A stretch of DNA of 64,000 nucleotides. Source: Bactericera cockerelli (Eukaryota; Arthropoda; Insecta; Hemiptera; Triozidae). The notes under the pieces were generated by a model. The model searched no databases. It was given only the letters and a program-made list of their open reading frames with translations, and was not told the origin of the DNA. The stretch covers positions 7,412,659 to 7,476,658 of the forward strand of contig CM044962.1 of assembly GCA_024516035.1 (NCBI GenBank). The letters are read 5' to 3'. Positions 1 through 64,000 of the stretch are shown one piece after another. Both the position numbers and the translations under genes were made by a program. Every line of letters starts with the position of its first letter. Within the stretch, counting starts at the first letter, position 1.

Positions 1-193
1 ACCTAGGTTTCTCAAAAACAACTTATAATATCAAATTTAAAATTAAAGTCAAATATTGCCTGTATTAAAAAATTGTACATAGAGTCAAATAGAAAACATC
101 AAGTGTCCTCCCAATCATTCTGTGAATTGATATGTATAATAATAATATAAAAAGTACAGTGTACAACTGTACATATACAAACTTTATCCTCAC

Positions 194-408
194 CTTTTTA
201 GAATTGCATTTGAATTTTCAAGAACAGAAATAGAAGAAGGGTGGCTGTCTTGAGAGCCAAGGAACATGTCTTGTGATAGCTGCTGTGACTGCTCCCCAAG
301 TTCACAATATGTTCCTTGTGAATCAGTTGTCAAGTCATTGGTAGTCACACCTTTACCATACACAGACACGGACAATGCATCTAAACTGTCTGATGAGCTG
401 TTCTCCAT
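194..408 (-). CDS. First coding exon of an unrecognised gene (partial, runs off left edge)
   Basis: A 71-codon open exon starts with ATG at 408 in an ATGGAGAAC context. It ends at a strong donor (GTGAGG, intron side 192-193) with two bases of a split codon. A 3' splice site (TTCACAG) lies at 428-430, so the exon carries a short 5' UTR. The peptide is acidic and Ser/Gln-rich with no recognisable domain, signal peptide or membrane segment. The rest of the gene would lie left of this window. I do not recognise the family. Confidence 0.6.
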
Positions 409-430
409 GGTTATGCAAGAAGAGCACCTG

Positions 431-1732
431 TGAATATAAATAAGAGTCTGAATTGCAAAAACTGAAAAAAATTTAAGAGTTTTATGAATTTATACAAAAA
501 TAAGCTGGATTAGATACTTGATAAAAAAAGAAAATAAACTAGTGGGACACCACTCAACTTTCCTTATCACTAAAAAAAAAGTCAAATTCCCCCTCTGGTA
601 ACTCAACAGTAACAGTTTGCTAAAAAGCAATGTCAAATTTGTAATCAGCTCCTCAAAAAATTTAAATCTGTTCTCTGGATTTTTTTTTTTATTTTAATTA
701 ACTATAAACTTTTATTTCTTTTCATTTTATAAATAAAACAATGCATTCATTTCTTCAGAAGGCAATGCTGACAACACACTGGCAGCATTACCCCTCTGAA
801 TCGCCAAACTTATTTTCTCTGTTAAATAGCTCTTAGATCTTAGGTCTCCAGTTTTATCAATCATTGGTTTTGATATTTCACAACCCCCATCCAAGATATA
901 TAAAAAAAATAGTTAGTCCAAGTGGGACCCTTCAAATAACAGGTGGATTGGGGCCAGGTTCCATAAAGTTCAAGATATCAAAAAAATGATCAGAGTAAAG
1001 CCCTATCATTATTTTATTCTTAGGAAATGTTGTTCTCTAACTTTTTTTGTATATTTAACTTTATGTATTTAATGCTGCAATACACCACATACTGAAAATT
1101 ACATTGGATTGCAGTAACTATTAAATATTAAATGAAGGATATGAATGTTTAAATAAAATATAATAAAGTTCTTGGAAAAAAAAGTTGTGGCAGAAGAGTA
1201 CAACCAATTTTAACCTAATGTTCCATGGTTTGTGTGGTATATAAAATCATGTTTCATACCGAATTTCAAGTTCCAAAGTTGTAGCTCTTACTGTTCTTCT
1301 TGTGTGAGTTTGAGACTGATCTGTTTTGTTTGTTTCAATAAGGTTTGTCTTCATATTTCAAGTTTCGAGCCATTTATCTTTCCTAAGAGTGAATTTGAGC
1401 TATTCTGTAATTATATTAAACACGCAGGTTCAATAGGTCACATAGGAACACAAGCCAATTGTATAATTTCATCATAAAATGGAAAAGATTTGCAGTCCTT
1501 AATGGATCAGATCATTGGTTCAAAACTTTGAAATGGCTTGAACCAAGTGGTTCAATCTTTTTATATGGCTCACCTTTCCCATCACTACTTTATTTACAAA
1601 CACTTCAAACAAAGGGTAACAGGGACAATGTATGCTGTATACAGGCATTACAGGTTGTATTACCACACTGTAAAAAATAACAGCCATAGAAATATATAAT
1701 TTTTCGGTTTGAAATATACAAATTTTATACTC
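431..1732. other. Probable intron, low-complexity AT-rich DNA
   Basis: No gene is seen here. A degraded copy of the Ala-like SINE end (the 'gtggcggaatt' type motif, reverse) lies near 545-620. The small open frames at 1232-1680 lack splice sites and recognisable protein character. Confidence 0.5.
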
Positions 1733-1734
1733 AC

Positions 1735-1850
1735 CATCAGCTCCTATTTTTAGACGTATAGATAATCCTCTCTAATGCATGTACTTTTGGCAATAAGAAC
1801 AGGTGCAATTGAATTGGTCTTGTGCTAGGTCCAAACATCAAGTTTAAACC
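1735..1850 (-). other. Possible upstream non-coding exon of the left-edge gene
   Basis: On the minus strand a good donor (GATG followed by GTGAGT) lies at 1733-1735, upstream of the 3' splice site at 428. It could be the end of a 5' UTR exon of the left-edge gene. The upstream boundary is a guess, and no coding potential is claimed. Confidence 0.3.
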
Positions 1851-2107
1851 GGGTTGGTTTTAAACCAACTGTAAAATAGGTAATCTGATGAAATAGTAGG
1901 TATTACTTTGTTAAAAATAATATAATAGTCATTACATTATGTTCTTTTTTGGAATTACCGAAATTTTATTAAAATTTAAATAGGTACAAATTTGTTTTAC
2001 TGAAATTTTGCGATTTGCATTTGAATGATTTGAATTTTGAAAAGAATCGCCAGAAGTATGACGTCAGCGAAGAGGTTTGATAAATAACCGTTCACACCGG
2101 TGAGTGT

Positions 2108-2320
2108 GCCAGCGTAGATGTCGCGCGTTGAATGCACCTTTTCTCGTACTATCACTAAAGATAACAACGTTCAGCGAGGTCAAGACTTCGTGATGCTGGC
2201 ATTCCGGCCCAACCCAGGGTGGGTGAGGTGAATCTAGATAGCAGGTTTGTGAGTTTCTTGCGAATGGAAAGAAGAACCCCCGTCGCGTACACAACCATGC
2301 AGTTGAAAAACGACGTTAAA
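2108..2320 (+). repeat. 5S rRNA-headed SINE, diverged copy
   Basis: The head matches the start of 5S rRNA (GCCAGCGT, GTTGAATGCACC, then a damaged box A). It is followed by the core GGGTGGGTGAGG and the AACCCCCGTCG / GACGTTAAA end seen in the better copies at 7460 and 10251. Confidence 0.75.
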
Positions 2321-2331
2321 ACCTGCTGGTA

Positions 2332-2481
2332 TGCAGAGACGAATTTGTAATCCCTATAGGGTTCACTGTAGGGTGGTCCCGAGCTTGCTATAGGGAATAC
2401 TTCGACCTTGACAATTATTTATTGAAGAAACATCTGAATGCATGCACATGCGCACAGACGCTTTAAGCAAACGTCTCTGCA
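2332..2481. mobile_element. MITE, TGCAGAGACG family, copy 1
   Basis: The ends are inverted repeats (TGCAGAGACG and CGTCTCTGCA) flanked on both sides by TA. The body matches a second copy at 44465-44622. A TA target duplication with short terminal inverted repeats fits a Tc1/mariner-type non-autonomous element. Confidence 0.75.
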
Positions 2482-2483
2482 TA

Positions 2484-4284
2484 ACAAAATCAGCTGAAGG
2501 GACAAATGACCCAGGCATCCCAACAATGAGGACTCTGAATACCACCCCTAATAAAACAACAAACAATCGGTGAAGGGACGAGAGTCTTAAGCCGCATTCC
2601 TCATCCAGTCCCGGATTAATTCAAAACGTGGATAAAATCTCAAGAAGAGATAGGTGCCATAGTTTATTTTAGACGCGGGATGAAAGTATCCCATTAAATA
2701 TCAGTTCACTACCTAGGAAACAAAAAAAAAAAAAACAGTTCCGGATTCACGCATGGACATGGTAGGCGCAACATTCGCCCTGGGCGGTACTCTAATGGCC
2801 GGGCCAAGATGCACCTGCCAGTCAAGCCAATATTAATGTCCTTAATTTACAAGAAGAAGCAATAATTTGCCCATACATGAGCGTCAATATTATCTTCAAG
2901 CCGAAATCCCACCGAGTGCAACATTTTGTTCCGAAACATTTTGTGTCGGAATTATCTGAATCAACTGGAATTCGATCTCAATCGATTAAAAAAAAAAGAT
3001 GAATCAACTGGAATTCGATCTCAATCGATTAAAAAAAAAGATGAGTGTTTAACAACCTTTTCATTTCGTAGCCATGAAACAGGAGCTTGTGGTCTGTGTT
3101 GTAGCCTGCCCATCCCGTAGTATGCCTCCCTTCTGTGCGACAAGTGACACAATACTTCCCATTTAGGTGTTGGATCAACACGAGCGCACTGGAAGGTATA
3201 TATCCGTTACAAACAAATGTAAACAAATTAAGAATACAAATTTTTGTCGGCGCGGGGGTTCAAACCCCGGACCTTCCGCATGGCAAGCGAGTGCTTAACC
3301 ACTGAGCTAATCGCGCACTCTAGATTCTAAAGGAAGAGTGGAGAATGAAACGTTGCAAAACTACGCGAAACAAAATTAATATACATTGCACCCATTGGGA
3401 TCTATGTCTTGAATTTGTAAGATTCAAATACACTCAAACCTGATGGTTTTAAGAAAATAATTTTCAGGTCAAATTTACTTCTGTAAGAGAAAACAACCTC
3501 TTTAAAAGAGAAAAAAGTCATGTCTTCCGAGTTCTCTTATATCCAGGTTTTCGAATGTTTTGCAAGTGACGAGAAAGTACGTCTACATGTGTATGTCTCT
3601 TTCTTTATATACAGGGTGTTCTTCACACCTTGGTCGAGTTTTTTGATAGAATGATTTTTTGATCTCTCAGAAGCCCTTTAAAGCTTAGGAGAAGTACACT
3701 GGTATAAATGTTTCTTTGTAAAGAAAATAATCAAATAAACAAATAAACTAAAAAAAAAAGAAAAATGTCAGAATAAACATTAATATGACAGAGTGTTGTC
3801 ACTATGACCGAGTGTGGAGTAGCGCACAATTATCACCTTGCCTCCGCAGAACGATCACCTATTGCAATGAGACCTGAAAGAAGGTAGAGAAAAAAAGAGA
3901 AACCTATGTTTTTTTCCTAAAAAAATCAATAATATATTCTTTATGAAAGATAAACCAGCAAGATATCCTCTTAAATGTGTCTTCTAATAATTATGATAAA
4001 GCCCAAACCTTTAGGGGACTCAAAAATTTCTCTTTTTCAAACCAGTACTAACTGGTTTGGTCGCTGTGGACACTTCCTAAATTAAAAACAAACAACATTA
4101 TGTACAGTAAACACATATTCCTCCTGTTCACGAAAGTCATTATTGTAAATTCATAAAAATATATACAAGGGAGCCATAATTTAGAGAGAAATAAGTGTTT
4201 AAATTCACTTTACGTAAATAGAAATTAAGATGATAAGAACTGATACTACACTTTGATCTTAGACTGAGAAGCGAAAATAAAACC
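2484..4284. other. Repeat-rich intergenic stretch without a recognised gene
   Basis: This stretch holds a 43-bp direct duplication (about 2954-3043) and a copy of the repeat that carries 'catttcgtagccatgaaacagg' type sequence (3050-3200). It also holds a tRNA-like SINE head (3249-3319) and a lone 'tacagggtgttc' end near 3613 resembling the tips of the foldback element at 10918. No coding exon is supported. Confidence 0.55.
3249..3319 (-). repeat. tRNA-like SINE head (Gly-GCC-like)
   Basis: The minus strand shows a box A-like AGCTCAGTGGTTAAG, a TTGCCAT anticodon-loop candidate and a box B GGTTTGAACC. The acceptor stem does not pair, so I read it as a tRNA-derived repeat rather than a functional tRNA. 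A decayed relative lies at 31145-31215. Confidence 0.6.
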
Positions 4285-4335
4285 GACCTCAGTAGCTTGA
4301 TCGATAAGGCAACGGGCTTATAACTGTCCAAGTAA
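4285..4335 (+). repeat. Head of Thr-like tRNA SINE (fragment)
   Basis: The segment ACCTCAGTAGCTTGATCGAT...GGCTTATAAC matches the tRNA head of the family also found at 18715, 58760 and 59085 (reverse there). It is truncated after the anticodon arm. Confidence 0.55.
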
Positions 4336-4559
4336 TTTTTTAGTAAAGTGAGTTTGAATAATTGTAATATTACGATTTTTTTAGTTTAACGTCGCTTCCA
4401 ACTGCATGGTCATGTCATGACGGGGGTTTTACCCTCCATTCGCTGGAACCTCACAAAATAGCTACTCAAATCAAACTCCCCCCGCCCGAGTGCACAGTGC
4501 ACACTGATATTATAAACAAGGTTTTTATGTTGAAAATATACGTTGGCAAGTATTCCTGC

Positions 4560-4760
4560 ATGGGGTAAATCGCACATCGAAATGTGTGGTTTAGTACGAG
4601 CCAACTTTTCCACTTCCATCACATTCCCCCAACTGAAGCCAAGCTGATTTCAACAACATATCAAAATGTGTGGTTTAGGACGCGTTCCACTTCAGTTGCC
4701 TGGAGACCATCACATCCCCCCATCTGAAGCCAGGCTGGTTTCAACAACAACAACAATTTA
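4560..4760 (-). repeat. SINE/LINE tail module ending in (CAA)n
   Basis: Two overlapping partial copies of the 'gccaacttt...ggagaccatcac...caagctgg' module end in acaacaacaac. The same tail follows the reverse transcriptase at 15740 and appears in modules at 17710, 21740, 58430 and 58930. It lies just beyond the AKAP17A stop codon, so it may be in the 3' UTR. Confidence 0.55.
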
Positions 4761-4792
4761 TGTGAAATCAGCCACCTAGAAAAATACTCGAC

Positions 4793-5351
4793 TCAAGCAT
4801 TCATGATGCTCTCAAACGTCAACTCCTCCTCGTCATCGTACAACTTCTTGCACTCCTCCAGAATGTTCCCGCCCTCTTCCTCTCTCTCCTCCTTCCCCTC
4901 TCCCTCCTCTTTCTCCTTCTTTCCCTCCTCCTCCTCCCCGTCCTTCTTCTTCCCCTCCTCTCCCCCCTTCTTCTTCTCCTCCTCTCTCTCTTTCTTCTTC
5001 TTCTTGCTCTTCTTCTGTTTCTTGCTCTTCTTCTTCGATTTCTTCTCGCCGCCGCCATCTTTGTTCTTCGCATCGTCGGTGCCGTTTCGATCTTTGCTGC
5101 TTCGATCCCGATCTTTGCTTCGATCTCGATCTTTGCTGCTTCGATCTCGATCTTTGCTGCTTCGATTTCGATCTTTGCTGCTTCGATCTCGATCTTTGCT
5201 GCTTCGATCCCGATCTTTGCTGCTTCGATTTCGATCTTTGCTTCGGTCTCGATCTTTGCTGCTTCTATTTCGATCTTTGCTGCTTCGATCTCTGCTGTAG
5301 CTGCGCGTGCGTGACCTCCTAGTTCTCGATCTACTTCTGGACTGAGAGGAT
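4793..5351 (-). CDS. AKAP17A: AKAP17A exon 12 (terminal), RS/KDR repeats and acidic tail
   Basis: The exon begins after TCTCCCTCAG and encodes [17 protein letters not shown]. About nine repeats of RSSKDRD / RSKDRN (21- or 18-nt units, about 5090-5290) follow, then Lys/Glu runs, and the protein ends LTFESIMNA before TGA at 4795-4793. The 21- and 18-nt units differ by whole codons, so repeat change has kept the frame. Confidence 0.9.
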
Positions 5352-8300
5352 CTGAGGGAGAAAAGAGCAACAATTTTTTGTTTGTTTGTGGAATTGAGAA
5401 TATAGAAAAACTATATTTGAGGCGAATCGGTTGAGATACAAGTGGTTAGAAGGGTGGTACGGAAGAAAGGCATTCTCTTCCGCACCTATGCACAGTATGC
5501 ACACATACAAGAATGTATATTTAATTGCTAAATAAAGGGAAGTCAATAAATTTTCATTGCCAAGTATTTTTATTGCCAAGTCACGAGGAGGTATTGTGTC
5601 CATAATTGGCAGTGTATTTTATATTTATAGATAAGAATGTGGTTCTGACTGAGGGTGGAGAACACCCCCATGTTATGAGGGTGTATTTGAAGAAAATAAA
5701 ATTCCTTGTCTCATTCTCTCTCTTTCTATTATTATTATTTAACTCTTTATTAGAAGGAAAAAAACTATACTATAAAAAAGTTAAATTAGACGATTATACC
5801 ATTTTATTGTACCTATAAATTGTAAAATAGTAAATAAAGTTTGATACTATTTATATTTTTTCATGAGCAAAATAGATAACATGAATAAAATATATATGTA
5901 TAAAATTGTAAAATAATAATACAAATAAATAAAATCAATCAATAAAATATATACAGATGTCCTAACTAAAGGGCGGAGTTATTATTGCCTATAACAATCT
6001 CTCATTCTCTAGAAGCTCTGGAGGAACTTACCTGGACCGAGATCTACTCCGGGTGCGAGACCGTCTACTTCTGGACCTTGACCTACTCGAGTAGGATCGT
6101 GACCTACTTGAGTAGGAGCGTGACCTACTCGAGTAGGAGCGAGATCTGGAATAACTGCGCGACCTTCGTGACCGCTTCCGTGACCTGTGAGGAGGGAAAA
6201 TGAATATATTATTATTATTTATTTTTTTTACTTCAAATACCTACACTTGAAAGTTATATGTTATAACAATCAAGCAATAACTGGTATGCTCATTTATTCA
6301 CTCATTCATTCACACATGTATTCATTTAAAGAGATCGGGTTGTTGGGACATATCGTTGAATTTTTTCATGCATGATGTTTTTTTTTTTTTTTTTTTAATC
6401 TTGATAAAAAAAAATATATTATTTTATTCGTAAAATAAATAGATAATTTGGTTACAATTGTTTGTAAGGGATACCTTCCGGTGCGCTCGTGTTGACCCAG
6501 CACCTAAATGGGAAGTATTGTGTCACTTCTCGCCCATCAGAGGGGAGGCATACTACGGGACGGGCAGGCTACAACACAGACCACAAGCGTCTACAGTAGC
6601 TCCTGTTTCATGGCTACGAAATAAAAAAGGCTGTGAAACACTCATCTTTAAAAAAAAGATGAAAAAAAAAAAAAAAAAAAAATCAATGACATTTTTCATG
6701 TTATAAAATCTGACATCTACTTGACATTGATTAACATTTTCATTTATTTTAAAACACCTAATAATTTTAACTAATATGTACCAACGTTTCATGTCATTTT
6801 ATTTAACTTCTTTATTTGTATTTTTCCTTTGAAATTCTTTTTATATTATTATTATATTATGCTTTATTAGGAGGACAAAGTACAATGTTAACAGTACAAA
6901 ATTAAGAAAAAACAAACAAATGACAAAATAAATAAGTAAAAAAAGAAAATAACACTAATTTCCTACCTAAAGGGTGGGGTTATTGCCTGTTGCAATCTCT
7001 TCCACCCAACCCTTATTAGTATTCAGACGAGGGTCACATTGTAAAATTGGGTAACTCCCGTTAACCCGTGCACTGGTAGTCAAGTGGTTAAGGCGCTAGT
7101 CTGGTAATCCAGGTAGCGTAGGGATCCGTTGGTTCGAATCCCACCCAGTGCATGAATTTTTCTTCATTAATTTGAGTTTGTGACCACATAATAATGAGAC
7201 TCTGAGGGTTAGGTGGTAGAAAATGCTTTGAGCATTAACCTCGCCTAGTGGTTACCTTCCACTAAAGAGAGTTATTATTATTTTATTTATTTAAATCACA
7301 AACGGGCGGACCCTGTACTAACTAAATTACAATATTTACCCTAACTAATAGGCATTAAAAAATATAATAATTAATATTAACTTAAATAAACTTACACTAA
7401 CTATCAAATTGCACTAAAACTAACAAGTAAAATGCATACTTAGTATTAACTCATTAAAAGCCAGCGTCGATGGCGCGTTGAATGCACCGGTTCTCGTTAG
7501 ATCACCGAAGTTAAGCAACGTCCAGCGAGGTGAAGACTTCGTGATGCTGGCATTCCGGCCCAACCCAGGCTGGGTGAGGTTAATGTGGGTAGCAGGTTTG
7601 TGAGTTTCCTGCGAATGGAGGGTAACACCCCCGTCGTGATATGACCATGTAGTTGAAAGCGACGTTAAATCAAAAAAAAAAAAACTTATTAAAAATAAAA
7701 ATAATAAGATACCTGGATCGGCTGCGACTCCTATCCCGATCGTCGTGTCCGTCCTTGAAGCGCGAGAAATACTTGTAGTAGTCGTTCAGGTCGAAGGGGA
7801 AGAACGGATGGGGGAAGGGCGGGAAGAAGGGCGCCCCCGGGAGCCCGCCCGGGCCGCCCCCCCGCATGGGGTAGCGTGGCACCCAGCCGCCCCTGGCACC
7901 GCGTGGGCGGCGCTGATAGAAGCTGCCCCGGGCAACCCGCCGCCGCCGCCGCCGGCGGTCGATCCGTCCTCGGGCGTCTCGCCGGTGGCACCTGCGAGGG
8001 AGAGAAAAGTGATTAACATGGTCTATTCTGAGCCCAAGCGAGTTTAGGAAATGGCACATTGGAAGCAGAAGATTGGTACATAAAAAAAAAGTTTTCATAC
8101 ATGTGTTAATCACTTTCGCGATGTCACATCGCTACGAAATAAAAAAGGCTGTGAAACACTCATCTTTTTTGTACTTTAAAAAAAAAAAAAAATCTCGGAA
8201 GTAAAATCATGAACAAACCTTCGCCAGTGGCAGGTGTCGAACTCCCGTCCTCCGTGTGAGGGGGAAAACCCGCCCCCTCTTCCTCTGCCCCTGTTGTTGT

Positions 8301-11300
8301 TGTAGAACCCGCCGCGATGGTTGTGGAACCAAGGATTGTTGTTGTTGTTGTAGAAGTGGTTGCCGCCCCTGTAGTGGCCACGCCCTCCTGTGAAATAGAA
8401 ATTCTTACATTATCACCACTCTCGATCAAAAACCGACCTCAGAAGCTTGATTATTATTATTATTTAACGCTTTATTGGTCAACTACATGATACATTCAAC
8501 AAAATATAACATGAAAAAAAAGAACACAATATAATATGTAGTGAACCAAGGGGCGAGGTTAAAGCCTCTGGCTTTCTCTTCCACCGAACCTTATTGATTG
8601 ATAAGGCGGCGGACTTGTAACCTTTGGTTGAGAGGTCGGTTGTTGAGATTTGGTTGAGAGGCCAAAAATATCTATATATTTTTTTTTGAAACTTATCATC
8701 ATACCTCATTCAAATATTTATTTATTTTATTTATTTATTTACACTTTATTAGATAATAGGACATATACAATACAAATAATTACAAACGAAAATACAAAAT
8801 ACAATATATAAAAAAATAAAAAATAATAGCTAACCTCATCTTTTACATTGGTAGACAATATTTATTTTTAAACTCTAAATTAAGTTAGACAAAAATTCAA
8901 AATACTAGGTTCGAAAATTCAGTTTGATGTATTAGCTAGGCTAGTTAGGCAAACAAGCCCTATTGTAAATTGAACAAAATATTTGTTTAATACATTACTA
9001 TAAATAAATAAATAAACACTGCACCGTTATTAGAGCTCTATTTCAGGTACATAAGCGAAGAGTATTTATACATTTTTTAACTGTCAGATACTTAAACTGA
9101 TAGTCAAGTGGTTAACGCGTTAGTCTGGTAATCCAGGTAGCGTAGGGATCCATTGGTTCGAATCCCACCCAGTGCACAAATTTTTCCTCGTTCATTTGAG
9201 TTTGTGATCACATAATAATTAGACTCTAAGGGTTAGGTGGTAGAAAATGCTTTGAGCATTAACCTCGCCTGGTGGTTACCTTCCACTAAAGAGTATTATT
9301 ATTGTTATTAAAATAAATAAATAATTAAATCGAAAACTAACCAGACCGTCGCGTCAAGCAAGGACTTACCTCGCCAATGTCCAGGTGGGTACTAGGACTT
9401 ACCTCGCCAATGTCCAGCTGGGTACTAGTACTAGGACTTACCTCGCCAATGTCCAGGTGGGTACTAGGACTTACCTCGCCAATGTCCAGGTGGGTACTAG
9501 GACTTACCTCGCCAATGTCCAGCTGGGTACTAGTACTAGGACTTACCTCGCCAATGTCCAGGTGGGTACTAGGACTTACCTCGCCAATGTCCAGGTGGGT
9601 ACTAGTACTAGGACTTACCTCGCCAATGTCCAGGTGGGTACTAGTACTAGGACTTACCTCGCCAATGTCCAGGTGGGTACTAGTACTAGGACTTACCTCG
9701 CCAATGTCCAGGTGGGTACTAGGACTTACCTCGCCAATGTCCAGGTGGGTACTAGGACTTACCTCGCCAATGTCCGGGTGGGTACTAGGACTAGGACTTA
9801 CCTCGCCAATGTCCAGGTGGGTACTAGGACTTACCTCGCCAATGTCCGGGTGGGTACTAGGACTTACCTCGCCAATGTCCGGGTGGGTACTAGGACTTAC
9901 CTCGCCAATGTCCGGGTGGGTACTAGGACTAGGACTTACCTCGCCAATGTCCAGGTGGGTACTAGGACTAGGACTTACCTCGCCAATGTCCGGGTGGGTA
10001 CTAGGATTAGGGATACGAATCAAGTATCAATACTTGGCATCCGATACTACTCGATACCGGCATCGATACTTCACATTCTATACTTTTTTAGCGTTTTTTT
10101 ATTATTCAAGTCGCAAATCGCAAGAATTGCATCAACACAATTTCTTTTTCTTTCAATTTTCAAGTTTAAGTTAAGGTTCAAGTTAAAACAAGACAAGTTA
10201 GACCGATTCTATTGCTATTTAATACTATAAATCTAAGTATTCTAGTGTCTAGCCAGCGTCGATGGCATGTTGAATACACCGGTTCCCTTCAGAACACCGA
10301 AGTTAAGCGACATCCAGCGAGGTTAAGACTTGGATGGGTGACCATTTAAATTCTAATTCTCGTGACGCTAGCTTTTCCCGGCCCCACTCGGGCTGGGTGA
10401 GGTCAATGTGAGTAGCAGGTTTGTGAGTTTCCTGCGAATGGAGGGTAAAACCCCCGTCGTGATATGACCATGGCAGTTGAAAGCGACGTTAAACCCCACT
10501 TAAAAAAAAAATTCTAGTGTCTCTACCGCATCCCTAAAGCCAACCAAGTACTTTAGGTATTGGGTATTGATACCAACTGAGTACTTTTGGTATCGATACT
10601 TTTGGTCTGATACTACTCATGAGTACGATACCATTTATACGAGACTGCTCATGAGTACTGGTATCGATACTTTTCATTCGATACCACATCCCTAACAAGG
10701 ACGTACCTCGCCAATGGCCGGGTGGATACTCCATCGTGTGATCGGGCGGCGTCGGGAACTCGCTACTCTCGGCTTTCACTTCGGCAGTCTTCGGCTTGGT
10801 GCTCGACGAGCCCACGGAACTATCCGAATCAGCGTCCGAACTGTCGTCAGAGTCCAGTGCCGTCTGCTTTCCACCTGAACAAGTCCGAAAAAAAATTTAT
10901 TACGTGGCGAAAATATACAGGGTGTCCCACCAAACTTGGACACCTCAAATTACTCGGCCCCTGAAAGAGTTTTTGAAAAATAAAAAAATCTAGGGTACAT
11001 GTGCTAATTATGCGGTTTCAGTTATGAATTTTTTTTTATACAGGGTGGTTCAAAAGTCAGAAATTGAGGTGTCAACTTTCGATTTTTAAATGGATCGACC
11101 TAAATTTTATTTAATAATTTTACTTCTAAATGATTCCTGAGTACTTTTTTAAACAAAAATATTACATACAGGGTGGTTTTTTTTCGACCAATTTTTTTTT
11201 TCTAAATCTTGAATAACTCAAGTTTAGTTAATTTTTTCGATAACAAGAAGAGAATATGTTTGTGTAATGAATACACGCACTTTCAATTGGCATCAAAATT

Positions 11301-14300
11301 TTTTATACAGGGTGGTTCACAAGTGAAATAATGACTTGATTTTTTTTAAAACTGAGTTTTTTAAATTTTTTATTTAGGATTAATAATTCTCGACTAGTTT
11401 TACACATTTTTCGTTAGTCATATCGAAAAACAAAACTAAAGTGTCGTACAGGGTGAGACATAATTTTTTTGTAACACCCTGTATATGGGCAGTCAAAGAG
11501 ACGCAAAATTAAATATAAAGACTAAATATGCAAGAAAAACTTTGATTTTTAATGAAACTAAAAAGTTATGGTGTTTTAACTAATATTGTCGCATGGACCA
11601 CCCTGTAGATATTTTCTTAAACCATCATATGGGTAGTCGAAACTGTCTAAAATTCAACGAGAAGTCCAAATCTGAAAGAAAAAAAATGAATTCAAAAAGC
11701 CATGCTCAATTTTGTGTCTACACCTACCTACTTTTTATTTCAAGTTTTAAAATCATTCAGTGTGGACACCAAATTGAAAATGGCTTCAAATTCGTGTTTT
11801 TAACTTGTTTTTCCCACATGATTCGAAGTGTTCGTTGAATTTTATACAACTTAGAGTACCTACATGATATTTTAAGAAAATATCTACAGGGTGGTCCATG
11901 CGACAATCTTCTTTTACTCTGTCCTATCCCGCTCAAGCAGGGTCGACGTTGTTCAACCTCATGGTTGAGGTTGATTTGGTTTTGGCACATTTTTTTACGG
12001 CTGGATGCCCTTCCTAACGCCAACGATTCTATTTGATTTAACGTCCTGGATTAGGACGGGGGTTTTACCCTCCATTCGCTGGGAATCGTACCAGCTACCC
12101 ACATTAACCTCACCCAGCCTGGGTAGGGCCGGAAATGGCAGCCTCACGTGTTTGGATGGAACAGAATTTTCTTCGAAAAGTCTGCCCCAGCCGTGAGTTG
12201 AACTCGGGAACTCTGGACTACGGGCAGTAGTCACAACCATTACGCCACGGAGGCTGCGTCCATGCGACAATATTAGTTAAAAAACCATAACTTTTTAGTT
12301 TAATTAAAAATCAAAATTTTTCTTGCATATTTAGTCTTTATATTTAATTTAGCGTCTCTTTGACTGCCTATATACAGGGTGTTACAAAAAAATTATGTCT
12401 CACCCTGTACAACACTTTAGTTTTGTTTTTCGATATGACTAACGAAAAATGTGTAAAATTAGACGAGAATTATCAATCCTAAATAAAAAATTAAAAAAAC
12501 TCAGTTTTAAAAAAAATCAAGTCATTATTTCACTTGTGAACCACCCTATATAATTTTTTTTTGATGCCAATTGAAAGTGCGTGTATTCATTACACAAACA
12601 TATTCTATTCTTGTTATCGAAAAAATTAACCGAACTTGAGTTATTCAACATTTAGAAAAAAAATTGGTCGAAAAAAAACCACCCTGTATGTAATAATTTT
12701 GTTTAAAAAAGTACTCAGGAATCATTTAGAAGTAAAATTATCAAATAAAATTCAGGTCGATCCATTTAAAAATCGAAAGTTGTCACCTCAATTTCTGACT
12801 TTTGAACCACCCTGTATAAAAAAAAAATTTATAACTGAAACCGCATAATTAGCGCATGTACCCTAGATTTTTTTATTTTTCAAAAACTCTTTCAGGGGTC
12901 GAGTAATTTGAGGTGTCCAAGTTTGGTGGGACACCCTGTATTATTTTATGAGAAATAAAATTAAAAATGAAACAAAATTCGGAGATTATCTATTACGTGG
13001 CGAAAAAAAAATCGAAAATATAATATTATTTTATGAGAAAAAAAAATACATTAAGAAACAAAAATCGGAGATTATCTATTACGTGGCGAAAAAAAAACGA
13101 AAATATTATTTTATGAAAGAAAGAAAAAATCAAAAATGAAACAAAAATCGGAGATTATCTATTACGTGGCGAAAAAAAAATCGGAAATATAATATTATTT
13201 TATGAGAGAAAAAAAAATCAAAAATGAAACAATAAATCGGAGATTTATTAATTTTACAAAACAAAATACGATAACATTTTACACTATGCATTGGTAGTCT
13301 ATTTATAAAATGATTTTTTCGGGTCAAATATTTTATTATAATTAAAAAAACACTGCCAATTATGGACACAATACTTCCTCGTGATTGTTTCACATTGTAA
13401 ACACGTGCCAATTTTGAGATTTTATACAAAATTACTTGTATCTCCAAAACTAGTGAACCGATTTTCTTCAAATTTGTTTTATATGGTAAAATATTGTTTT
13501 TTCTACATTCTAGATTCTACAAAAAATTCTGTATCGGCAAGTCGTGGTCCTTATTTTTTTACTTTTTTGTCCAAAATTTCGGATTTTCTTAAATATCATA
13601 GTCAAATTATAATTAATTAAATAATAAATATTAATTACCTATGTAAAACAATAATATGCATATTCTTACAAAATTTCATCAAAATCGGGTGTACCGTTCA
13701 CGAGATATAAGCGTTTAAGTAAAAAGTTAGTGGTCAGGCGCATGGTCTCTTTCACCCAGAACCGCTAGTACGAATTCGATGAATTTAAAATGGGACCATC
13801 TAGAGAATGTCTCCTAGATGTGTGCAAAATTTCATCAAAATCGGTTGAGTGGTTTCCGAGATTTGCGCGTTACAAGGAATCGTTTTAACAGACAGACAGA
13901 CAGACAGACCGACAGACCGACAGACGGACACAAAACCAAATTTACTCAGTAGGTTATGAAACGTCCAGAAATATGAAAAAAATTGAAATCGGAGCAAAAA
14001 AATATTTTTTTTTACAAAAACGAACACAATACTTCCGATTTCTAATATTAGAAATTTCTCGGAAGTAATTAAAATGATTATTATGAACTGCGCAATGTTT
14101 ACGAGTGTTTCACACCAAGACAAAACCTACCCAGTTTGAGATCACCTTTCTTCTTGAATCGTTTGATCAGCTTATTCCTGAATGAGATCTCTTTGAGTCT
14201 TTTTATGTCTTCGAGTTTGTCTTTTTTCTGGAAAAGGAAAATAAGAAATAACATTTATATTTATTTAGGATACTTTCTGTTGAGACTGACTGTTATGTCT

Positions 14301-17300
14301 TGGTTTGCGACTTGGAGTGTATTGAATCAGACTGGGACATAAAAATAAAAGACCTCATAAAAGAACTATTCTAGTGGCATTAGATTTGTCTAAAGCATTT
14401 GACACTGTGAACCTAAACACCCTTCTTGGGGACATCCTAGAGACCACAATTCCTTGGCAAATCAAACGTTGGCTCCAAAACTATCTAAATGGACGACAAA
14501 CTTTTGTAGAGTTTAGAAATACAAAATCAAAATATAGGAAACTTAAACAAGGAGTACCGCAAGGAGGTGTCCTTTCCCCCCTCCTTTTCAACCTTTATCT
14601 GAGTAAGATTCCACCTCCACCACCCGAGATATCACTAATTAGCTATGCGGATGATTGCACCATTCTTGCGTCCGGAAACAATCTCCCTGAACTCTGCAGT
14701 ACTATCAACATCTATCTTGACACTCTTCATCAGTGGTTTCAACAACGCCACCTTCAATTTTCATCTGAGAAGTCCAGTACTACTCTCTTTACATCCTGGA
14801 CACTGGAGCTCAATCAAGACCTTGACATTAACATCAATGGACAACGCATCCCAACCATCAAAACCCCCAAAATTCTTGGCGTGACCTTTGACCAACTTTT
14901 AACATTCAACTCCCATGTGACTAAAACTGTTAATAAACTCAAGAACAGAAACAACATGTTGAAGGCCCTGGCAGGCACAAGTTGGGGTAAAGAAAAAGAA
15001 ACCATGCTAATAGCATTCAAAGCCATCAGTCGTCCCCTAGTCAACTATGCTGCCCCAATATGGTCACCTATCATCAGTGACACACAATGGAAGAGAATTC
15101 AAGTCTGTCAGAATGCTGCTATCCGGATCTCAATAGGTTGTCTCCTGATGTCTAATATTGACCATTTACATACTGAAAGTCAAATCTTACCTGTCAAAAC
15201 TCACACCTTGATGTTAGCGGAACAATACCTTTTATCTAGCCACCTACCAAATCACCCTAATTTCAATCTAGTCAATAAACCGTTACCAAAAAGATGTATA
15301 CGTCAATCCCTCCAGTTCCTAAAACCCAACATAGAAATGTACCTACCATCAACCACCATTGATCCTGATCACTACAAAATATGTCTTCAAGAAATACACA
15401 CTAGAACTGTAGAAGATGCAATAGCCCAATACAAACCTAATCAAGTTCTAGGCTGTCCACCTCCACCTATTGCACCAGAAGAAAAGGATCTTCCAAGAAG
15501 CACCCGAAGTAAACTAGCACAACTTCGCTCCGGCTGGTCTAGGATGCTCAATATTTACCTCAACAGATTAGACCCTAACGTGAAAAATGAATGTAGTCTA
15601 TGCCATTCAGAACCCCATGATGTCCATCATTTATTTAGCTGCTCTCAGAATCCAACGACACTCACAACAATAGACCTGTGGAATAACCCCAAAAATGTTG
15701 CAGCTTTCCTCCAACTTGACGTCGATTGATCTGCTCTTGTCCGCCGCTACAACAACAACAACAACATAAAAAGAGTCATCATCATAATAGAGTGGCGTCA
15801 TCGTGAACGATAGTAGCCAGACAGTGGAGGAATGACTCAGAAATTCTACCACTGTGTTTACAAGGAGGCTAATAATTGACAAGGGCCCCCAGAACCAAGC
15901 CAATGCTGGCCTACTCCCTGTTTATAGTTTAACTTTTTTATTTATTTATAAAAAATAATGTGTAAAACATTTTTTTTTATACACAAAACAATCAACAATA
16001 AATTATTAACAGAGAAAAAGAACTTAACAATTTTTACAAAATAAAATAAAGAAAAAAATATTGAACTTTAAATTTACAGTTGTCTTGTAATCCAGGGCAA
16101 AGTTAATGCCTTAGGCATTCTCTGCCACTTAACCAAGCTAGCCTGGCTTGTTAGGTTGGTCTAGTACATTTTCTGTGTTTAGAGTCCTCTAGCGAGACAC
16201 TGGTGTTCTCAATGTTTAACGTCCCACAGCCAGACAGGTGCTTTGTGGATCATAGGAGACTGATAACAAAATCATCATCATAGGGTGGCGTCATCGTGGA
16301 CAATGGTAGCCAGACAGTGGAGGAATGACTCAGCACTTCTACCACTGTCTTTACAAGGAGGCTACTAATTGACAAGGGCCCCCAGAACCAAGCCAATGCT
16401 GGTCTGCTTCCTGTTTATAGTCCCCCAGCCAGACTGCTGGTCTACTCCCTGTTTATAGTCCCCCAGCCAGACTGCTGGTCTACTCCCTGTTTATAGTCCC
16501 CCAGCCAGACTGCTGGTCTACTCCCTGTTTATAGTCCCCCAGCCAGACTGCTGGTCTTCTCCCTGTTTATAGTCCCCCAGCCAGACTGCTGGTCTACTCC
16601 CTGTTTATAGTCCCCCAGCCAGACTGATAACAAAATCAGAAAGAATACCTTCAGTTCAATGCCCTTGAGTTTCATTTTCGCGAGTCGCTTTTCCCGCTTT
16701 AACTCCAACTCTTTGCTGTCCTGGAACACGAAATGAGAGAAAATAAATTATTCCAACAGACCCACAAAAATTCTCGGTTCCCCAAGTTATTATTATTATT
16801 AAAAACTTTATTAGCTATAAAAAGACGGGTTTCCCCAGCTAAGACAGTACGCAATCCAAGACTTAGCCCCACAAAGGTATTACAAAAATGCCTATTTAAT
16901 TTTTTGTAACACCTCTGTGAAGCTAAGTAAGTCTAGATTTTGCGTATTGTTTGAAATGGGAAAACAAATGCTCAAGTCATGACCAAGTTTTCGAGGCTTC
17001 ATGGCTACGAAATAAAGAAGGCTGTGAAACATCTTTTTTTTTTTAAGTCCGACCATAGCGTGTAGAATCAAGAAGTGTGGAAACGAACCCCAGTTGCATG
17101 GACACGCCACATAGCGCAAAGAAGTTTATGTTTATATTTACATTTGATATATTTATGTTTACATTTGATACGGGTGAGGGACGAGGAGAGGAGACTCCTT
17201 TGCGATACTAGCGCTGAGGACGCCACGATGTAGGCCGGCGGGGGGTGGTTTCCACACTTCTTAATTCTACACGCTATGGTCTGATTATGAACAAGGGCCA

Positions 17301-20196
17301 AAGAGTCTCACCTTGATTTTATCAAACACATAGCTGAGAAGTCGAATGGTCTGCAGTTTGCGCTGAGCCACCAGATACAGATACTCCTCGCACGCTATCT
17401 TCTTGTTCATGTTCTTCGCCTCCTTCTTGTTGAGCTTGAGCAGTTTCTTCTCCTTCCGTTTCTCCTCTCTCTCGCGTTGTCGCTCCAACTTGGACTCCTG
17501 GAGAAATGGTCAAGTGGTTAAAGGGTTGGGTGGAAGAGATTGCCACAGGCAATAACCCCGCCCTTTATAGGTAGGACATTTCTCTCTTTTTTTCCTTCTT
17601 GTATATTTGTTTAATCTTTTTGTTTTTCTTTATATTTCATTGTGTTCTACTGTATATAATTTTTGTTCTACCTAATAAAGCTTAAAAAAAAAAAAAAAAA
17701 ATGTTGTTAATGTTGTAGCCAGCTTGGCTACAGCTGGAAGGGGGGAGTGATGGTCTCCAGCCAACTTTATTTCAAAATTGGCTCGTCCTGAACCACATAT
17801 TTCTATGTGCGATCAACCATCATGAGGACTTGAACTTTTCTTTATAAGCCATTAAACCCTCAGGAAACTGCAAGCTACCCTGGCTTGTAAGGGTGGGCTA
17901 GTCTGTTCTCTGTTTATAGTCCTCTAGCGAGACACTGGTCTTCTCCCCCTGTTTAACGTCCCCCAGCCAGACTATCAAGTGGTTAACGCGCGTCTGGTAA
18001 TCCAGGTAGCGTAGGAATTCGTTGGTTCGAATCCCACCCAGTGCATGATTTTTTCCTCATTCATTTGAGTTTGTGACCACATAATAACAAGACTCTGAGG
18101 GTTAGGTGGTAGAAAATGCTTTGAGCATTAACCTCGCCTGGTGGTTACCTTCCACTAAAGAGTATTATTATTATATTTAGGCCAGCGTTGACGAACAAGG
18201 ATTTTTTTCGACCTAGGAGAAATAAGTGAATGGAGACATCATATCGTATATCTCATGGGTAATATTATTCCCCACCTTCAGCACAAGATTTTTATCTTTT
18301 GAAGGTGGGTATACACTCATTATTTGTTGATGAAGTTTATTTGTTAAAAGATAAATACATGGAAATTTTTAAAAAAAAATATATAGAAAAAAATCTGTCA
18401 CATGACAATTATATTTCCATTTGAGATTTTTACCACATAATAATACGTCTTATGCTTACTGCTGCAATAATCAGATTTAATAGTCTTAATCGGGCAGTAT
18501 AAATAAGGAGATATTATTGTACAGGGGGACTATAAACAGGGAGTAGACCAGCATTGGCTTGGTTCTGGGGGCCCTTGTCAATTATTAGCCTCCTTGTAAA
18601 GACAGTGGTAGAAGTGCCAAGTCAAGTTGACTATTGTATATAACTATAAAGTTGAAAAACGCCACTTTAACATAAAAAAAAGATAGATGGATAATAATAA
18701 AAGTTAAAGTTATCATATTTGTGTTAATCACTTTCGTGATATCACAACTACTCAAAGTCACTTTACTAAAACTAAATCCATGCTGAAACCAGGACTTGAA
18801 CCACTCACCTCCAGGTTACAAGTCTGTTGCCTTATCGATAGATATTACTAATAATAATATCGCCTTATTTATATTGCCCGATAAGGACTTTTAAAGTCCC
18901 ATTATTCCAGCAGTAAGCCCAAGACATATTAAAATGTGGTAAAAATCCCAAATGGGAGGATAACTTATCATGTCCCGGCTGGGTTTCGAACCCACGACTT
19001 CTGGAATCTCTGGATTCACAGAGCACGTCTCTGCATACCAGCCGAAACCTCGCTTTCAACTACATGGTCTCATTTGATCTTCAAGAGTGGAGTATGAAAC
19101 GTTGCTTTTCCTTTTTTTGGGGCAGTGGGGTGGGGATTTAACGTTGCTTTGACCCACTGAGCTACCGGGACAGACGATAGATAGATAATACTACGCCACG
19201 GATCTTTTACTTTACCTTCTCTTTCCGCTTCACCTCCTCCTCCTCCCTCTTCCGCCTCTCCTCCTCCGCCGCCTCCGCCAGTTTCTTCTCCTCCTTCTCT
19301 TTCTCCTTGGCCACTAACTTCTCCCTCTCAATGGCGCGCTTCCTAATCGTGCTCTCGCTCAGGTGTTTGGTCTTGTCAAAGTCCACCTGAGGCAGAAATG
19401 AATTACAGGTCACTTGAAATTACATACATGGTTGGGTGGAAGAGATTGCCATAGGCAATAACCCCCCCGCCCTCTAGTTAGGACATATGTTTTTATATAT
19501 TTTTTATTGTATATATTGTTTCCATTTTTTTCATTGCTAAAATAATTATTTGCATAGTACATATGTCCATTTATATCTAATAAAGTGTTGAATAATAATA
19601 CATCCCAGGTCGAACCCAGGTCACCGTGCGTGCAATGCCTAGCGTAGCGTAATTAATACTATCACAAAACAAGGTGCCTGGTTCCCCAGGTACCTTAGTG
19701 TGATAGTATAAGTGCATACTCATACTTACTTTATTTGATTCATTTTAAGTACTTATATATTTATTATACTATTGTTATTCAAAATATTGTAATGAAATGA
19801 TGTACAAAAATAAAGCAAAAATCATGTTAAAAAAAAAAAAAAAACAATAAAATAAATAATCTGGTGTGATACCACGACTTTCCTTATACCCCGAAAATAA
19901 GTCGAATTCCGCCACTGGTGACTCGACGGTAACTGGTGACCACCACAACCTACCTTGACTTTTACCCTTTCCAAAACAATTTTTTTTCAATATTTTTTAC
20001 ATGCATTTTTTATTCCTAAAATGTAAAATAATAAAATAAAATTTTATGGCTGTATGGAATGGCCTTGCCAACCAATGACAAAAAAAAAAAAAAAAAAAAA
20101 AAAAAAAACACCCTACCTTGGAAAAAAAAAAAAAAAACCCTACCTTGAAAAAAAAACCCTACCTTGAAAAAAAAAAAAAAAAAACACCCTACCTTG

Positions 20197-20229
<33 letters not shown>

Positions 20230-23015
20230 ACCCTACCTTGAAAAAAAACACTACCTTGAAAAAAAAAAAAAAAAACACCCTACCTTCAAAAAAAAACCCT
20301 ACCTTGAAAAAAAAAACCCTACCTTGATGTTGGCGCAGTACGCCTTGTCGCCGTCCACATGCAGCAGCTTCATGCCGCGCAGCGCGTCCATCGCCTTGAC
20401 GAAGTGCACGTACTCCCGGAACTGCACGAACGCCTCGAACAGCACCGGCCTGGCGGGCCGCGCGTGCGAGAGGAGGCTCATGCCGGAGATGTAGGCCTTC
20501 ATCTGGGGGCGGTACGGATCGTTGATCGGGATGTCGATCTCACGAATGTCGCCGTAGTTTTGGAACACGCGCCGCAACATCTGACGAGGGAAAAACATTT
20601 TTTCCGTTGGCATTAACACCGCCCTTGATCAAGTTTTGTTTTATTTCAATTTCTATTTAAATATTCTATGCACCTACTTTATTGTAAATAAAACTTGATC
20701 GTTTAATAATAATAATAATATTTTTTTTTAAAGATGAATGTTTATTTGTTTAACAGTCATTTTTTATTTCGTAGCCAACTGCAGCTACTGTAGATTAGAA
20801 GTTTTATTATTATAAAACCTGGTTGCAGGGTTTCAGCTGAAACACCATACAACTAACACTGCGACCTAGTAAGATCTATTGTGACCAGGGTATTAGATTA
20901 GAAGCTTAATAATAATAATATCGCCTTATTTATACTGTCCGATTAAGACTATTAAAGTCCCATTATTCCAGCAGTAAGCTCAAGACTTATTATTAAGTGG
21001 TAAAAATCCCAAATGGGAGGATAACTTGTCATGTCCTGGCTGGGTTTCGAACCCACGACCTCTGGAAACTCTGGATTCACAGAGTGCCGCCATTACCACT
21101 GAGCTACCAGGACAGACAGGGAAAAATATTTTTTTTAAAGATTTTTTATTTACACTTTATTTTTTTATACAAGACAAACAACAATAACTTATTAACAGAG
21201 ATAATAAAAAAATTAACAATATTTACAAAATAAGGTATAACAAAAAAAAAAAATATATAAATTTAAATGTGCAATTGTCTTATAATCCGGGGCAAAGTTA
21301 ATGCCTTAGGCATTCTCTGCCACTTAACCCCGGTACATTGTCTTATTATTGTCTTGTAAATAAATAAATATTAAAAAAAAACACTTAAAGATTAATGTTT
21401 AACAGCCATTTTTTATTTCGTAGCCAACTGCAGCTGTAGATTAGAAGCTTGTGGTCCGTGTTGTAGCTTGCCCACCCTGTAGTATGCCTCCCCTCTGATG
21501 GGCGGGAAGTGACACAATACTTCCTATTTAGGTGTTTGGTCGAGCGGTTTTCTCGCTCGTCCAAATAAATAAACAATCAGCCATACGAAAAATCAATCAC
21601 ACACACAAACACTGAGACAAGACATTACAATAGAGAAATACAAGTATCAATGGTCCAGAACCCAACACAATTCCTTGGCTCGCAAGGAAAGCCCCTACTT
21701 TCAAGGGTGTCATTTGGGTCATCATCATATAATAAATAAATAAATAATGTCTGGCTGGGGGACGTTAAACAGGGAGAAGACCAGTGTCTCGCTAGAGGAC
21801 TATAAACAGAGAACAGACTAGCCAACCCTTACAAGCCAGGCTAGTTTGCAGTTTCCTAAAAGTTCAATGGCTTGTACAGAAAAGTCCAAGTCCTCATGTT
21901 GGTTGATTGCACATAGACATATGTGGTTCAGGACGAGCCAACATTGAAATAAAGTTGGCTGGAGACCATCACTCACCCCTCCAGCTGTAGCCAAGCTGGA
22001 TACAACAACAACATAAATAAATAAAAATCGTGGTCTCTCATTTCTTTGCTTGGTTGATTCGTTTTGGACCTGGGTGCAGAACCACTTTGACACGTAAAGA
22101 CTCATTTCCCCACAGTTTATCTCAATCACATTTCTATAAAAATCTTCTTTTTTTTTTATTTTTTTTTTATTTTTAAAGAAAAAAATTGTTCTATGGTTGG
22201 TCACTCACCGCTTCGCTCGGTTGATGCGGTTTGGCCGGGGTGCAGAACCACTTGACCGGTAGGTTGGACAGGTAGATGGTGTCTGGCCGCTCGCCCGCCT
22301 TCATCTCGTTCATGTTCTTGGCGTCGCGGAAGTACGAGTCCCAGTCGTGCCGCGTGGGGAAGTCTGGCTTGGCCTCGCCGGCGCGAACCTTGAGCCCGTC
22401 CGCGTACCCTGGGGGAAGAACGGAGAAAATGAGAACAGAGTTTTCTTCTATTGGTTCTTATTCCTCAGAAGTTAGACTTAGCTTATAGGAGATGTATTGA
22501 TTATAATATTATTCTTGTACAAATAAATAAAAGTATTCAATTCAATTCAATGTATTTTATTCTGAAGTATGAAATACTACGTTGGGAAGTGTTTGGTCTT
22601 TGGTTTGGCGTACGTGAAATAGCTTCCCCATTCCTTTTTTTTTTTTAATATTCAAACTTTATTTCAGTTTTATTTAAAACTTTTATAAATTGGGGAAATA
22701 AGGTACATAGGATAGGAAAAGAAATACAGATAAATGGGGTACAAGGAAAAAATATGACAATTACAAGAAAAGGAAAAGAATACAAACAAATACAAGGAAT
22801 ACAATAATGATCAGGATAAGTAGGAGGAAAGAAAAAAAAAAAAAAATAATAATAATAATGAAATACAATAAAAAAACAAATAATAATAATAATAATAATT
22901 AAAAGAAAGAAAAAAAATCAACAAAAATCATGAGCACACTTGGCTATATTGGCTTAGTGTAAAATATTTATAATTAAATAAATATTAAAAATAAGCCCAC
23001 AAAGACTAGAAATGT

Positions 23016-23046
<31 letters not shown>

Positions 23047-24563
23047 CATTAATAATAATCAGGAATTCAGGTAAAAGGAAGAAAGCATTACAGGTGTGGT
23101 CTAGTAATAATCAGAAATCTAGGTAATAGGAAGAAAGGAATTTAGGTATGGTCTAGAAGTGCATGGACAATAATAGGGAGATCTTGAGGAAGGTGTATTC
23201 CTTTTCTGTGTACATAGCCTCTGTGGCCAAGATCATGAGGATTATCCTTGATGAAATTAATATATCTTTGAACACAGACATTATAGACTGGTTGAACATT
23301 CAGGTCCTTTTTGATTCTTTCATTTTTAACAAACCAGGGGGCTTTTGTGATGATCCGAAGAACCTTGTTCTGGAATATTTCAAGTTTCCCCATTCCTTAT
23401 GAAGTTCTTTGCCAATCATAACATCAATAAAAAAAAATTGACTGACCTGACCCAAGTGATTACGAAAGACATCCTGAATATTATCAACAAGCACTTATAC
23501 TCGTGAAAAAAAAAAGAATAATACTACTTAGCAAAGAACTAAAAAAAACCACCATATCTATGTATACTGTGTCAGATGTGGCAACTCGTTATAGAGCAGT
23601 TCGTTAAATAAATAAATTTAATTGTTTCTCTCTCTTCTCTTTGTAGATCTAAGCAACAAATTGTACTAAAATTTATATTTCTTTTATTTATTCTCTTTTT
23701 AGATTTAAGTGATATTGGTGGGTTACCTTTAAGCCAAAAGACAATAACACAAATCATTGCTGCCCTTCACAGGATTTGCATTAGGAAAGCCATTCAGTCA
23801 TAGAATGAGGAAGTAAGAGTGCCAGGCACAGAATGAGGAAGTAAGACTGCCAGGAATAACAGTATTAAACCATAAGCAGGTTTGGGAAAAAGAAAAGTGG
23901 AAGAAGAAGAGAGGTTGTTAAGGTGCTAGTCTAGTAATCCAGGAAGAGAGGTGGTTAGTCTATTGGTTCAGATCTTACCATATGGATGATTTTTTCATCA
24001 TACATTTAATACAAAATTATATTACCAAAACAACTGCTGAAGAAGAAGAATAATATTTATTTTTTAACAAATATTCATGCTGCCCACCATATGGTGGGTT
24101 GCTAACAATCACAGCATAATAATCAATTTAAAAAAAAAAAACATTTTTTTTTTTTTTTTTTTGTCTTATTTTTTTTATTATCAGTTTAAAGAGTTTTAAT
24201 CAGATTCAATAATAAGATAATCTTAGACTCACCTGACACCTTGATTGTTCTACCATCAAGTCTGGCCAGGACGGGCAGCAGCTTGGAGCGGTTCTCTATC
24301 TCTCCATCCAGTCGCACAAACTCCATGGTAGACTTTGTCACCTTGAGACTCGAGAATTCCTCCGGCTGGGCCCAATACTTGATTTTCTCAATGATCTCAT
24401 TGTTTGACAAACTCTTCCCCGAGATTTTAAGCTCAGGAATTTGAACAGAAATATTAACCCGGGCAACTGGTTTCAAAAAGAGTTGGTACGCGGCTGAAAG
24501 AATTTTTGCATCACTTGTGTCTGTACAGTAGGAAAAGATGTCCTTGGAATTGTCTGACGTCAT
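4793..24563 (-). CDS. AKAP17A: AKAP17A-like splicing-associated PKA-anchoring protein (whole gene, 12 coding exons)
   Basis: Coding exons are 24563-24233, 22408-22209, 20580-20323, 19386-19216, 17497-17312, 16720-16649, 14227-14131, 10874-10707, 8387-8219, 7991-7713, 6184-6032 and 5351-4793. Every junction is GT-AG and in phase, giving 880 codons plus stop. Residues 1-263 match the vertebrate AKAP17A (XE7/SFRS17A) N-terminus: an AYQLFLKP start, then [15 protein letters not shown] and [13 protein letters not shown], then an RRM-like fold holding [12 protein letters not shown] and ALRGMKLL. Residues 264-406 are a charged helix with [15 protein letters not shown], where the family binds PKA regulatory subunits. 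The rest is Gly/Arg-rich, RS-rich and finally Lys/Glu-rich. The known family role is nuclear-speckle pre-mRNA splicing with PKA anchoring; function here is inferred from homology. Confidence 0.93.
6032..6184 (-). CDS. AKAP17A: AKAP17A exon 11, RS domain
   Basis: This 153-nt exon encodes repeated SYSSRSR units and SRSRSR. The acceptor is CCTCACAG and the donor GTAAGT. Phases match both neighbouring exons (split Arg codons at each side). Confidence 0.92.
6458..6680 (-). repeat. Repeat of the 'catttcgtagccatgaaacagg' family
   Basis: This is the reverse of the module at 3050-3200, 21385-21545 and 43340-43460. It contains 'gaagtattgtgtcactt' and ends in an A-rich tail. It also occurs as short 3' pieces at 8120-8165 and 16995-17035. 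Confidence 0.6.
7068..7285 (+). repeat. tRNA-headed SINE, 'tctggtaatccagg' family, copy 1
   Basis: The head has box A-like TAGTCAAGTGGTTAAGGCGC and box B GGTTCGAATCCC. A body and a 3' tail with the hairpin ATGCT-TTG-AGCAT before TAACCTCGCC follow, ending in (ATT)n. Further copies lie at 9100 and 17966. Confidence 0.8.
7460..7684 (+). repeat. 5S rRNA-headed SINE
   Basis: The head shows GAATGCACCGGTTCTCG and the 5S box A AAGTTAAGCAACG. A core GGCTGGGTGAGGTTAATGTG follows, then GCGAATGGAGGG, ACCCCCGTCG and GACGTTAAA, and a poly-A tail. It lies in an AKAP17A intron, antisense to the gene. Confidence 0.88.
7713..7991 (-). CDS. AKAP17A: AKAP17A exon 10, Arg/Gly/Pro-rich
   Basis: It encodes a run of Arg, an RG/GG-rich stretch, then [24 protein letters not shown] and the start of the RS region. 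It is much more GC-rich than the surrounding introns. The acceptor is CCTCGCAG and the donor GTATCT. Confidence 0.9.
8219..8387 (-). CDS. AKAP17A: AKAP17A exon 9, Gly/Asn-rich
   Basis: The phase forced by both neighbours gives [37 protein letters not shown] and [12 protein letters not shown]. The acceptor is TTTCACAG and the donor GTTTGT, which is weaker than usual. It resembles the RGG/N-rich regions of RNA-binding proteins. Confidence 0.85.
8480..8600 (-). repeat. LINE/SINE 3' tail module with AAGCC-AGA-GGCTT hairpin
   Basis: On the minus strand the sequence reads GGTGGAAGAGA, a stem-loop, then TAACCTCGCCCC. A related module lies at 54430-54560. The stem sequence differs from other tail families but pairs perfectly. 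Confidence 0.6.
9100..9300 (+). repeat. tRNA-headed SINE, 'tctggtaatccagg' family, copy 2
   Basis: It has the same head, body and ATGCT-TTG-AGCAT tail hairpin as the copy at 7068, and ends in (ATT)n. Confidence 0.8.
9361..10005 (-). repeat. Minisatellite of AKAP17A exon 8 end plus 5' splice site (18 copies)
   Basis: On the minus strand each 33- or 39-bp unit contains GGACATTGGCGAG followed by GTAAGT. This corresponds to the true exon end (GGCCATTGGCGAG then GTACGT at 10707). All units are multiples of three, so a frame stays open through the array. Every copy has a donor closer to consensus than the genuine one. It lies in the intron between exons 8 and 9. Confidence 0.95.
10005..10698. mobile_element. 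Non-autonomous element with TTAGGGAT ends and GATACC repeats, split by a SINE
   Basis: The ends read TTAGGGATACG and, inverted, TTAGGGATGTGG. The interior is rich in ATCGATAC/GATACC motifs, as in hAT-type MITEs. It separates the donor array from its source exon and was itself entered by the 5S SINE at 10251. I could not find a clean target duplication. Confidence 0.6.
10251..10510 (+). repeat. 5S rRNA-headed SINE, full length with target duplication
   Basis: The head keeps both 5S internal control elements: box A AAGTTAAGC and box C GATGGGTGACC. The core and A-rich tail match the copy at 7460. A perfect 12-bp target duplication ATTCTAGTGTCT lies at 10239-10250 and 10511-10522. Confidence 0.93.
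10707..10874 (-). CDS. AKAP17A: AKAP17A exon 8, acidic/Ser-rich
   Basis: It encodes [20 protein letters not shown] and ends EYPPGHWR with a split Gly codon at the donor GTACGT. The last 22 bases plus donor are the evident source of the 18-copy array at 9361-10005. The foldback element starts only about 40 bp upstream of the 3' splice site. Confidence 0.9.
10918..12938. mobile_element. 2-kb foldback element with about 700-bp inverted arms
   Basis: The ends CAGGGTGTCCCACCAAAC and their inverse are flanked by TA on both sides. Left arm 10918-11622 pairs with right arm 11872-11906 plus 12272-12938, with a later SINE between. TACAGGGTGG-type motifs recur about every 130 bp inside each arm, suggesting nested termini. 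No transposase is seen. TA duplication and CAGGGTG tips fit a Tc1/mariner-type non-autonomous element. Confidence 0.88.
11908..12258 (-). repeat. Gly-tRNA-like SINE, full length, inside the foldback element
   Basis: On the minus strand the head is CCTCCGTGGCGTAATGGTTG with loop CTGCCCG and box B GAGTTCAACTC. The core GGCTGGGTGAGGTTAATGTG and the GGAAGGGCATCCAGCCGTAA module follow. A perfect 13-bp target duplication TCCATGCGACAAT lies at 11895-11907 and 12259-12271. Confidence 0.93.
12945..13250. repeat. Tandem repeat, about 4 units of 65-95 bp
   Basis: Units carry CGGAGATTATCTATTACGTG, GCGAAAA and ATTATTTTATGAG. A partial unit also lies left of the foldback element (10896-10915), so the element inserted into this array. 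Confidence 0.8.
13344..14070. mobile_element. Non-autonomous element with (GACA)n, 'long' member
   Basis: One end reads CACTGCCAATTATGGACACA and the other TTTCTCGGAAGTAA. The interior has the 'aaaatttcatcaaaatcgg' type sequence and a GACAGACAGAC tract (13893-13930). Short internally deleted relatives lie at 54550-54695 and 60958-61135, and end pieces at 5550-5600 and 43875-43965. Confidence 0.65.
14131..14227 (-). CDS. AKAP17A: AKAP17A exon 7, basic helix
   Basis: It encodes [19 protein letters not shown] and [13 protein letters not shown] across the splice to exon 8. The acceptor is TTTTCCAG and the donor GTAGGT. Confidence 0.88.
14344..15780 (+). mobile_element. 5'-truncated non-LTR retrotransposon (reverse transcriptase C-terminal part)
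   Basis: An open frame of about 460 codons ends at 15729. It contains [31 protein letters not shown], the catalytic YADD box (14644-14655) and a downstream thumb. The C-terminal zinc knuckle is [17 protein letters not shown]. The N-terminal palm and the endonuclease are missing. Architecture fits a Jockey/I-like clade. It is antisense to AKAP17A within one intron. After the stop, (CAA)n and a short tail follow. The intact frame suggests a recent insertion. Confidence 0.9.
15778..15930 (+). repeat. Repeat module 'ggtagccagacagtggagg', copy 1
   Basis: It contains CATCGTGAACGATAGTAGCC, GGAGGAATGACTCAG and ACAAGGGCCCCCAGAACC and ends near CTCCCTGTTTATAG. Copies lie at 16262, 18525 (reverse) and 35190. 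Confidence 0.75.
16065..16145 (-). repeat. 3' tail module with ATGCC-TAA-GGCAT hairpin
   Basis: On the minus strand it reads AAGTGGCAGAGA, a perfect 5-bp stem, then TAACTTTGCCC. The same module is at 21270-21340 and 40680-40980. Confidence 0.65.
16262..16410 (+). repeat. Repeat module 'ggtagccagacagtggagg', copy 2
   Basis: Nearly identical to the copy at 15778. Its 3' end has expanded into the 38-bp tandem array that follows. Confidence 0.75.
16411..16625 (+). repeat. 38-bp tandem array from the module end, about 5-6 copies
   Basis: The unit contains CTCCCTGTTTATAGTCCCCC and AGCCAGACTGCTGG. Copies are almost identical. It stops just before the donor of AKAP17A exon 6. Confidence 0.85.
16649..16720 (-). 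CDS. AKAP17A: AKAP17A exon 6, charged helix
   Basis: This 24-codon exon is [20 protein letters not shown] plus IELK. It starts and ends on codon boundaries (acceptor GTTCCAG, donor GTATTC). Confidence 0.88.
17052..17280. mobile_element. MITE, CATAGCGTGTAGAAT family, copy 1
   Basis: About 30-bp terminal inverted repeats (CATAGCGTGTAGAATCAAG and its inverse) enclose a 229-bp body. Flanks GTCCGAC / GTCTGAT could be a decayed 7-bp duplication. A second copy lies at 36257-36966. Confidence 0.8.
17312..17497 (-). CDS. AKAP17A: AKAP17A exon 5, putative PKA-anchoring helix
   Basis: It has 62 codons: a Lys/Glu/Arg coiled-coil, then [20 protein letters not shown]. The latter is an amphipathic helix matching the vertebrate LLLAQRNLQSIRLI segment. 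Codon-boundary phases at both ends; donor GTGAGA. Confidence 0.9.
17514..17695 (+). repeat. SINE/LINE 3' tail module with TTGCC-ACA-GGCAA hairpin
   Basis: It reads GGGTGGAAGAGA, hairpin, TAACCCCGCCC, then a T-rich run, CTAATAAAGCTT and poly-A. A near-identical copy is at 59478-59660. It lies directly upstream (minus sense) of AKAP17A exon 5. Confidence 0.75.
17710..17965 (+). repeat. Module with 'gctggctacaacaac' type end
   Basis: It contains GTTGTAGCCAGCTTGGCTAC, ATGGTCTCCAGCCAACTT and CGATCAACCATC, with a LINE-like (CAA)n relation in other copies. Related copies are at 21740 (reverse), 58430 and 58930. Confidence 0.65.
17966..18170 (+). repeat. tRNA-headed SINE, 'tctggtaatccagg' family, copy 3
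   Basis: It has the same head, body and tail hairpin ATGCT-TTG-AGCAT as at 7068. Confidence 0.78.
18525..18630 (-). repeat. Repeat module 'ggtagccagacagtggagg', partial, reverse
   Basis: It reads GACTATAAACAGGGAGTAGA and GGTTCTGGGGGCCCTTGTC, the inverse of the end of the module at 16262. Confidence 0.7.
18715..18842 (-). repeat. Thr-like tRNA SINE
   Basis: The minus-strand head carries GATAAGGCAACAGACTTGTA (anticodon TGT candidate) and GGTTCAAGTCC. The tail is 'aagtgattaacacaaatatg'. Copies lie at 37175, 42960, 58760 and 59085. Confidence 0.7.
18858..19185 (-). repeat. tRNA-headed SINE, 'ccggtagctcagtgg' family
   Basis: The minus-strand head is TGTCCCGGTAGCTCAGTGGG with box B GGTTCGAAACCC, and the tail holds GACTTTAAAAGTCC and 'ataaggcgat'. 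A piece of the TGCAGAGACG repeat interrupts it near 19025-19045. Copies lie at 20905, 47160 and 56825. Confidence 0.75.
19216..19386 (-). CDS. AKAP17A: AKAP17A exon 4, coiled-coil
   Basis: It starts [20 protein letters not shown], which matches the vertebrate VSFDSTKHLSDASIKKRQLE. A Glu/Lys/Arg coiled-coil follows. 57 codons, codon-boundary phases. Confidence 0.93.
19425..19595 (+). repeat. 3' tail module with TTGCC-ATA-GGCAA hairpin
   Basis: GGGTGGAAGAGA, hairpin and TAACCCCCCC are followed by a T-rich body and TCTAATAAAGTG with (AAT)n. A sister copy is at 61925-62105. Confidence 0.72.
20108..20323 (-). repeat. Array of AKAP17A exon 3 donors with poly-T spacers (8 extra copies)
   Basis: On the minus strand the true donor CAAG/GTAGGG is followed by eight more copies of TCAAGGTAGGGT (one with a changed base, one missing a base), each separated by a run of T. 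Each copy therefore reads poly-T, CAAG, GTAGGG. That resembles a joined 3' and 5' splice site. Confidence 0.93.
20323..20580 (-). CDS. AKAP17A: AKAP17A exon 3, RRM-like fold
   Basis: 86 codons start [20 protein letters not shown] and end CANIK at the donor [26 protein letters not shown] matches the vertebrate FEAYVQYREYMGFIQAMSAL. The donor is the first member of the donor array that continues to 20108. Confidence 0.95.
20905..21117 (-). repeat. tRNA-headed SINE, 'ccggtagctcagtgg' family
   Basis: The minus strand shows TCCTGGTAGCTCAGTGGTAA and GGGTTCGAAACCC, and the tail begins with 'ataaggcgatattattatt'. Confidence 0.78.
21740..22015 (-). repeat. Module with (CAA)n end, reverse
   Basis: The inverse of the 17710 module. 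Here the end reads AGCTGGATACAACAACAACA, the same tail type that follows the LINE at 15740. Confidence 0.65.
22209..22408 (-). CDS. AKAP17A: AKAP17A exon 2
   Basis: It encodes [35 protein letters not shown] and [18 protein letters not shown], the most conserved block of the family. The acceptor is TCCCCCAG and the donor GTGAGT. Confidence 0.95.
23142..23400 (-). mobile_element. Non-LTR retrotransposon C-terminal fragment
   Basis: An 83-codon frame reads [33 protein letters not shown] and QRYINFIKD. This is the typical end of Jockey-type polymerase proteins ('QNK.LR.I..APW.V'). A long A/T-rich tail follows to 22640. It lies in an AKAP17A intron in the same orientation. Confidence 0.75.
24233..24563 (-). 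CDS. AKAP17A: AKAP17A exon 1 (start codon)
   Basis: It opens [19 protein letters not shown] and continues [19 protein letters not shown] and [20 protein letters not shown]. This aligns with the vertebrate AYGLYLKP...STMDFIRFEGEVENKS. The ATG at 24563 is chosen because its distance to AYxLxLKP matches the vertebrate protein. Donor GTGAGT. Confidence 0.93.
24555..24562. promoter_or_regulatory. Perfect CRE-type octamer TGACGTCA at the AKAP17A start codon
   Basis: The palindrome TGACGTCA overlaps the initiation codon (codons M-T-S). It equals the CREB/ATF consensus. Its position inside coding sequence makes a regulatory role uncertain. Confidence 0.3.
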
Positions 24564-24599
24564 CCTGGTGGATCACTGAGAGTTACCGCTGGGTCACAC

Positions 24600-27480
24600 A
24601 ATGTTCTGGTCTCCTTGAGCTCTTCACGGTGCTTCAACATAATGTAGAAAACTGGCGTTGAACTATCTTCACAATCAACAATTCTGAGTGGTTCTCCAAG
24701 AATTTTCCAATACACGGATGTATGAGTGATTCTTTTCATTGGAATGTGTTATCTGTTTCTGTGCTAATTTGAAATATTTTCTGTTTTACAACGGTCTACC
24801 TTGTGGTAGGGAAAAAGAACTGTGAAACTCAGTGAAAATAATAAAACAGAAAATATTTCAAATAGAAAATGAAATTATGAAATAGATAACAATCATGTAG
24901 GAGAGAAGCTGTAACAAATGATGGCTAAGAAACATACATGATAGCAGGAGAGAAATCAAAAATAATAAAAATTTGCTTTCCCAAAGGATAAGGAAAGTAA
25001 ATTAAGAAATGAAAAACTTGATCCCTACAAAAGGGACTTATTAACCCTACAGGGCACATTGTTACATAGTATCTGTAACTTTAAGTATCAGGTTTTTTTT
25101 AGTATATATATAAAAAAAATTCCACGCTGTAGGGTTAAACTGTGTTTTGATTTCTATTCAAGAAAATATACTAAGATTAATGGGAGCTAAACCAGACTAG
25201 TACATTAATTCAAAAGATATCAGAAAAGTGCTTTTTTTACAAGCAAGGTCAGACAGAGTCCCACTATTTGGACTCTAAATTTTATTAAGGTTTAGTCCTA
25301 AGATTATTACTTTCCTATTAACAATTGAGTTTACTTATTCATTTTTAACAGATATTAGAATTGATAAATTCTATGAAAAACAAAGTCTTTAAAGTAGGTA
25401 TATAAATAATGTCAGCAGTTCTTTTCAATATGTACCAATATTGTATTATGAAAAGTTTTTTTTCTTTACCTAGCTAGCAGTTGGGCTGTATTTCAATGAG
25501 GTAGATCAAAAAAATTGGAGCCAATTTGTACAATTTCCCTATATTTATTTACTATGGTTATCATAATTGAGTTGATCAGATGACAGTATCTCAAGTCAAT
25601 TTTTTATAGAATTATATAAAATTCATGATTTGGGCCTACATCCAGCTTGCAAGTCTACCACTTCATTGCTGAAGTTGAGGATGGTTCATTTATGTCTTTG
25701 ATTTACTTCAAGTGTATGTCATAATAATGTTGGATTTAATTACAAGACTTTACTTTCTTTCTTAAATTGTCTAGTTTTTGGACTTGCCAATTAATTAGAA
25801 CTGAATGTTATGAAAGTACAGTGTTGGAAACAAAAACCTCATAACAACCAACCACTGTTATACGTTACCCACAGCTTGCCACATGGAGATGTTGGGTGGA
25901 TAAACTCATACTTACATCCCGTGGTCAAACCAAGTGCAGACACCTAGAAACAAATTCAGACTATAACATGAATATCAAGAGAAAAACACTGTATTAGGTG
26001 TAAAAGAAATCTTTTTAGTACTCAATCTTTTTAGTAGTACTATGATCAAACCATAACTTTTTTTATTAGATATAAGAAGTAAAAAAACATGTTTGCATAT
26101 TTATTTTCTCTTAACATATTTTTTTAACATAACATATTTTTTATAAAAAAAAATTGCATATTCATACAGAAGAGAAACTAATATTATATATTGAAAATAT
26201 AAAAAGCAAATTCAAAGAGAATTGGTAAGAGTTTTTGGAGATTCAGATTTTTTTAAAAGGTCCTAAGGAGCCAAAAGTGGAATAAAAACTATGTGTAAAA
26301 TCAGTAAAATGAAATTTTGACTTTTACGTTTTGAACAATTAATTCAGTCATCTAAACACATTGTGGGGGCAGAGCACTACATTAATAAAGTAGTACATGA
26401 CTCTCTTGGACAAAAAATACAACTTTAAGCTAGCTGTCTAAACTAAAAATTAAACCAGGGGTTTTAACCTCCATTCACATAAAAATTACTTTTAACTCAC
26501 ATTAACCTCACACAGAATCATTTGGGAGGGGAATAGCGAGTTTGAACTTTGAGGGTGACCTGCCTTCAATTTGCTGGCTGTTGCTTCACTACTTCAGGGA
26601 TGTGTATTCAGGGCAATGTTAATAAACATATTTGTAATACCTCTGTGACACTAAAGGCAAAACCCCCACGCTAAATTTCCCTCCTTTTTCAATCTGGCAA
26701 ACCTAACCCAAGGCTTGCCACCCAACCATCATACCCAAGAAACCTTTATCAGTGATCTACTGTGAAATTTCACCTCATCAATATATTAACATAAGATAAG
26801 TCGATTGATAGTGTTTTTAAGTCAAAATAAGGTAATTTCAGTGGCAAAAACCCAAAGCCCAACTTCCAAATGATTACCACAACCAGTGCTAAGTCATAAT
26901 TTAGGAACTTGGTTTTGACTATTAATTTCGCCATCAATGTGCCATCAGCAATGGCTTGTCAAGAAAACTCAAAAGCAAAGCAACCAAAGAAAGTAAGAAA
27001 CTCTTGTAATCTAACCTCAAATCCTCAGGGCATCTGATGCAAGAAGTTTATTCATCCCATTTTTGCCGGAGATTGTGAAGAGGTGACAGCAACCTGTGAC
27101 ATAAAACCCTGAAACTGTATATTGAAACTGAAGAAATTGATGAGATACCACTGCACAAGAATTTAAGGATGAAAGATATCCACTTTTCCGAATTAGATTT
27201 CACAAATTTAAAATTTTGTTTTCAGTTTACGAGTTTTCCTACTCCTTATAGTCCTTATAAATTCCGTTTCGTTAAAGGAAAATTTTGTATTGAAAATTTC
27301 GGCATTTTTATTCGTTTCGGAGTTTTTCGGTGAAGTGAAAGCTAACTTCTCTTCCGTAATCCATAATTTTGCGGGTCGGGCCCGTTTCATGAAAAAACGG
27401 GCACAAATAACCTCAAGTGGGAATTTCCCGAAATGCTCCAAAAACATAAGGGATTTTTTTATCCATACATGTTTTATTTA
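24600..27480. other. No gene recognised; AT-rich stretch upstream of AKAP17A
   Basis: This should contain the AKAP17A promoter and 5' UTR, but no TATA box or initiator is convincing. A short inverted repeat (TTTGAAATATTTTCTGTTTT and its inverse) lies at about 24766-24862. Decayed repeat pieces occur at 26455-26545 and 26630-26700. No coding exon is supported. Confidence 0.5.
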
Positions 27481-27505
27481 TACACACTGCCTGAGTGAAA
27501 GGTGA

Positions 27506-28486
27506 CTGATCTATCCACTTCAATGTGCTCCTCTAGACAAAATTCCCACCAGCTTTCTCAAAGACGTTGACAAATCGGTTAGAAGTGCTGTCAAAGAAGT
27601 ACTATCTATACCCATGGATACTCCAAATGGTATGATCTATGGCCCCCGCAAGTTTCGTGGACTTGGCATCATGAAAGCGGAATGGGAAGCTCCTCTTCAA
27701 AATATCAATATTTTGAGGAAGCTTGAAAATTCAAACACACCTCTTCTTCCCAATCTCCGCTCTTGTGATGTTGAAATACAAACTGCTTGTCATGGACTCA
27801 AAGTAGATATTAACACTACCGTTGGAAATATGAGAGACACCCTAAGAGAGCGTGAATTTGAAATGTGGGAAAAAATGAATCTCAGAGGCCTTGGAGTTTC
27901 ACTATACAGAGGCACACCCCAGTGTAACAAATGGGTCTATGAGAAAAGAATCCTTTCCTCAAGTGAGTGGACTACTGCACTCAAGATGTCTGGTAATATT
28001 GCAGGAGTGAGAGCAATTCCAGGACGGAATACGGTTATTACCCAGTGTCGGACACCCGGCTGTCTGGAGAAAGAAACCTTGCCCCATGTACTCGGTTCCT
28101 GTCCAAGAAATGAACTCCTCCGAAATACCCGGCATCACACAGTCAGAAGTTCCATTGCAAATGATCTACGTAGACTTGGCTGGAAGGTTGATGAAGAACT
28201 TAGCTGTGTCTCTGAAGATTCTTCAACAAGAAGATGTGATATTGTTGCAGTGAAGTCAGATGATACACAGGTGTTGATACTTGGCCCTACAGTTCGATTT
28301 GAACAAAATAATTTACAAGCTGAAGCAGTGAACACTGAGAAAAGAGCAATTTACGAACCCTGCATCCCTGACCTAGCACATAGATATAACATTCATCCTG
28401 AAAAATTCAAAGTAATTGGACTTCTCTTTGGAGCACGTGGAATAATCCCTTCATTTACATGGAATACCCTTGCAGAATTGGAATAA
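27506..28486 (+). mobile_element. R2-like non-LTR element, C-terminal endonuclease fragment
   Basis: An open frame of 326 codons starts in the RT thumb (VRSAVKEVLSIPMDTPNGM). It continues through GPRKFRGLGIMKAEW and a zinc knuckle CRTPGCLEKETLPHVLGSC, then a restriction-like endonuclease core (RRCDIVAVKSDD, ILGPTVRFE). The order knuckle then PD-(D/E)xK core is that of R2-type elements. The RT catalytic region is absent. An AATAAA and A-rich tail follow (28555-28600). The frame is uninterrupted. Confidence 0.85.
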
Positions 28487-28735
28487 GTAATAAAACACTC
28501 CTAGAAATCAACCTTCAGGTTCTTAAGGACTCTATTAGAATTCTGAACCTACACCTATTCAACCAATAATAAATATATAAAAAAAAGTTTAAAAAAAAAA
28601 TTTTTCTTGAAATGTCCAATAAATTGGGGTAAGAGAAATATATCTACAACAATATCATACAAAAGATAAACTCTATATCAACATTAAAGTAAGAAAACCG
28701 GACTGTATAGTCAAGGGACGGATACGTCTCACGGT

Positions 28736-28775
28736 CGAGCCTGCTCTTCTCTCTCTCTCTCTCTCCTTCGGGTTC
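28736..28775. repeat. (TC)n microsatellite
   Basis: A run of about ten TC repeats follows CTGCTCTTC. No gene is nearby. Confidence 0.8.
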
Positions 28776-29227
28776 TTGTATAGGAGGGTTAGAGAATAAA
28801 CCGAAAAGTTTAGACGTCATAGATAGAAGGAAACAGACTTAGAAAGAGTAAAGGAGGTGAGAAGAGGTACCATTTTTAGATTTTCGCTTAAATTTCACAC
28901 CCTGGGGGCTTACAATAAATATTCTATATCTAGTAATTCTGTGAACTGTACACCTCACACAGATTTAACTATCGCTTTATAAATTTTCAAGCAAGTTTTA
29001 TAAATGAGGACATCGAGACCTTTCATTCACTCGATAGTTTTTAATTAAAAAATATCAACCGGACTCTTTTTGGTCCTTTTTTGATGCGGCCCCAAAAAAC
29101 TTGTATAGTGAATTTCAACGATTTTGAAGAATCTGATCGAGAGTTATTGCGGAACAGACAGAGAGACAAACAAAAATACAGACATACATACAAACAAAAG
29201 AATGCCAAATTTTCCAGTACCCAAGTT

Positions 29228-29279
29228 AAAACAGAACACAGTGAGGGAGCGAAGCGACCTCACTGTGTTCTGTTTTAGC
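29228..29279. repeat. Perfect hairpin, about 23-bp arms
   Basis: TAAAACAGAACACAGTGAGG is followed by a short loop (GAGCGAAGCG) and its exact inverse. It sits next to a CAGACAGAGAGACAAAC tract, like the (GACA)n element at 13344. Confidence 0.85.
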
Positions 29280-29620
29280 GTGTTTGGTTAACAGAAAAAA
29301 TTGTTTCCTTAGGTCTCTTTTAAGTCAGTTAAATGAGATTTAATTTTGAAACAAAACGTCGCGCAACAAAATGTTGCACTTAGTGGGATCCGGGATCCCG
29401 GCTTTACGTTTGATAAAACTCGACCAATACGAACGCGGTTATTGATGAAATGGATCGTGATCGTTTATCGTTTGACGAGCTGATGTAACGAGGCGATTTC
29501 TTATCACTTCTCAAAGCGCAATATTTCAAATTTCAATTATGTAAAAAAAAAAATTACGATAAAGACAAAGCCATTATTTGTATAATAAAATAACACTCAT
29601 TTTTTCTAGCAGAAAAGAAA

Positions 29621-31381
29621 ATGATTAAGCGCCCTCAAAAATACTTGCTCAACAAAGCTGCTGATATAGCTCACAGGACTATAGTTGCTGGTTGCATTGG
29701 ACTTTCACTCTTTGGTAAGTTCTTCCTTTATGGTCCCTTTCAGCTTCTGGTTAAGATCATAGCAATGTAGTGATTTCACCCTCTATTTGTTGGAAACGTG
29801 GTAACTATCTTAGTACCATACCAGACTCCATGGCGTAATGGTTGCTGGCTTAACTACTGCCCGTAGTCCGGAGGTCTTGAGTTTGACTCTCGGTTGGGGC
29901 ATACTCTTTGAAGAAAATTCTGTCCCTTCCAAACAAGTGAGGCTGGCACTTCCAGCTCTACCCAGGCTGGGTGAGGTTAATGTGGGAGGGTAAAACCCCC
30001 ATCCTGACTATCTCAAACCAGGACGTTAAAACTGGATAGAATCAACTGGTCACAATAGATGTAATTAGGTTGCAGTGTTAATTGTAAGGGTTTCACTGAA
30101 AACCTTGCAACCAGGTCAGATAATAATAATAAAAATCTTAGTACCATAAACACAGTAACCCACATTATATTCACCCAGCCCTGATTGGGTCAGGAATAGC
30201 CAGCATCACAAGAGTTTGAATTTAACATGTTCAACACCGAGGCATTTTTGGGGTATGGCATGAATGGGCCATGCTGATTTCATGCACTGTCAAAATTTGA
30301 GCTGAATCCTGTATTTGGGTTTTACTTTTTTACTTGAACAATAAAAACTACCCCAAAAGTATGTGACCCACAACAAGTGAGTGAAATCCAAATATGGGTT
30401 TCACGGCCAGTCTGAACATTTCCTGAATACCACATATATGGGATTTGTGGTTTTGACCATGTTAAATGGTCACACATCCAAGTCTTTACGTCACTGGACA
30501 TTGCTTGAATTCAGTGACAGAACTATAAAATGTCTCTCCTGTTGGGAATCAAACCCAGGTCACCATGTGTGTAAGCCAGTTCATTACTCCACTCAGCCAC
30601 AGTGAACATTCAAAGTGTAAGGCCAAAAATCCAACTTCTCTTGTCATCAGTATGACTATAACCTATACTTTATTTTAAAGATGGTGTTTAAAAACCTTCA
30701 TACACAGTGAATATCGGATGTTTGCATTCTTATTTTTGTAATTTTTATTGTAGAAATGTTTCATGTTTTTAATCTTAAATCCCTAAATGCCTGTTTATAC
30801 ATAGTCCTGTTGATTGTGACTTGCTAACTTAGCTTTGTAATTACAAAATATCATGTTGCGGGTTCATAAAATTCATGAATAAGTGGTTCTATAAAGATCT
30901 AGAATAGGCAGAATGGAATGTTTTAAATGAGTGGTGATAGTGACACTAAAATTAATAGTTATCTGCCATATAGTAATATCATATACAAAGCTCATGATTC
31001 AAAATATTTCTCTTTTGTAATTTCTATGTAATAATTACCTACCTACTTTTATATAAATACTGTGTATACTACATGTACCTGGTTCTGGGTCAATGCAAGC
31101 ACACAGCAGTACCACATACAGACAACTCTAACAAAATTTTAAATACATTTTTTTGGCTCTGGGAGTCAAATCTGAGACCTTCTGCATGACAAGCAAGTAT
31201 ATTACCAATTAGATATCTTTGCTAGTATATGTTCTTTTTCGAAGTGAATGGAGCTTGGTTCTACACCCTCCACACTCTCTCTGATGAAGAAAAACAGGCT
31301 AAGATTCTAAATGCAGTTGGTAGACTCAAGCAACAAGATGGTGTTGAAATAATAGATAAAGCTAAAGATCTAAGCACCTAG
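29621..31381 (+). CDS. COX14-like small membrane protein (two coding exons)
   Basis: Exons are 29621-29714 and 31245-31381 (donor GTAAGT, acceptor TTTTTCGAAG, phase-matched at a split Val codon), giving 76 codons plus stop. A 3' splice site TTTTTCTAG at 29601-29609 implies a 5' UTR exon. The protein has a basic start (MIKRPQKYLLNK), then DIAHRTIVAGCIGLSLF as one membrane span, and a charged C-terminal helix. The D..HR.TV pattern before a single span resembles COX14, which assists cytochrome c oxidase assembly in the mitochondrial inner membrane. That assignment is tentative. A polyadenylation signal AATAAA lies at 31433. Confidence 0.65.
29829..30040 (+). repeat. Gly-tRNA-like SINE, 3'-truncated
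   Basis: It has head CATGGCGTAATGGTTGCTGG, CTGCCCGTAG loop, core GGCTGGGTGAGGTTAATGTG and end ACGTTAAAAC. It lies in the intron of the COX14-like gene. Confidence 0.8.
30045..30125 (+). repeat. Module 'gttgca...gtttcactgaaaac'
   Basis: It carries TAGGTTGCAGTG and TTTCACTGAAAACCTTGCAA and ends in (AAT)n. Inverse or partial copies are at 20815-20895 and 37290-37355. Confidence 0.55.
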
Positions 31382-31439
31382 TTATGGGAAAACCAAACCC
31401 TGCTTTTGTAAATACACTGTATTTTGATTTTAAATAAAT

Positions 31440-33760
31440 CATCTAGTATAGAGGTATGTTAACTTAAATTATTTTGGGCCCCCTTCGTACAACAAAATGT
31501 GAGGGGACTCCTATTACTAGGTATTTACCCAAGACCCACTTACAGGGGGTCTCCACAAACCCCCTGTAAAGATCTGTGGCTTAGCTTTAGAAAAAAACAT
31601 TGGATGGCCCCAATTTCTTGTAAACCAGCTTTCTGTCTTCAACAGGGCTGGAGTAATGAACTCTTTTTCTGTGTCTTAATTTGATTTTCATTTTGAACTG
31701 AATCCTAAATTGAGTTGATAGTATGTGAAATTCATAGTTTACCAAACTAAATAAAATCCTCCTTGGATCCTCTGATTTGACATAACTTAGTTTTTCTCAT
31801 GTGGTCATTAAAATATTGAGAGTTTGAAGAAATATATTATCACTGAATGAAGGATTATTACTTACCAACAACAAAAATCTTATTCCGCCACTAGTTGCTA
31901 CTCACATTATAGCAGCTGCTCATTTTTCCTCAAGAGGTATGAGTGGACCTCGAACATTCAAGTACAGAGCAGAAAAATTCCTGCCCCGCTGGGAATCGAA
32001 CCCAGGTCACCATGTGTTCAATGCCTAGCACGCCATCTCACTCTGCTATGGTGACTACTAGCCCTAGAAAATTGAACAATAGAAAGTACCTTACATGACT
32101 ATGACAATTTTTTTAAATTATGTTATACTCTTCACAATACTTTAGCGTCAAAAAATTCTCTTATAATATTCATTTGTGGGCTGAAACTTTAAATGAAATA
32201 AAGAAGGAAGCCATACTATATTGTATACATCTGTTTTTATTTATATTTTACTAAAAGAATAAAGATCAAGAACAAATTAGAAATCAAAGAACTGGAAGAA
32301 TCAAGCACTAATAGACGAATGAAAGGTTTGATAACTAGAGGTGACATGTTTTTTTTTTTCTTAGATTGGAAATATTTCTTTGCTTATCAAAAAGGGAAAC
32401 TACAGAATGAGTAGACGAGGAGTGTCGGAGTGTCGCAAGTGGCCTTTCTTTTATGACCATTTCAATTTTTAGGGGGTGTAAAGAAACTCATATTTTTTAA
32501 GCAAAGAAAGTGAAATTTCAAAATCAAATAAATTGCTTGTTAACTGGTTACCGGAAAAAGAACTAGTTCATAAATCGAGAAAAATCAATACCTATACCAA
32601 ACATTTTTCCATCCAATATAAATTACAACAGAATTTGTAAAGTTGATATTCCTGATAACCGTGCATCTTAAATGACCTCTAATTTATTCACAAATCAACA
32701 CGTTTTGTGTATTTTCTTTGACCCATTCCTAAGAAGGAACCAGTGACGAATAGATTAAAACATTGAATAACTCAAGGAATAGGATATTTGTACAGTTGAC
32801 GAATATTGGGGGGGGGGTGGGGGGAAATGTTAAATTAAGAAAAGAACAATTTTTATTGTGTTGCTAAGATAGAAAATTATGTATAAATATTTTGTTGCTG
32901 TGATTTGTCACTGTCATAATATTGTTGTACAATAATAGGCAACTATCTCTAGCAATTTCAATTAAGGATGTGAATAAATTAAATATTATTTGATGATAGA
33001 ATAAGAGAAACAGAAAATTTTCAATTTATTAATATTATGCTAAAAAGAAATATTTAAAAAAGGTAAGGGTGCCTTACCATGAAGTATAAAAAAAAAAACT
33101 GAAACCATAGCAAACCTTTTCAAAGATGTTTTAATTATTAAAAAAAAAAATTATGATTAAAAAAAATATTTAAAAAATCTAAAATATTTGTGAAAATGAC
33201 ATATATTGTAAAATAATATTTCTTTTAGCAACAACAATATTTTAGAGCCTCTCTATATCAAACGTAAGGTACTCATCACAACACCGCAAAATAATTTAAA
33301 TGTATATTACACAGAATAAATATAAATTACAATTTAATATTTTCATAGTTACAATGACTTGCTATCCAACTACCAAAAGTGGATGAATCGAAAAGTGATA
33401 AGTCCACTTTCAAAAAATAAAATAGATTGAGAAAATTTACTGACTAATTTCTGGAACCATTAACCAACACAACACAAAAAAACACCAAACAGAACTACAT
33501 ATTTACATTACACAAATGTATTATTTACAACAATAAATATAGTAAAATTGCTTCAATACTAAATAAATACCTTTAACTAACCACATGGTTTTAATCTGAT
33601 TTATATAATCTATAAATCAACTTTTAGATATCTCACTATTTAATATTCACAGTAGGTAACTAAAATACTTACCACGAATAATTACATTGTTTAACAGAAG
33701 TAACACCTAGGTATTTTATTTTTGTTGATTCTATCATATTTTTGTAACAGTATTACTGAA
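31440..33760. other. No gene recognised; AT-rich intergenic DNA
   Basis: It contains the reverse Ala-like SINE at 31890-32060 and a G-run near 32805-32823. Otherwise it is unique-looking AT-rich sequence with no supported exon. Confidence 0.5.
31890..32060 (-). repeat. Ala-like tRNA SINE
   Basis: The minus-strand head is AGTAGTCACCATAGCAGAGT with GGTTCGATTCCC. The body holds GTACTTGAATGTTCGAGG and 'actcatacctcttgaggaaa'. Related pieces lie at 19600-19665, 30535-30605, 35640-35765, 57655-57780, 58200-58290, 60890-60925 and 63905-64000. Confidence 0.7.
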
Positions 33761-33767
33761 ATCTTCC

Positions 33768-33927
33768 CCGGGATGCCACTGAGTGCAATATAGTGTCTCG
33801 AATTTTAAAAAGGAAGTGTTGCGCAGTCAGCGGGGTTTGATCTCATTTGATTCCATAAAAGAAGAGAGGAAGCATGCAGCGTTGCGCAACGGTGCGAGAC
33901 AAAATATTGCACTCAGAGGGATCGCGG
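33768..33927. mobile_element. MITE with CCGGGATGCCACTGAGTGCA ends
   Basis: The two ends are imperfect inverted repeats of about 30 bp (GAGTGCAATA...CGAG on one side, CTCGxACAAAATATTGCACTC inverse on the other). End-like pieces occur at 2905-2950, 29365-29400 and 49220-49265. Confidence 0.65.
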
Positions 33928-33944
33928 AATAAGTCTAAACTCTA

Positions 33945-34125
33945 AACATGTTACGCCGATCTCAGTGGTTAAGAGCATTAGCAGACCTGCAGGTTGCGGG
34001 TTCGAATACCGTCCTGAGCGGAAAATTCTGCCCGAGTTTTTCCGTTTCCGGAATGGCAACGGATGTAAAGATAGAATGCCCCGAAGAAATGCAAAAGCGG
34101 TTCCGGGACACGAATACTTTTTAGA
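33945..34125 (+). repeat. tRNA-headed SINE, 'ggaatggcaacggatgtaaag' family
   Basis: It has head GATCTCAGTGGTTAAGAGCA with GGGTTCGAATACC. The body AAAATTCTGCC, GAGTTTTTCCGTTTCCGG and AAGCGGTTCCGGGACAC is shared with 63660-63815. Confidence 0.7.
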
Positions 34126-34305
34126 AGAAAAAAAAAACAATCTGTTCAAAGCTGTGTTCACTTAACTAGATTCAATTAATCATATTAGGTTTTAAACACG
34201 TCCTGAATTATTCACCAGAACGGGAATTAATCCATCCACTTGCTGGGATTTCGGACACCGGTACCAAAAACCGTCCTCACGTGTTCGCTTCAGGGACAAC
34301 TAAAA

Positions 34306-34870
34306 CAAAAAATGTTAGAAAGTTGTGTGCGAGTTCAACCTTACGATGGAGCCAAGATAAATTTCTCGATCGCCAGAACTGTCCGTTTCTTCAATCCAGT
34401 GCGAGCATTCAACCTTACGATGGAGCCAAGATAAATTTCTCGATCGCCAGAACTGTCCGTTTCTTCAATCCAGTGCGAGCGTTCAATCTTACGATGGAGC
34501 CAAGATAAATTTCTCGATCGCCAGAACTGTCCGTTTCTTCAATCCAGTGCGAGCGTTCAACCTTACGATGGAGCCAAGATAAATTTCTCGATCGCCAGAA
34601 CTGTCCGTTTTTTCAATCCAGTGCGAGCGTTCAACCTTACGACGATGGAGCCAAGATAAATTTCTCGATCGCCAGAACTGTCCGTTTCTTCAATCCAGTG
34701 CGAGCATTCAACCTTACGATGGAGCCAAGATAAATTTCTCGATCGCCAGAACTGTCCGTTTCTTCAATACGATGGAGCCAAGATAAATTTCTCGATTGCC
34801 AGAACTGTCCGTCTCTTCAATACGATGGAGCCAAGATAAATTTCTCGATCGCCAGAACTGTCCGTTTCTT
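34306..34870 (-). repeat. Array of 74/53-bp units abutting the ZNF143-like terminal exon (8 copies)
   Basis: The unit contains GGACAGTTCTGGCGATCGAG, AAATTTATCTTGGCTCC and ATCGTAAGG on the minus strand. Proximal units are shorter (53 bp). The first unit merges with the last codons and stop of the ZNF143-like gene. ATC/GTAAGG in each full unit could act as a donor. Confidence 0.9.
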
Positions 34871-34977
34871 CAATCCAGTGCGAGCTCCATGAGGAAGTAC
34901 TTCTCTACACCGACGCCGCCACTACCGGTGTTTGGCGCCATGACGTTGGCACCGCTTCGAGGTGGTTGAGTGGCGTT
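34870..34977 (-). CDS. ZNF143: ZNF143-like exon 9 (terminal)
   Basis: The acceptor is TTGCTTCCAG. It encodes [20 protein letters not shown] and ends [10 protein letters not shown] before TGA at 34872-34870. The stop codon falls in the first unit of the 74/53-bp array, so the true end of the protein may differ. Confidence 0.65.
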   Translation of the reverse strand, partial: NATQPPRSGANVMAPNTGSGGVGVEKYFLMELALD

Positions 34978-35842
34978 CTGGAAGCAAAACGACAAGTTAA
35001 CACATTGCGTGTCAAGAGGTAAAAGCACGACATTATACCCAATCGGGGCGACGATGTCAGGTATTTTCGCCTGAAGTGGATCATTTACGTCAGACGAAAA
35101 CGCCTGACGTGGCACGGAATTTGTTAAGCATTTCATTTACTTTTCATGAAATATTTTTCCTTGACTTTTTTTTCTTTATTATCAATATTATCATCATCAT
35201 AGGGTGGTGTCATCGTGAACGATGGTAGCCAGACAGTGGAGGAATGACTCAGCACTTCTACCACTGTCTTTATAAGGAGGCTAATAATTGACAAGGGCCC
35301 CCAGAACCAAGCCAATGCTGGGCTACTCCTTGTTTATAGTCCCCCAGAACCAAGCCAATGCTGGTCTACTCCCTGTTTATAGTCCCCCAGAACCAAGCCA
35401 ATGCTGGGCTACTCCCTGTTTATAGTCTCCCAGAACCAAGCCAATGCTGGTCTACTCCCTGTTTATAGTCCCCCAGCCAGACTATTTATTATTATTATTT
35501 TTAAATAATAAATCATTTGTTTTATTTTTCATATTTTTTTATGTATACAGAGGACCCATCCTAAGCAATTTTTAGTTGGCTTCTAAGATTTAATTGACTG
35601 AGATTAAATTTCCTGACTACTGATCGTGGGAACTCTGCAAAGGTAGTCACCGTGGTTCGATCTCCAGCCGGTTAGGAATTTTTCTGCCCTGTACTTGGAT
35701 ATTCAGGGTCCACTCATACCTCGTGAATTGGACCTGGAAATTGTTGTCTTATATCCAGGTTCTCATGTAAAGGCGGTTATTTCACCCTATAAAGGGTAAA
35801 TTGGACCTGGAAATTGTTCTCTTACATCCAAAATTGACTGAA

Positions 35843-35873
<31 letters not shown>

Positions 35874-35915
35874 AACCCCCACTCACCCGTATGGTGGTAA
35901 CTTTCTTCCTGGCGT

Positions 35916-35947
<32 letters not shown>

Positions 35948-38900
35948 CTTTAGGTTATTTTACCCTATAAAAACGTGAATTGGACCTGGAAATTGTTCTC
36001 ATATATCCAAAATTGACTGAATTCCTGAAAAAAAAAAAAAAAAAAATACCACTCACCCGTATGGTGGTAACTTTCTTCCTGGCGTCCTGCTGGTGCATGG
36101 ACTTGCGGTGACTGTTGAGTGTGCACACCTGCCGGTAGGAGCGCGGACACTCGTCGCAGATGAACGGGCGAATGTCCGAGTGCACATGCGTGTGTTTGTA
36201 CAGGGAGGAGTACTCGGTGAACCGCTTGGAGCAGCCCTGGCGAGACAAAGTCAAGGCATAGCGTGTAGAATTAAAGTCGTATTTTTCTTTCTAACCAAAA
36301 AAAAAATTCCTGGTTAGGTTTCTTCCAAATAATTCCATGTTATTCCAAGGCCATTCGTAAAAGAAAAATGCATTTGGTTACTTTTAAAGATAAACAATGG
36401 ACTTAACCTATAAAAGAATTGGAAGCAAGAATTTTCTACTTCCACTTTGGGTAACTTTGGAAGTGGAAATTTTCCTCTTCCAAAAGAAAAATGACTTGCT
36501 TCCAGTTTGGTTCACTTTGGTTAGAAAGAAAAATAGGGCTTAAGAAGTGAGGAAACGAACCCCACTTGCATGGAAACGCCACATAGCGCGCAACATCGCA
36601 AAGGAGTAGGAATATTTCTCGCGGTCTGTCTCAGTATCAGTATAAACAGAAAAGTGAGAAGTTGTATTAGATGTACATGAATATCAAAATATACCTGGAC
36701 AGCTGTTTCAAGCTTATTTGCTCTCATCAGCAGGTAATAGTTCTGAATATCCATGCCACCAACTAACCTCTCTATTCTAATCAGTATAAACAGAAAAGTG
36801 GGAAGTTGTATTAGATGTCTCGGTATGAACTGTTTGTGTTTGATACGGGGGAAGAAATTTTGTGAGGGACGAAGAGAGGAGACTCCTTTGCGATACTAGC
36901 GCTAAGGACGCCACGATGCAGGCCGGCGGGGGTTGGTTTCCACACTTCTTATTTCTAGACGCTATGGTCAAGGTATTATTAGTGAGTTTGTGCTAATTAA
37001 ATTAACGTTATGCTGATTGAACTTTTCACGTTTTTTGACGAAATAGTTTTACGAAAAAAAAAAAAAAAAATAGGGTGACGCTAATTTTCAAAAGTCGTTT
37101 CTGCACATGCGCTCAACGAGTTTTCGCCTAGAAGTTTGTGCTCGTTCGTTTTGAAAACATGGGTTGATTTTTTCTTATCATATTTGTGTTAATTGCTTTT
37201 GTGATATCACAATTACCTACACTAGCTTTACTAAATTTCTGCTTTACGTGGGACTCAAAACACCGACCTCCAGAAAGCCAAAGTATTATTATCTGACCTG
37301 GTTGTAGAGTTTTCAGTGAAACACTTGCAACTAACACGGCGACCTAATTAGATTGTTGTAAGGTTTGTAATTCAAGGTAACTTTATGGAAACTTCATAAT
37401 TCGTTAATTCTATAATAATGACTTACCAAGACGTGACACACATATGGTCCGAGACCTAACACACATATGGTTTCTCTACTCACCAAGACCTGACACACAT
37501 ATGGTTTCTCTACTCACCGAGACGTGACACACATATGGTTTCTCTACTCACCAAGACCTAACACACATATGGTTTCTCTACTCACCCGAGACGTGACACA
37601 CATACGGTTTCTCTACTCACCAAGACCTAACACACATATGGTTTCTCTACTCACCGAGACGTGACACACATATGGTTTATCTACTCACCAAGACCTAACA
37701 CACATATGGTTTCTCTACTCACCGAGACGTGACACACATATGGTTTCTCTACTCATCAAGACCTAACACACATATCGACCATGGAATGAGAAAGGGGCGT
37801 AAGTAACAAAAATGGATTTTCATTTTATTCCATACAACAACTTGTTCAAGTGGGTTCTTTGGTTCAAATACCAGCGAAAGAACTTTTTTTCGAATCAGAT
37901 AGAGTATGGAAGGAGTCAAAATACAGCAAAATTATAAAAGGCAGGAACAAAAATAATTTTTTTTTTCTTTTTGCTCTCCTGAAAAAATTGAAAATATCAC
38001 TTACGCCCCTTTCTCATTTCATGGTCGATATGGTTTCTCTACTCACCGAGACGTGACACACATACGGTTTCTCTACTCACCAAGACCTAACACACATATG
38101 GTTTCTCTACTCACCGAGACCTAACACACATATCGACCTAACAAAAAAAAAAATTCAAATTTTTCAGGAGAGCAAAAAGAAAAAAACAATTTCTTTTTGT
38201 TCCTGCCTTTTATAATTTTGCTGTATTTTGACTCCTTCCATTTTTTTTTTTTTTTTACTTACGCCCTTTTCACATTCCATGGTCGATATGGTTTCTCTAC
38301 TCACCGAGACGTGACACACATATGGTTTCTCGCCCGAGTGGATGCGCATGTGATTCTTGTAGTTGGTGGCCGAGGCGAACGATTTGTCACACCCCGGTTG
38401 ATCGCACACGTACGGCTTCTCACCGGTGTGTGTGCGGATGTGAACCTTGCGAATGTTGGAGGTGGTGAAGGACCGGTTGCAGCCCAGCATCGGACACGGG
38501 AACGGTCGCTCGCCTGAGAATAATAATGTTTTTGTTTTTTTTTTTTTTAATAGAAGCAACTACACCAACATGTCACAAAAGATCTATGTAAGGTCGCAGT
38601 GACAAAGAGCTTTCGTAGCCGATAGCCCTACTTTACCAATACCAACTACACCAACACAGATATAAAGTCAACGGCTAGATGCCCGTCTTAACGCCAACGA
38701 TTCTATTTGATTTAACGTCCTGGATTAAGACGAGGGTTTTACCCTCCATTCGCTGGGAGTCGTACCAGCTACCCACATTAACCTCACCCAGCCTGGGTAG
38801 GGCCGGAAATGCCAGCCTCACATGTACGGGGGGGAACAGAATTTCTGTGTGAAAAATCTGCTCCGACCGGGGATCGAACTCAAGGTCTCTGGACTACGGG

Positions 38901-41900
38901 CAGTAGTCACAACCAATACGCCATGGAGGCTGATGGTTTGCCTATAACTAATAAATATGGTAATATAATAATGAATAAAAAGGAGGGGGAGGGGGATTAT
39001 AAATATTTCTGAACACATCTCACCGGGGTTAAGTGACATTCTCTGCCAATTAACCGCGATCAAAAAAGGGAAAAATATAATTAGAGATTAAAACTATTCT
39101 TCCTTTTTTTTTTTTTTTTTTTTTTGCATACACATAATATTTTATTAAACATAAAAAACATTATTCAGGACATCATCATTTGGATGACAACCCAAAACGC
39201 TTGCAGCATTGCCTCGTTGAACTGCAAGGCTTATCTATTGCAGCAAATAATTTCCCGATCTTGGGTCTCCAGTCTTTTTTACAATGGACCTTTTCAATTC
39301 TTCTAGTCAGTGTTTAGCTTCTTTACAAATCGGCCCCATTGTTTCAATTGCAAACCCTTTCAAAAGTGTAATTCTGAATAGTTTTAAGAGATTAAAACTA
39401 GTTGACCAATTTAATCATAGCTCATGTCAGAGTTCACATAAGGTAAAAAATGTCCGCACGCAACCCACCTGTATGTGTCCGCACTCAACCCAGCTGTATG
39501 TGTTCTCACTCAACCCACCTGTATGTGTCCGCACTCAACCCACCTGTATGTGTTCTCACTCAACCCACCTGTATGTGTTCTCACTCAACCCACCTGTATG
39601 TGTTCTCACTCAACCCACCTGTATGTGTTCTCACTCAACCCACCTGTATGTGTTCTCACTCAACCCACCTGTATGTGTTCCCACTCAACCCACCTGTATG
39701 TGTTCTCACTCAACCCACCTGTATGTGTTCTCACTCAATCCACCTGTATGTGTTCCCACTCAACCCACCTGTATGTGTTCTCACTCAACCCACCTGTATG
39801 TGTTCCCACTCAACCCACCTGTATGTGTTCGCACTCAACCCACCTGTATGTGTTCTCACTCAACCCACCTGTATGTGTTCTCACTCAACCCACCTGTATG
39901 TGTTCTCACTCAACCCACCTGTATGTGTTCTCACTCAACCCACCTGTATGTGTTCGCACGCAACCCAACTGTATGTGTTCAAATTCAAATCAAATATTTA
40001 TTGTGATATTTATACATAAACATTTTACATAATTTACAATAATATTTTTACCTACATAAAAAAACCCTAACATTAGTTACACCTGTCTAACTTAATATCT
40101 AGCTTTCTACTTATTCAGAACTGGGGAAGTTAATAATGATAGGATAAATAGTTATACATTGATTTGTTCTAGCAAAGTTATAAAGGATGCAAGTGAAATA
40201 GTAAGGTCTATATTGTTCTGATAGTCGTTGTACAGTTGCATTGCTCTGTTGATGGGAGATAATTCTGAGTGAGAAGTTAGAGGTACTTTGAAAGTTTTAA
40301 ATTGAGAATTTCTTGTTCTTTCAGATCTCGAGTTGAAAAAAAGATTGTTGTAAAGAAAGGGAATGTCAATTTGTTTATTGTAAATTTTAAAAAGAAAAAC
40401 TAGAAAGCTTCTTATGTGACGACTTCTGTTCGCACGCAACCCACCTGTATGTGTTCGCACGTGCTTCTGCAGGTCCCCCGACGTCTTGAACGCCTTCGTG
40501 CAGCGCTCGTACGAGCACCGGTACGGTTTCTCGCCCGTGTGGGTGCGGATGTGCGCCTTGCGACTGTACTGGGTGGCGAAGGCCTTGCCGCAGTACAGGA
40601 CCGGACACTTGTAGGGCCGCATCCCGGAGTGGATGCGGAGATGAACCTGAGAGGGAGAAAAAAAAGCGTTTCCTAAGTGTCAAGTGGCAGAGAATGCCTA
40701 AGGCATTAACTTCGCCCCGGATTCTGTTTATACTGATTAAAATAGAGAGGTTAGTACATCTAGTACAACTTCTCACTTTTCTGTTTATACTGATACTGAT
40801 TACAAAACAATTGTTATCAAAAATTCATATTAATCTTTATTTCTTTTTGTACATTCTTCTAAGTTTTTTTTTTTTAATTTATTGTTACTTTTTTTTGATG
40901 ATTGTTGCTACTTTTGTGTTATTGTTACTTTTGTTGATGATTGTTTTGTAAAAAAAATAAAGTGTAAATAAATAAATAAAAATAAATTTCTTTGTAACAA
41001 TTATATATTCATAATAATATAATAATAATTCCGTGTCCGTGAGATAGGTATTGATACTTAAATCACGGTGGTGAGAGGATTATATGGACACTTGTAGGGC
41101 CGCATCCCGGAGTGAATGCGGAGGTGAACCTGAGAGAGAAAAAAAAGCGTTTCTTTGTAACAATTATATATTCATAATAATAATTCCGTGTCCGTGAGAT
41201 AGGTATTGATACTTAAATCACGGTGGTGAGAGGATTATATGGACACTTGTAGGGCCGCATCCCGGAGTGGATGCGGAGGTGAACCTGAGAGGGAGAAAAA
41301 AAAGCGTTTCCTAAGTGTCAAGTGGCAGAGAATGCCTAAGGCATTAACTTCGCCCCGGATTCTGTTTATACTGATTAAAATAGAGAGGTTAGTACATCTA
41401 GTACAACTTCTCACTTTTCTGTTTATACTGATACTGATTACAAAACAATTGTTATCAAAAATTCATATTAATCTTTATTTCTTTTTGTACATTCTTCTAA
41501 GTTTTTTTTTTTTTTTTAATTTATTGTTACTTTTTTTTGATGATTGTTGCTACTTTTGTTTTATTGTTACTTTTGTTGATGATTGTTTTGTAAAAAAAAT
41601 AAAGTGTAAATAAATAAATAAAAATAAATTTCTTTGTAACAATTATATATTCATAATAATATAATAATAATTCCGTGTCCGTGAGATAGGTATTGATACT
41701 TAAATCACGGTGGTGAGAGGATTATATGGACACTTGTAGGGCCGCATCCCGGAGTGAATGCGCAGGTGAACCTGAGAGAGAAAACAAAAGCGTTTCTTTG
41801 TAACAATTATATATTCATAATAATAATTCCGTGTCCGTGAGATAGGTATTGATACTTAAATCACGGTGGTGAGAGGATTATATGGACACTTGTAGGGCCG

Positions 41901-43845
41901 CATGCCCGAGTGAATGCGGAAGTGAACCTGAGAGAGAAAACAAAAGCGTTTCTTTGTAACAATTATATATTCATAATAATAATTCCGTGTCCGTGAGATA
42001 GGTATTGATACTTAAATCACGGTGGTGAGAGGATTATATGGACACTTGTAGGGCCGCATGCCCGAGTGAATGCGGAAGTGAACCTGAGAGAGAAAACAAA
42101 AGCGTTTCTTAAGTGTTAAGTGGCAGAGAATGCCTAAGGCATTAACTTCGCCCCGGATTACAAAACAATTGTTATTAAAAATTCATATTAATCTTTATTT
42201 CTTTTTGTACATTCTTGTAAGTTTTTTTTATTTTAATTTATTGTTACTTTTTTTGTTGTGTTGATGATTGTTTTGTAAAAAAAATTAAGTGTAAATAAAT
42301 AAATAAAAATAAATTTCTTTGTAACAATTATATATTCATAATAATATAATAATTTCGTGTCCGTGAGATAGGTATTGATACCTAAATCACGGTGGTGAGA
42401 GAATTATATGGACGCCCAGACCCAATGTCTAGGCTCCTTTCATGTCCATTGATTCTATTTGGTTTTAAACGTCCTGACTTGACGTAGACAGGACGGGGGT
42501 TTTACCCTCCATTCGCTGGGAATCGTACCAGCTACCCACATTAACCTCACCCAGCCTGGGTAGGGCCGGAATCGCCAGCCTCACAGGTTCGGAGGGAACA
42601 GAATTTTCTCTGCGAAAAGTCTGCTCCAACCGGGAATCGAACTCAGGATCTCTGGACTACAGGCAGTAGTCACAACCGTTACGTCACGGATTCATAATAT
42701 CAAACTAGGATTCATTGTCACAAGATTAAAAGCTTGACTTGTCTATATCATAGACTGTGAAAGATTTAGAGAGCAGTCTAACACTAGTTTCGTCCTTATT
42801 TGGACTCATCAGTTAGACTCATCTCGTTAGGGAAACAAGGGAATAAATTCAACTTGTTTAACATCCAATACGTAACAATTATATATTCATAATATGAGAC
42901 CAGCATTTATTGTCACAAGAATTTATTCTCCCGCGTTTCTTTTTATTTTTAATATAAAAATAAAATCTTTGTGATATCATATCACAATTCTTGTAATGGC
43001 ATGTCAATTACTAGCATAAAGTCTGTATTTTTCACGTTTGCACTAGCTTTGCTTATTTGCCTTTGAGCAAAGTCAGTAAAGAAGTGGAAACATCAGACTT
43101 CAATTAACTTGCTTCTGGGGGCCCTTGTTAATTATTAGCCTCCTTGTATAAACTTGATGAAAATATAAAATTTGGAGACCATCGAATACGATGATGATAC
43201 TCCATGATGATGGCTATTAGTTTTAAAGAAATTTCGGAACATTAAATAAACAAAAGTTTCACTAAATTAAAACAAAACACTGATATTGTTGTAACCAGTT
43301 TAGCTACAGCTGGGAGGAGTAATGGTCTCCAGAAAACTTTAAAAAAAAATGAGTGTTTCACAGCTTTTTTTATTTCGTAGCAATGAAACAGGAGCTACTT
43401 TAGACGCTTGTGGTCTGTGTTGTAGCCTGCCCATCTGATGGGCGAGAAGTGACACAATACATACACAGTAAAACTTATTATTATAAATAGTCAAACTATA
43501 CGATGAAAAAATATAAAACCATTTTTCAATTATATATTGATAATATTTATGTATTGTTACATATTGGATGTCAAACAAGTTGTATTTATTAAAACTATTT
43601 TTTTTAAATACCTTCATATGATGCGGAGAAGAGAAGCACTTGTTACACTCCCGACACACATTATTCTTCTTGTGACTCGCGCTCCCCGGCTTCACACCTC
43701 CAGGCTTCACATCCACCACATCCAAATCATTCACATCCACATCCAGCTCGAAAATCATGTCCTCCTCCCTGTCCACTTCCTCGTCATCCATCTCCACAAT
43801 GATGAATCTGAGCAGGTTTGAAACAAATAAATAAATCACAAGAGG

Positions 43846-43879
<34 letters not shown>

Positions 43880-46875
43880 AAATTAGAGCAAAAAATTTTT
43901 TTTTACAAAAACAAACACAACATTTCCGATTTCTAATATTAGAAATTTCTCGGAGGTAAAACTTTATAAAAAGAGAAATATGGACTTGTATCTTTGTAGG
44001 TGCAAAAATTTTAGGTTACGTGATGAATCCAAGGTAAATTGGTGTGGTGTGTGTGTGTATCTGATGGATTGGCAAAACGGGTGCAGCTCACTTTGATGTC
44101 TTTTTTACATTGTAGAGAAACGACCCCACACAAAATAATAATAACGCAAATCAAGAAAATTATAAGGAGTACAAAAATGCATGATTGTACGCATCAGTAG
44201 AGCCATGCGGGCCATGCCTCAGTCTAATTTTAAAATTTTCAACCTATTCCGAATTTTGGGCAAAATCATTCTTGTCTTAAAAGAGTAACCAAGTGAGGTC
44301 TTCTATTCACCGAACCACTAGTTATTGTGAAATGAAGAAATTGTTTAACGCCCGAATTATGAAACAGGATTATATTAACTGATCCTACACTTTCCCTAAA
44401 CACGCTCTCTGGTGGGAACTTCAAATCAATCACAGTGCATTTATATCAACTTTTTATGCTGGTATGCAGAGACGTTTTTTTTTTATAACTATAGGGTTCA
44501 CTGTAGGGTGGTGTCGAGCTTGCTATAGGGAAAACTTCGACCTTGACAATTCTTTCAATCTCTTCTTTCAAGAGACATCTGAATGCGCATGCGCACAGGC
44601 GCTTCAAACAAACGTCTCTGCATAAAAAAATCAGCTGAAGGGACGAATCCCTACAGTGAGGACTCCGCATACTACCCTTAGTGATAGTCACTTGGATTCT
44701 AACAAATCCTAGATATTTAATTCTATTTCATAATTTGGCCCTTACTCTTTATCTGCAGGTGTCTCGTGCTTGATAGACTCTAACTTGGATGGTATGAGGG
44801 TCACAATGTTACCGTCTGGTAGTTTGATCATCTGATCTGCACCTGTGGATCAATCAGTTGTTACGATTAATAAAAAAATACCTTATTGGTTAAAATAAGG
44901 CAGTTTCGAAATCCCAAATCTCCCTTTCCACCGTCAAATTTTGTTCAAATAACCCAATCAGAAGTGTTTTTTTTTTTAGTTAAAAGTTATCATATTGATC
45001 TACAGAAGTCCAGGTTACAAGTCTGTTGCCTTATTGATAAAGCTACTAAGGTTGATCAATCAAAAGTATTGTTTGCCCAAATAACCCAATCCAAGTGGAG
45101 GGGTTATGAGATTGATGGTCTCTAACCAATTTAAGTGGAAAAGTTGGCTTGTCCTGGAACCACATATTTCAATGTGTGATGAAACATTGCGAAAAAATAT
45201 ATTTTTTTTTTTTTTTTTTTTTTAAATAGAGCCATAAATTTTTGTTTTATATTCTCAGACTGGCCTTTAATTTTTAATTAACAAAGACTGTTTTATAAAT
45301 ATTTAAGTATTAATGCCAGTGTCAGGGTAGGTTTATCAAAAAAAAAATGCATCAGACAATCTTACACAGAAGATCTGAGTTGAAGGTGAGGACTCCCAGA
45401 GTTCCATCTTCCAGTTGAACAACTTGGCCCTCCATTGACTGGGGTTCATTCTCCGCTTTGACAATGCTGAGATCTGAGTTGCACTCTTCCTTAATGTTCT
45501 GGTCTATGTAGAGAACAATTTGAGAAAAAAGAGAAAGACCAGACATTTTATTAAAACAGTTAACAAGCAACAAGGTAGTCAATGTGGTTACGGTGCTATA
45601 CTTGTGTTGTCAACAATGAAGAACATGGATCCCTGATCTGTGGTTTGAATACTACCCAATGCTTGGAATTTTATGTCAAAACTTCACTGGGTAGCTCAGC
45701 ATTATAAAACTATAAATTTGATCATTTATAATATTTATTTATGTCCACAATACCAAAACTGGTCAATATCCATTCAAATAACCAATCATTCTTACTCACA
45801 AGGCATAAGTGATGGTTTCCAGAATTTAAAGACCATTAAAACCTTGGGAAAACTACAATCTACCCTGGCTTATTATTATTATTATTATTATTTTGAAAAC
45901 TATATTAACCTTTTTTATTTTTATTTTCGCAATAAAGTCTTCTATTTCTCCATGAAATGTCATTCTCAATTTTTTTTTTTTTTTTTTTTTTTTGCACCAT
46001 TAATTAGAATAATATATTTCATTCTCAATATATTTCATCTCATGGATAGTTTGGACTCAGCTTATTTTCTTTTTACATCCTTATACGTAAAATATGGCTT
46101 GATTATTTTTGTTTTTAACCTTGCATTTAAGGAAGAAATAAACCCAAAAGTAATATCTCACCTGAGACCAGAATGAGGCTTCCATCTGACACATCTTCCA
46201 GTGAAAATACAGAAGCATCTTGATCATTGATGTTTGATGTATCACAGAAAACATCAAATGGCTGCAAGGAAGGTGACTTTTCTTCTTCAACACAGAAAGG
46301 ATCCAGAAGATTGGAATTAATGAATTCAGAAGCTCCATCACTTGAGTCTATAACTGGAAACAGATCAAATATTTTAGTACCAGTGTAAATGGCAAGTTGA
46401 ATACATCAGTTCTCATTCTGTCACTTAAGTTAAGCAATGTCCAGCAAGGTTAAGACTTAGATAAATAACCATTCAAATTTTAACCCTTATAATGTTGCTT
46501 TTTTAGCTTAACCCAGGCCAAGTGAGCTTAATGTGGGTAGCTGGCTGGTAAGGATGAATTTTTAACCTTCCATCCTTCAAAAAAACTCTACCGAATTATA
46601 CCTCTGTGGAGCTAAGTCTAGATATTGCATGTAGTCTTAGATAGGGAAAACTGATGCAAAGTCATGAGGTTCTCAAATTTGTCCATTAGTTTTGCCCTAA
46701 AAAAGTGTGCAAACAATAGAAAACACACAGCTTTTAATAATTAATGATGATACTGATTTTTTGAAGCTTATGCTAAAAAGTAAACAGTCAATTTTTGCTC
46801 ACCAACAGCATTCAAGTGGTTTAGATCATCTAAGATATCTGAATCATTTTCAATGTGAATTTCCAAGGTGTCCAT
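34870..46875 (-). CDS. ZNF143: ZNF143/ZNF76-like (Staf) zinc-finger transcription factor (whole gene, 9 coding exons)
   Basis: Coding exons are 46875-46803, 46353-46162, 45503-45366, 44842-44746, 43807-43612, 40646-40445, 38513-38305, 36236-36057 and 34977-34870. All are GT-AG and in phase, giving 464 codons plus stop. The N-terminal part is acidic and holds [11 protein letters not shown], like the activation repeats of vertebrate ZNF143. Seven consecutive C2H2 fingers (residues about 220-420) match ZNF143/ZNF76 closely, including [33 protein letters not shown] and [11 protein letters not shown]. The family binds promoters of snRNA and mRNA genes and anchors chromatin loops. Only 35 residues follow the last exon with fingers, much shorter than the vertebrate C-terminus. 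Orthology to ZNF143 versus ZNF76 is not resolved. Confidence 0.94.
35190..35335 (+). repeat. Repeat module 'ggtagccagacagtggagg', copy 4
   Basis: It reads CATCGTGAACGATGGTAGCC and GGAGGAATGACTCAGCAC and closely matches 16262. Confidence 0.75.
35336..35482 (+). repeat. 43-bp tandem array from the module end, about 3-4 copies
   Basis: The unit is CTCCCTGTTTATAGTCCCCC plus AGAACCAAGCCAATGCTGG. The unit length differs from the 38-bp array at 16411, so the same module end expanded independently. Confidence 0.82.
35720..36056 (-). repeat. 170-bp duplication containing the ZNF143-like exon 8 end and donor
   Basis: An exact copy of the exon 8 end (ACCACCATACGG) and donor GTGAGTGG lies at 35880-35918, 170 bp beyond the true donor. 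The spacer GGACCTGGAAATTGTTCTC is repeated three times between 35720 and 36010. Confidence 0.88.
36057..36236 (-). CDS. ZNF143: ZNF143-like exon 8, fingers 6-7
   Basis: It encodes [19 protein letters not shown] (finger 6, first Cys in the previous exon), then [20 protein letters not shown] (finger 7), then [10 protein letters not shown]. Codon-boundary phases; donor GTGAGT. Confidence 0.94.
36257..36966. mobile_element. MITE, CATAGCGTGTAGAAT family, copy 2, with nested insertions
   Basis: The ends match 17052-17280 and are flanked by the 7-bp duplication GTCAAGG. A second inverted-repeat element (TATTTTTCTTTCTAACC ends, about 36280-36534) and a duplicated CAGTATAAACAGAAAAGTG segment (36640-36815) lie inside. 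Confidence 0.75.
37175..37290 (-). repeat. Thr-like tRNA SINE, partial
   Basis: It has tail TTATCATATTTGTGTTAATT and head remnant 'acaccgacctcc'. It matches 18715 and 59085. Confidence 0.6.
37428..38132 (-). repeat. 34-bp array of ZNF143-like exon 7 end plus donor, interrupted by a MITE
   Basis: Minus-strand units read GAGAAACCATATGTGTGTCA, CGTCTCG, then GTGAGTA. Two unit types (CGTCTCG and GGTCTTG) alternate, making a 68-bp higher-order period. About ten copies lie at 37428-37774 and more at 38029-38132. The true exon end at 38305 is the proximal member. Confidence 0.95.
37775..38028. mobile_element. MITE with TCGACCATGGAATGAG ends, complete copy
   Basis: Inverted ends TCGACCATGGAATGAGAAAG and ACTTACGCCCCTTTCTCAT are flanked by TA. 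The flanking array sequence CATATGG shows the empty site. It is a 254-bp Tc1/mariner-type non-autonomous element inside the exon 7 donor array. Confidence 0.88.
38133..38286. mobile_element. Second copy of the same MITE, inverted and internally deleted
   Basis: It has the same right end and interior as 37775-38028 but in the opposite orientation, with a shortened first end (TCGACCTAAC). It is also flanked by TA within the array. Confidence 0.82.
38305..38513 (-). CDS. ZNF143: ZNF143-like exon 7, fingers 4-5
   Basis: It encodes [55 protein letters not shown] and ends EKPYVCHVS at donor GTGAGT. Confidence 0.96.
38676..38932 (-). repeat. Gly-tRNA-like SINE
   Basis: The minus-strand head is GCCTCCATGGCGTATTGGTT with CTGCCCGTAG loop. 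It has the core GGCTGGGTGAGG and the CGTTAAGACGGGCATCTAGC end. Confidence 0.82.
39452..39975 (-). repeat. 25-bp array of ZNF143-like exon 6 end plus donor (about 21 copies)
   Basis: The minus-strand unit is GAACACATACAG followed by GTGGGTTGAGTGA. It equals the true exon 6 end and donor (ACACATACAG/GTGGGTTG at 40445). Because 25 is not a multiple of three, all three frames stay open in 75-bp cycles. Confidence 0.95.
39976..40432 (-). mobile_element. LINE 3'-end fragment inserted in the exon 6 donor array
   Basis: A minus-strand frame (40152-40430) reads [37 protein letters not shown] and [10 protein letters not shown]. This is the usual end of Jockey/CR1-type polymerase proteins. The 3' tail is TTTGATTTGAATTTGAA. 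Array units lie on both sides. Confidence 0.75.
40445..40646 (-). CDS. ZNF143: ZNF143-like exon 6, fingers 1 (end), 2 and 3
   Basis: It encodes [36 protein letters not shown] and [20 protein letters not shown]. The acceptor is CCCTCTCAG and the donor GTGGGT. Both edges of this exon have extra copies in the flanking introns. Confidence 0.95.
40680..40985 (+). repeat. 3' tail module with ATGCC-TAA-GGCAT hairpin
   Basis: AAGTGGCAGAGA, hairpin and TAACTTCGCCCC are followed by a T-rich body and AATAAAGTG with (AAAT)n. Copies within the duplicated block are at 41325-41620 and 42115-42300. Confidence 0.72.
41085..42110 (-). repeat. Five extra copies of ZNF143-like exon 6 start with 3' splice site
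   Basis: Copies start at 41129, 41284, 41771, 41927 and 42083 (minus). Each has a CTCTCAG acceptor and about 43 coding bases (VHFRIHSGM...YKC), then breaks into the end of a Gly-like SINE (TATAATCCTCTCACC). The repeated unit is about 155 bp, and one pair is separated by a larger unit that includes the tail module at 40680. Confidence 0.9.
42345..42692 (-). repeat. Gly-tRNA-like SINE with long 3' tail
   Basis: The head, GGCTGGGTGAGG core and a tail ACATGAAAGGAGCCTAGACA...CACCACCGTGAT match 62112-62455 in the opposite orientation. The tail tip is also the piece present in each copy at 41085-42110. Confidence 0.83.
43340..43460 (+). repeat. Repeat of the 'catgaaacaggagct' family
   Basis: GAGTGTTTCACAGC, TTATTTCGTAGC and ATGAAACAGGAGCTAC match 3050-3200 and 6458-6680. 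Confidence 0.6.
43612..43807 (-). CDS. ZNF143: ZNF143-like exon 5, acidic region and start of finger 1
   Basis: It encodes [20 protein letters not shown], a VDVKPGG repeat, and [15 protein letters not shown], whose two zinc-binding His follow in exon 6 or at the junction. Codon-boundary donor GTATTT. Confidence 0.9.
44465..44622. mobile_element. MITE, TGCAGAGACG family, copy 2
   Basis: It has inverted TGCAGAGACGT ends flanked by TA. The interior TAGGGTTCACTGTAGGGTGG is shared with 2332-2481. Both copies are followed by AAATCAGCTGAAGGGAC, so the recognisable repeat extends past the inverted repeat. Confidence 0.78.
44746..44842 (-). CDS. ZNF143: ZNF143-like exon 4
   Basis: It encodes [20 protein letters not shown] and [12 protein letters not shown]. 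The 'LPDGNIVTL' resembles the family's 'VQLEDGTTA' activation repeats. Acceptor ATCCACAG, donor GTAAGG. Confidence 0.88.
45366..45503 (-). CDS. ZNF143: ZNF143-like exon 3, activation repeat
   Basis: It encodes [20 protein letters not shown] and [30 protein letters not shown] is the hallmark N-terminal motif of ZNF143/ZNF76. The phase forces the ACATAG acceptor. Donor GTAAGA. Confidence 0.9.
46162..46353 (-). CDS. ZNF143: ZNF143-like exon 2, acidic region
   Basis: It encodes [35 protein letters not shown] and [18 protein letters not shown]. Acceptor GTTTCCAG, donor GTGAGA; phases fit exons 1 and 3. Confidence 0.88.
46385..46575 (+). repeat. 5S rRNA-headed SINE, decayed
   Basis: AAGTTAAGCAATGTCCAGC, TTAAGACTTAGATAAATAACC (worn box C) and CCAAGTGAGCTTAATGTGG keep the order of the copy at 10251. 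Confidence 0.7.
46803..46875 (-). CDS. ZNF143: ZNF143-like exon 1 (start codon)
   Basis: ATG at 46875 begins [21 protein letters not shown] 3' splice site CTTTCTCAG at 46889-46891 shows a 5' UTR intron upstream. Donor GTGAGC. Confidence 0.82.
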
Positions 46876-47159
46876 TGTTGTCTTTCCACTGAGAAAGTTA
46901 GAAGAAATTTTCAAAAGATTTGCATTTCAAAAGTGAATCATAGAAACTTGAAGTGTCTACCTGTAAAATAAAACAAAGATGATAAAAAAAAAGTGATTAT
47001 ATTCATTGAGGAAAAAATATTTGTTCAATTTAATAATTATAGATTCAATTCAAATACCTAAACGAATATTTTTCATCTATTGATTTATAATCACACTTTT
47101 AGTGCTCTTCTGATTTGATCAATACTGATACTTTAGTAACAGTTATAATAATAATAATA

Positions 47160-47357
47160 ATAAAAATATTGACTTGTTTATTCTGCACAATTAAGATTAT
47201 TAAGTCCTATTATTCCAGCAGTAAGTCCAAGACATATTATTGTGTGGTAAAATTCCCAAGTGGGAGGATAACATGTTTAGTCCCAGCTGGGTTTCAAGCC
47301 CATGACCTCTGGATTACCAGACTGCTGCCTTTACCACTGAGCTACCAGGACAGACTA
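47160..47357 (-). repeat. tRNA-headed SINE, 'ccggtagctcagtgg' family
   Basis: The minus strand shows GTCCTGGTAGCTCAGTGGTA with worn box B, and body 'atcctcccacttggga'. Confidence 0.72.
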
Positions 47358-47879
47358 GTTGTGCTAGCAGAAGTAAATTATAGAATAATACCAGATGATA
47401 TCATTTGTCCAGAAAAAAAAATCAACTCTTCTCATTGATCTGTAGCTATAAGCTTCAACTGTTGTTAGTACCTCCTGGGAAAAAAGTTAAAAGATTTGAT
47501 TAGAGGCAGTTTGCGGTTCCACCCACTTACTACTGAATAAAAACAAAAACAACAACTAGCACTAGATGGATGATTTCAAAGTTATGATTCACAATGGTTC
47601 ATCTTCCATCAATTGATTAATAATTCAAATAATACCAAAGCTTAACACAAGCTGGGATTGGTTTGTTGATAGTTCTCATACCAATTGTTGAAATGGTTCT
47701 CATAACTGAACTATTACATTCAAACGTTAGAGACCATTGATACTTCTCCACACCTATGTTCCTGGGATGAATGGAATTATTTAATGTCCTATATGGCATC
47801 TCATGACCTATCATATAAAACCAACTTGCAATGAGGCATTTTGCTTTGTTCAAAAGTTATGGTCAAATTCCTGTTGTTC

Positions 47880-48373
47880 CCACAGATTGAGACCCTTTGG
47901 AATGAGACCCGTCCATTCTGTTGAGGTTTGTGAGCATGAATATTCTTCCATGCTCAATTTTTACCTAATGATATGCAAACCATCTTTACAACTACAGCAA
48001 ATACCTGAAAAACAGACATCATTGGTAAATAACTTACCTTTGTTATTCATTTTCAGTATTCTGGGAGACTGGAACTGTTGCTATCATTTACTTCCAGTTT
48101 TATGATATGTTGTCCTGTAATTTCAATGAAATTCTCACAGGATTTGGAGAGAATCTAGTTGACATTAGGGTTGGAAATAGAAGACCCGGGAAAGCTTTCG
48201 CGATAGAAAGTTATGATTTGAAGGAGAGTCTGTGGACTACGCTAGAGAAAAGTGTGGATTCTAGAAGGAAATCTGATCAAACTATGCACAAAACCTACAA
48301 AAAGCTTCAACATTCAACAACTGAAGCAAAAAATAATAATTCCAAAAAATTAAAAAGGATTTCCAATTTTTAA
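47880..48373 (+). other. Unassigned open frame, possible exon
   Basis: A frame ending TAA at 48373 reads FGENLVDIRVGNRRPGKAFA and IESYDLKESLWTTLEKS before a Lys-rich end. Possible acceptors (TTCAG, TCACAG) lie at about 48055 and 48135. The sequence is less AT-rich and more protein-like than its surroundings. I do not recognise it and cannot connect it to other exons. Confidence 0.25.
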
Positions 48374-48517
48374 ATTTCAACTTGGAATGAGAAGCTAGTA
48401 ACTTTTCGGATGCTTCAATTTTTTCCCCGCTAGTCGAGTATTAATTGGGGCCTGTTCCACAAGCTACTTTTATTGAAAAATTTCCATACGCAACGATGCG
48501 CAACCTTTTGATCTTAA

Positions 48518-48646
48518 GGGCGGAATTAATAGACAACATCAATAACTTAAGTCGTTGGTAAGTGTCGATTTTCCCTATCTTACACAGTACGCAATTCGTG
48601 ACTTAGCGCCACAGAGGTATTACAAAAACGTCTATTAATTCCGCCC
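48518..48646. mobile_element. MITE, GGGCGGAATTAATAGAC family, copy 1
   Basis: Inverted ends GGGCGGAATTAATAGAC are flanked by TTAA (left) and a TAA remnant (right). The interior holds GCGCCACAGAGGTATTAC. 129 bp. Confidence 0.85.
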
Positions 48647-48819
48647 TAAGTTGTGCAATGTTACAAATATCCTTTAAAATAATATTTAATCAAACATTTG
48701 AAATGCACAGAATGCTTGAAACAATTAAATTATTTCTTATATTTTTTACGCTACTTGACGAGCGCTCGCCGCCCGGCGAACTTGATAAAGTGAAATAATT
48801 TAAATAATCTCGACTTTTA

Positions 48820-48948
48820 GAGCGGAATTAATAGACGTTTTTGTAATACCTCTGTGGCGCTAAGTCACCGATTGCGTACTGTGTAAGATAGGGGAAACCG
48901 ACACTTACCAACGACTTAAGTTATTGATGTTGTCTATTAATTCCGCCC
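48820..48948. mobile_element. MITE, same family, copy 2 (opposite orientation)
   Basis: It has GCGGAATTAATAGACG and inverted TTCCGCCC ends, with TTAA at 48949-48952. It differs from copy 1 by few substitutions. Confidence 0.83.
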
Positions 48949-48955
48949 TTAATAC

Positions 48956-49052
48956 TTAGGGCTGAATTAATAGACGTTTTTGTAATACCTCTGTGGCGCT
49001 AAGTCACGGACTGCGTACTGTGTAAGATAGGGAAAACCGAAGCTTAGCAGTG
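48956..49052. mobile_element. MITE, same family, copy 3 (truncated)
   Basis: It starts AGGGCTGAATTAATAGACG and follows copy 2 almost directly. It stops after ACCGAAGCTTAGCAG without the second end. Confidence 0.75.
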
Positions 49053-49270
49053 ACTTGTGATCAGAGCGAGCTGGATTATTTTTCTTTAAAAAAACATTTC
49101 ATTTGTACGTTTTTAATAAAACAAGACCAAGCCGGCCACTCACGTACATATATTTTGCTCGTGATATTTTTCTGGCCCACGTATACATGTAATGTGATCT
49201 TTTGCCGAGATCTCATATGTTGCGCAGCGATGCGCAACAAAATATTGCACTCATTTGGGATACCGGTTTT

Positions 49271-49400
49271 AGGGTGGAATTAATAGACGTTTTTGTAATA
49301 CCTCTGTGGCGCTAAGTCACGGATTGCGTACTGTGTCAGATAGGGAAAATCGACACTTACCAACGACTTAAGTTATTGATGTTGTCTATGAATTCCGCCC
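49271..49400. mobile_element. MITE, same family, copy 4
   Basis: AGGGTGGAATTAATAGACG to GAATTCCGCCC with TTAA after it. Decayed relatives of the interior lie at 16830-16985, 26620-26700 and 46590-46680. Confidence 0.82.
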
Positions 49401-49518
49401 TTAATAAATCTGTAACATCATATTTCCCCTACCAAAAATGTATTGCTCACTTCTCACTGCGCAAACAATCTCAGCTGTGATAAAACTGGAAGAAGAGGAG
49501 GGTGGGGTGAGTGATAAG

Positions 49519-50265
49519 CAGTGTTGCCAACCGTAGGGATAAATCCCTACATGTAGGGATTTTTTCTGCATTTTTGATGATGTAGGGATGTAGGGACGGA
49601 TATTTTGAAAATGCCCTAAACGTAGGGATTTTTGGGAAAATTGATTGATAAATAGGTATTAGTCTAAATAATGGTCCACTGAAAATGACATTTGACATAC
49701 AAAATTAAAAAAAAAAAACTGAAAATAAAAAATGAGCATTTTCCCACGTTGAGCATTTTCCCAACCGAGTTTTGTACAAAAAAAGATGCGGCATCACTGT
49801 AATTTCGGCGTGTGTTTTGTGTTAAATCGTGCCAAAATTTAAAAATTTGCAAATTTCAATTAAAAATTTCCCACAAGGAAAAAATTGTTCCTGGATTGGC
49901 TAGCTGTCTCCTTTCCTCTTACTTCTCTCTCTCTGCTTAAAAAACAGTCAAAGTACCTAGGTACTCAGTAAATCCTGTCTAAAAAATAAAATAATAATAA
50001 TAATACCTACTAAAATTTTATAAATTCAACTTGATAAATTGTAGCTTTTATGTTTTTTTTTATTCTTATTTTCCTCTTTCCTCCCTTTTTAGTGACGTGG
50101 AATAAAAAATAAAGGTAAATACTATATTATTATAGCAAATAATATATTTGTATATTAATAATAATGCATCAAATATGGGACCTAAAAATGTAGGGATATT
50201 TTCCTAAAAGTAGGGATTTTTTTGCTTCTGGTAGGGATTTTCTCAAAAACCAGTTGGCAACACTG
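49519..50265. mobile_element. hAT-like non-autonomous element with 8-bp target duplication
   Basis: Inverted ends CAGTGTTGCCAAC and GTTGGCAACACTG are flanked by a perfect 8-bp duplication GTGATAAG (49511-49518 and 50266-50273). This is diagnostic of the hAT superfamily. The interior carries several TAGGGAT repeats near both ends and no transposase. Confidence 0.92.
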
Positions 50266-50869
50266 GTGATAAGATTTAAAATATATTGGAAAATTGAAAT
50301 ATTAGAGCCGATTCTTCATTTTTGCCAAAAACACGAACCACCTAACCTCAAAATCAGCGTTTCGCTCGAAATACGCTTACTTTTTGCAAATTCAGGGATT
50401 GGCAAGAATATAAACAAAATTGTGGCGGTAATTTAAAAAAAAACCTTCATTATGTGAAATTGAGGCGTATTTGGTGTTTGATCATTTGTCAAATAATAAA
50501 ATATAATAATCTTTACTCTATAGAAATAAACAACGGATTTGATTATTCAACAGGATTCAACAAACAACCATAAACATTATTTACGAAAAATTCTCTAGAA
50601 TAATTCATTTTTAATTCTCATTAAACTATCCCTTTTTCTCTTTTACCTTACTACAGTCATTGCTTCCCAGCTTCATTTTTTTCATATTTCTTCATCTGTT
50701 AATTTGCCGATGAGGTAAAGTGAAGTCGCTGAAATTAATGTTTTGGAGATCGCGCATGGCACTTGGTCTATTTTTGTGCATAAATTTAAAATCGTCGAAA
50801 TCAAATTTTGTTTCAACGAAATTCGGATCGCCCTAAAAAATTATTGCTTTAAACCTGGCGGGACGCAGT

Positions 50870-51128
50870 CATATATATTACTAGCGGGCTGTCGCCCGCT
50901 TTGCGGGCCGAGGCATGGCCGTGAAAGCAAAAAATCCTTTTTCGTCAATGGCAGGTGTTGTAGTGGGAGTTTCGAAAAATCCCGTCTTATTGCACATCTA
51001 GACTATAAGACAAAGCTACCTACCAAATTTCAGCTTCCTAGGACTTACGGTTTGGGCTGTAGAGCGATGATCAGTCAGTGGTCAGTGGTCAGTGGTCAGT
51101 GAGTGTCTTTGACATTTATATATTAAGA
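50870..51128 (+). repeat. Dispersed repeat with 'actagcgggctgtcgcccgc' start
   Basis: It begins with a GC-rich hairpin (GCGGGCTGTCGCCCGC) and contains CTACCAAATTTCAGC. It ends with four or five GGTCAGT repeats and ATTTATATATTAAGATT. It is similar in layout to dispersed non-autonomous elements of other invertebrates; the class is unclear. Confidence 0.5.
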
Positions 51129-51186
51129 TTATATACGAATGTCAAGGAACCAAGGTCTGTCGTAATCTAGCTTGTGATCAATTGTA

Positions 51187-51292
51187 TACTATGGACATGA
51201 AAGGAGCCTAGACATTAGATTTGGGCGTCCATATAATCCTCTCACCACCGTGATTTAGGTATCAATACCTATCTCACGGACACGGAATTATT
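51187..51292 (+). repeat. Isolated 3' tail of the Gly-tRNA-like SINE
   Basis: GGACATGAAAGGAGCCTAGA to CACGGACACGGAATTATTA is the same tail as 62345-62455, without a head. Confidence 0.75.
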
Positions 51293-51409
51293 ATATAATT
51301 GTATACTATTTGTAAAATATTTTTTTTGTAATTATTACTAAGTTACGCGCGCCCTAAAACTTTTTATATTCTTGTTGCAAATAATATTGAATGTTATAGA
51401 TGGCGGCAT

Positions 51410-51497
51410 GCAGTCATATCCGACATTGAAGGAACTAAGATTACGACAGACGATTACAACAGACCTTTTGGTTCCTTCAATGTCGGATCTGACTGCG
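51410..51497. repeat. Long hairpin, about 35-40-bp arms
   Basis: GCAGTCATATCCGACATTGA and its near-exact inverse flank a short centre. One arm's inside sequence (GAACCAAGGTCTGTCGTAATC) recurs at 51135-51170. Confidence 0.82.
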
Positions 51498-52662
51498 CGC
51501 CGTTAGATTATAATCGAGTTATTTTGCCTTAAATTACAGTCAATTGTATTTGCAACAATAATTAAAAAAGTTTTAGTGCGCGTGTAAGTTTATAAAAATT
51601 ACAAAATTGATTTAAAATTTTATATCATAAAAATAGAACGCAAATGACTTCTGCTAGTAGTGGGATTATATTTACTCTGCGAGAAAAAAAAACATCTTAG
51701 TTAAAAAAATCTTGTGACTGAGGTATGCATTATTAGTACCTCTTTGGTAACTTCAGCAATAAGAGTTAAAATATTTTGCCGTACCCTGTAGAAATTTCGA
51801 TAAAAATTTCAAGACGTTGGTAGCTTCGGGTACATTAGCTTTTCTTGTTTTTATGCTTTCTGTTTATGTTCTTGAATTTTTAAATTTTGGCGCTTTTACT
51901 TTTTTGCTACCTTTGGCGTATAATCACAAAAAATACGCCAACTCCGTTTCGCGAGAGCAAAACTCTACTGGCGCTATCTTGAAGAATCCTTTGGAACTAA
52001 CATTTTTCGAAAAACACGGTGTTTTTTTGTAAGTGAAGAACCCATCATTAGAAATCTTGAAAAAGATTCTGTATTCTGAACATTTTTCTTTTTCATAAAT
52101 CAAAGATAAACCTATTTTACATATTATTACTTTCAATTTTACCTGAAGGGTACAGAAAGTATTGTTTGTTTAATGTATTATGAAGCAGAATAATTTATTT
52201 ATAGTGGTAAGAAGTGCCCAGTGTAGATCTGAGGGGATATTGGCCAAACTACACCATGAAGTACTAATGTAATGTGAATGGCATCTTTCTCTCTCTCTCT
52301 AATGACTTGCAACAAACACTGTGAGATATAGGTGAAAAACTATTAGCAAATAACACTGCTTGAATACACAAGGTCCTTTGAGCAAAATAGGGTGGGGAGT
52401 AATCAATTACCATCTTTGTTTTGGTTTAATTTTAATCACAGTATAAAATTATCACATTTGTGTTAATCACAATCTAATTATCACACAGGGGTGACTGGTG
52501 CTAAGGAGCTGCAGAACTGCAGCACCCCTGACAAAAGTGAAAAAAGAGATTTTATATACCAACTTGTTCTTATCCTCACTTGTACATAATGATAATCTTT
52601 ACATAATAATATTATGTAACAACGTGTATGTACATATATTATGTACATACACATTGAAATAA

Positions 52663-53097
52663 AAATGATGATTATATCTGCTGGGAAATCTTATAAAATT
52701 ATATATTTTTTTTTTATTTTTAAGCTCGTTTATTAATGGCAAAACTACTTAAAAAAACTCATTGGTAGTCTACAACTGAGAAAAAAGCTATAAGGCCTGC
52801 TCTTCCCTCCCACAAAGTTGGGATTTTAAAGAACCTGTCAAAACCTAATTCCCATTAATCTGATTTTTTTTTTATGTACATGAAAAAATGATGATTATAT
52901 CTGCTGGGAAATCTTATAAAATTATATATTTTTTTTTTATTTTTAAGCTCGTTTATTAATGGCAAAACTACTTAAAAAATCTCATTGGTAGTCTACAACT
53001 GAGAAAAAAGCTATAAGGCCTGCTCTTCCCTCCCACAAAGTTGGGATTTTAAAGAACCTGTCAAAACCTAATTCCCATTAATCTGATTTTTTTTTTT
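52663..53097 (+). repeat. Two-copy tandem duplication of about 220 bp
   Basis: The two copies (about 52663-52880 and 52883-53097) are nearly identical from ATGATGATTATATCTGC to CCCATTAATCTGATTTTTTT. A very recent event just upstream of the UBAP1-like start. Confidence 0.88.
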
Positions 53098-53233
53098 TTT
53101 ATCAATAAAAATCACATTAATTAGTATTTTTTGAACTAACATTTCACGCCTATTTAAAAAATAAATAAATTTGATTTAAACTTCAGTGATTGATTAAACC
53201 TATGTACTGACCAGACAGTTGAAACATGCAATT

Positions 53234-53267
53234 ATGGCTTTCCATGAAGAGATATCTGGCGAATCAA
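53234..53267 (+). CDS. UBAP1: UBAP1-like exon 1
   Basis: ATG at 53234 opens MAFHEEISGES. The donor GTAAGT splits a Ser codon completed by exon 2. Confidence 0.75.
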
Positions 53268-53854
53268 GTAAGTTTTTTTTTATACTTAGTCAAATAGATT
53301 CTATTCTCCTAGATTTGACATTTCAAAAGAAAGATCTAAAAGAATTCATTGGCTAGAACTATATTGTTTCCATCTACAATTTTATTCTTTAAATTACACC
53401 ACATATTTAAACATAACAAACTTCTTTTAAATGTTATTTACAGACAAAAAGTTGGTAAAATGAATTCAATAGATTACTAGTATAGATGTACCTAAAGAAT
53501 ACTAGACATAAAAGAATAATCAGTGTATGACTTGCTTTACAAAAGTTAACTGTATATTTTAACATATTCAATGTCATGACACTCATAAGTGGGTAACACC
53601 ATGGTGTGAACTAGTACATGAAACTCAAAACTATGTGAAAGTCAAAATTGGTGCGAATATATAACATGAAACTCATTTGTGGGCGTCACAACCTCTGCCA
53701 TTTTCACATGTGTAACTCATGTCTTATGGAGAGCTACTGGCATAATTTGGTCCTGAAATCAGAATTTCTAATTTGAGGAGGTGGGTGAACAAGACTTGAA
53801 ATATAAATTCCAATACAAACTTAAATATTATTAATAAATAAAAAAAATCAACAC

Positions 53855-53885
<31 letters not shown>

Positions 53886-56800
53886 TACCAGATAAAAAAA
53901 AACAAAACAAAACAAATTAATAATACCTTGGGTACCCTAGAGCTGTGGTATTGAGAATGTTAGAGCAAAATTTACTCTAATAAAAAAAAATTCTCACTTT
54001 TATTTTGTTTTTATTTTTTTACCAGGTTCCTTTCATTCCATTGCCAAGCAAGTTCCAGTTAAGATCAGTGAACTTTATAGACCACCTAGAAAAGTCACAG
54101 TGTCCAGTGGTGTTTTGCAGCGGAAACATGCTGAAGACTTCAGTTCATTGGTAAATGATGTAAAAGTTTTTTGTTATCAATCTTCAAGTTGATAAATCTA
54201 ATTTTATTTTTTACAGTTAAAATATTTCTTCAAACTTAACACCACTGGGAATAGTGCCCAAGATGTGTCACTATTTGCTCTCTGTATGGCAATTTTTTTT
54301 TTTTTTTTTTTCAAGTTACCTACTCTGTGAAGAAATAATAATTATTATAAACTATCCCAAAATTAATATTAGATCTTTTCCTTCTAAGCATACGTATATC
54401 TAGTATTAGATACTAGAAGTATTATTATTATTTAACACTTTATTGGTAAACTACATGATACATTCTGCAACATAGGACATGAAATGAAGGAACACAATAT
54501 AATGTGTAGTGAACTAAGGGATGAGGGAAAAGCCTGTGGCTTTCTCTTCCACCAAAGTATTGTGTTTGTTCTTGTAAAATTAAAATAATAATATTTTTTT
54601 TGCTCTGATTTTTTGCTCTGATAGAAAAATCTACTGGCCAAATTGCATACAATGTGTCATGAGGAAGTATTGTGTCCATAATTGACAGGGCATTTTTTAA
54701 AAGTATATTAACAGTTTGGATGAAACTTTGTTTGCAATTTTTAAATAGGTGCAAATGAATAAAAGCATAGTAATTATAATAAACAAGTCTGATCCAGGGT
54801 GGTGATAATCCTTAATGTTGTGATACCCTTGCTAGATTTGCTATTTTTTGTTGAGATTTTGAACCTGTCTTCCTGTATTTTGAAAATTTCTGCTCTTAGT
54901 TATCTTGTCATGTACATTCTCACAAAATTTTGAAACCACCTTGGCTATTTTTTTTTAGATAACCTGTCTCATGAAAAGTAAAAAAAAATATTTTTTTGAA
55001 ATAAGACTGGCCATTGGCTTTTTGTATGGCTATTGACAACCTTTGTCAAAGGTAAATTTAGTCATCCTGTTATCAGGATATTGATACATTTTTAACATTC
55101 CTTACTCCAATGTCTGAATGTCTCAAATGCAAGTGGTTGAAAAGTGTAATTTTGATATACAGATATACTATTGTTGAATATTTAGAAATAGTGTTTAAAG
55201 GTCAATGAACTAATTTATTGTATCTTACAATTCCAGTATGACTTTTCCCTAGAGAAAAGTATTGTAGACAAGATGGGCCAAATGAAACTCCTTCGAAGCC
55301 AAGACAAGCAGAAGCAGAAGAAATCTCAAGCTGCATATCAGCAGGCTAAAGAACTGGAACTCTTCAATCAAGTCACTCATCTTGAAACTACTACGGAACA
55401 GGAAAATGAGCTACCAGAAGAGCAATGGTCCCATGAGAGTATCACAAAAGAATTTAAAGATGCCGACAAGGAACATGCAGTTGACAATCCCCCTCCGTCC
55501 AATCCTTCTGTTCCCCCTCCTGTGTCACAAAGCTCTGTAATGTCCCCCCCACCCCATCCAATAGGACCACACATTTCCCACCCATGCAACTCTCCTGTTC
55601 TCTCCCCTGTTCCGTTTGTCCACAGTCCTCCCAACGGTGCCACACAAACCCCTTCCCGCTCCCCTGTATCATTTTCAACTAATGTGCAACCAGTCCACTA
55701 TGTGTCTAATGACTCCACAAGTGACTCATCTAATAATTATCAAACACAAAGTACTGCAAGTCATTTGACACACAATACTCATGCTGGCATATACAACAAT
55801 GTTCCTCATTTCTACCCAGGCAATTCAAACTCCACAAACAATGTTCCTTATTCAATCAATCCTATTTCTGCACCCATGCTAGACAGTTATTCATATCCCA
55901 ACAGTTCGGTTGGGAACATGTCAAATATTTCTCAATACAATTTTTCTGTTTCAACCTCACATCCGATGTCCTCTGTTCCTCCTGGCCCTCCTGCGTCAAC
56001 AAATATATCTTTGGGGAACTATTATTCCAGCGCTCCTCAGTCTAGTTATGTGTCCACTATTTCCTCTCTGGCGTCACCTGTTGTACACACAGGTCTGATT
56101 CCCGGTAACTCCCCCCAAGTGTACGCCCCTCAGTATACGAGTGTCCTACAACCCACGCATCTGCTTGATGATGCGCACAACATGGCTGTGATCAAAGAGA
56201 AACAAAAGGTGAGAATCACACCCAATGCTTGTTATCCTCATTTTTTTGAGACTTTACCCACATAATAGAATACTAGTCAAGATTAGAGCAACCACAGGCT
56301 GTTCATTTAATCTTTTTTCCTCTTACTTTTAGGTCACCCTCAGATATAAGGGAAAAACCAAAGATGATGAATTTTTATGGGGCATTTTTACACCAATGAC
56401 TGTCATTGGTAGTCCAGCATGGAAATGCCTCGATCCTCATGAAACTCACATGTGTGTCGAGAGAAGAATGACAACATGTTCGTAATGTAATTATGTATTT
56501 TAATAAAAAGAATCCACCAAAGATGATAAAGTATAAAGTACTCGAGTATGTTTTAAAACACTTATAAATTACTGTGTTTGGCCGGTTTTCATTTTTCTCT
56601 CTTGGAGAACAAATGGGAGGATGCATTTGAGAATTTATAACTGTTTTCTTTTATTCCAAGCATATTAGTTTCCTTCTAAAAAAAGAGTATTATTATATAA
56701 TGAAACCAAAAAGTGCACACTTATCCGTGGCTTGAGCCTAATCAACCAAATACCTACTCCACAGCGTGTCTCCATTGATTTTGGTCTTGTGCTCTTTCTT

Positions 56801-59800
56801 TCCATGTTCCTGGATCCATTGGGACTATTTAAGTCCCATTATTCCAGCAGTAAGCCCAAGACGTATTATTATGTGGTAAAAATCCCAAATGGAAGGATAA
56901 CTTGTCATGTCCCGGCTGGGTTTCGAACCCGCGACTTCTGGAATCTCTGGATTCGCCTTTACCACTGAGCTACCGGGACTATTATCCTGCCACCATGTTT
57001 TCGGCCGTTCTCTTCTCTCATGTTCTTGTCATAAATTATTTTGGGAATGCTCTCGTTGTCCATTCGTTCTAAGTGTTATTTTTATTATTATTATTATTAT
57101 TATTTTTTTTTTTTCCACAGGTGAATGTGAAAGATTTCGAGCAGGACACTTCAAGTCCATTTGACAGCTGTGAGTTGAAGTCCATCAACGACATGGAAGA
57201 GCTGAGGCATGTCCTGGAACATTGCGTCATGAAGCAGGAACAGCTGCAACAGCAACAGCGCTTGCAACAGTACCAGCAACAAGTGCAGCAGAGTCAACAC
57301 CAGAGCCTGCTGCAGCAACAGAGGCAGGAAAGACAGTACGGCGTGCGGTACGCTCCACAGTATTCGCAGGGATATGCAGTTCAGTGTAAGTGAATGTTAA
57401 GATAAGAGAGATAGATAAGAGAGCAGCATCATACCTCATCCAACGTCTAAGCCTGGCCCTTCAGAGGGGTAATGCAGCCAGCATTGCGGGCTCATTCCCC
57501 TTCACAAATTCACTGAATGAAGTGTTTGAGTTATAGTTCAATAAAAATTTACTGGCTTATTAAAAAATATCAGTGAATGTTTGATTGACTAACTGGGGGA
57601 CGTCAAACACGGAGAAGACCAGTGTTGCTGTAACTAGATTGACCACATCTGGGAGAAGTCACCGTGGCAGAGTGAGTTAGCGCGCTAGGCATTGCACGCA
57701 CGGTGACCTGGGTTCGATCTCCAGTGGGGCAGAATTTTTTCTGCTCTGTACTTAGGTGTTCGCTCCTCCACTCCTCCACATACCAACCTCATCTCTTTAT
57801 GGAGGAGTGACATGGAGAAGAGTAGCGGAAGAGAGAAAAGAGTGGAGAAGAATGGGGAAAGTATACAGAGAGGTGTGGCTCGAAGGAAAATAACAATAAT
57901 AACTAAACTTGCGAGAGAACCTAACATGAGAGCCTGAGGAGGAGAATAAAACGAACAAAAGAGAAAGAGAGAGAGAGAGAGATAGAGAGTTTGGTTTTAA
58001 GTAGATCAAATATATACTTGATCCCAAATATAGTATACTATAATAATTATATGAATTTTATTTAGCAGATCACTCAAATAGCCCCCTAAAGGGGAGGCCT
58101 CAGATATTAATCTGATTTTGTACAAGATGCCCATATATACTATGTACTTATGTTTTGTGTAAATTTAATTGTACAAATAAAGGCTACATTACATTACATT
58201 ACATTACTTAGGTGTTCGAGGTCCACTCATACCTCGTGAGGAAAAATAAGTAGTTACTTGTATGAGTAACGACCAGTGGCGGCATTACCAGAGTAAAAAG
58301 AAATGAATATAATAGAATAATTCAAAATGTGAATTAGGCTCTTAGTAATACTGCGCTACCCACAAAAATTGTGAAGAGGCCTTGTGCTTCACCACAAATA
58401 AAAGCATACATACATACATACATACAACAAGGAGAAGACCAGTGTTGTTGTAACTAGATTGACTACATCTGGGAGGTGTGATGGTCTCCAGCCAACTTAA
58501 GTAGATAAGTTGGCTCGTTCTGAACCACATAATTCTATGCGCGATCAACCATCGTGATATTTTGCGCTATTTATTTTCAAGTGATTAAACCGTTGGGATA
58601 CTGGAACCTGCCTATTTAGAGTGGGCTAGTTCTGTTTCTTCTACTAGTCTTTATACTGTTTATTATCTCCCAGTTAGATAAAAAAAACCAGTGTCTTGCT
58701 AGGGGACAACAGAGAACTGACTAGCCAACCCTTACAAGGCAGGCTAGCTGGGTTTAATGGCTTATAGTTATCATATTATTTTGTGTTAATCATTTTTTTT
58801 TTTTTTTTTTTTTGAAATCACAAAACTACTAAAACTCGCTTTACTAAATCTTTGCTGAACTTGGGACATGAACCAACGATCTGCAGGTTACAATTCCGCC
58901 GCATTATCGATCAAGATACTGAGGATGTTTAAATGGCTTATAAAGAAAAGACTCAATTCCTCAGTTGATCGCACATAGAAATATGTGAGTCAGGATGGGC
59001 CAACTTTGAAATATAGTTGGTTGGAGACCATCGCTCCCCCCTCCAGGTTTGGTCAAGCTGGCTACAAAAACAACAATAAGTTAAAAAAGTTATCATATTT
59101 GTGTTGTTATCACATTTCGTGATATTACAACTACTCAAACTCGCTTTACTAAATCTACGCTGAAACCGGGACTTGAACAACCGACCTCCAGGTTACAAGT
59201 CCGCCGCCTTATCGAACAAGCTATTGAAGTCGGTAAAAACAACAACAATATTTGATTGTTTTTAATATACGTATGCATAATAAATTGTACACAGTTGAAC
59301 CTGGATATAAGACAACTCAAGGAACCAGAATTTTTTTCTCATAGTTATAGTGGTTCCACGATTGCACACACTCTGAATAATGCTGGTATGTATGTGTTGT
59401 GTTCAGTATGTGTTAGGGCGACTCATTAGTCCTCACGAGTGTATTCAAATTTATTTTTACGGTGTTTTGCTCTTCCAAGGGTTGGATGGAAGAGATTGCC
59501 ACAGGCAATAACCCCGCCCTTTAGGTAGGACATTAACTTCATTCTCTCTTCTTTTTTTTGTTCTTGTATCTTTGCTTAATCTTTTTGTTTTTCTTTATAA
59601 TTTCATTGTATTTTACTGTATATATTTTTTGTTCTACCTAATAAAGCTTACTATAATAATAATAATAAAAAATATGTTCAAATATGAATCAATAAAGAGT
59701 AAATTCTAATTCACTTCAACAGATGGAGTCCCAGGCTCAGGGCAATCTCATTTGTATCAACCCCCGCACAACACAGATCAAGATCATCATCCAGCAGCTC

Positions 59801-60725
59801 ACAACCCTCTGCACAGTCAGTATCTACCCCCGAGTCAGTCTGTCTACGACAATCAAACATTCCCTCCCCAAAACCAACCCTCTCAATCCACAGGTGAAAC
59901 TTTCCCATCCCAAAATCCCCCCAAACCTCTAGAAAATACAATCCCAGCCCAAAATCAACTTTTCCAACCTACAGGTCAACATGTTGCAACCAAAAATTCC
60001 CAGGGTTCAGCACCTCATGATCAACATTCCCAATCTCTCAGGTACAATCCTCCCACTGGTCCCTTCTCCAATTCAAAACCTCTGACAAATATACACGCTA
60101 GTCCTTCCAACCAACCTTTGAATTCCCTGCCTTCAAATAACCCCTATCAGAAAGTCCCTTCCAACATTCAACACACACAGTTTTCAAATCACAGTCCTGA
60201 TCTTAATCCACAGCCTCCTCTTTCCTCCCACTCGAGTGGGCATTTCTCCTGCAATTCTACCTCTGGTCATGTCCAAAATATTCAAAACACACATCTTACC
60301 AATCGCAACCCGAATTTGGATCAACCGTCACATGTCCAAAATACTCAAAACACACAGTTTTCCAATCACAATCCGAATTTGGGTCAACCCTCACAACTCC
60401 CTCTTCCTTCCCAACCGAGTGAGCATCTGTCTGAGCAGCACCATTCTTCCTCTGGTTTTGTAGAAAGCGTGCCTGCACAGAGTGTGTCTAGTGTGCTGAC
60501 TGAACTCCGAGATGAGCTGATGAAGAGGAGAGAAATTGACGAACAAAGTGAAGCTGCTTTGCGATCCTCACCACCTGAGGTAAGATCAAAAAGAGAAGAA
60601 AAAAAATCAAGTACTGTGGTCAAATCGAAAACAATTCTACAAGACAAGTAGAATTTCTTGTCGTGTCCGGACTGGGCATCGAACCCGCGACCTCTGGATT
60701 ACCAGATCGAGTGGGGTCTTAATAT

Positions 60726-60758
<33 letters not shown>

Positions 60759-63008
60759 TTTCTCCATTTATATTATTTACATAATAATATAATCATTAAC
60801 AATCTGACAGAGACTAAGAGCTATGGGACGTTTACTGATTTTAACAATAGCAATGCTAATTAAAGGTTTAAGTGACTTTGACAGGTTTAAGTGCGCTAAC
60901 TCACTCTGCCACGGTGACTACTTAATTAATTAGATAGGTATTAGACGTATAAATAATTACTTCCGAGAAATTTTTAATATTAGAAATAGGAAGTATTGTG
61001 TTCGTTTTTGAAAAAAAAAAATATTTTTTGCTCCGATTTTAATTTTTTTTATATTTCTAGACGTTTCATAACCTCCATAACACGACGTTTCATAACAATC
61101 ACGAGGAAGTATTGTGTCCATAATTGGCAGTGTTAGTTCCTATTTAAACAACTAAGAAACGAAATAAATGCTCCTGATTTATTAAGCAAAATAAACTTCA
61201 GAATTAACACACGTAATACAAGATTACATCATATATTCAAAAATAATAAATGTCACACAAACCAAGCCCAACATTGTCCCATGAATAGAATTCAAAATCT
61301 TGGTAATATAATCAGCGGTGCTGGAGTCGATGTCTTTTTCTGTACAAAGGATGAAATGGTTTCATTTCTAACTTCATACTTTGGTCTGTTTAATCTTACT
61401 AGTTGGTAAGTAGTTTTAAGTATTTTTAGAATTAAAATCTAGCTAGGATTTATGATTTTGAAATTATTATAAATTATTTTTTATTTAATTTTAAGATTTT
61501 TGTACAAATGGAACTTGTTCCTTAAACTTTCAAAAAAAAAAAAAGTTTGTTTTTTGTTTTTCTTCTCAGGAACCTACCCCGGAGAGTTTCTGTGATATGC
61601 CCCTGCCTCCCATGCAAGTGTCCTACCTGCCCAACCCCTACCTCTCTCTGAGCCCCGCCCTGCAGACGCAAGTGGACAGAATTGTGGAGATGGGATTCCT
61701 GCAGTCACGTTCTGCGCGTGCGCTACAGGCACTAGGACCCAGGGAGGAGAAGGTGAGTGCGCGCGCATGTCGGCTCCGGGATTTTTTTCTCTCTCACTAT
61801 TTATCAGCCTCCGTGGCGTAATGGTTGTGTCTACTGCCCGTTCTCCAGAGATCCTGAGTTCGATTCCCGGTTGTAGCAGAATTTTCTGTCTTTTCGCACA
61901 GAAAATTCTGTTCCCTCCGAACATAGGGTTGGGTGGAAGAGATTGCCATAGGCAATAGCCCCGACCTTTAGTTAGGACATATGTTTTTATATATTTTCTA
62001 TTCTTTTTCATTTTTATTGTATATATTGTTTCCATTTTTTTCATTGTTAAAATAATTATTTGTATGTACATAATGTCCATTTATATCTAATAAAGCGTTG
62101 TATAATAATAATAATGGTTGTGACTACTGCCCGTTGTCCAGAGATCCTGAGTTCGATTCCCGGTTGTAGCAGACTTTTCGCACACAGAAAATTCTGTTCC
62201 CTCCGAACATGTGAGGCTGGCAATTCCGGCCCTACCCAGGCTGGGTGAGGTTAATGTGGGGGTAGCTGGTACGATTCCCAGCGAATAGAGGGTGAAACCC
62301 CCGTCCTGTCTACCTCAAGTCAGGATGTTAAAACCAAAATAGAATCAATGGACATGAAAAGAGCCTAGACATTGGATCTGGGCGTCCACATAATCCTCTC
62401 ACCACCGTGATGTAGGTATCAATACCTATCTCACGGACACGGAATTATTATTATTATTTATCAGCGGAAGTTTTTCCCTCTTCAATAATTATCAGTGGAA
62501 TTAACCTCTTGTTAATTAATGTGTCCAGTTATCAACCTCATTGTAAGAAACCCCCAAAAAGTTAGCATTAGCTTAGGGGATGTAATTTATGTAAATGTAT
62601 AAAAAAATTCTTAGAAGCCAAATAAAAATGGCTTAGGATGGGTCCTCTGTATACATAAAAAAATATGAAAAATAAAAGAAATGATTTATTATTATGTATT
62701 AAACATAAATAAATGAATATGTACGATGTATGTTGACAATTGCCATAACAAATTTTTTTATCTCTTCACAGGTGATCGAGTTTCTCATCCAGGTGCTGGC
62801 TCTGGAGGAAAAGTTCCCCGCGCTCTCCGGCACTGACCTGTGCGAGGAGGCCCTCGCCCACCACCAGAGCAACGTGTCCGCCACTGAGGCTTTCCTCGGC
62901 GCCGTGACCAAACTGTCACGCCTCGGGTTCCCTGCGTGCCGCGTGGCGCGCGTGCTGCGTGACGTCAACGGTGACGAGGAGAAGGCGCTGGATGCGCTCG
63001 TGTCCTGA
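53234..63008 (+). CDS. UBAP1: UBAP1-like ESCRT-I subunit (whole gene, 7 coding exons)
   Basis: Exons are 53234-53267, 54026-54150, 55237-56208, 57121-57385, 59723-60579, 61570-61752 and 62772-63008. All are GT-AG and in phase, giving 890 codons plus stop. Residues about 12-60 form a UMA-like segment ending YDFSLEKSIV (vertebrate QYDFSLEKKT), which in the family binds VPS37/MVB12-type partners. A second landmark, DFEQDTSSPFDSCELKSIND, matches the vertebrate DFECEEDPFDNLELKTID. The C-terminal 120 residues form overlapping UBA helices (VDRIVEMGFLQSRSARAL, KLSRLGFPACRVARVL) that bind ubiquitin. The middle is long and Pro/Ser/Asn/Gln-rich, so the protein is far longer than the about 500-residue vertebrate form. 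It is expected to sort ubiquitylated cargo at endosomes. Confidence 0.92.
54026..54150 (+). CDS. UBAP1: UBAP1-like exon 2, UMA-like segment
   Basis: It encodes SFHSIAKQVPVKISELYRPP and RKVTVSSGVLQRKHAEDFSS. Acceptor TTACCAG, donor GTAAAT on a codon boundary. Confidence 0.85.
55237..56208 (+). CDS. UBAP1: UBAP1-like exon 3, YDFSLEK core and low-complexity region
   Basis: It starts YDFSLEKSIVDKMGQMKLLR after AATTCCAG. A Lys/Gln helix and then a Pro/Ser/Asn-rich region of about 250 residues follow. It ends VIKEKQK at GTGAGA. Confidence 0.93.
56333..56485 (+). CDS. Possible alternative terminal exon of the UBAP1-like gene
   Basis: A very strong acceptor (TTTTTTCCTCTTACTTTTAG) precedes 50 codons in the same phase as exon 3 (VTLRYKGKTKDDEFLWGIF) and a TAA. 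AATAAA at 56502 follows within 20 bp. If used, it would give a short protein lacking the UBA region. Confidence 0.35.
   Translation, partial: VTLRYKGKTKDDEFLWGIFTPMTVIGSPAWKCLDPHETHMCVERRMTTCS
56825..56985 (-). repeat. tRNA-headed SINE, 'ccggtagctcagtgg' family
   Basis: The minus-strand head is AGTCCCGGTAGCTCAGTGGT with box B GGGTTCGAAACCC. It has the usual ATCCTTCCATTTGGGATTTT body. Confidence 0.78.
57121..57385 (+). CDS. UBAP1: UBAP1-like exon 4, DFE/ELK motif and Gln-rich run
   Basis: It encodes VNVKDFEQDTSSPFDSCELK and SINDMEELRHVLEHCV, then a CAG/CAA-coded Gln-rich stretch. Acceptor TTTCCACAG, donor GTAAGT. Confidence 0.92.
57655..57780 (+). repeat. Ala-like tRNA SINE, 5' part
   Basis: It has head GTCACCGTGGCAGAGTGAGT with TTGCACG loop and GGGTTCGATCTCC. 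The matching 3' part is at 58200-58290, with other sequence in between. Confidence 0.72.
57960..57985. repeat. (GA)n microsatellite
   Basis: A run of GA repeats with one interruption. Confidence 0.8.
58180..58207. repeat. (ACATT)n microsatellite
   Basis: About five ACATT units follow AATAAAGGCT, as in a retroposon tail. Confidence 0.8.
58430..59070. repeat. Cluster of 'ggtctccagccaactt' modules and a Thr-like SINE
   Basis: A forward module (58430-58760), a reverse Thr-like tRNA SINE (58760-58928) and a reverse module (58930-59070) ending GCTGGCTACAAAAACAAC abut one another. Confidence 0.65.
59085..59228 (-). repeat. Thr-like tRNA SINE
   Basis: The minus strand reads GATAAGGCGGCGGACTTGTA, CCTGGAGGTCGG and TTCAAGTCCCGG, and the tail is 'cacaaatatgataac'. 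Confidence 0.75.
59478..59665 (+). repeat. 3' tail module with TTGCC-ACA-GGCAA hairpin
   Basis: Nearly identical to 17514-17695, ending CTACCTAATAAAGCTT and (AAT)n. It sits just before exon 5 of the UBAP1-like gene. Confidence 0.75.
59723..60579 (+). CDS. UBAP1: UBAP1-like exon 5, Pro/Gln/Asn/Ser-rich region
   Basis: It encodes YGVPGSGQSHLYQPPHN at its start. It contains repeated NTQFSNHNPNLGQPS-type units (about 60180-60400) and ends ELRDELMKRREIDEQSEAAL plus RSSPPE. Acceptor TTCAACAG, donor GTAAGA. Confidence 0.88.
60958..61135. mobile_element. Short internally deleted member of the 13344 element family
   Basis: It has both ends (TTCCGAGAAATTT and ATTGTGTCCATAATTGGCAG) with only about 100 bp between them. 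The (GACA)n core is missing. Confidence 0.7.
61570..61752 (+). CDS. UBAP1: UBAP1-like exon 6, start of UBA region
   Basis: It encodes PLPPMQVSYLPNPYLSLSPA and LQTQVDRIVEMGFLQSRSAR, then ALQALGPREEK at GTGAGT. Confidence 0.93.
61806..61935 (+). repeat. Gly-tRNA-like SINE, 5' part split by another retroposon tail
   Basis: It has head CCTCCGTGGCGTAATGGTTG with GAGTTCGATTCCCGG. After CCGAACATAGG it runs into the tail module at 61925-62105. A second copy of the head region then starts at 62112. Confidence 0.78.
61925..62105 (+). repeat. 3' tail module with TTGCC-ATA-GGCAA hairpin
   Basis: It matches 19425-19595 and ends TCTAATAAAGCG and (AAT)n, inside the SINE pair. Confidence 0.72.
62112..62455 (+). 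repeat. Gly-tRNA-like SINE with long 3' tail
   Basis: It starts inside the head (TGGTTGTGACTACTGCCCGT), has the GGCTGGGTGAGG core and ends CACGGACACGGAATTATTAT. Confidence 0.83.
62772..63008 (+). CDS. UBAP1: UBAP1-like exon 7 (terminal), UBA helices
   Basis: It encodes VIEFLIQVLALEEKFPALSG, ALAHHQSNVSATEAFL, KLSRLGFPACRVARVL and DEEKALDALVS before TGA. It is GC-rich compared with the introns. Acceptor CTTCACAG. Confidence 0.93.
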   Translation: MIEFLIQVLALEEKFPALSGTDLCEEALAHHQSNVSATEAFLGAVTKLSRLGFPACRVARVLRDVNGDEEKALDALVS

Positions 63009-63172
63009 GCATGCGCAGTGGAAATCGTGTCCTGAGCATGCGCAGTGGGAATCGTGTCCTGCGCATGCGCAGTGGGAATATAAAGCGAGAGGCGCGCGCA
63101 CTAACCAAACTGTCACGCCTGGGATTTCCAGCGTCACGCGGCGAGAAAGCGGTGAATGCGGCGCAGTGAACT
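63000..63172 (+). repeat. Duplicated end of the UBAP1-like coding exon
   Basis: The 27-bp segment GTGTCCTGAGCATGCGCAGT(GGAAATC), which includes the stop codon, occurs three times (63000-63079). Then ACCAAACTGTCACGCCT and a diverged copy of the last exon's 3' half follow (63103-63165). Confidence 0.88.
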
Positions 63173-63186
63173 AAAGGAAAATTATT

Positions 63187-63546
63187 CTTCTTCTTCTTTT
63201 ACTCTGTCTTATCCCGCTTAAGCAGGGTCGACGTTGTTCAACCTCATGGTTGAGATTGGTTGGTTTTGGCACATTTTTACGGCTGGATGCCCTTCCTAAC
63301 GCCAACGATTCTAATTGATTTAACGTCCTGGATTAGGACGGGGGTCTTACCCTTCATTCGCTGGGAATCGTACCAGCTACCCACATTAACCTCACCGAGC
63401 CTGGGTAGGGCCGGAATTGCCAGCCTCACGTGTTCGGAGGGAACAGAATTTTCTGTGCGAAAAGTCTGCTCCGACCGGGGATCGAACTCGGGATCTCTGG
63501 ACTAACGGGCAGTAGGCACAACCGTTGCGCCACGGAGGCTGGCTAC
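63187..63546 (-). repeat. Gly-tRNA-like SINE, full length with target duplication
   Basis: It has the same structure as 11908-12258. A perfect 12-bp duplication AGGAAAATTATT lies at 63175-63186 and 63547-63558. Confidence 0.93.
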
Positions 63547-63574
63547 AGGAAAATTATTGATCAATAATAATAAT

Positions 63575-63815
63575 TGTCTGTCCCGGTAGCTAAGTAGTCA
63601 AGACGGCGTTCTGGTAATCCAGAGATCGTGCGATCGCACCCCAGTGAGGACATGAGAAGTTATCCTTCCATTGGTGATTTTGAGGGTTCGAATCCCGGTC
63701 GAAGCGTAAAATTCTGACGGAGTTTTTTTGTTTTTGTTTTTTTTTTCGGAATGGTATAGATGTAAAGGTAAAGTGCCCTGAAGTAATGTGAAAGCGGTTT
63801 TTCCGGGGCACAACT
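63575..63815 (+). repeat. tRNA-headed SINE, 'ggaatggta...gatgtaaag' family
   Basis: It has head TGTCCCGGTAGCTAAGTAGT, a second box B GGTTCGAATCCCGG and body AAAATTCTGACGGAGTTTTT shared with 33945-34125. Confidence 0.7.
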
Positions 63816-63904
63816 CACTTTAAAAAAGTGTTTCTTTATTTGCTTTTTTTTATTTCTAGCTTTTATTGCGTTTGGTCGCTTCTCTTCTGTACTTACTTTT
63901 GGAT

Positions 63905-64000
63905 TACAAAGTAGTCACCTTGGCTGAGTGGTGTGTTGCATGCACACAGTGACTTGGGTTCAATTCCCAGTAGGGCCAAAAAATTCTGATGTGTTTTGAG
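63905..64000 (+). repeat. Ala-like tRNA SINE, cut by the window edge
   Basis: It has head GTAGTCACCTTGGCTGAGTG with GGGTTCAATTCCCAG. Confidence 0.65.

Follow-up and report, generated by a model that had tools for sequence, protein, structure and literature searches.

Tandem repeat arrays at coding-exon ends of AKAP17A, ZNF143 and a third gene in a psyllid genome

The window described here is a 64,000-nucleotide stretch of the genome of the psyllid Bactericera cockerelli. It contains AKAP17A, ZNF143 and a gene, its last coding exon at 62772..63008, that we take to be UBAP1, for which no Pfam match was found. Two AKAP17A exons match the Pfam family RBD_AKAP-17A, and the nine exons of the ZNF143 model join into a single uninterrupted frame that aligns with psyllid relatives. 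The exon-end repeat arrays in this window are real. The features are as follows.

5087..5292, minus strand: comparison array within coding sequence (CDS), in the RS-like tail of AKAP17A; in-frame unit of 21 bp
6079..6141, minus strand: comparison array within CDS, 21-bp unit, in frame
9361..10006, minus strand: donor-edge array, 18 copies of 33/39-bp units, copying the end and donor of AKAP17A exon 10707-10874
10012..10695, no strand: insert separating that array from its exon; its ends are inverted and TTAGGGAT-like, as seen in the sequence itself
10707..10874, minus strand: AKAP17A coding exon, donor edge copied; acceptor TTCAG, donor GAG/GTACGT
20094..20327, minus strand: donor-edge array, 8 copies of TCAAG/GTAGGG plus a T tract (unit of about 19 bp with an A/T tract of variable length), adjoining the exon
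20323..20580, minus strand: AKAP17A exon (RNA-binding domain), donor edge copied; Pfam PF25015 (RBD_AKAP-17A), E=3e-19
22031..22087, minus strand: old single donor-edge copy, 82% identical, GT mutated; E=3e-10
22209..22408, minus strand: AKAP17A exon, source of the old copy; Pfam PF25015, E=1e-22
34333..34869, minus strand: stop-codon-edge array with 74-bp and 53-bp units, the former containing the last ZNF143 codons, TGA and 3' flank (24/24 match)
34870..34977, minus strand: last ZNF143 coding exon; EKYFLMEL common to psyllid relatives P0249 and P0252
35720..36056, minus strand: donor-edge duplication, 170 bp, A-tract filler at the junction; 35863-35918 copies 36033-36088
36057..36236, minus strand: ZNF143 zinc-finger exon, donor CGG/GTGAGT (psyllid alignment, open frame)
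37419..38304, minus strand: donor-edge array, 14 copies of 34-bp units, 11/14 keeping GT
38305..38513, minus strand: ZNF143 zinc-finger exon, donor edge copied (psyllid alignment, open frame)
39451..39980, minus strand: donor-edge array, 21 copies of 25-bp units, 19/21 keeping GT
40445..40646, minus strand: ZNF143 zinc-finger exon, donor and acceptor edges both copied (psyllid alignment, open frame)
41019..42110, minus strand: acceptor-edge array, five extra copies with periods of 642 and 155 bp; polypyrimidine tract, CAG and about 47 exon bases
60268..60395, plus strand: comparison duplication within CDS, 63-bp unit, in frame
62772..63008, plus strand: last coding exon of the putative UBAP1
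62998..63079, plus strand: stop-codon-edge array, three copies of a 27-bp unit holding the last codons, TGA and 3' flank

Local tandem copies are present at nine of the 50 modelled coding-exon ends (6 donors, 1 acceptor and 2 stop-codon ends), and at all nine they lie nearby on the same strand. The 3' ends of exons are copied more often than the 5' ends (8/25 vs 1/25, Fisher p = 0.023) and donors more often than acceptors (6/22 vs 1/23, p = 0.047). The units at these edges measure 33/39, about 19, 34, 25, 155/642, 170, 74/53 and 27 bp, and GT is retained in 18/18, 8/8, 11/14 and 19/21 copies of the window donor arrays. The original prediction had named six arrays or duplications in which an exon end is repeated together with its splice site. 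All six are present where predicted or close by, and three more were found (34333-34869, 62998-63079 and 22031-22087). The limits it had set are too narrow, as three genes in the window and more elsewhere are affected, stop codons account for two of the nine edges, and most of the copied edges are the 3' ends of exons. Because the stop-codon arrays hold no splice site, the target is not the splice site itself.

In AKAP17A the copies of the array at 9361..10006 match 27-29 of 32 exon-edge bases and GT is present in every one. They carry GAG/GTAAGT, which by eye is nearer to the donor consensus than the true donor. The K/V junction of exon 20323..20580 is as in psyllid relatives. A fourth array within CDS, at 4872-5004, is of low complexity with a period of 24.

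In ZNF143 the array at 34333 was at first read as a transposon because the neighbouring plus strand resembles RNase H. This reading was rejected, since psyllid ZNF143 relatives carry the same C-terminal EKYFLMEL; the tblastn match behind that comparison is weak alone (E = 0.22). The filler at the junction of the 170-bp duplication is approximately 30 A. Two related inserts break the 34-bp array (about 37776-38027 and 38134-38285), and approximately 450 bp (39981-40427) lie between the 25-bp array and exon 40445..40646. The earlier suggestion that each array adjoined its exon until later insertions is consistent with the sequence; as read there, an insert stands between exon and array only at 9361 and 39457.

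The same genome holds a second ZNF143 locus, 98.9% identical to the window over the longest block, in which the arrays differ strongly. It may be an allele or a paralogue of the window locus. The 25-bp donor array has 271 copies there vs 21.0 in the window (TRF), and the 34-bp array has 34.6 copies (TRF), with an exact donor-motif count of 35 vs 11 in the window. One extra acceptor copy is present vs five, and the 170-bp donor duplication is absent, which could reflect loss from the second copy instead of gain in the window. Four edges are expanded in both loci at different lengths. The exon-proximal and distal end units of the 25-bp arrays are common to both loci and the interiors are different. 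The window arrays, which show higher-order structure, differing copies and later inserts, are hypervariable minisatellites.

The edge arrays do not share a unit with unrelated loci as a transposable element would. In agreement with the claim that their units are unrelated and not those of one transposon, five of seven had no match in 32 loci (256 kb, the second ZNF143 copy left out). The array at 20094 matches many of these loci, probably via its A/T tract. The array at 41661 matches locus L025, by position probably through the SINE-like tail that the acceptor-array unit has in common with that locus. Arrays 16397 and 35298, unlike most edge arrays, each have matches in seven loci. When the 50 coding ends were compared, the neighbouring one was the best for all seven edge arrays.

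The original prediction held that exon edges are favoured, and within the window they are. Among TRF arrays outside CDS (score of at least 100, period of at least 15), seven of 14 span a CDS edge vs 0.66 expected under G+C matching (P = 7e-7, post hoc); doubling the number of edges gives P = 7e-5. A count by position shows no excess: at least two local copies occur at 5/38 ends (13%) vs 9.0% of 2461 control positions, and at least one at 6/38 of the ends then modelled (16%) vs 16.3%, these controls lying largely inside the same arrays. G+C content is higher at copied edges than at the others (0.50 vs 0.43, p = 0.02). Hairpins were rejected as a cause of the arrays, as folding z is alike at copied and other edges (p = 0.86). 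Ten near-identical bases are seen by eye at the two ends of the 25-bp array. The UBAP1 array has 0 bp of homology at its ends, so short direct repeats were rejected as a general seed.

Outside the window, the comparison covered 17 far stretches (170 kb) not chosen for arrays. Here the phenomenon extends beyond the locus, as had been proposed: three donor-edge arrays (coronin, a RanBP2-like gene and one unnamed exon) and one acceptor duplication, spanning 146 bp, were found, and in the RanBP2-like gene (locus L029) both ends of one intron are duplicated. A preference for edges was not significant there. Strong GT sites (score of at least 10) with coding sequence upstream had at least two local copies in 2/27 cases vs 4/129 for non-coding GT sites (Fisher p = 0.28), and a looser cut-off of 4 gave 4/38 coding-side sites (p = 0.08).

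One reading is that there is no true exon-edge preference, minisatellites being common in the genome and readers looking at exons. Forty arrays were scored in the 170 kb once a recurrent 38-bp family, low-complexity units and arrays with too few controls had been removed. A donor motif occurs in the units of 13 of them vs 8.0 expected (z 2.1), too weak to rely on. Seven of the 13 flagged were inspected (L020, L022:891, L023:776, L026, L029, L030 and L033:9537; L026 and L029 each had two flagged rows that by eye form a single array), and a clear exon was found at only three. The frequency of arrays, the few clear exons, the lack of a position-wise excess in the window and the lack of significant enrichment outside speak for this reading. 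However, seven of 14 independent window arrays lie at edges, and we regard it as rather unlikely.

A process directed at splice sites, such as spliceosome-linked R-loops, reverse splicing or reverse transcription, might instead seed the tandem copies. The edge excess beyond G+C-matched chance would suit it, the A filler at 35720-36056 recalls a retroposed tail, and the RanBP2-like intron is duplicated at both ends. Against this stand the two edges that are stop codons and the GT-site counts from the 17 stretches, which make such a process improbable. The arrays might also be functional, with tandem decoy donors selected to tune splicing or expression. GT is mostly kept, both in the window and in 224/238 copies of the 25-bp array of the second ZNF143 locus, but homogenisation by repeat turnover yields the same retention. 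The roughly 13-fold gap in copy number between the two loci and the missing duplication are hard to square with a tuned function, and we hold this to be very unlikely. An assembly or duplication artefact is scarcely credible: an uncollapsed second haplotype seems present (a 100-N gap adjoins it and two CCT-type genes also occur twice), but copies within arrays differ, with higher-order structure and later inserts, and four edges are expanded in both loci at unequal lengths.

The arrays are probably the outcome of ordinary tandem duplications across coding-exon ends that are filtered by selection and amplified by minisatellite turnover. A short tandem duplication would by chance span a coding-exon end and, as the counts suggest, would survive only where the true signal remains the one used. 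Read 5' to 3', the duplicate of a donor or stop codon follows the original, which keeps its place as the first; the duplicate of an acceptor or start codon would precede the original and would therefore rarely survive. The exon-proximal donors are presumably those used, judging from open frames and the proteins of relatives. Acceptor copies may survive only as long units that carry the whole intron end (units of 155/642 bp in the window and 146 bp elsewhere in the genome). Duplications wholly within an exon would survive only in frame; in the three comparison arrays inside CDS the unit lengths (21, 21 and 63 bp) are all divisible by 3. The array would then grow, shrink and rearrange as a minisatellite, a behaviour seen in the two ZNF143 copies. 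Of the earlier proposal, the over-representation of edges in the window is borne out; a special seeding process is not supported, as the filter accounts for position and polarity and enrichment was not significant in the stretches outside.

The filter alone leaves the seven edge arrays of 14, vs 0.66 expected, unexplained despite G+C matching. The exon may act as a master copy whose decay is barred by selection, and this may partly cause the edge excess. More tentatively, the 3' ends of coding exons, donors and stops alike, might be general birthplaces of minisatellites, with the exon as an undying master copy that reseeds arrays and a first-in-line rule that decides which ends expand. We consider this possible, with the balance against it. 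If true, mirages would be a widespread genome process and not an amphioxus oddity.

Such 'mirages' are minisatellite-like tandem repeats that span exon-intron boundaries in amphioxus (Adh3, globins, TnC and PGBD5). They are reported at donors and acceptors, with units of 10-160 bp and length variation between haplotypes (PMC3087553, PMC3902484); an acceptor mirage has a unit of 150-160 bp (PMC3087553). Somatic instability (Adh3) and unchanged splicing are also reported for amphioxus. The psyllid arrays match mirages and are not new in kind: an exon end and its splice site are tandemly copied into the adjacent intron. Units span the exon-intron boundary at seven splice edges, and the two stop-codon edges fall outside the strict definition. 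Both boundaries are affected (six donor edges, the acceptor at 40646 and both intron ends in L029), and the two ZNF143 loci, allele or paralogue, show length instability. The psyllid arrays differ in being in an insect, in occurring also at stop-codon ends, in reaching up to 271 copies and in affecting many edges in one window. No report of such arrays outside amphioxus was found among the titles listed from the open-licence literature, which is no proof of absence. Ordinary hypervariable minisatellites (VNTRs) are alike in unit size, variant mosaics and length differences between locus copies, whereas the psyllid arrays sit at coding-exon ends. The intron-gain model by tandem genomic duplication also involves sequence that bears splice signals; in that model, an exon-internal AGGT is duplicated to give a new intron (AG/GT) (PMC3443670), whereas the psyllid arrays copy existing boundaries.

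With each array a working exon gains between one and hundreds of neighbouring donors, most of them intact; this is a natural test of spliceosome choice among identical sites. Which ends expand would reveal which expression signals tolerate a decoy. With these arrays mirages, described in amphioxus, are extended to an insect whose genome can be annotated and surveyed in populations with long reads. If the phenomenon is general, it ties the birth of minisatellites to the choice of splice sites and possibly to the gain of introns.

Gene models were built across the window (G000:C8:7412659-7476658), in a genome of 565 Mb and 1032 contigs. They comprise 25 exons with 50 coding ends (22 donors, 23 acceptors, 3 stops and 2 starts). 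Identity to Diaphorina citri reaches 86% for the AKAP17A fragment (66% query cover) and 84% for the zinc-finger part of ZNF143; Cacopsylla melanoneura matches the former at 82% (81% query cover) and Cyamophila willieti the latter at 84%. These matches place the source among the psyllids. At least one AKAP17A exon is missing from the model because the phase breaks before 10874. The plus-strand gene, which we take to be UBAP1, has no Pfam match. All six of the exon-edge arrays and duplications listed in the original prediction are present in the sequence, and three further copied ends were found. The gene models and the additional ends are as follows.

AKAP17A, minus strand: 11 exons modelled
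ZNF143, minus strand: 9 exons, a single uninterrupted frame from M to stop
Putative UBAP1, plus strand: at least 5 exons
34333-34869: stop-edge array of the final ZNF143 codons, stop codon and 3' flank
62998-63079: stop-edge array of the final UBAP1 codons, stop and 3' flank
22031-22087: old donor-edge copy from AKAP17A exon 22209-22408, 82% identity, GT lost

Of the 50 coding ends, the adjacent one gives the best match to every one of the seven edge arrays delimited by TRF (17-24 of 24 bases); 120 random non-coding probes matched these arrays at no more than 15-17 bases. When six late-modelled ZNF143 exons were searched, the stop end was the sole copied end. GT is retained in 18/18, 8/8, 11/14 and 19/21 copies of the donor arrays in the window, which turnover alone can explain. 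Two related inserts occupy the same place of the unit in the 34-bp array (~37776-38027 and 38134-38285), which suggests that the growing array took an insert along with it. At the junction of the donor duplication at 35720-36056 stand about 30 consecutive A (sense strand), resembling a retroposed tail. ZNF143 ends in ELALD-stop (34870-34900) where psyllid relatives continue with ELSIP or ELTIP; the coding tail has apparently changed at the start of the stop-edge array. Downstream of the UBAP1 array, 63096-63140 is an 80% copy of exon bases 62899-62943.

TRF (score at least 100, period at least 15) gave 20 clusters in the window, four within CDS and 16 outside, the latter merging to 14 arrays. 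Seven of these 14 span a coding end, where 0.66 are expected from random placement of equal-length, G+C-matched units (P = 7e-7), and so do 7 of the 10 arrays with at least three copies (0.53 expected, P = 5e-8); doubling the number of coding ends gives P = 7e-5, and all these values are post hoc, from a window picked for the pattern. A position-wise test showed no excess, with at least two local copies at 5/38 ends (those in the models at that stage) vs 9.0% of 2461 control positions, which lie mostly within the same arrays.

The original reading was a process aimed at splice sites, which is not supported, since two of the nine copied ends are stop codons. A bias towards the 3' ends of coding exons is supported in the window (8/25 copied vs 1/25 of 5' ends, Fisher p = 0.023). 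Donors and acceptors alone differ by 6/22 vs 1/23 (p = 0.047, or 0.09 with 22 acceptors instead of 23). Arrays within CDS have units of 21, 21 and 63 bp that keep the frame (the low-complexity stretch 4872-5004 left out); unlike these, edge-array units need not be of frame-keeping length. Both the 3'-end bias and the in-frame units fit a selection filter. A decoy donor or stop behind the true site would be harmless and so tolerated, and a decoy acceptor or start ahead of it would be harmful unless the unit were long. The acceptor-edge units found are long, at 155 and 642 bp in the window and 146 bp in L029, a locus outside it. Units of 150-160 bp are reported at the acceptor of amphioxus BflGb6 (PMC3087553).

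The ZNF143 locus is present twice in the assembly, and comparing the two shows that edge arrays are hypervariable, with strong length change.

G000:C8:7352659-7384080: second ZNF143 locus copy (fetched as L035, L034, L015 and L013:1-1422), adjoining a 100-N gap

TRF counts 271 copies (6.7 kb) in the 25-bp donor array of this locus, where GT is retained in 224/238, vs 21.0 in the window. The exon-proximal and distal end units are common to both loci and the interior differs; growth was therefore internal. The 34-bp array has 34.6 copies by TRF, and exact donor motifs number 35 vs 11 in the window. At the stop edge 77 bp x 6.7 and 53 bp x 5.0 compare with 74 bp x 5.9 and 53 bp x 3.0. The acceptor edge has one extra copy (642-bp period) vs five in the window, including 155-bp derivatives, and this difference implies that the acceptor array arose in at least two steps. 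The 170-bp donor duplication is absent from the second copy, which also holds an extra stretch of ~6.6 kb.

The longest block shared with the window is 98.9% identical across 6.8 kb, exons and introns included. Other blocks range from 93.0 to 98.9% (93% being the cut-off for listing), and the lower values leave room for a duplication. We lean to an uncollapsed haplotype because two CCT-type chaperonin genes are also doubled in the assembly, one on C1 (46332789-46345999 vs 46699106-46707551) and another on C3 (37251706-37259628 vs 37510024-37527305), suggesting uncollapsed haplotypes there too.

Edge arrays also occur beyond the window and are not local. Seventeen 10-kb stretches were picked regardless of arrays: three chromosomes supplied 12 from round-number positions, and five came from random positions. 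Clear donor-edge arrays adjoin three exons, one of coronin (L022; Pfam DUF1899, E = 4e-34; PDB coronin-1B, E = 3e-27), a Ran-binding one of RanBP2/Nup358 type (L029; Pfam Ran_BP1, E = 2e-18) and a glutamine-rich one that has no Pfam match (L023). The L029 intron carries an acceptor-edge duplication at its opposite end. Another donor-edge array, at an exon that has no Pfam match, lies to the left of the window at a distance of ~10 kb (L011/L009). An annotation-free comparison of strong GT sites gave at least two local copies at 2/27 sites after coding sequence vs 4/129 of those not preceded by it (p = 0.28); a looser cut-off gave 4/38 after coding sequence (p = 0.08). Copies thus accompany some 7-11% of the putative donors (2/27 with at least two, 3/27 with at least one), but an enrichment beyond the window is not established.

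Other repeats were noticed. L014:9200-9448 is an array (64 bp x 3.9) whose end resembles an acceptor (TTTTCTGTCCCCCCCCCCAG), and at 48480-49400 of the window a ttaattccgccct element occurs in several dispersed copies, partly inverted. A transposon-like repeat is found at many places, often in tandem.

38-43-bp repeat (CTGGTCTACTCCCTGTTTATAGTCCCCCAGCC): window 16397-16626 and 35298-35476; L011, L012, L014, L016, L021, L023 and L029

Boundary-spanning tandem repeats have an earlier record in amphioxus, under the name of mirages (PMC3087553, PMC3902484). Among the matches listed in a literature search, no such arrays were reported outside amphioxus, and the words 'splice' and 'exon-intron' are absent from the available text of a genome-wide Daphnia tandem-repeat study (PMC3152781). 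Intron gain by tandem duplication (PMC3443670) is a related model. The psyllid arrays are a real and striking case, in a new group, of a kind already known. Stop-codon edges extend this kind, and strong length change is shown directly.
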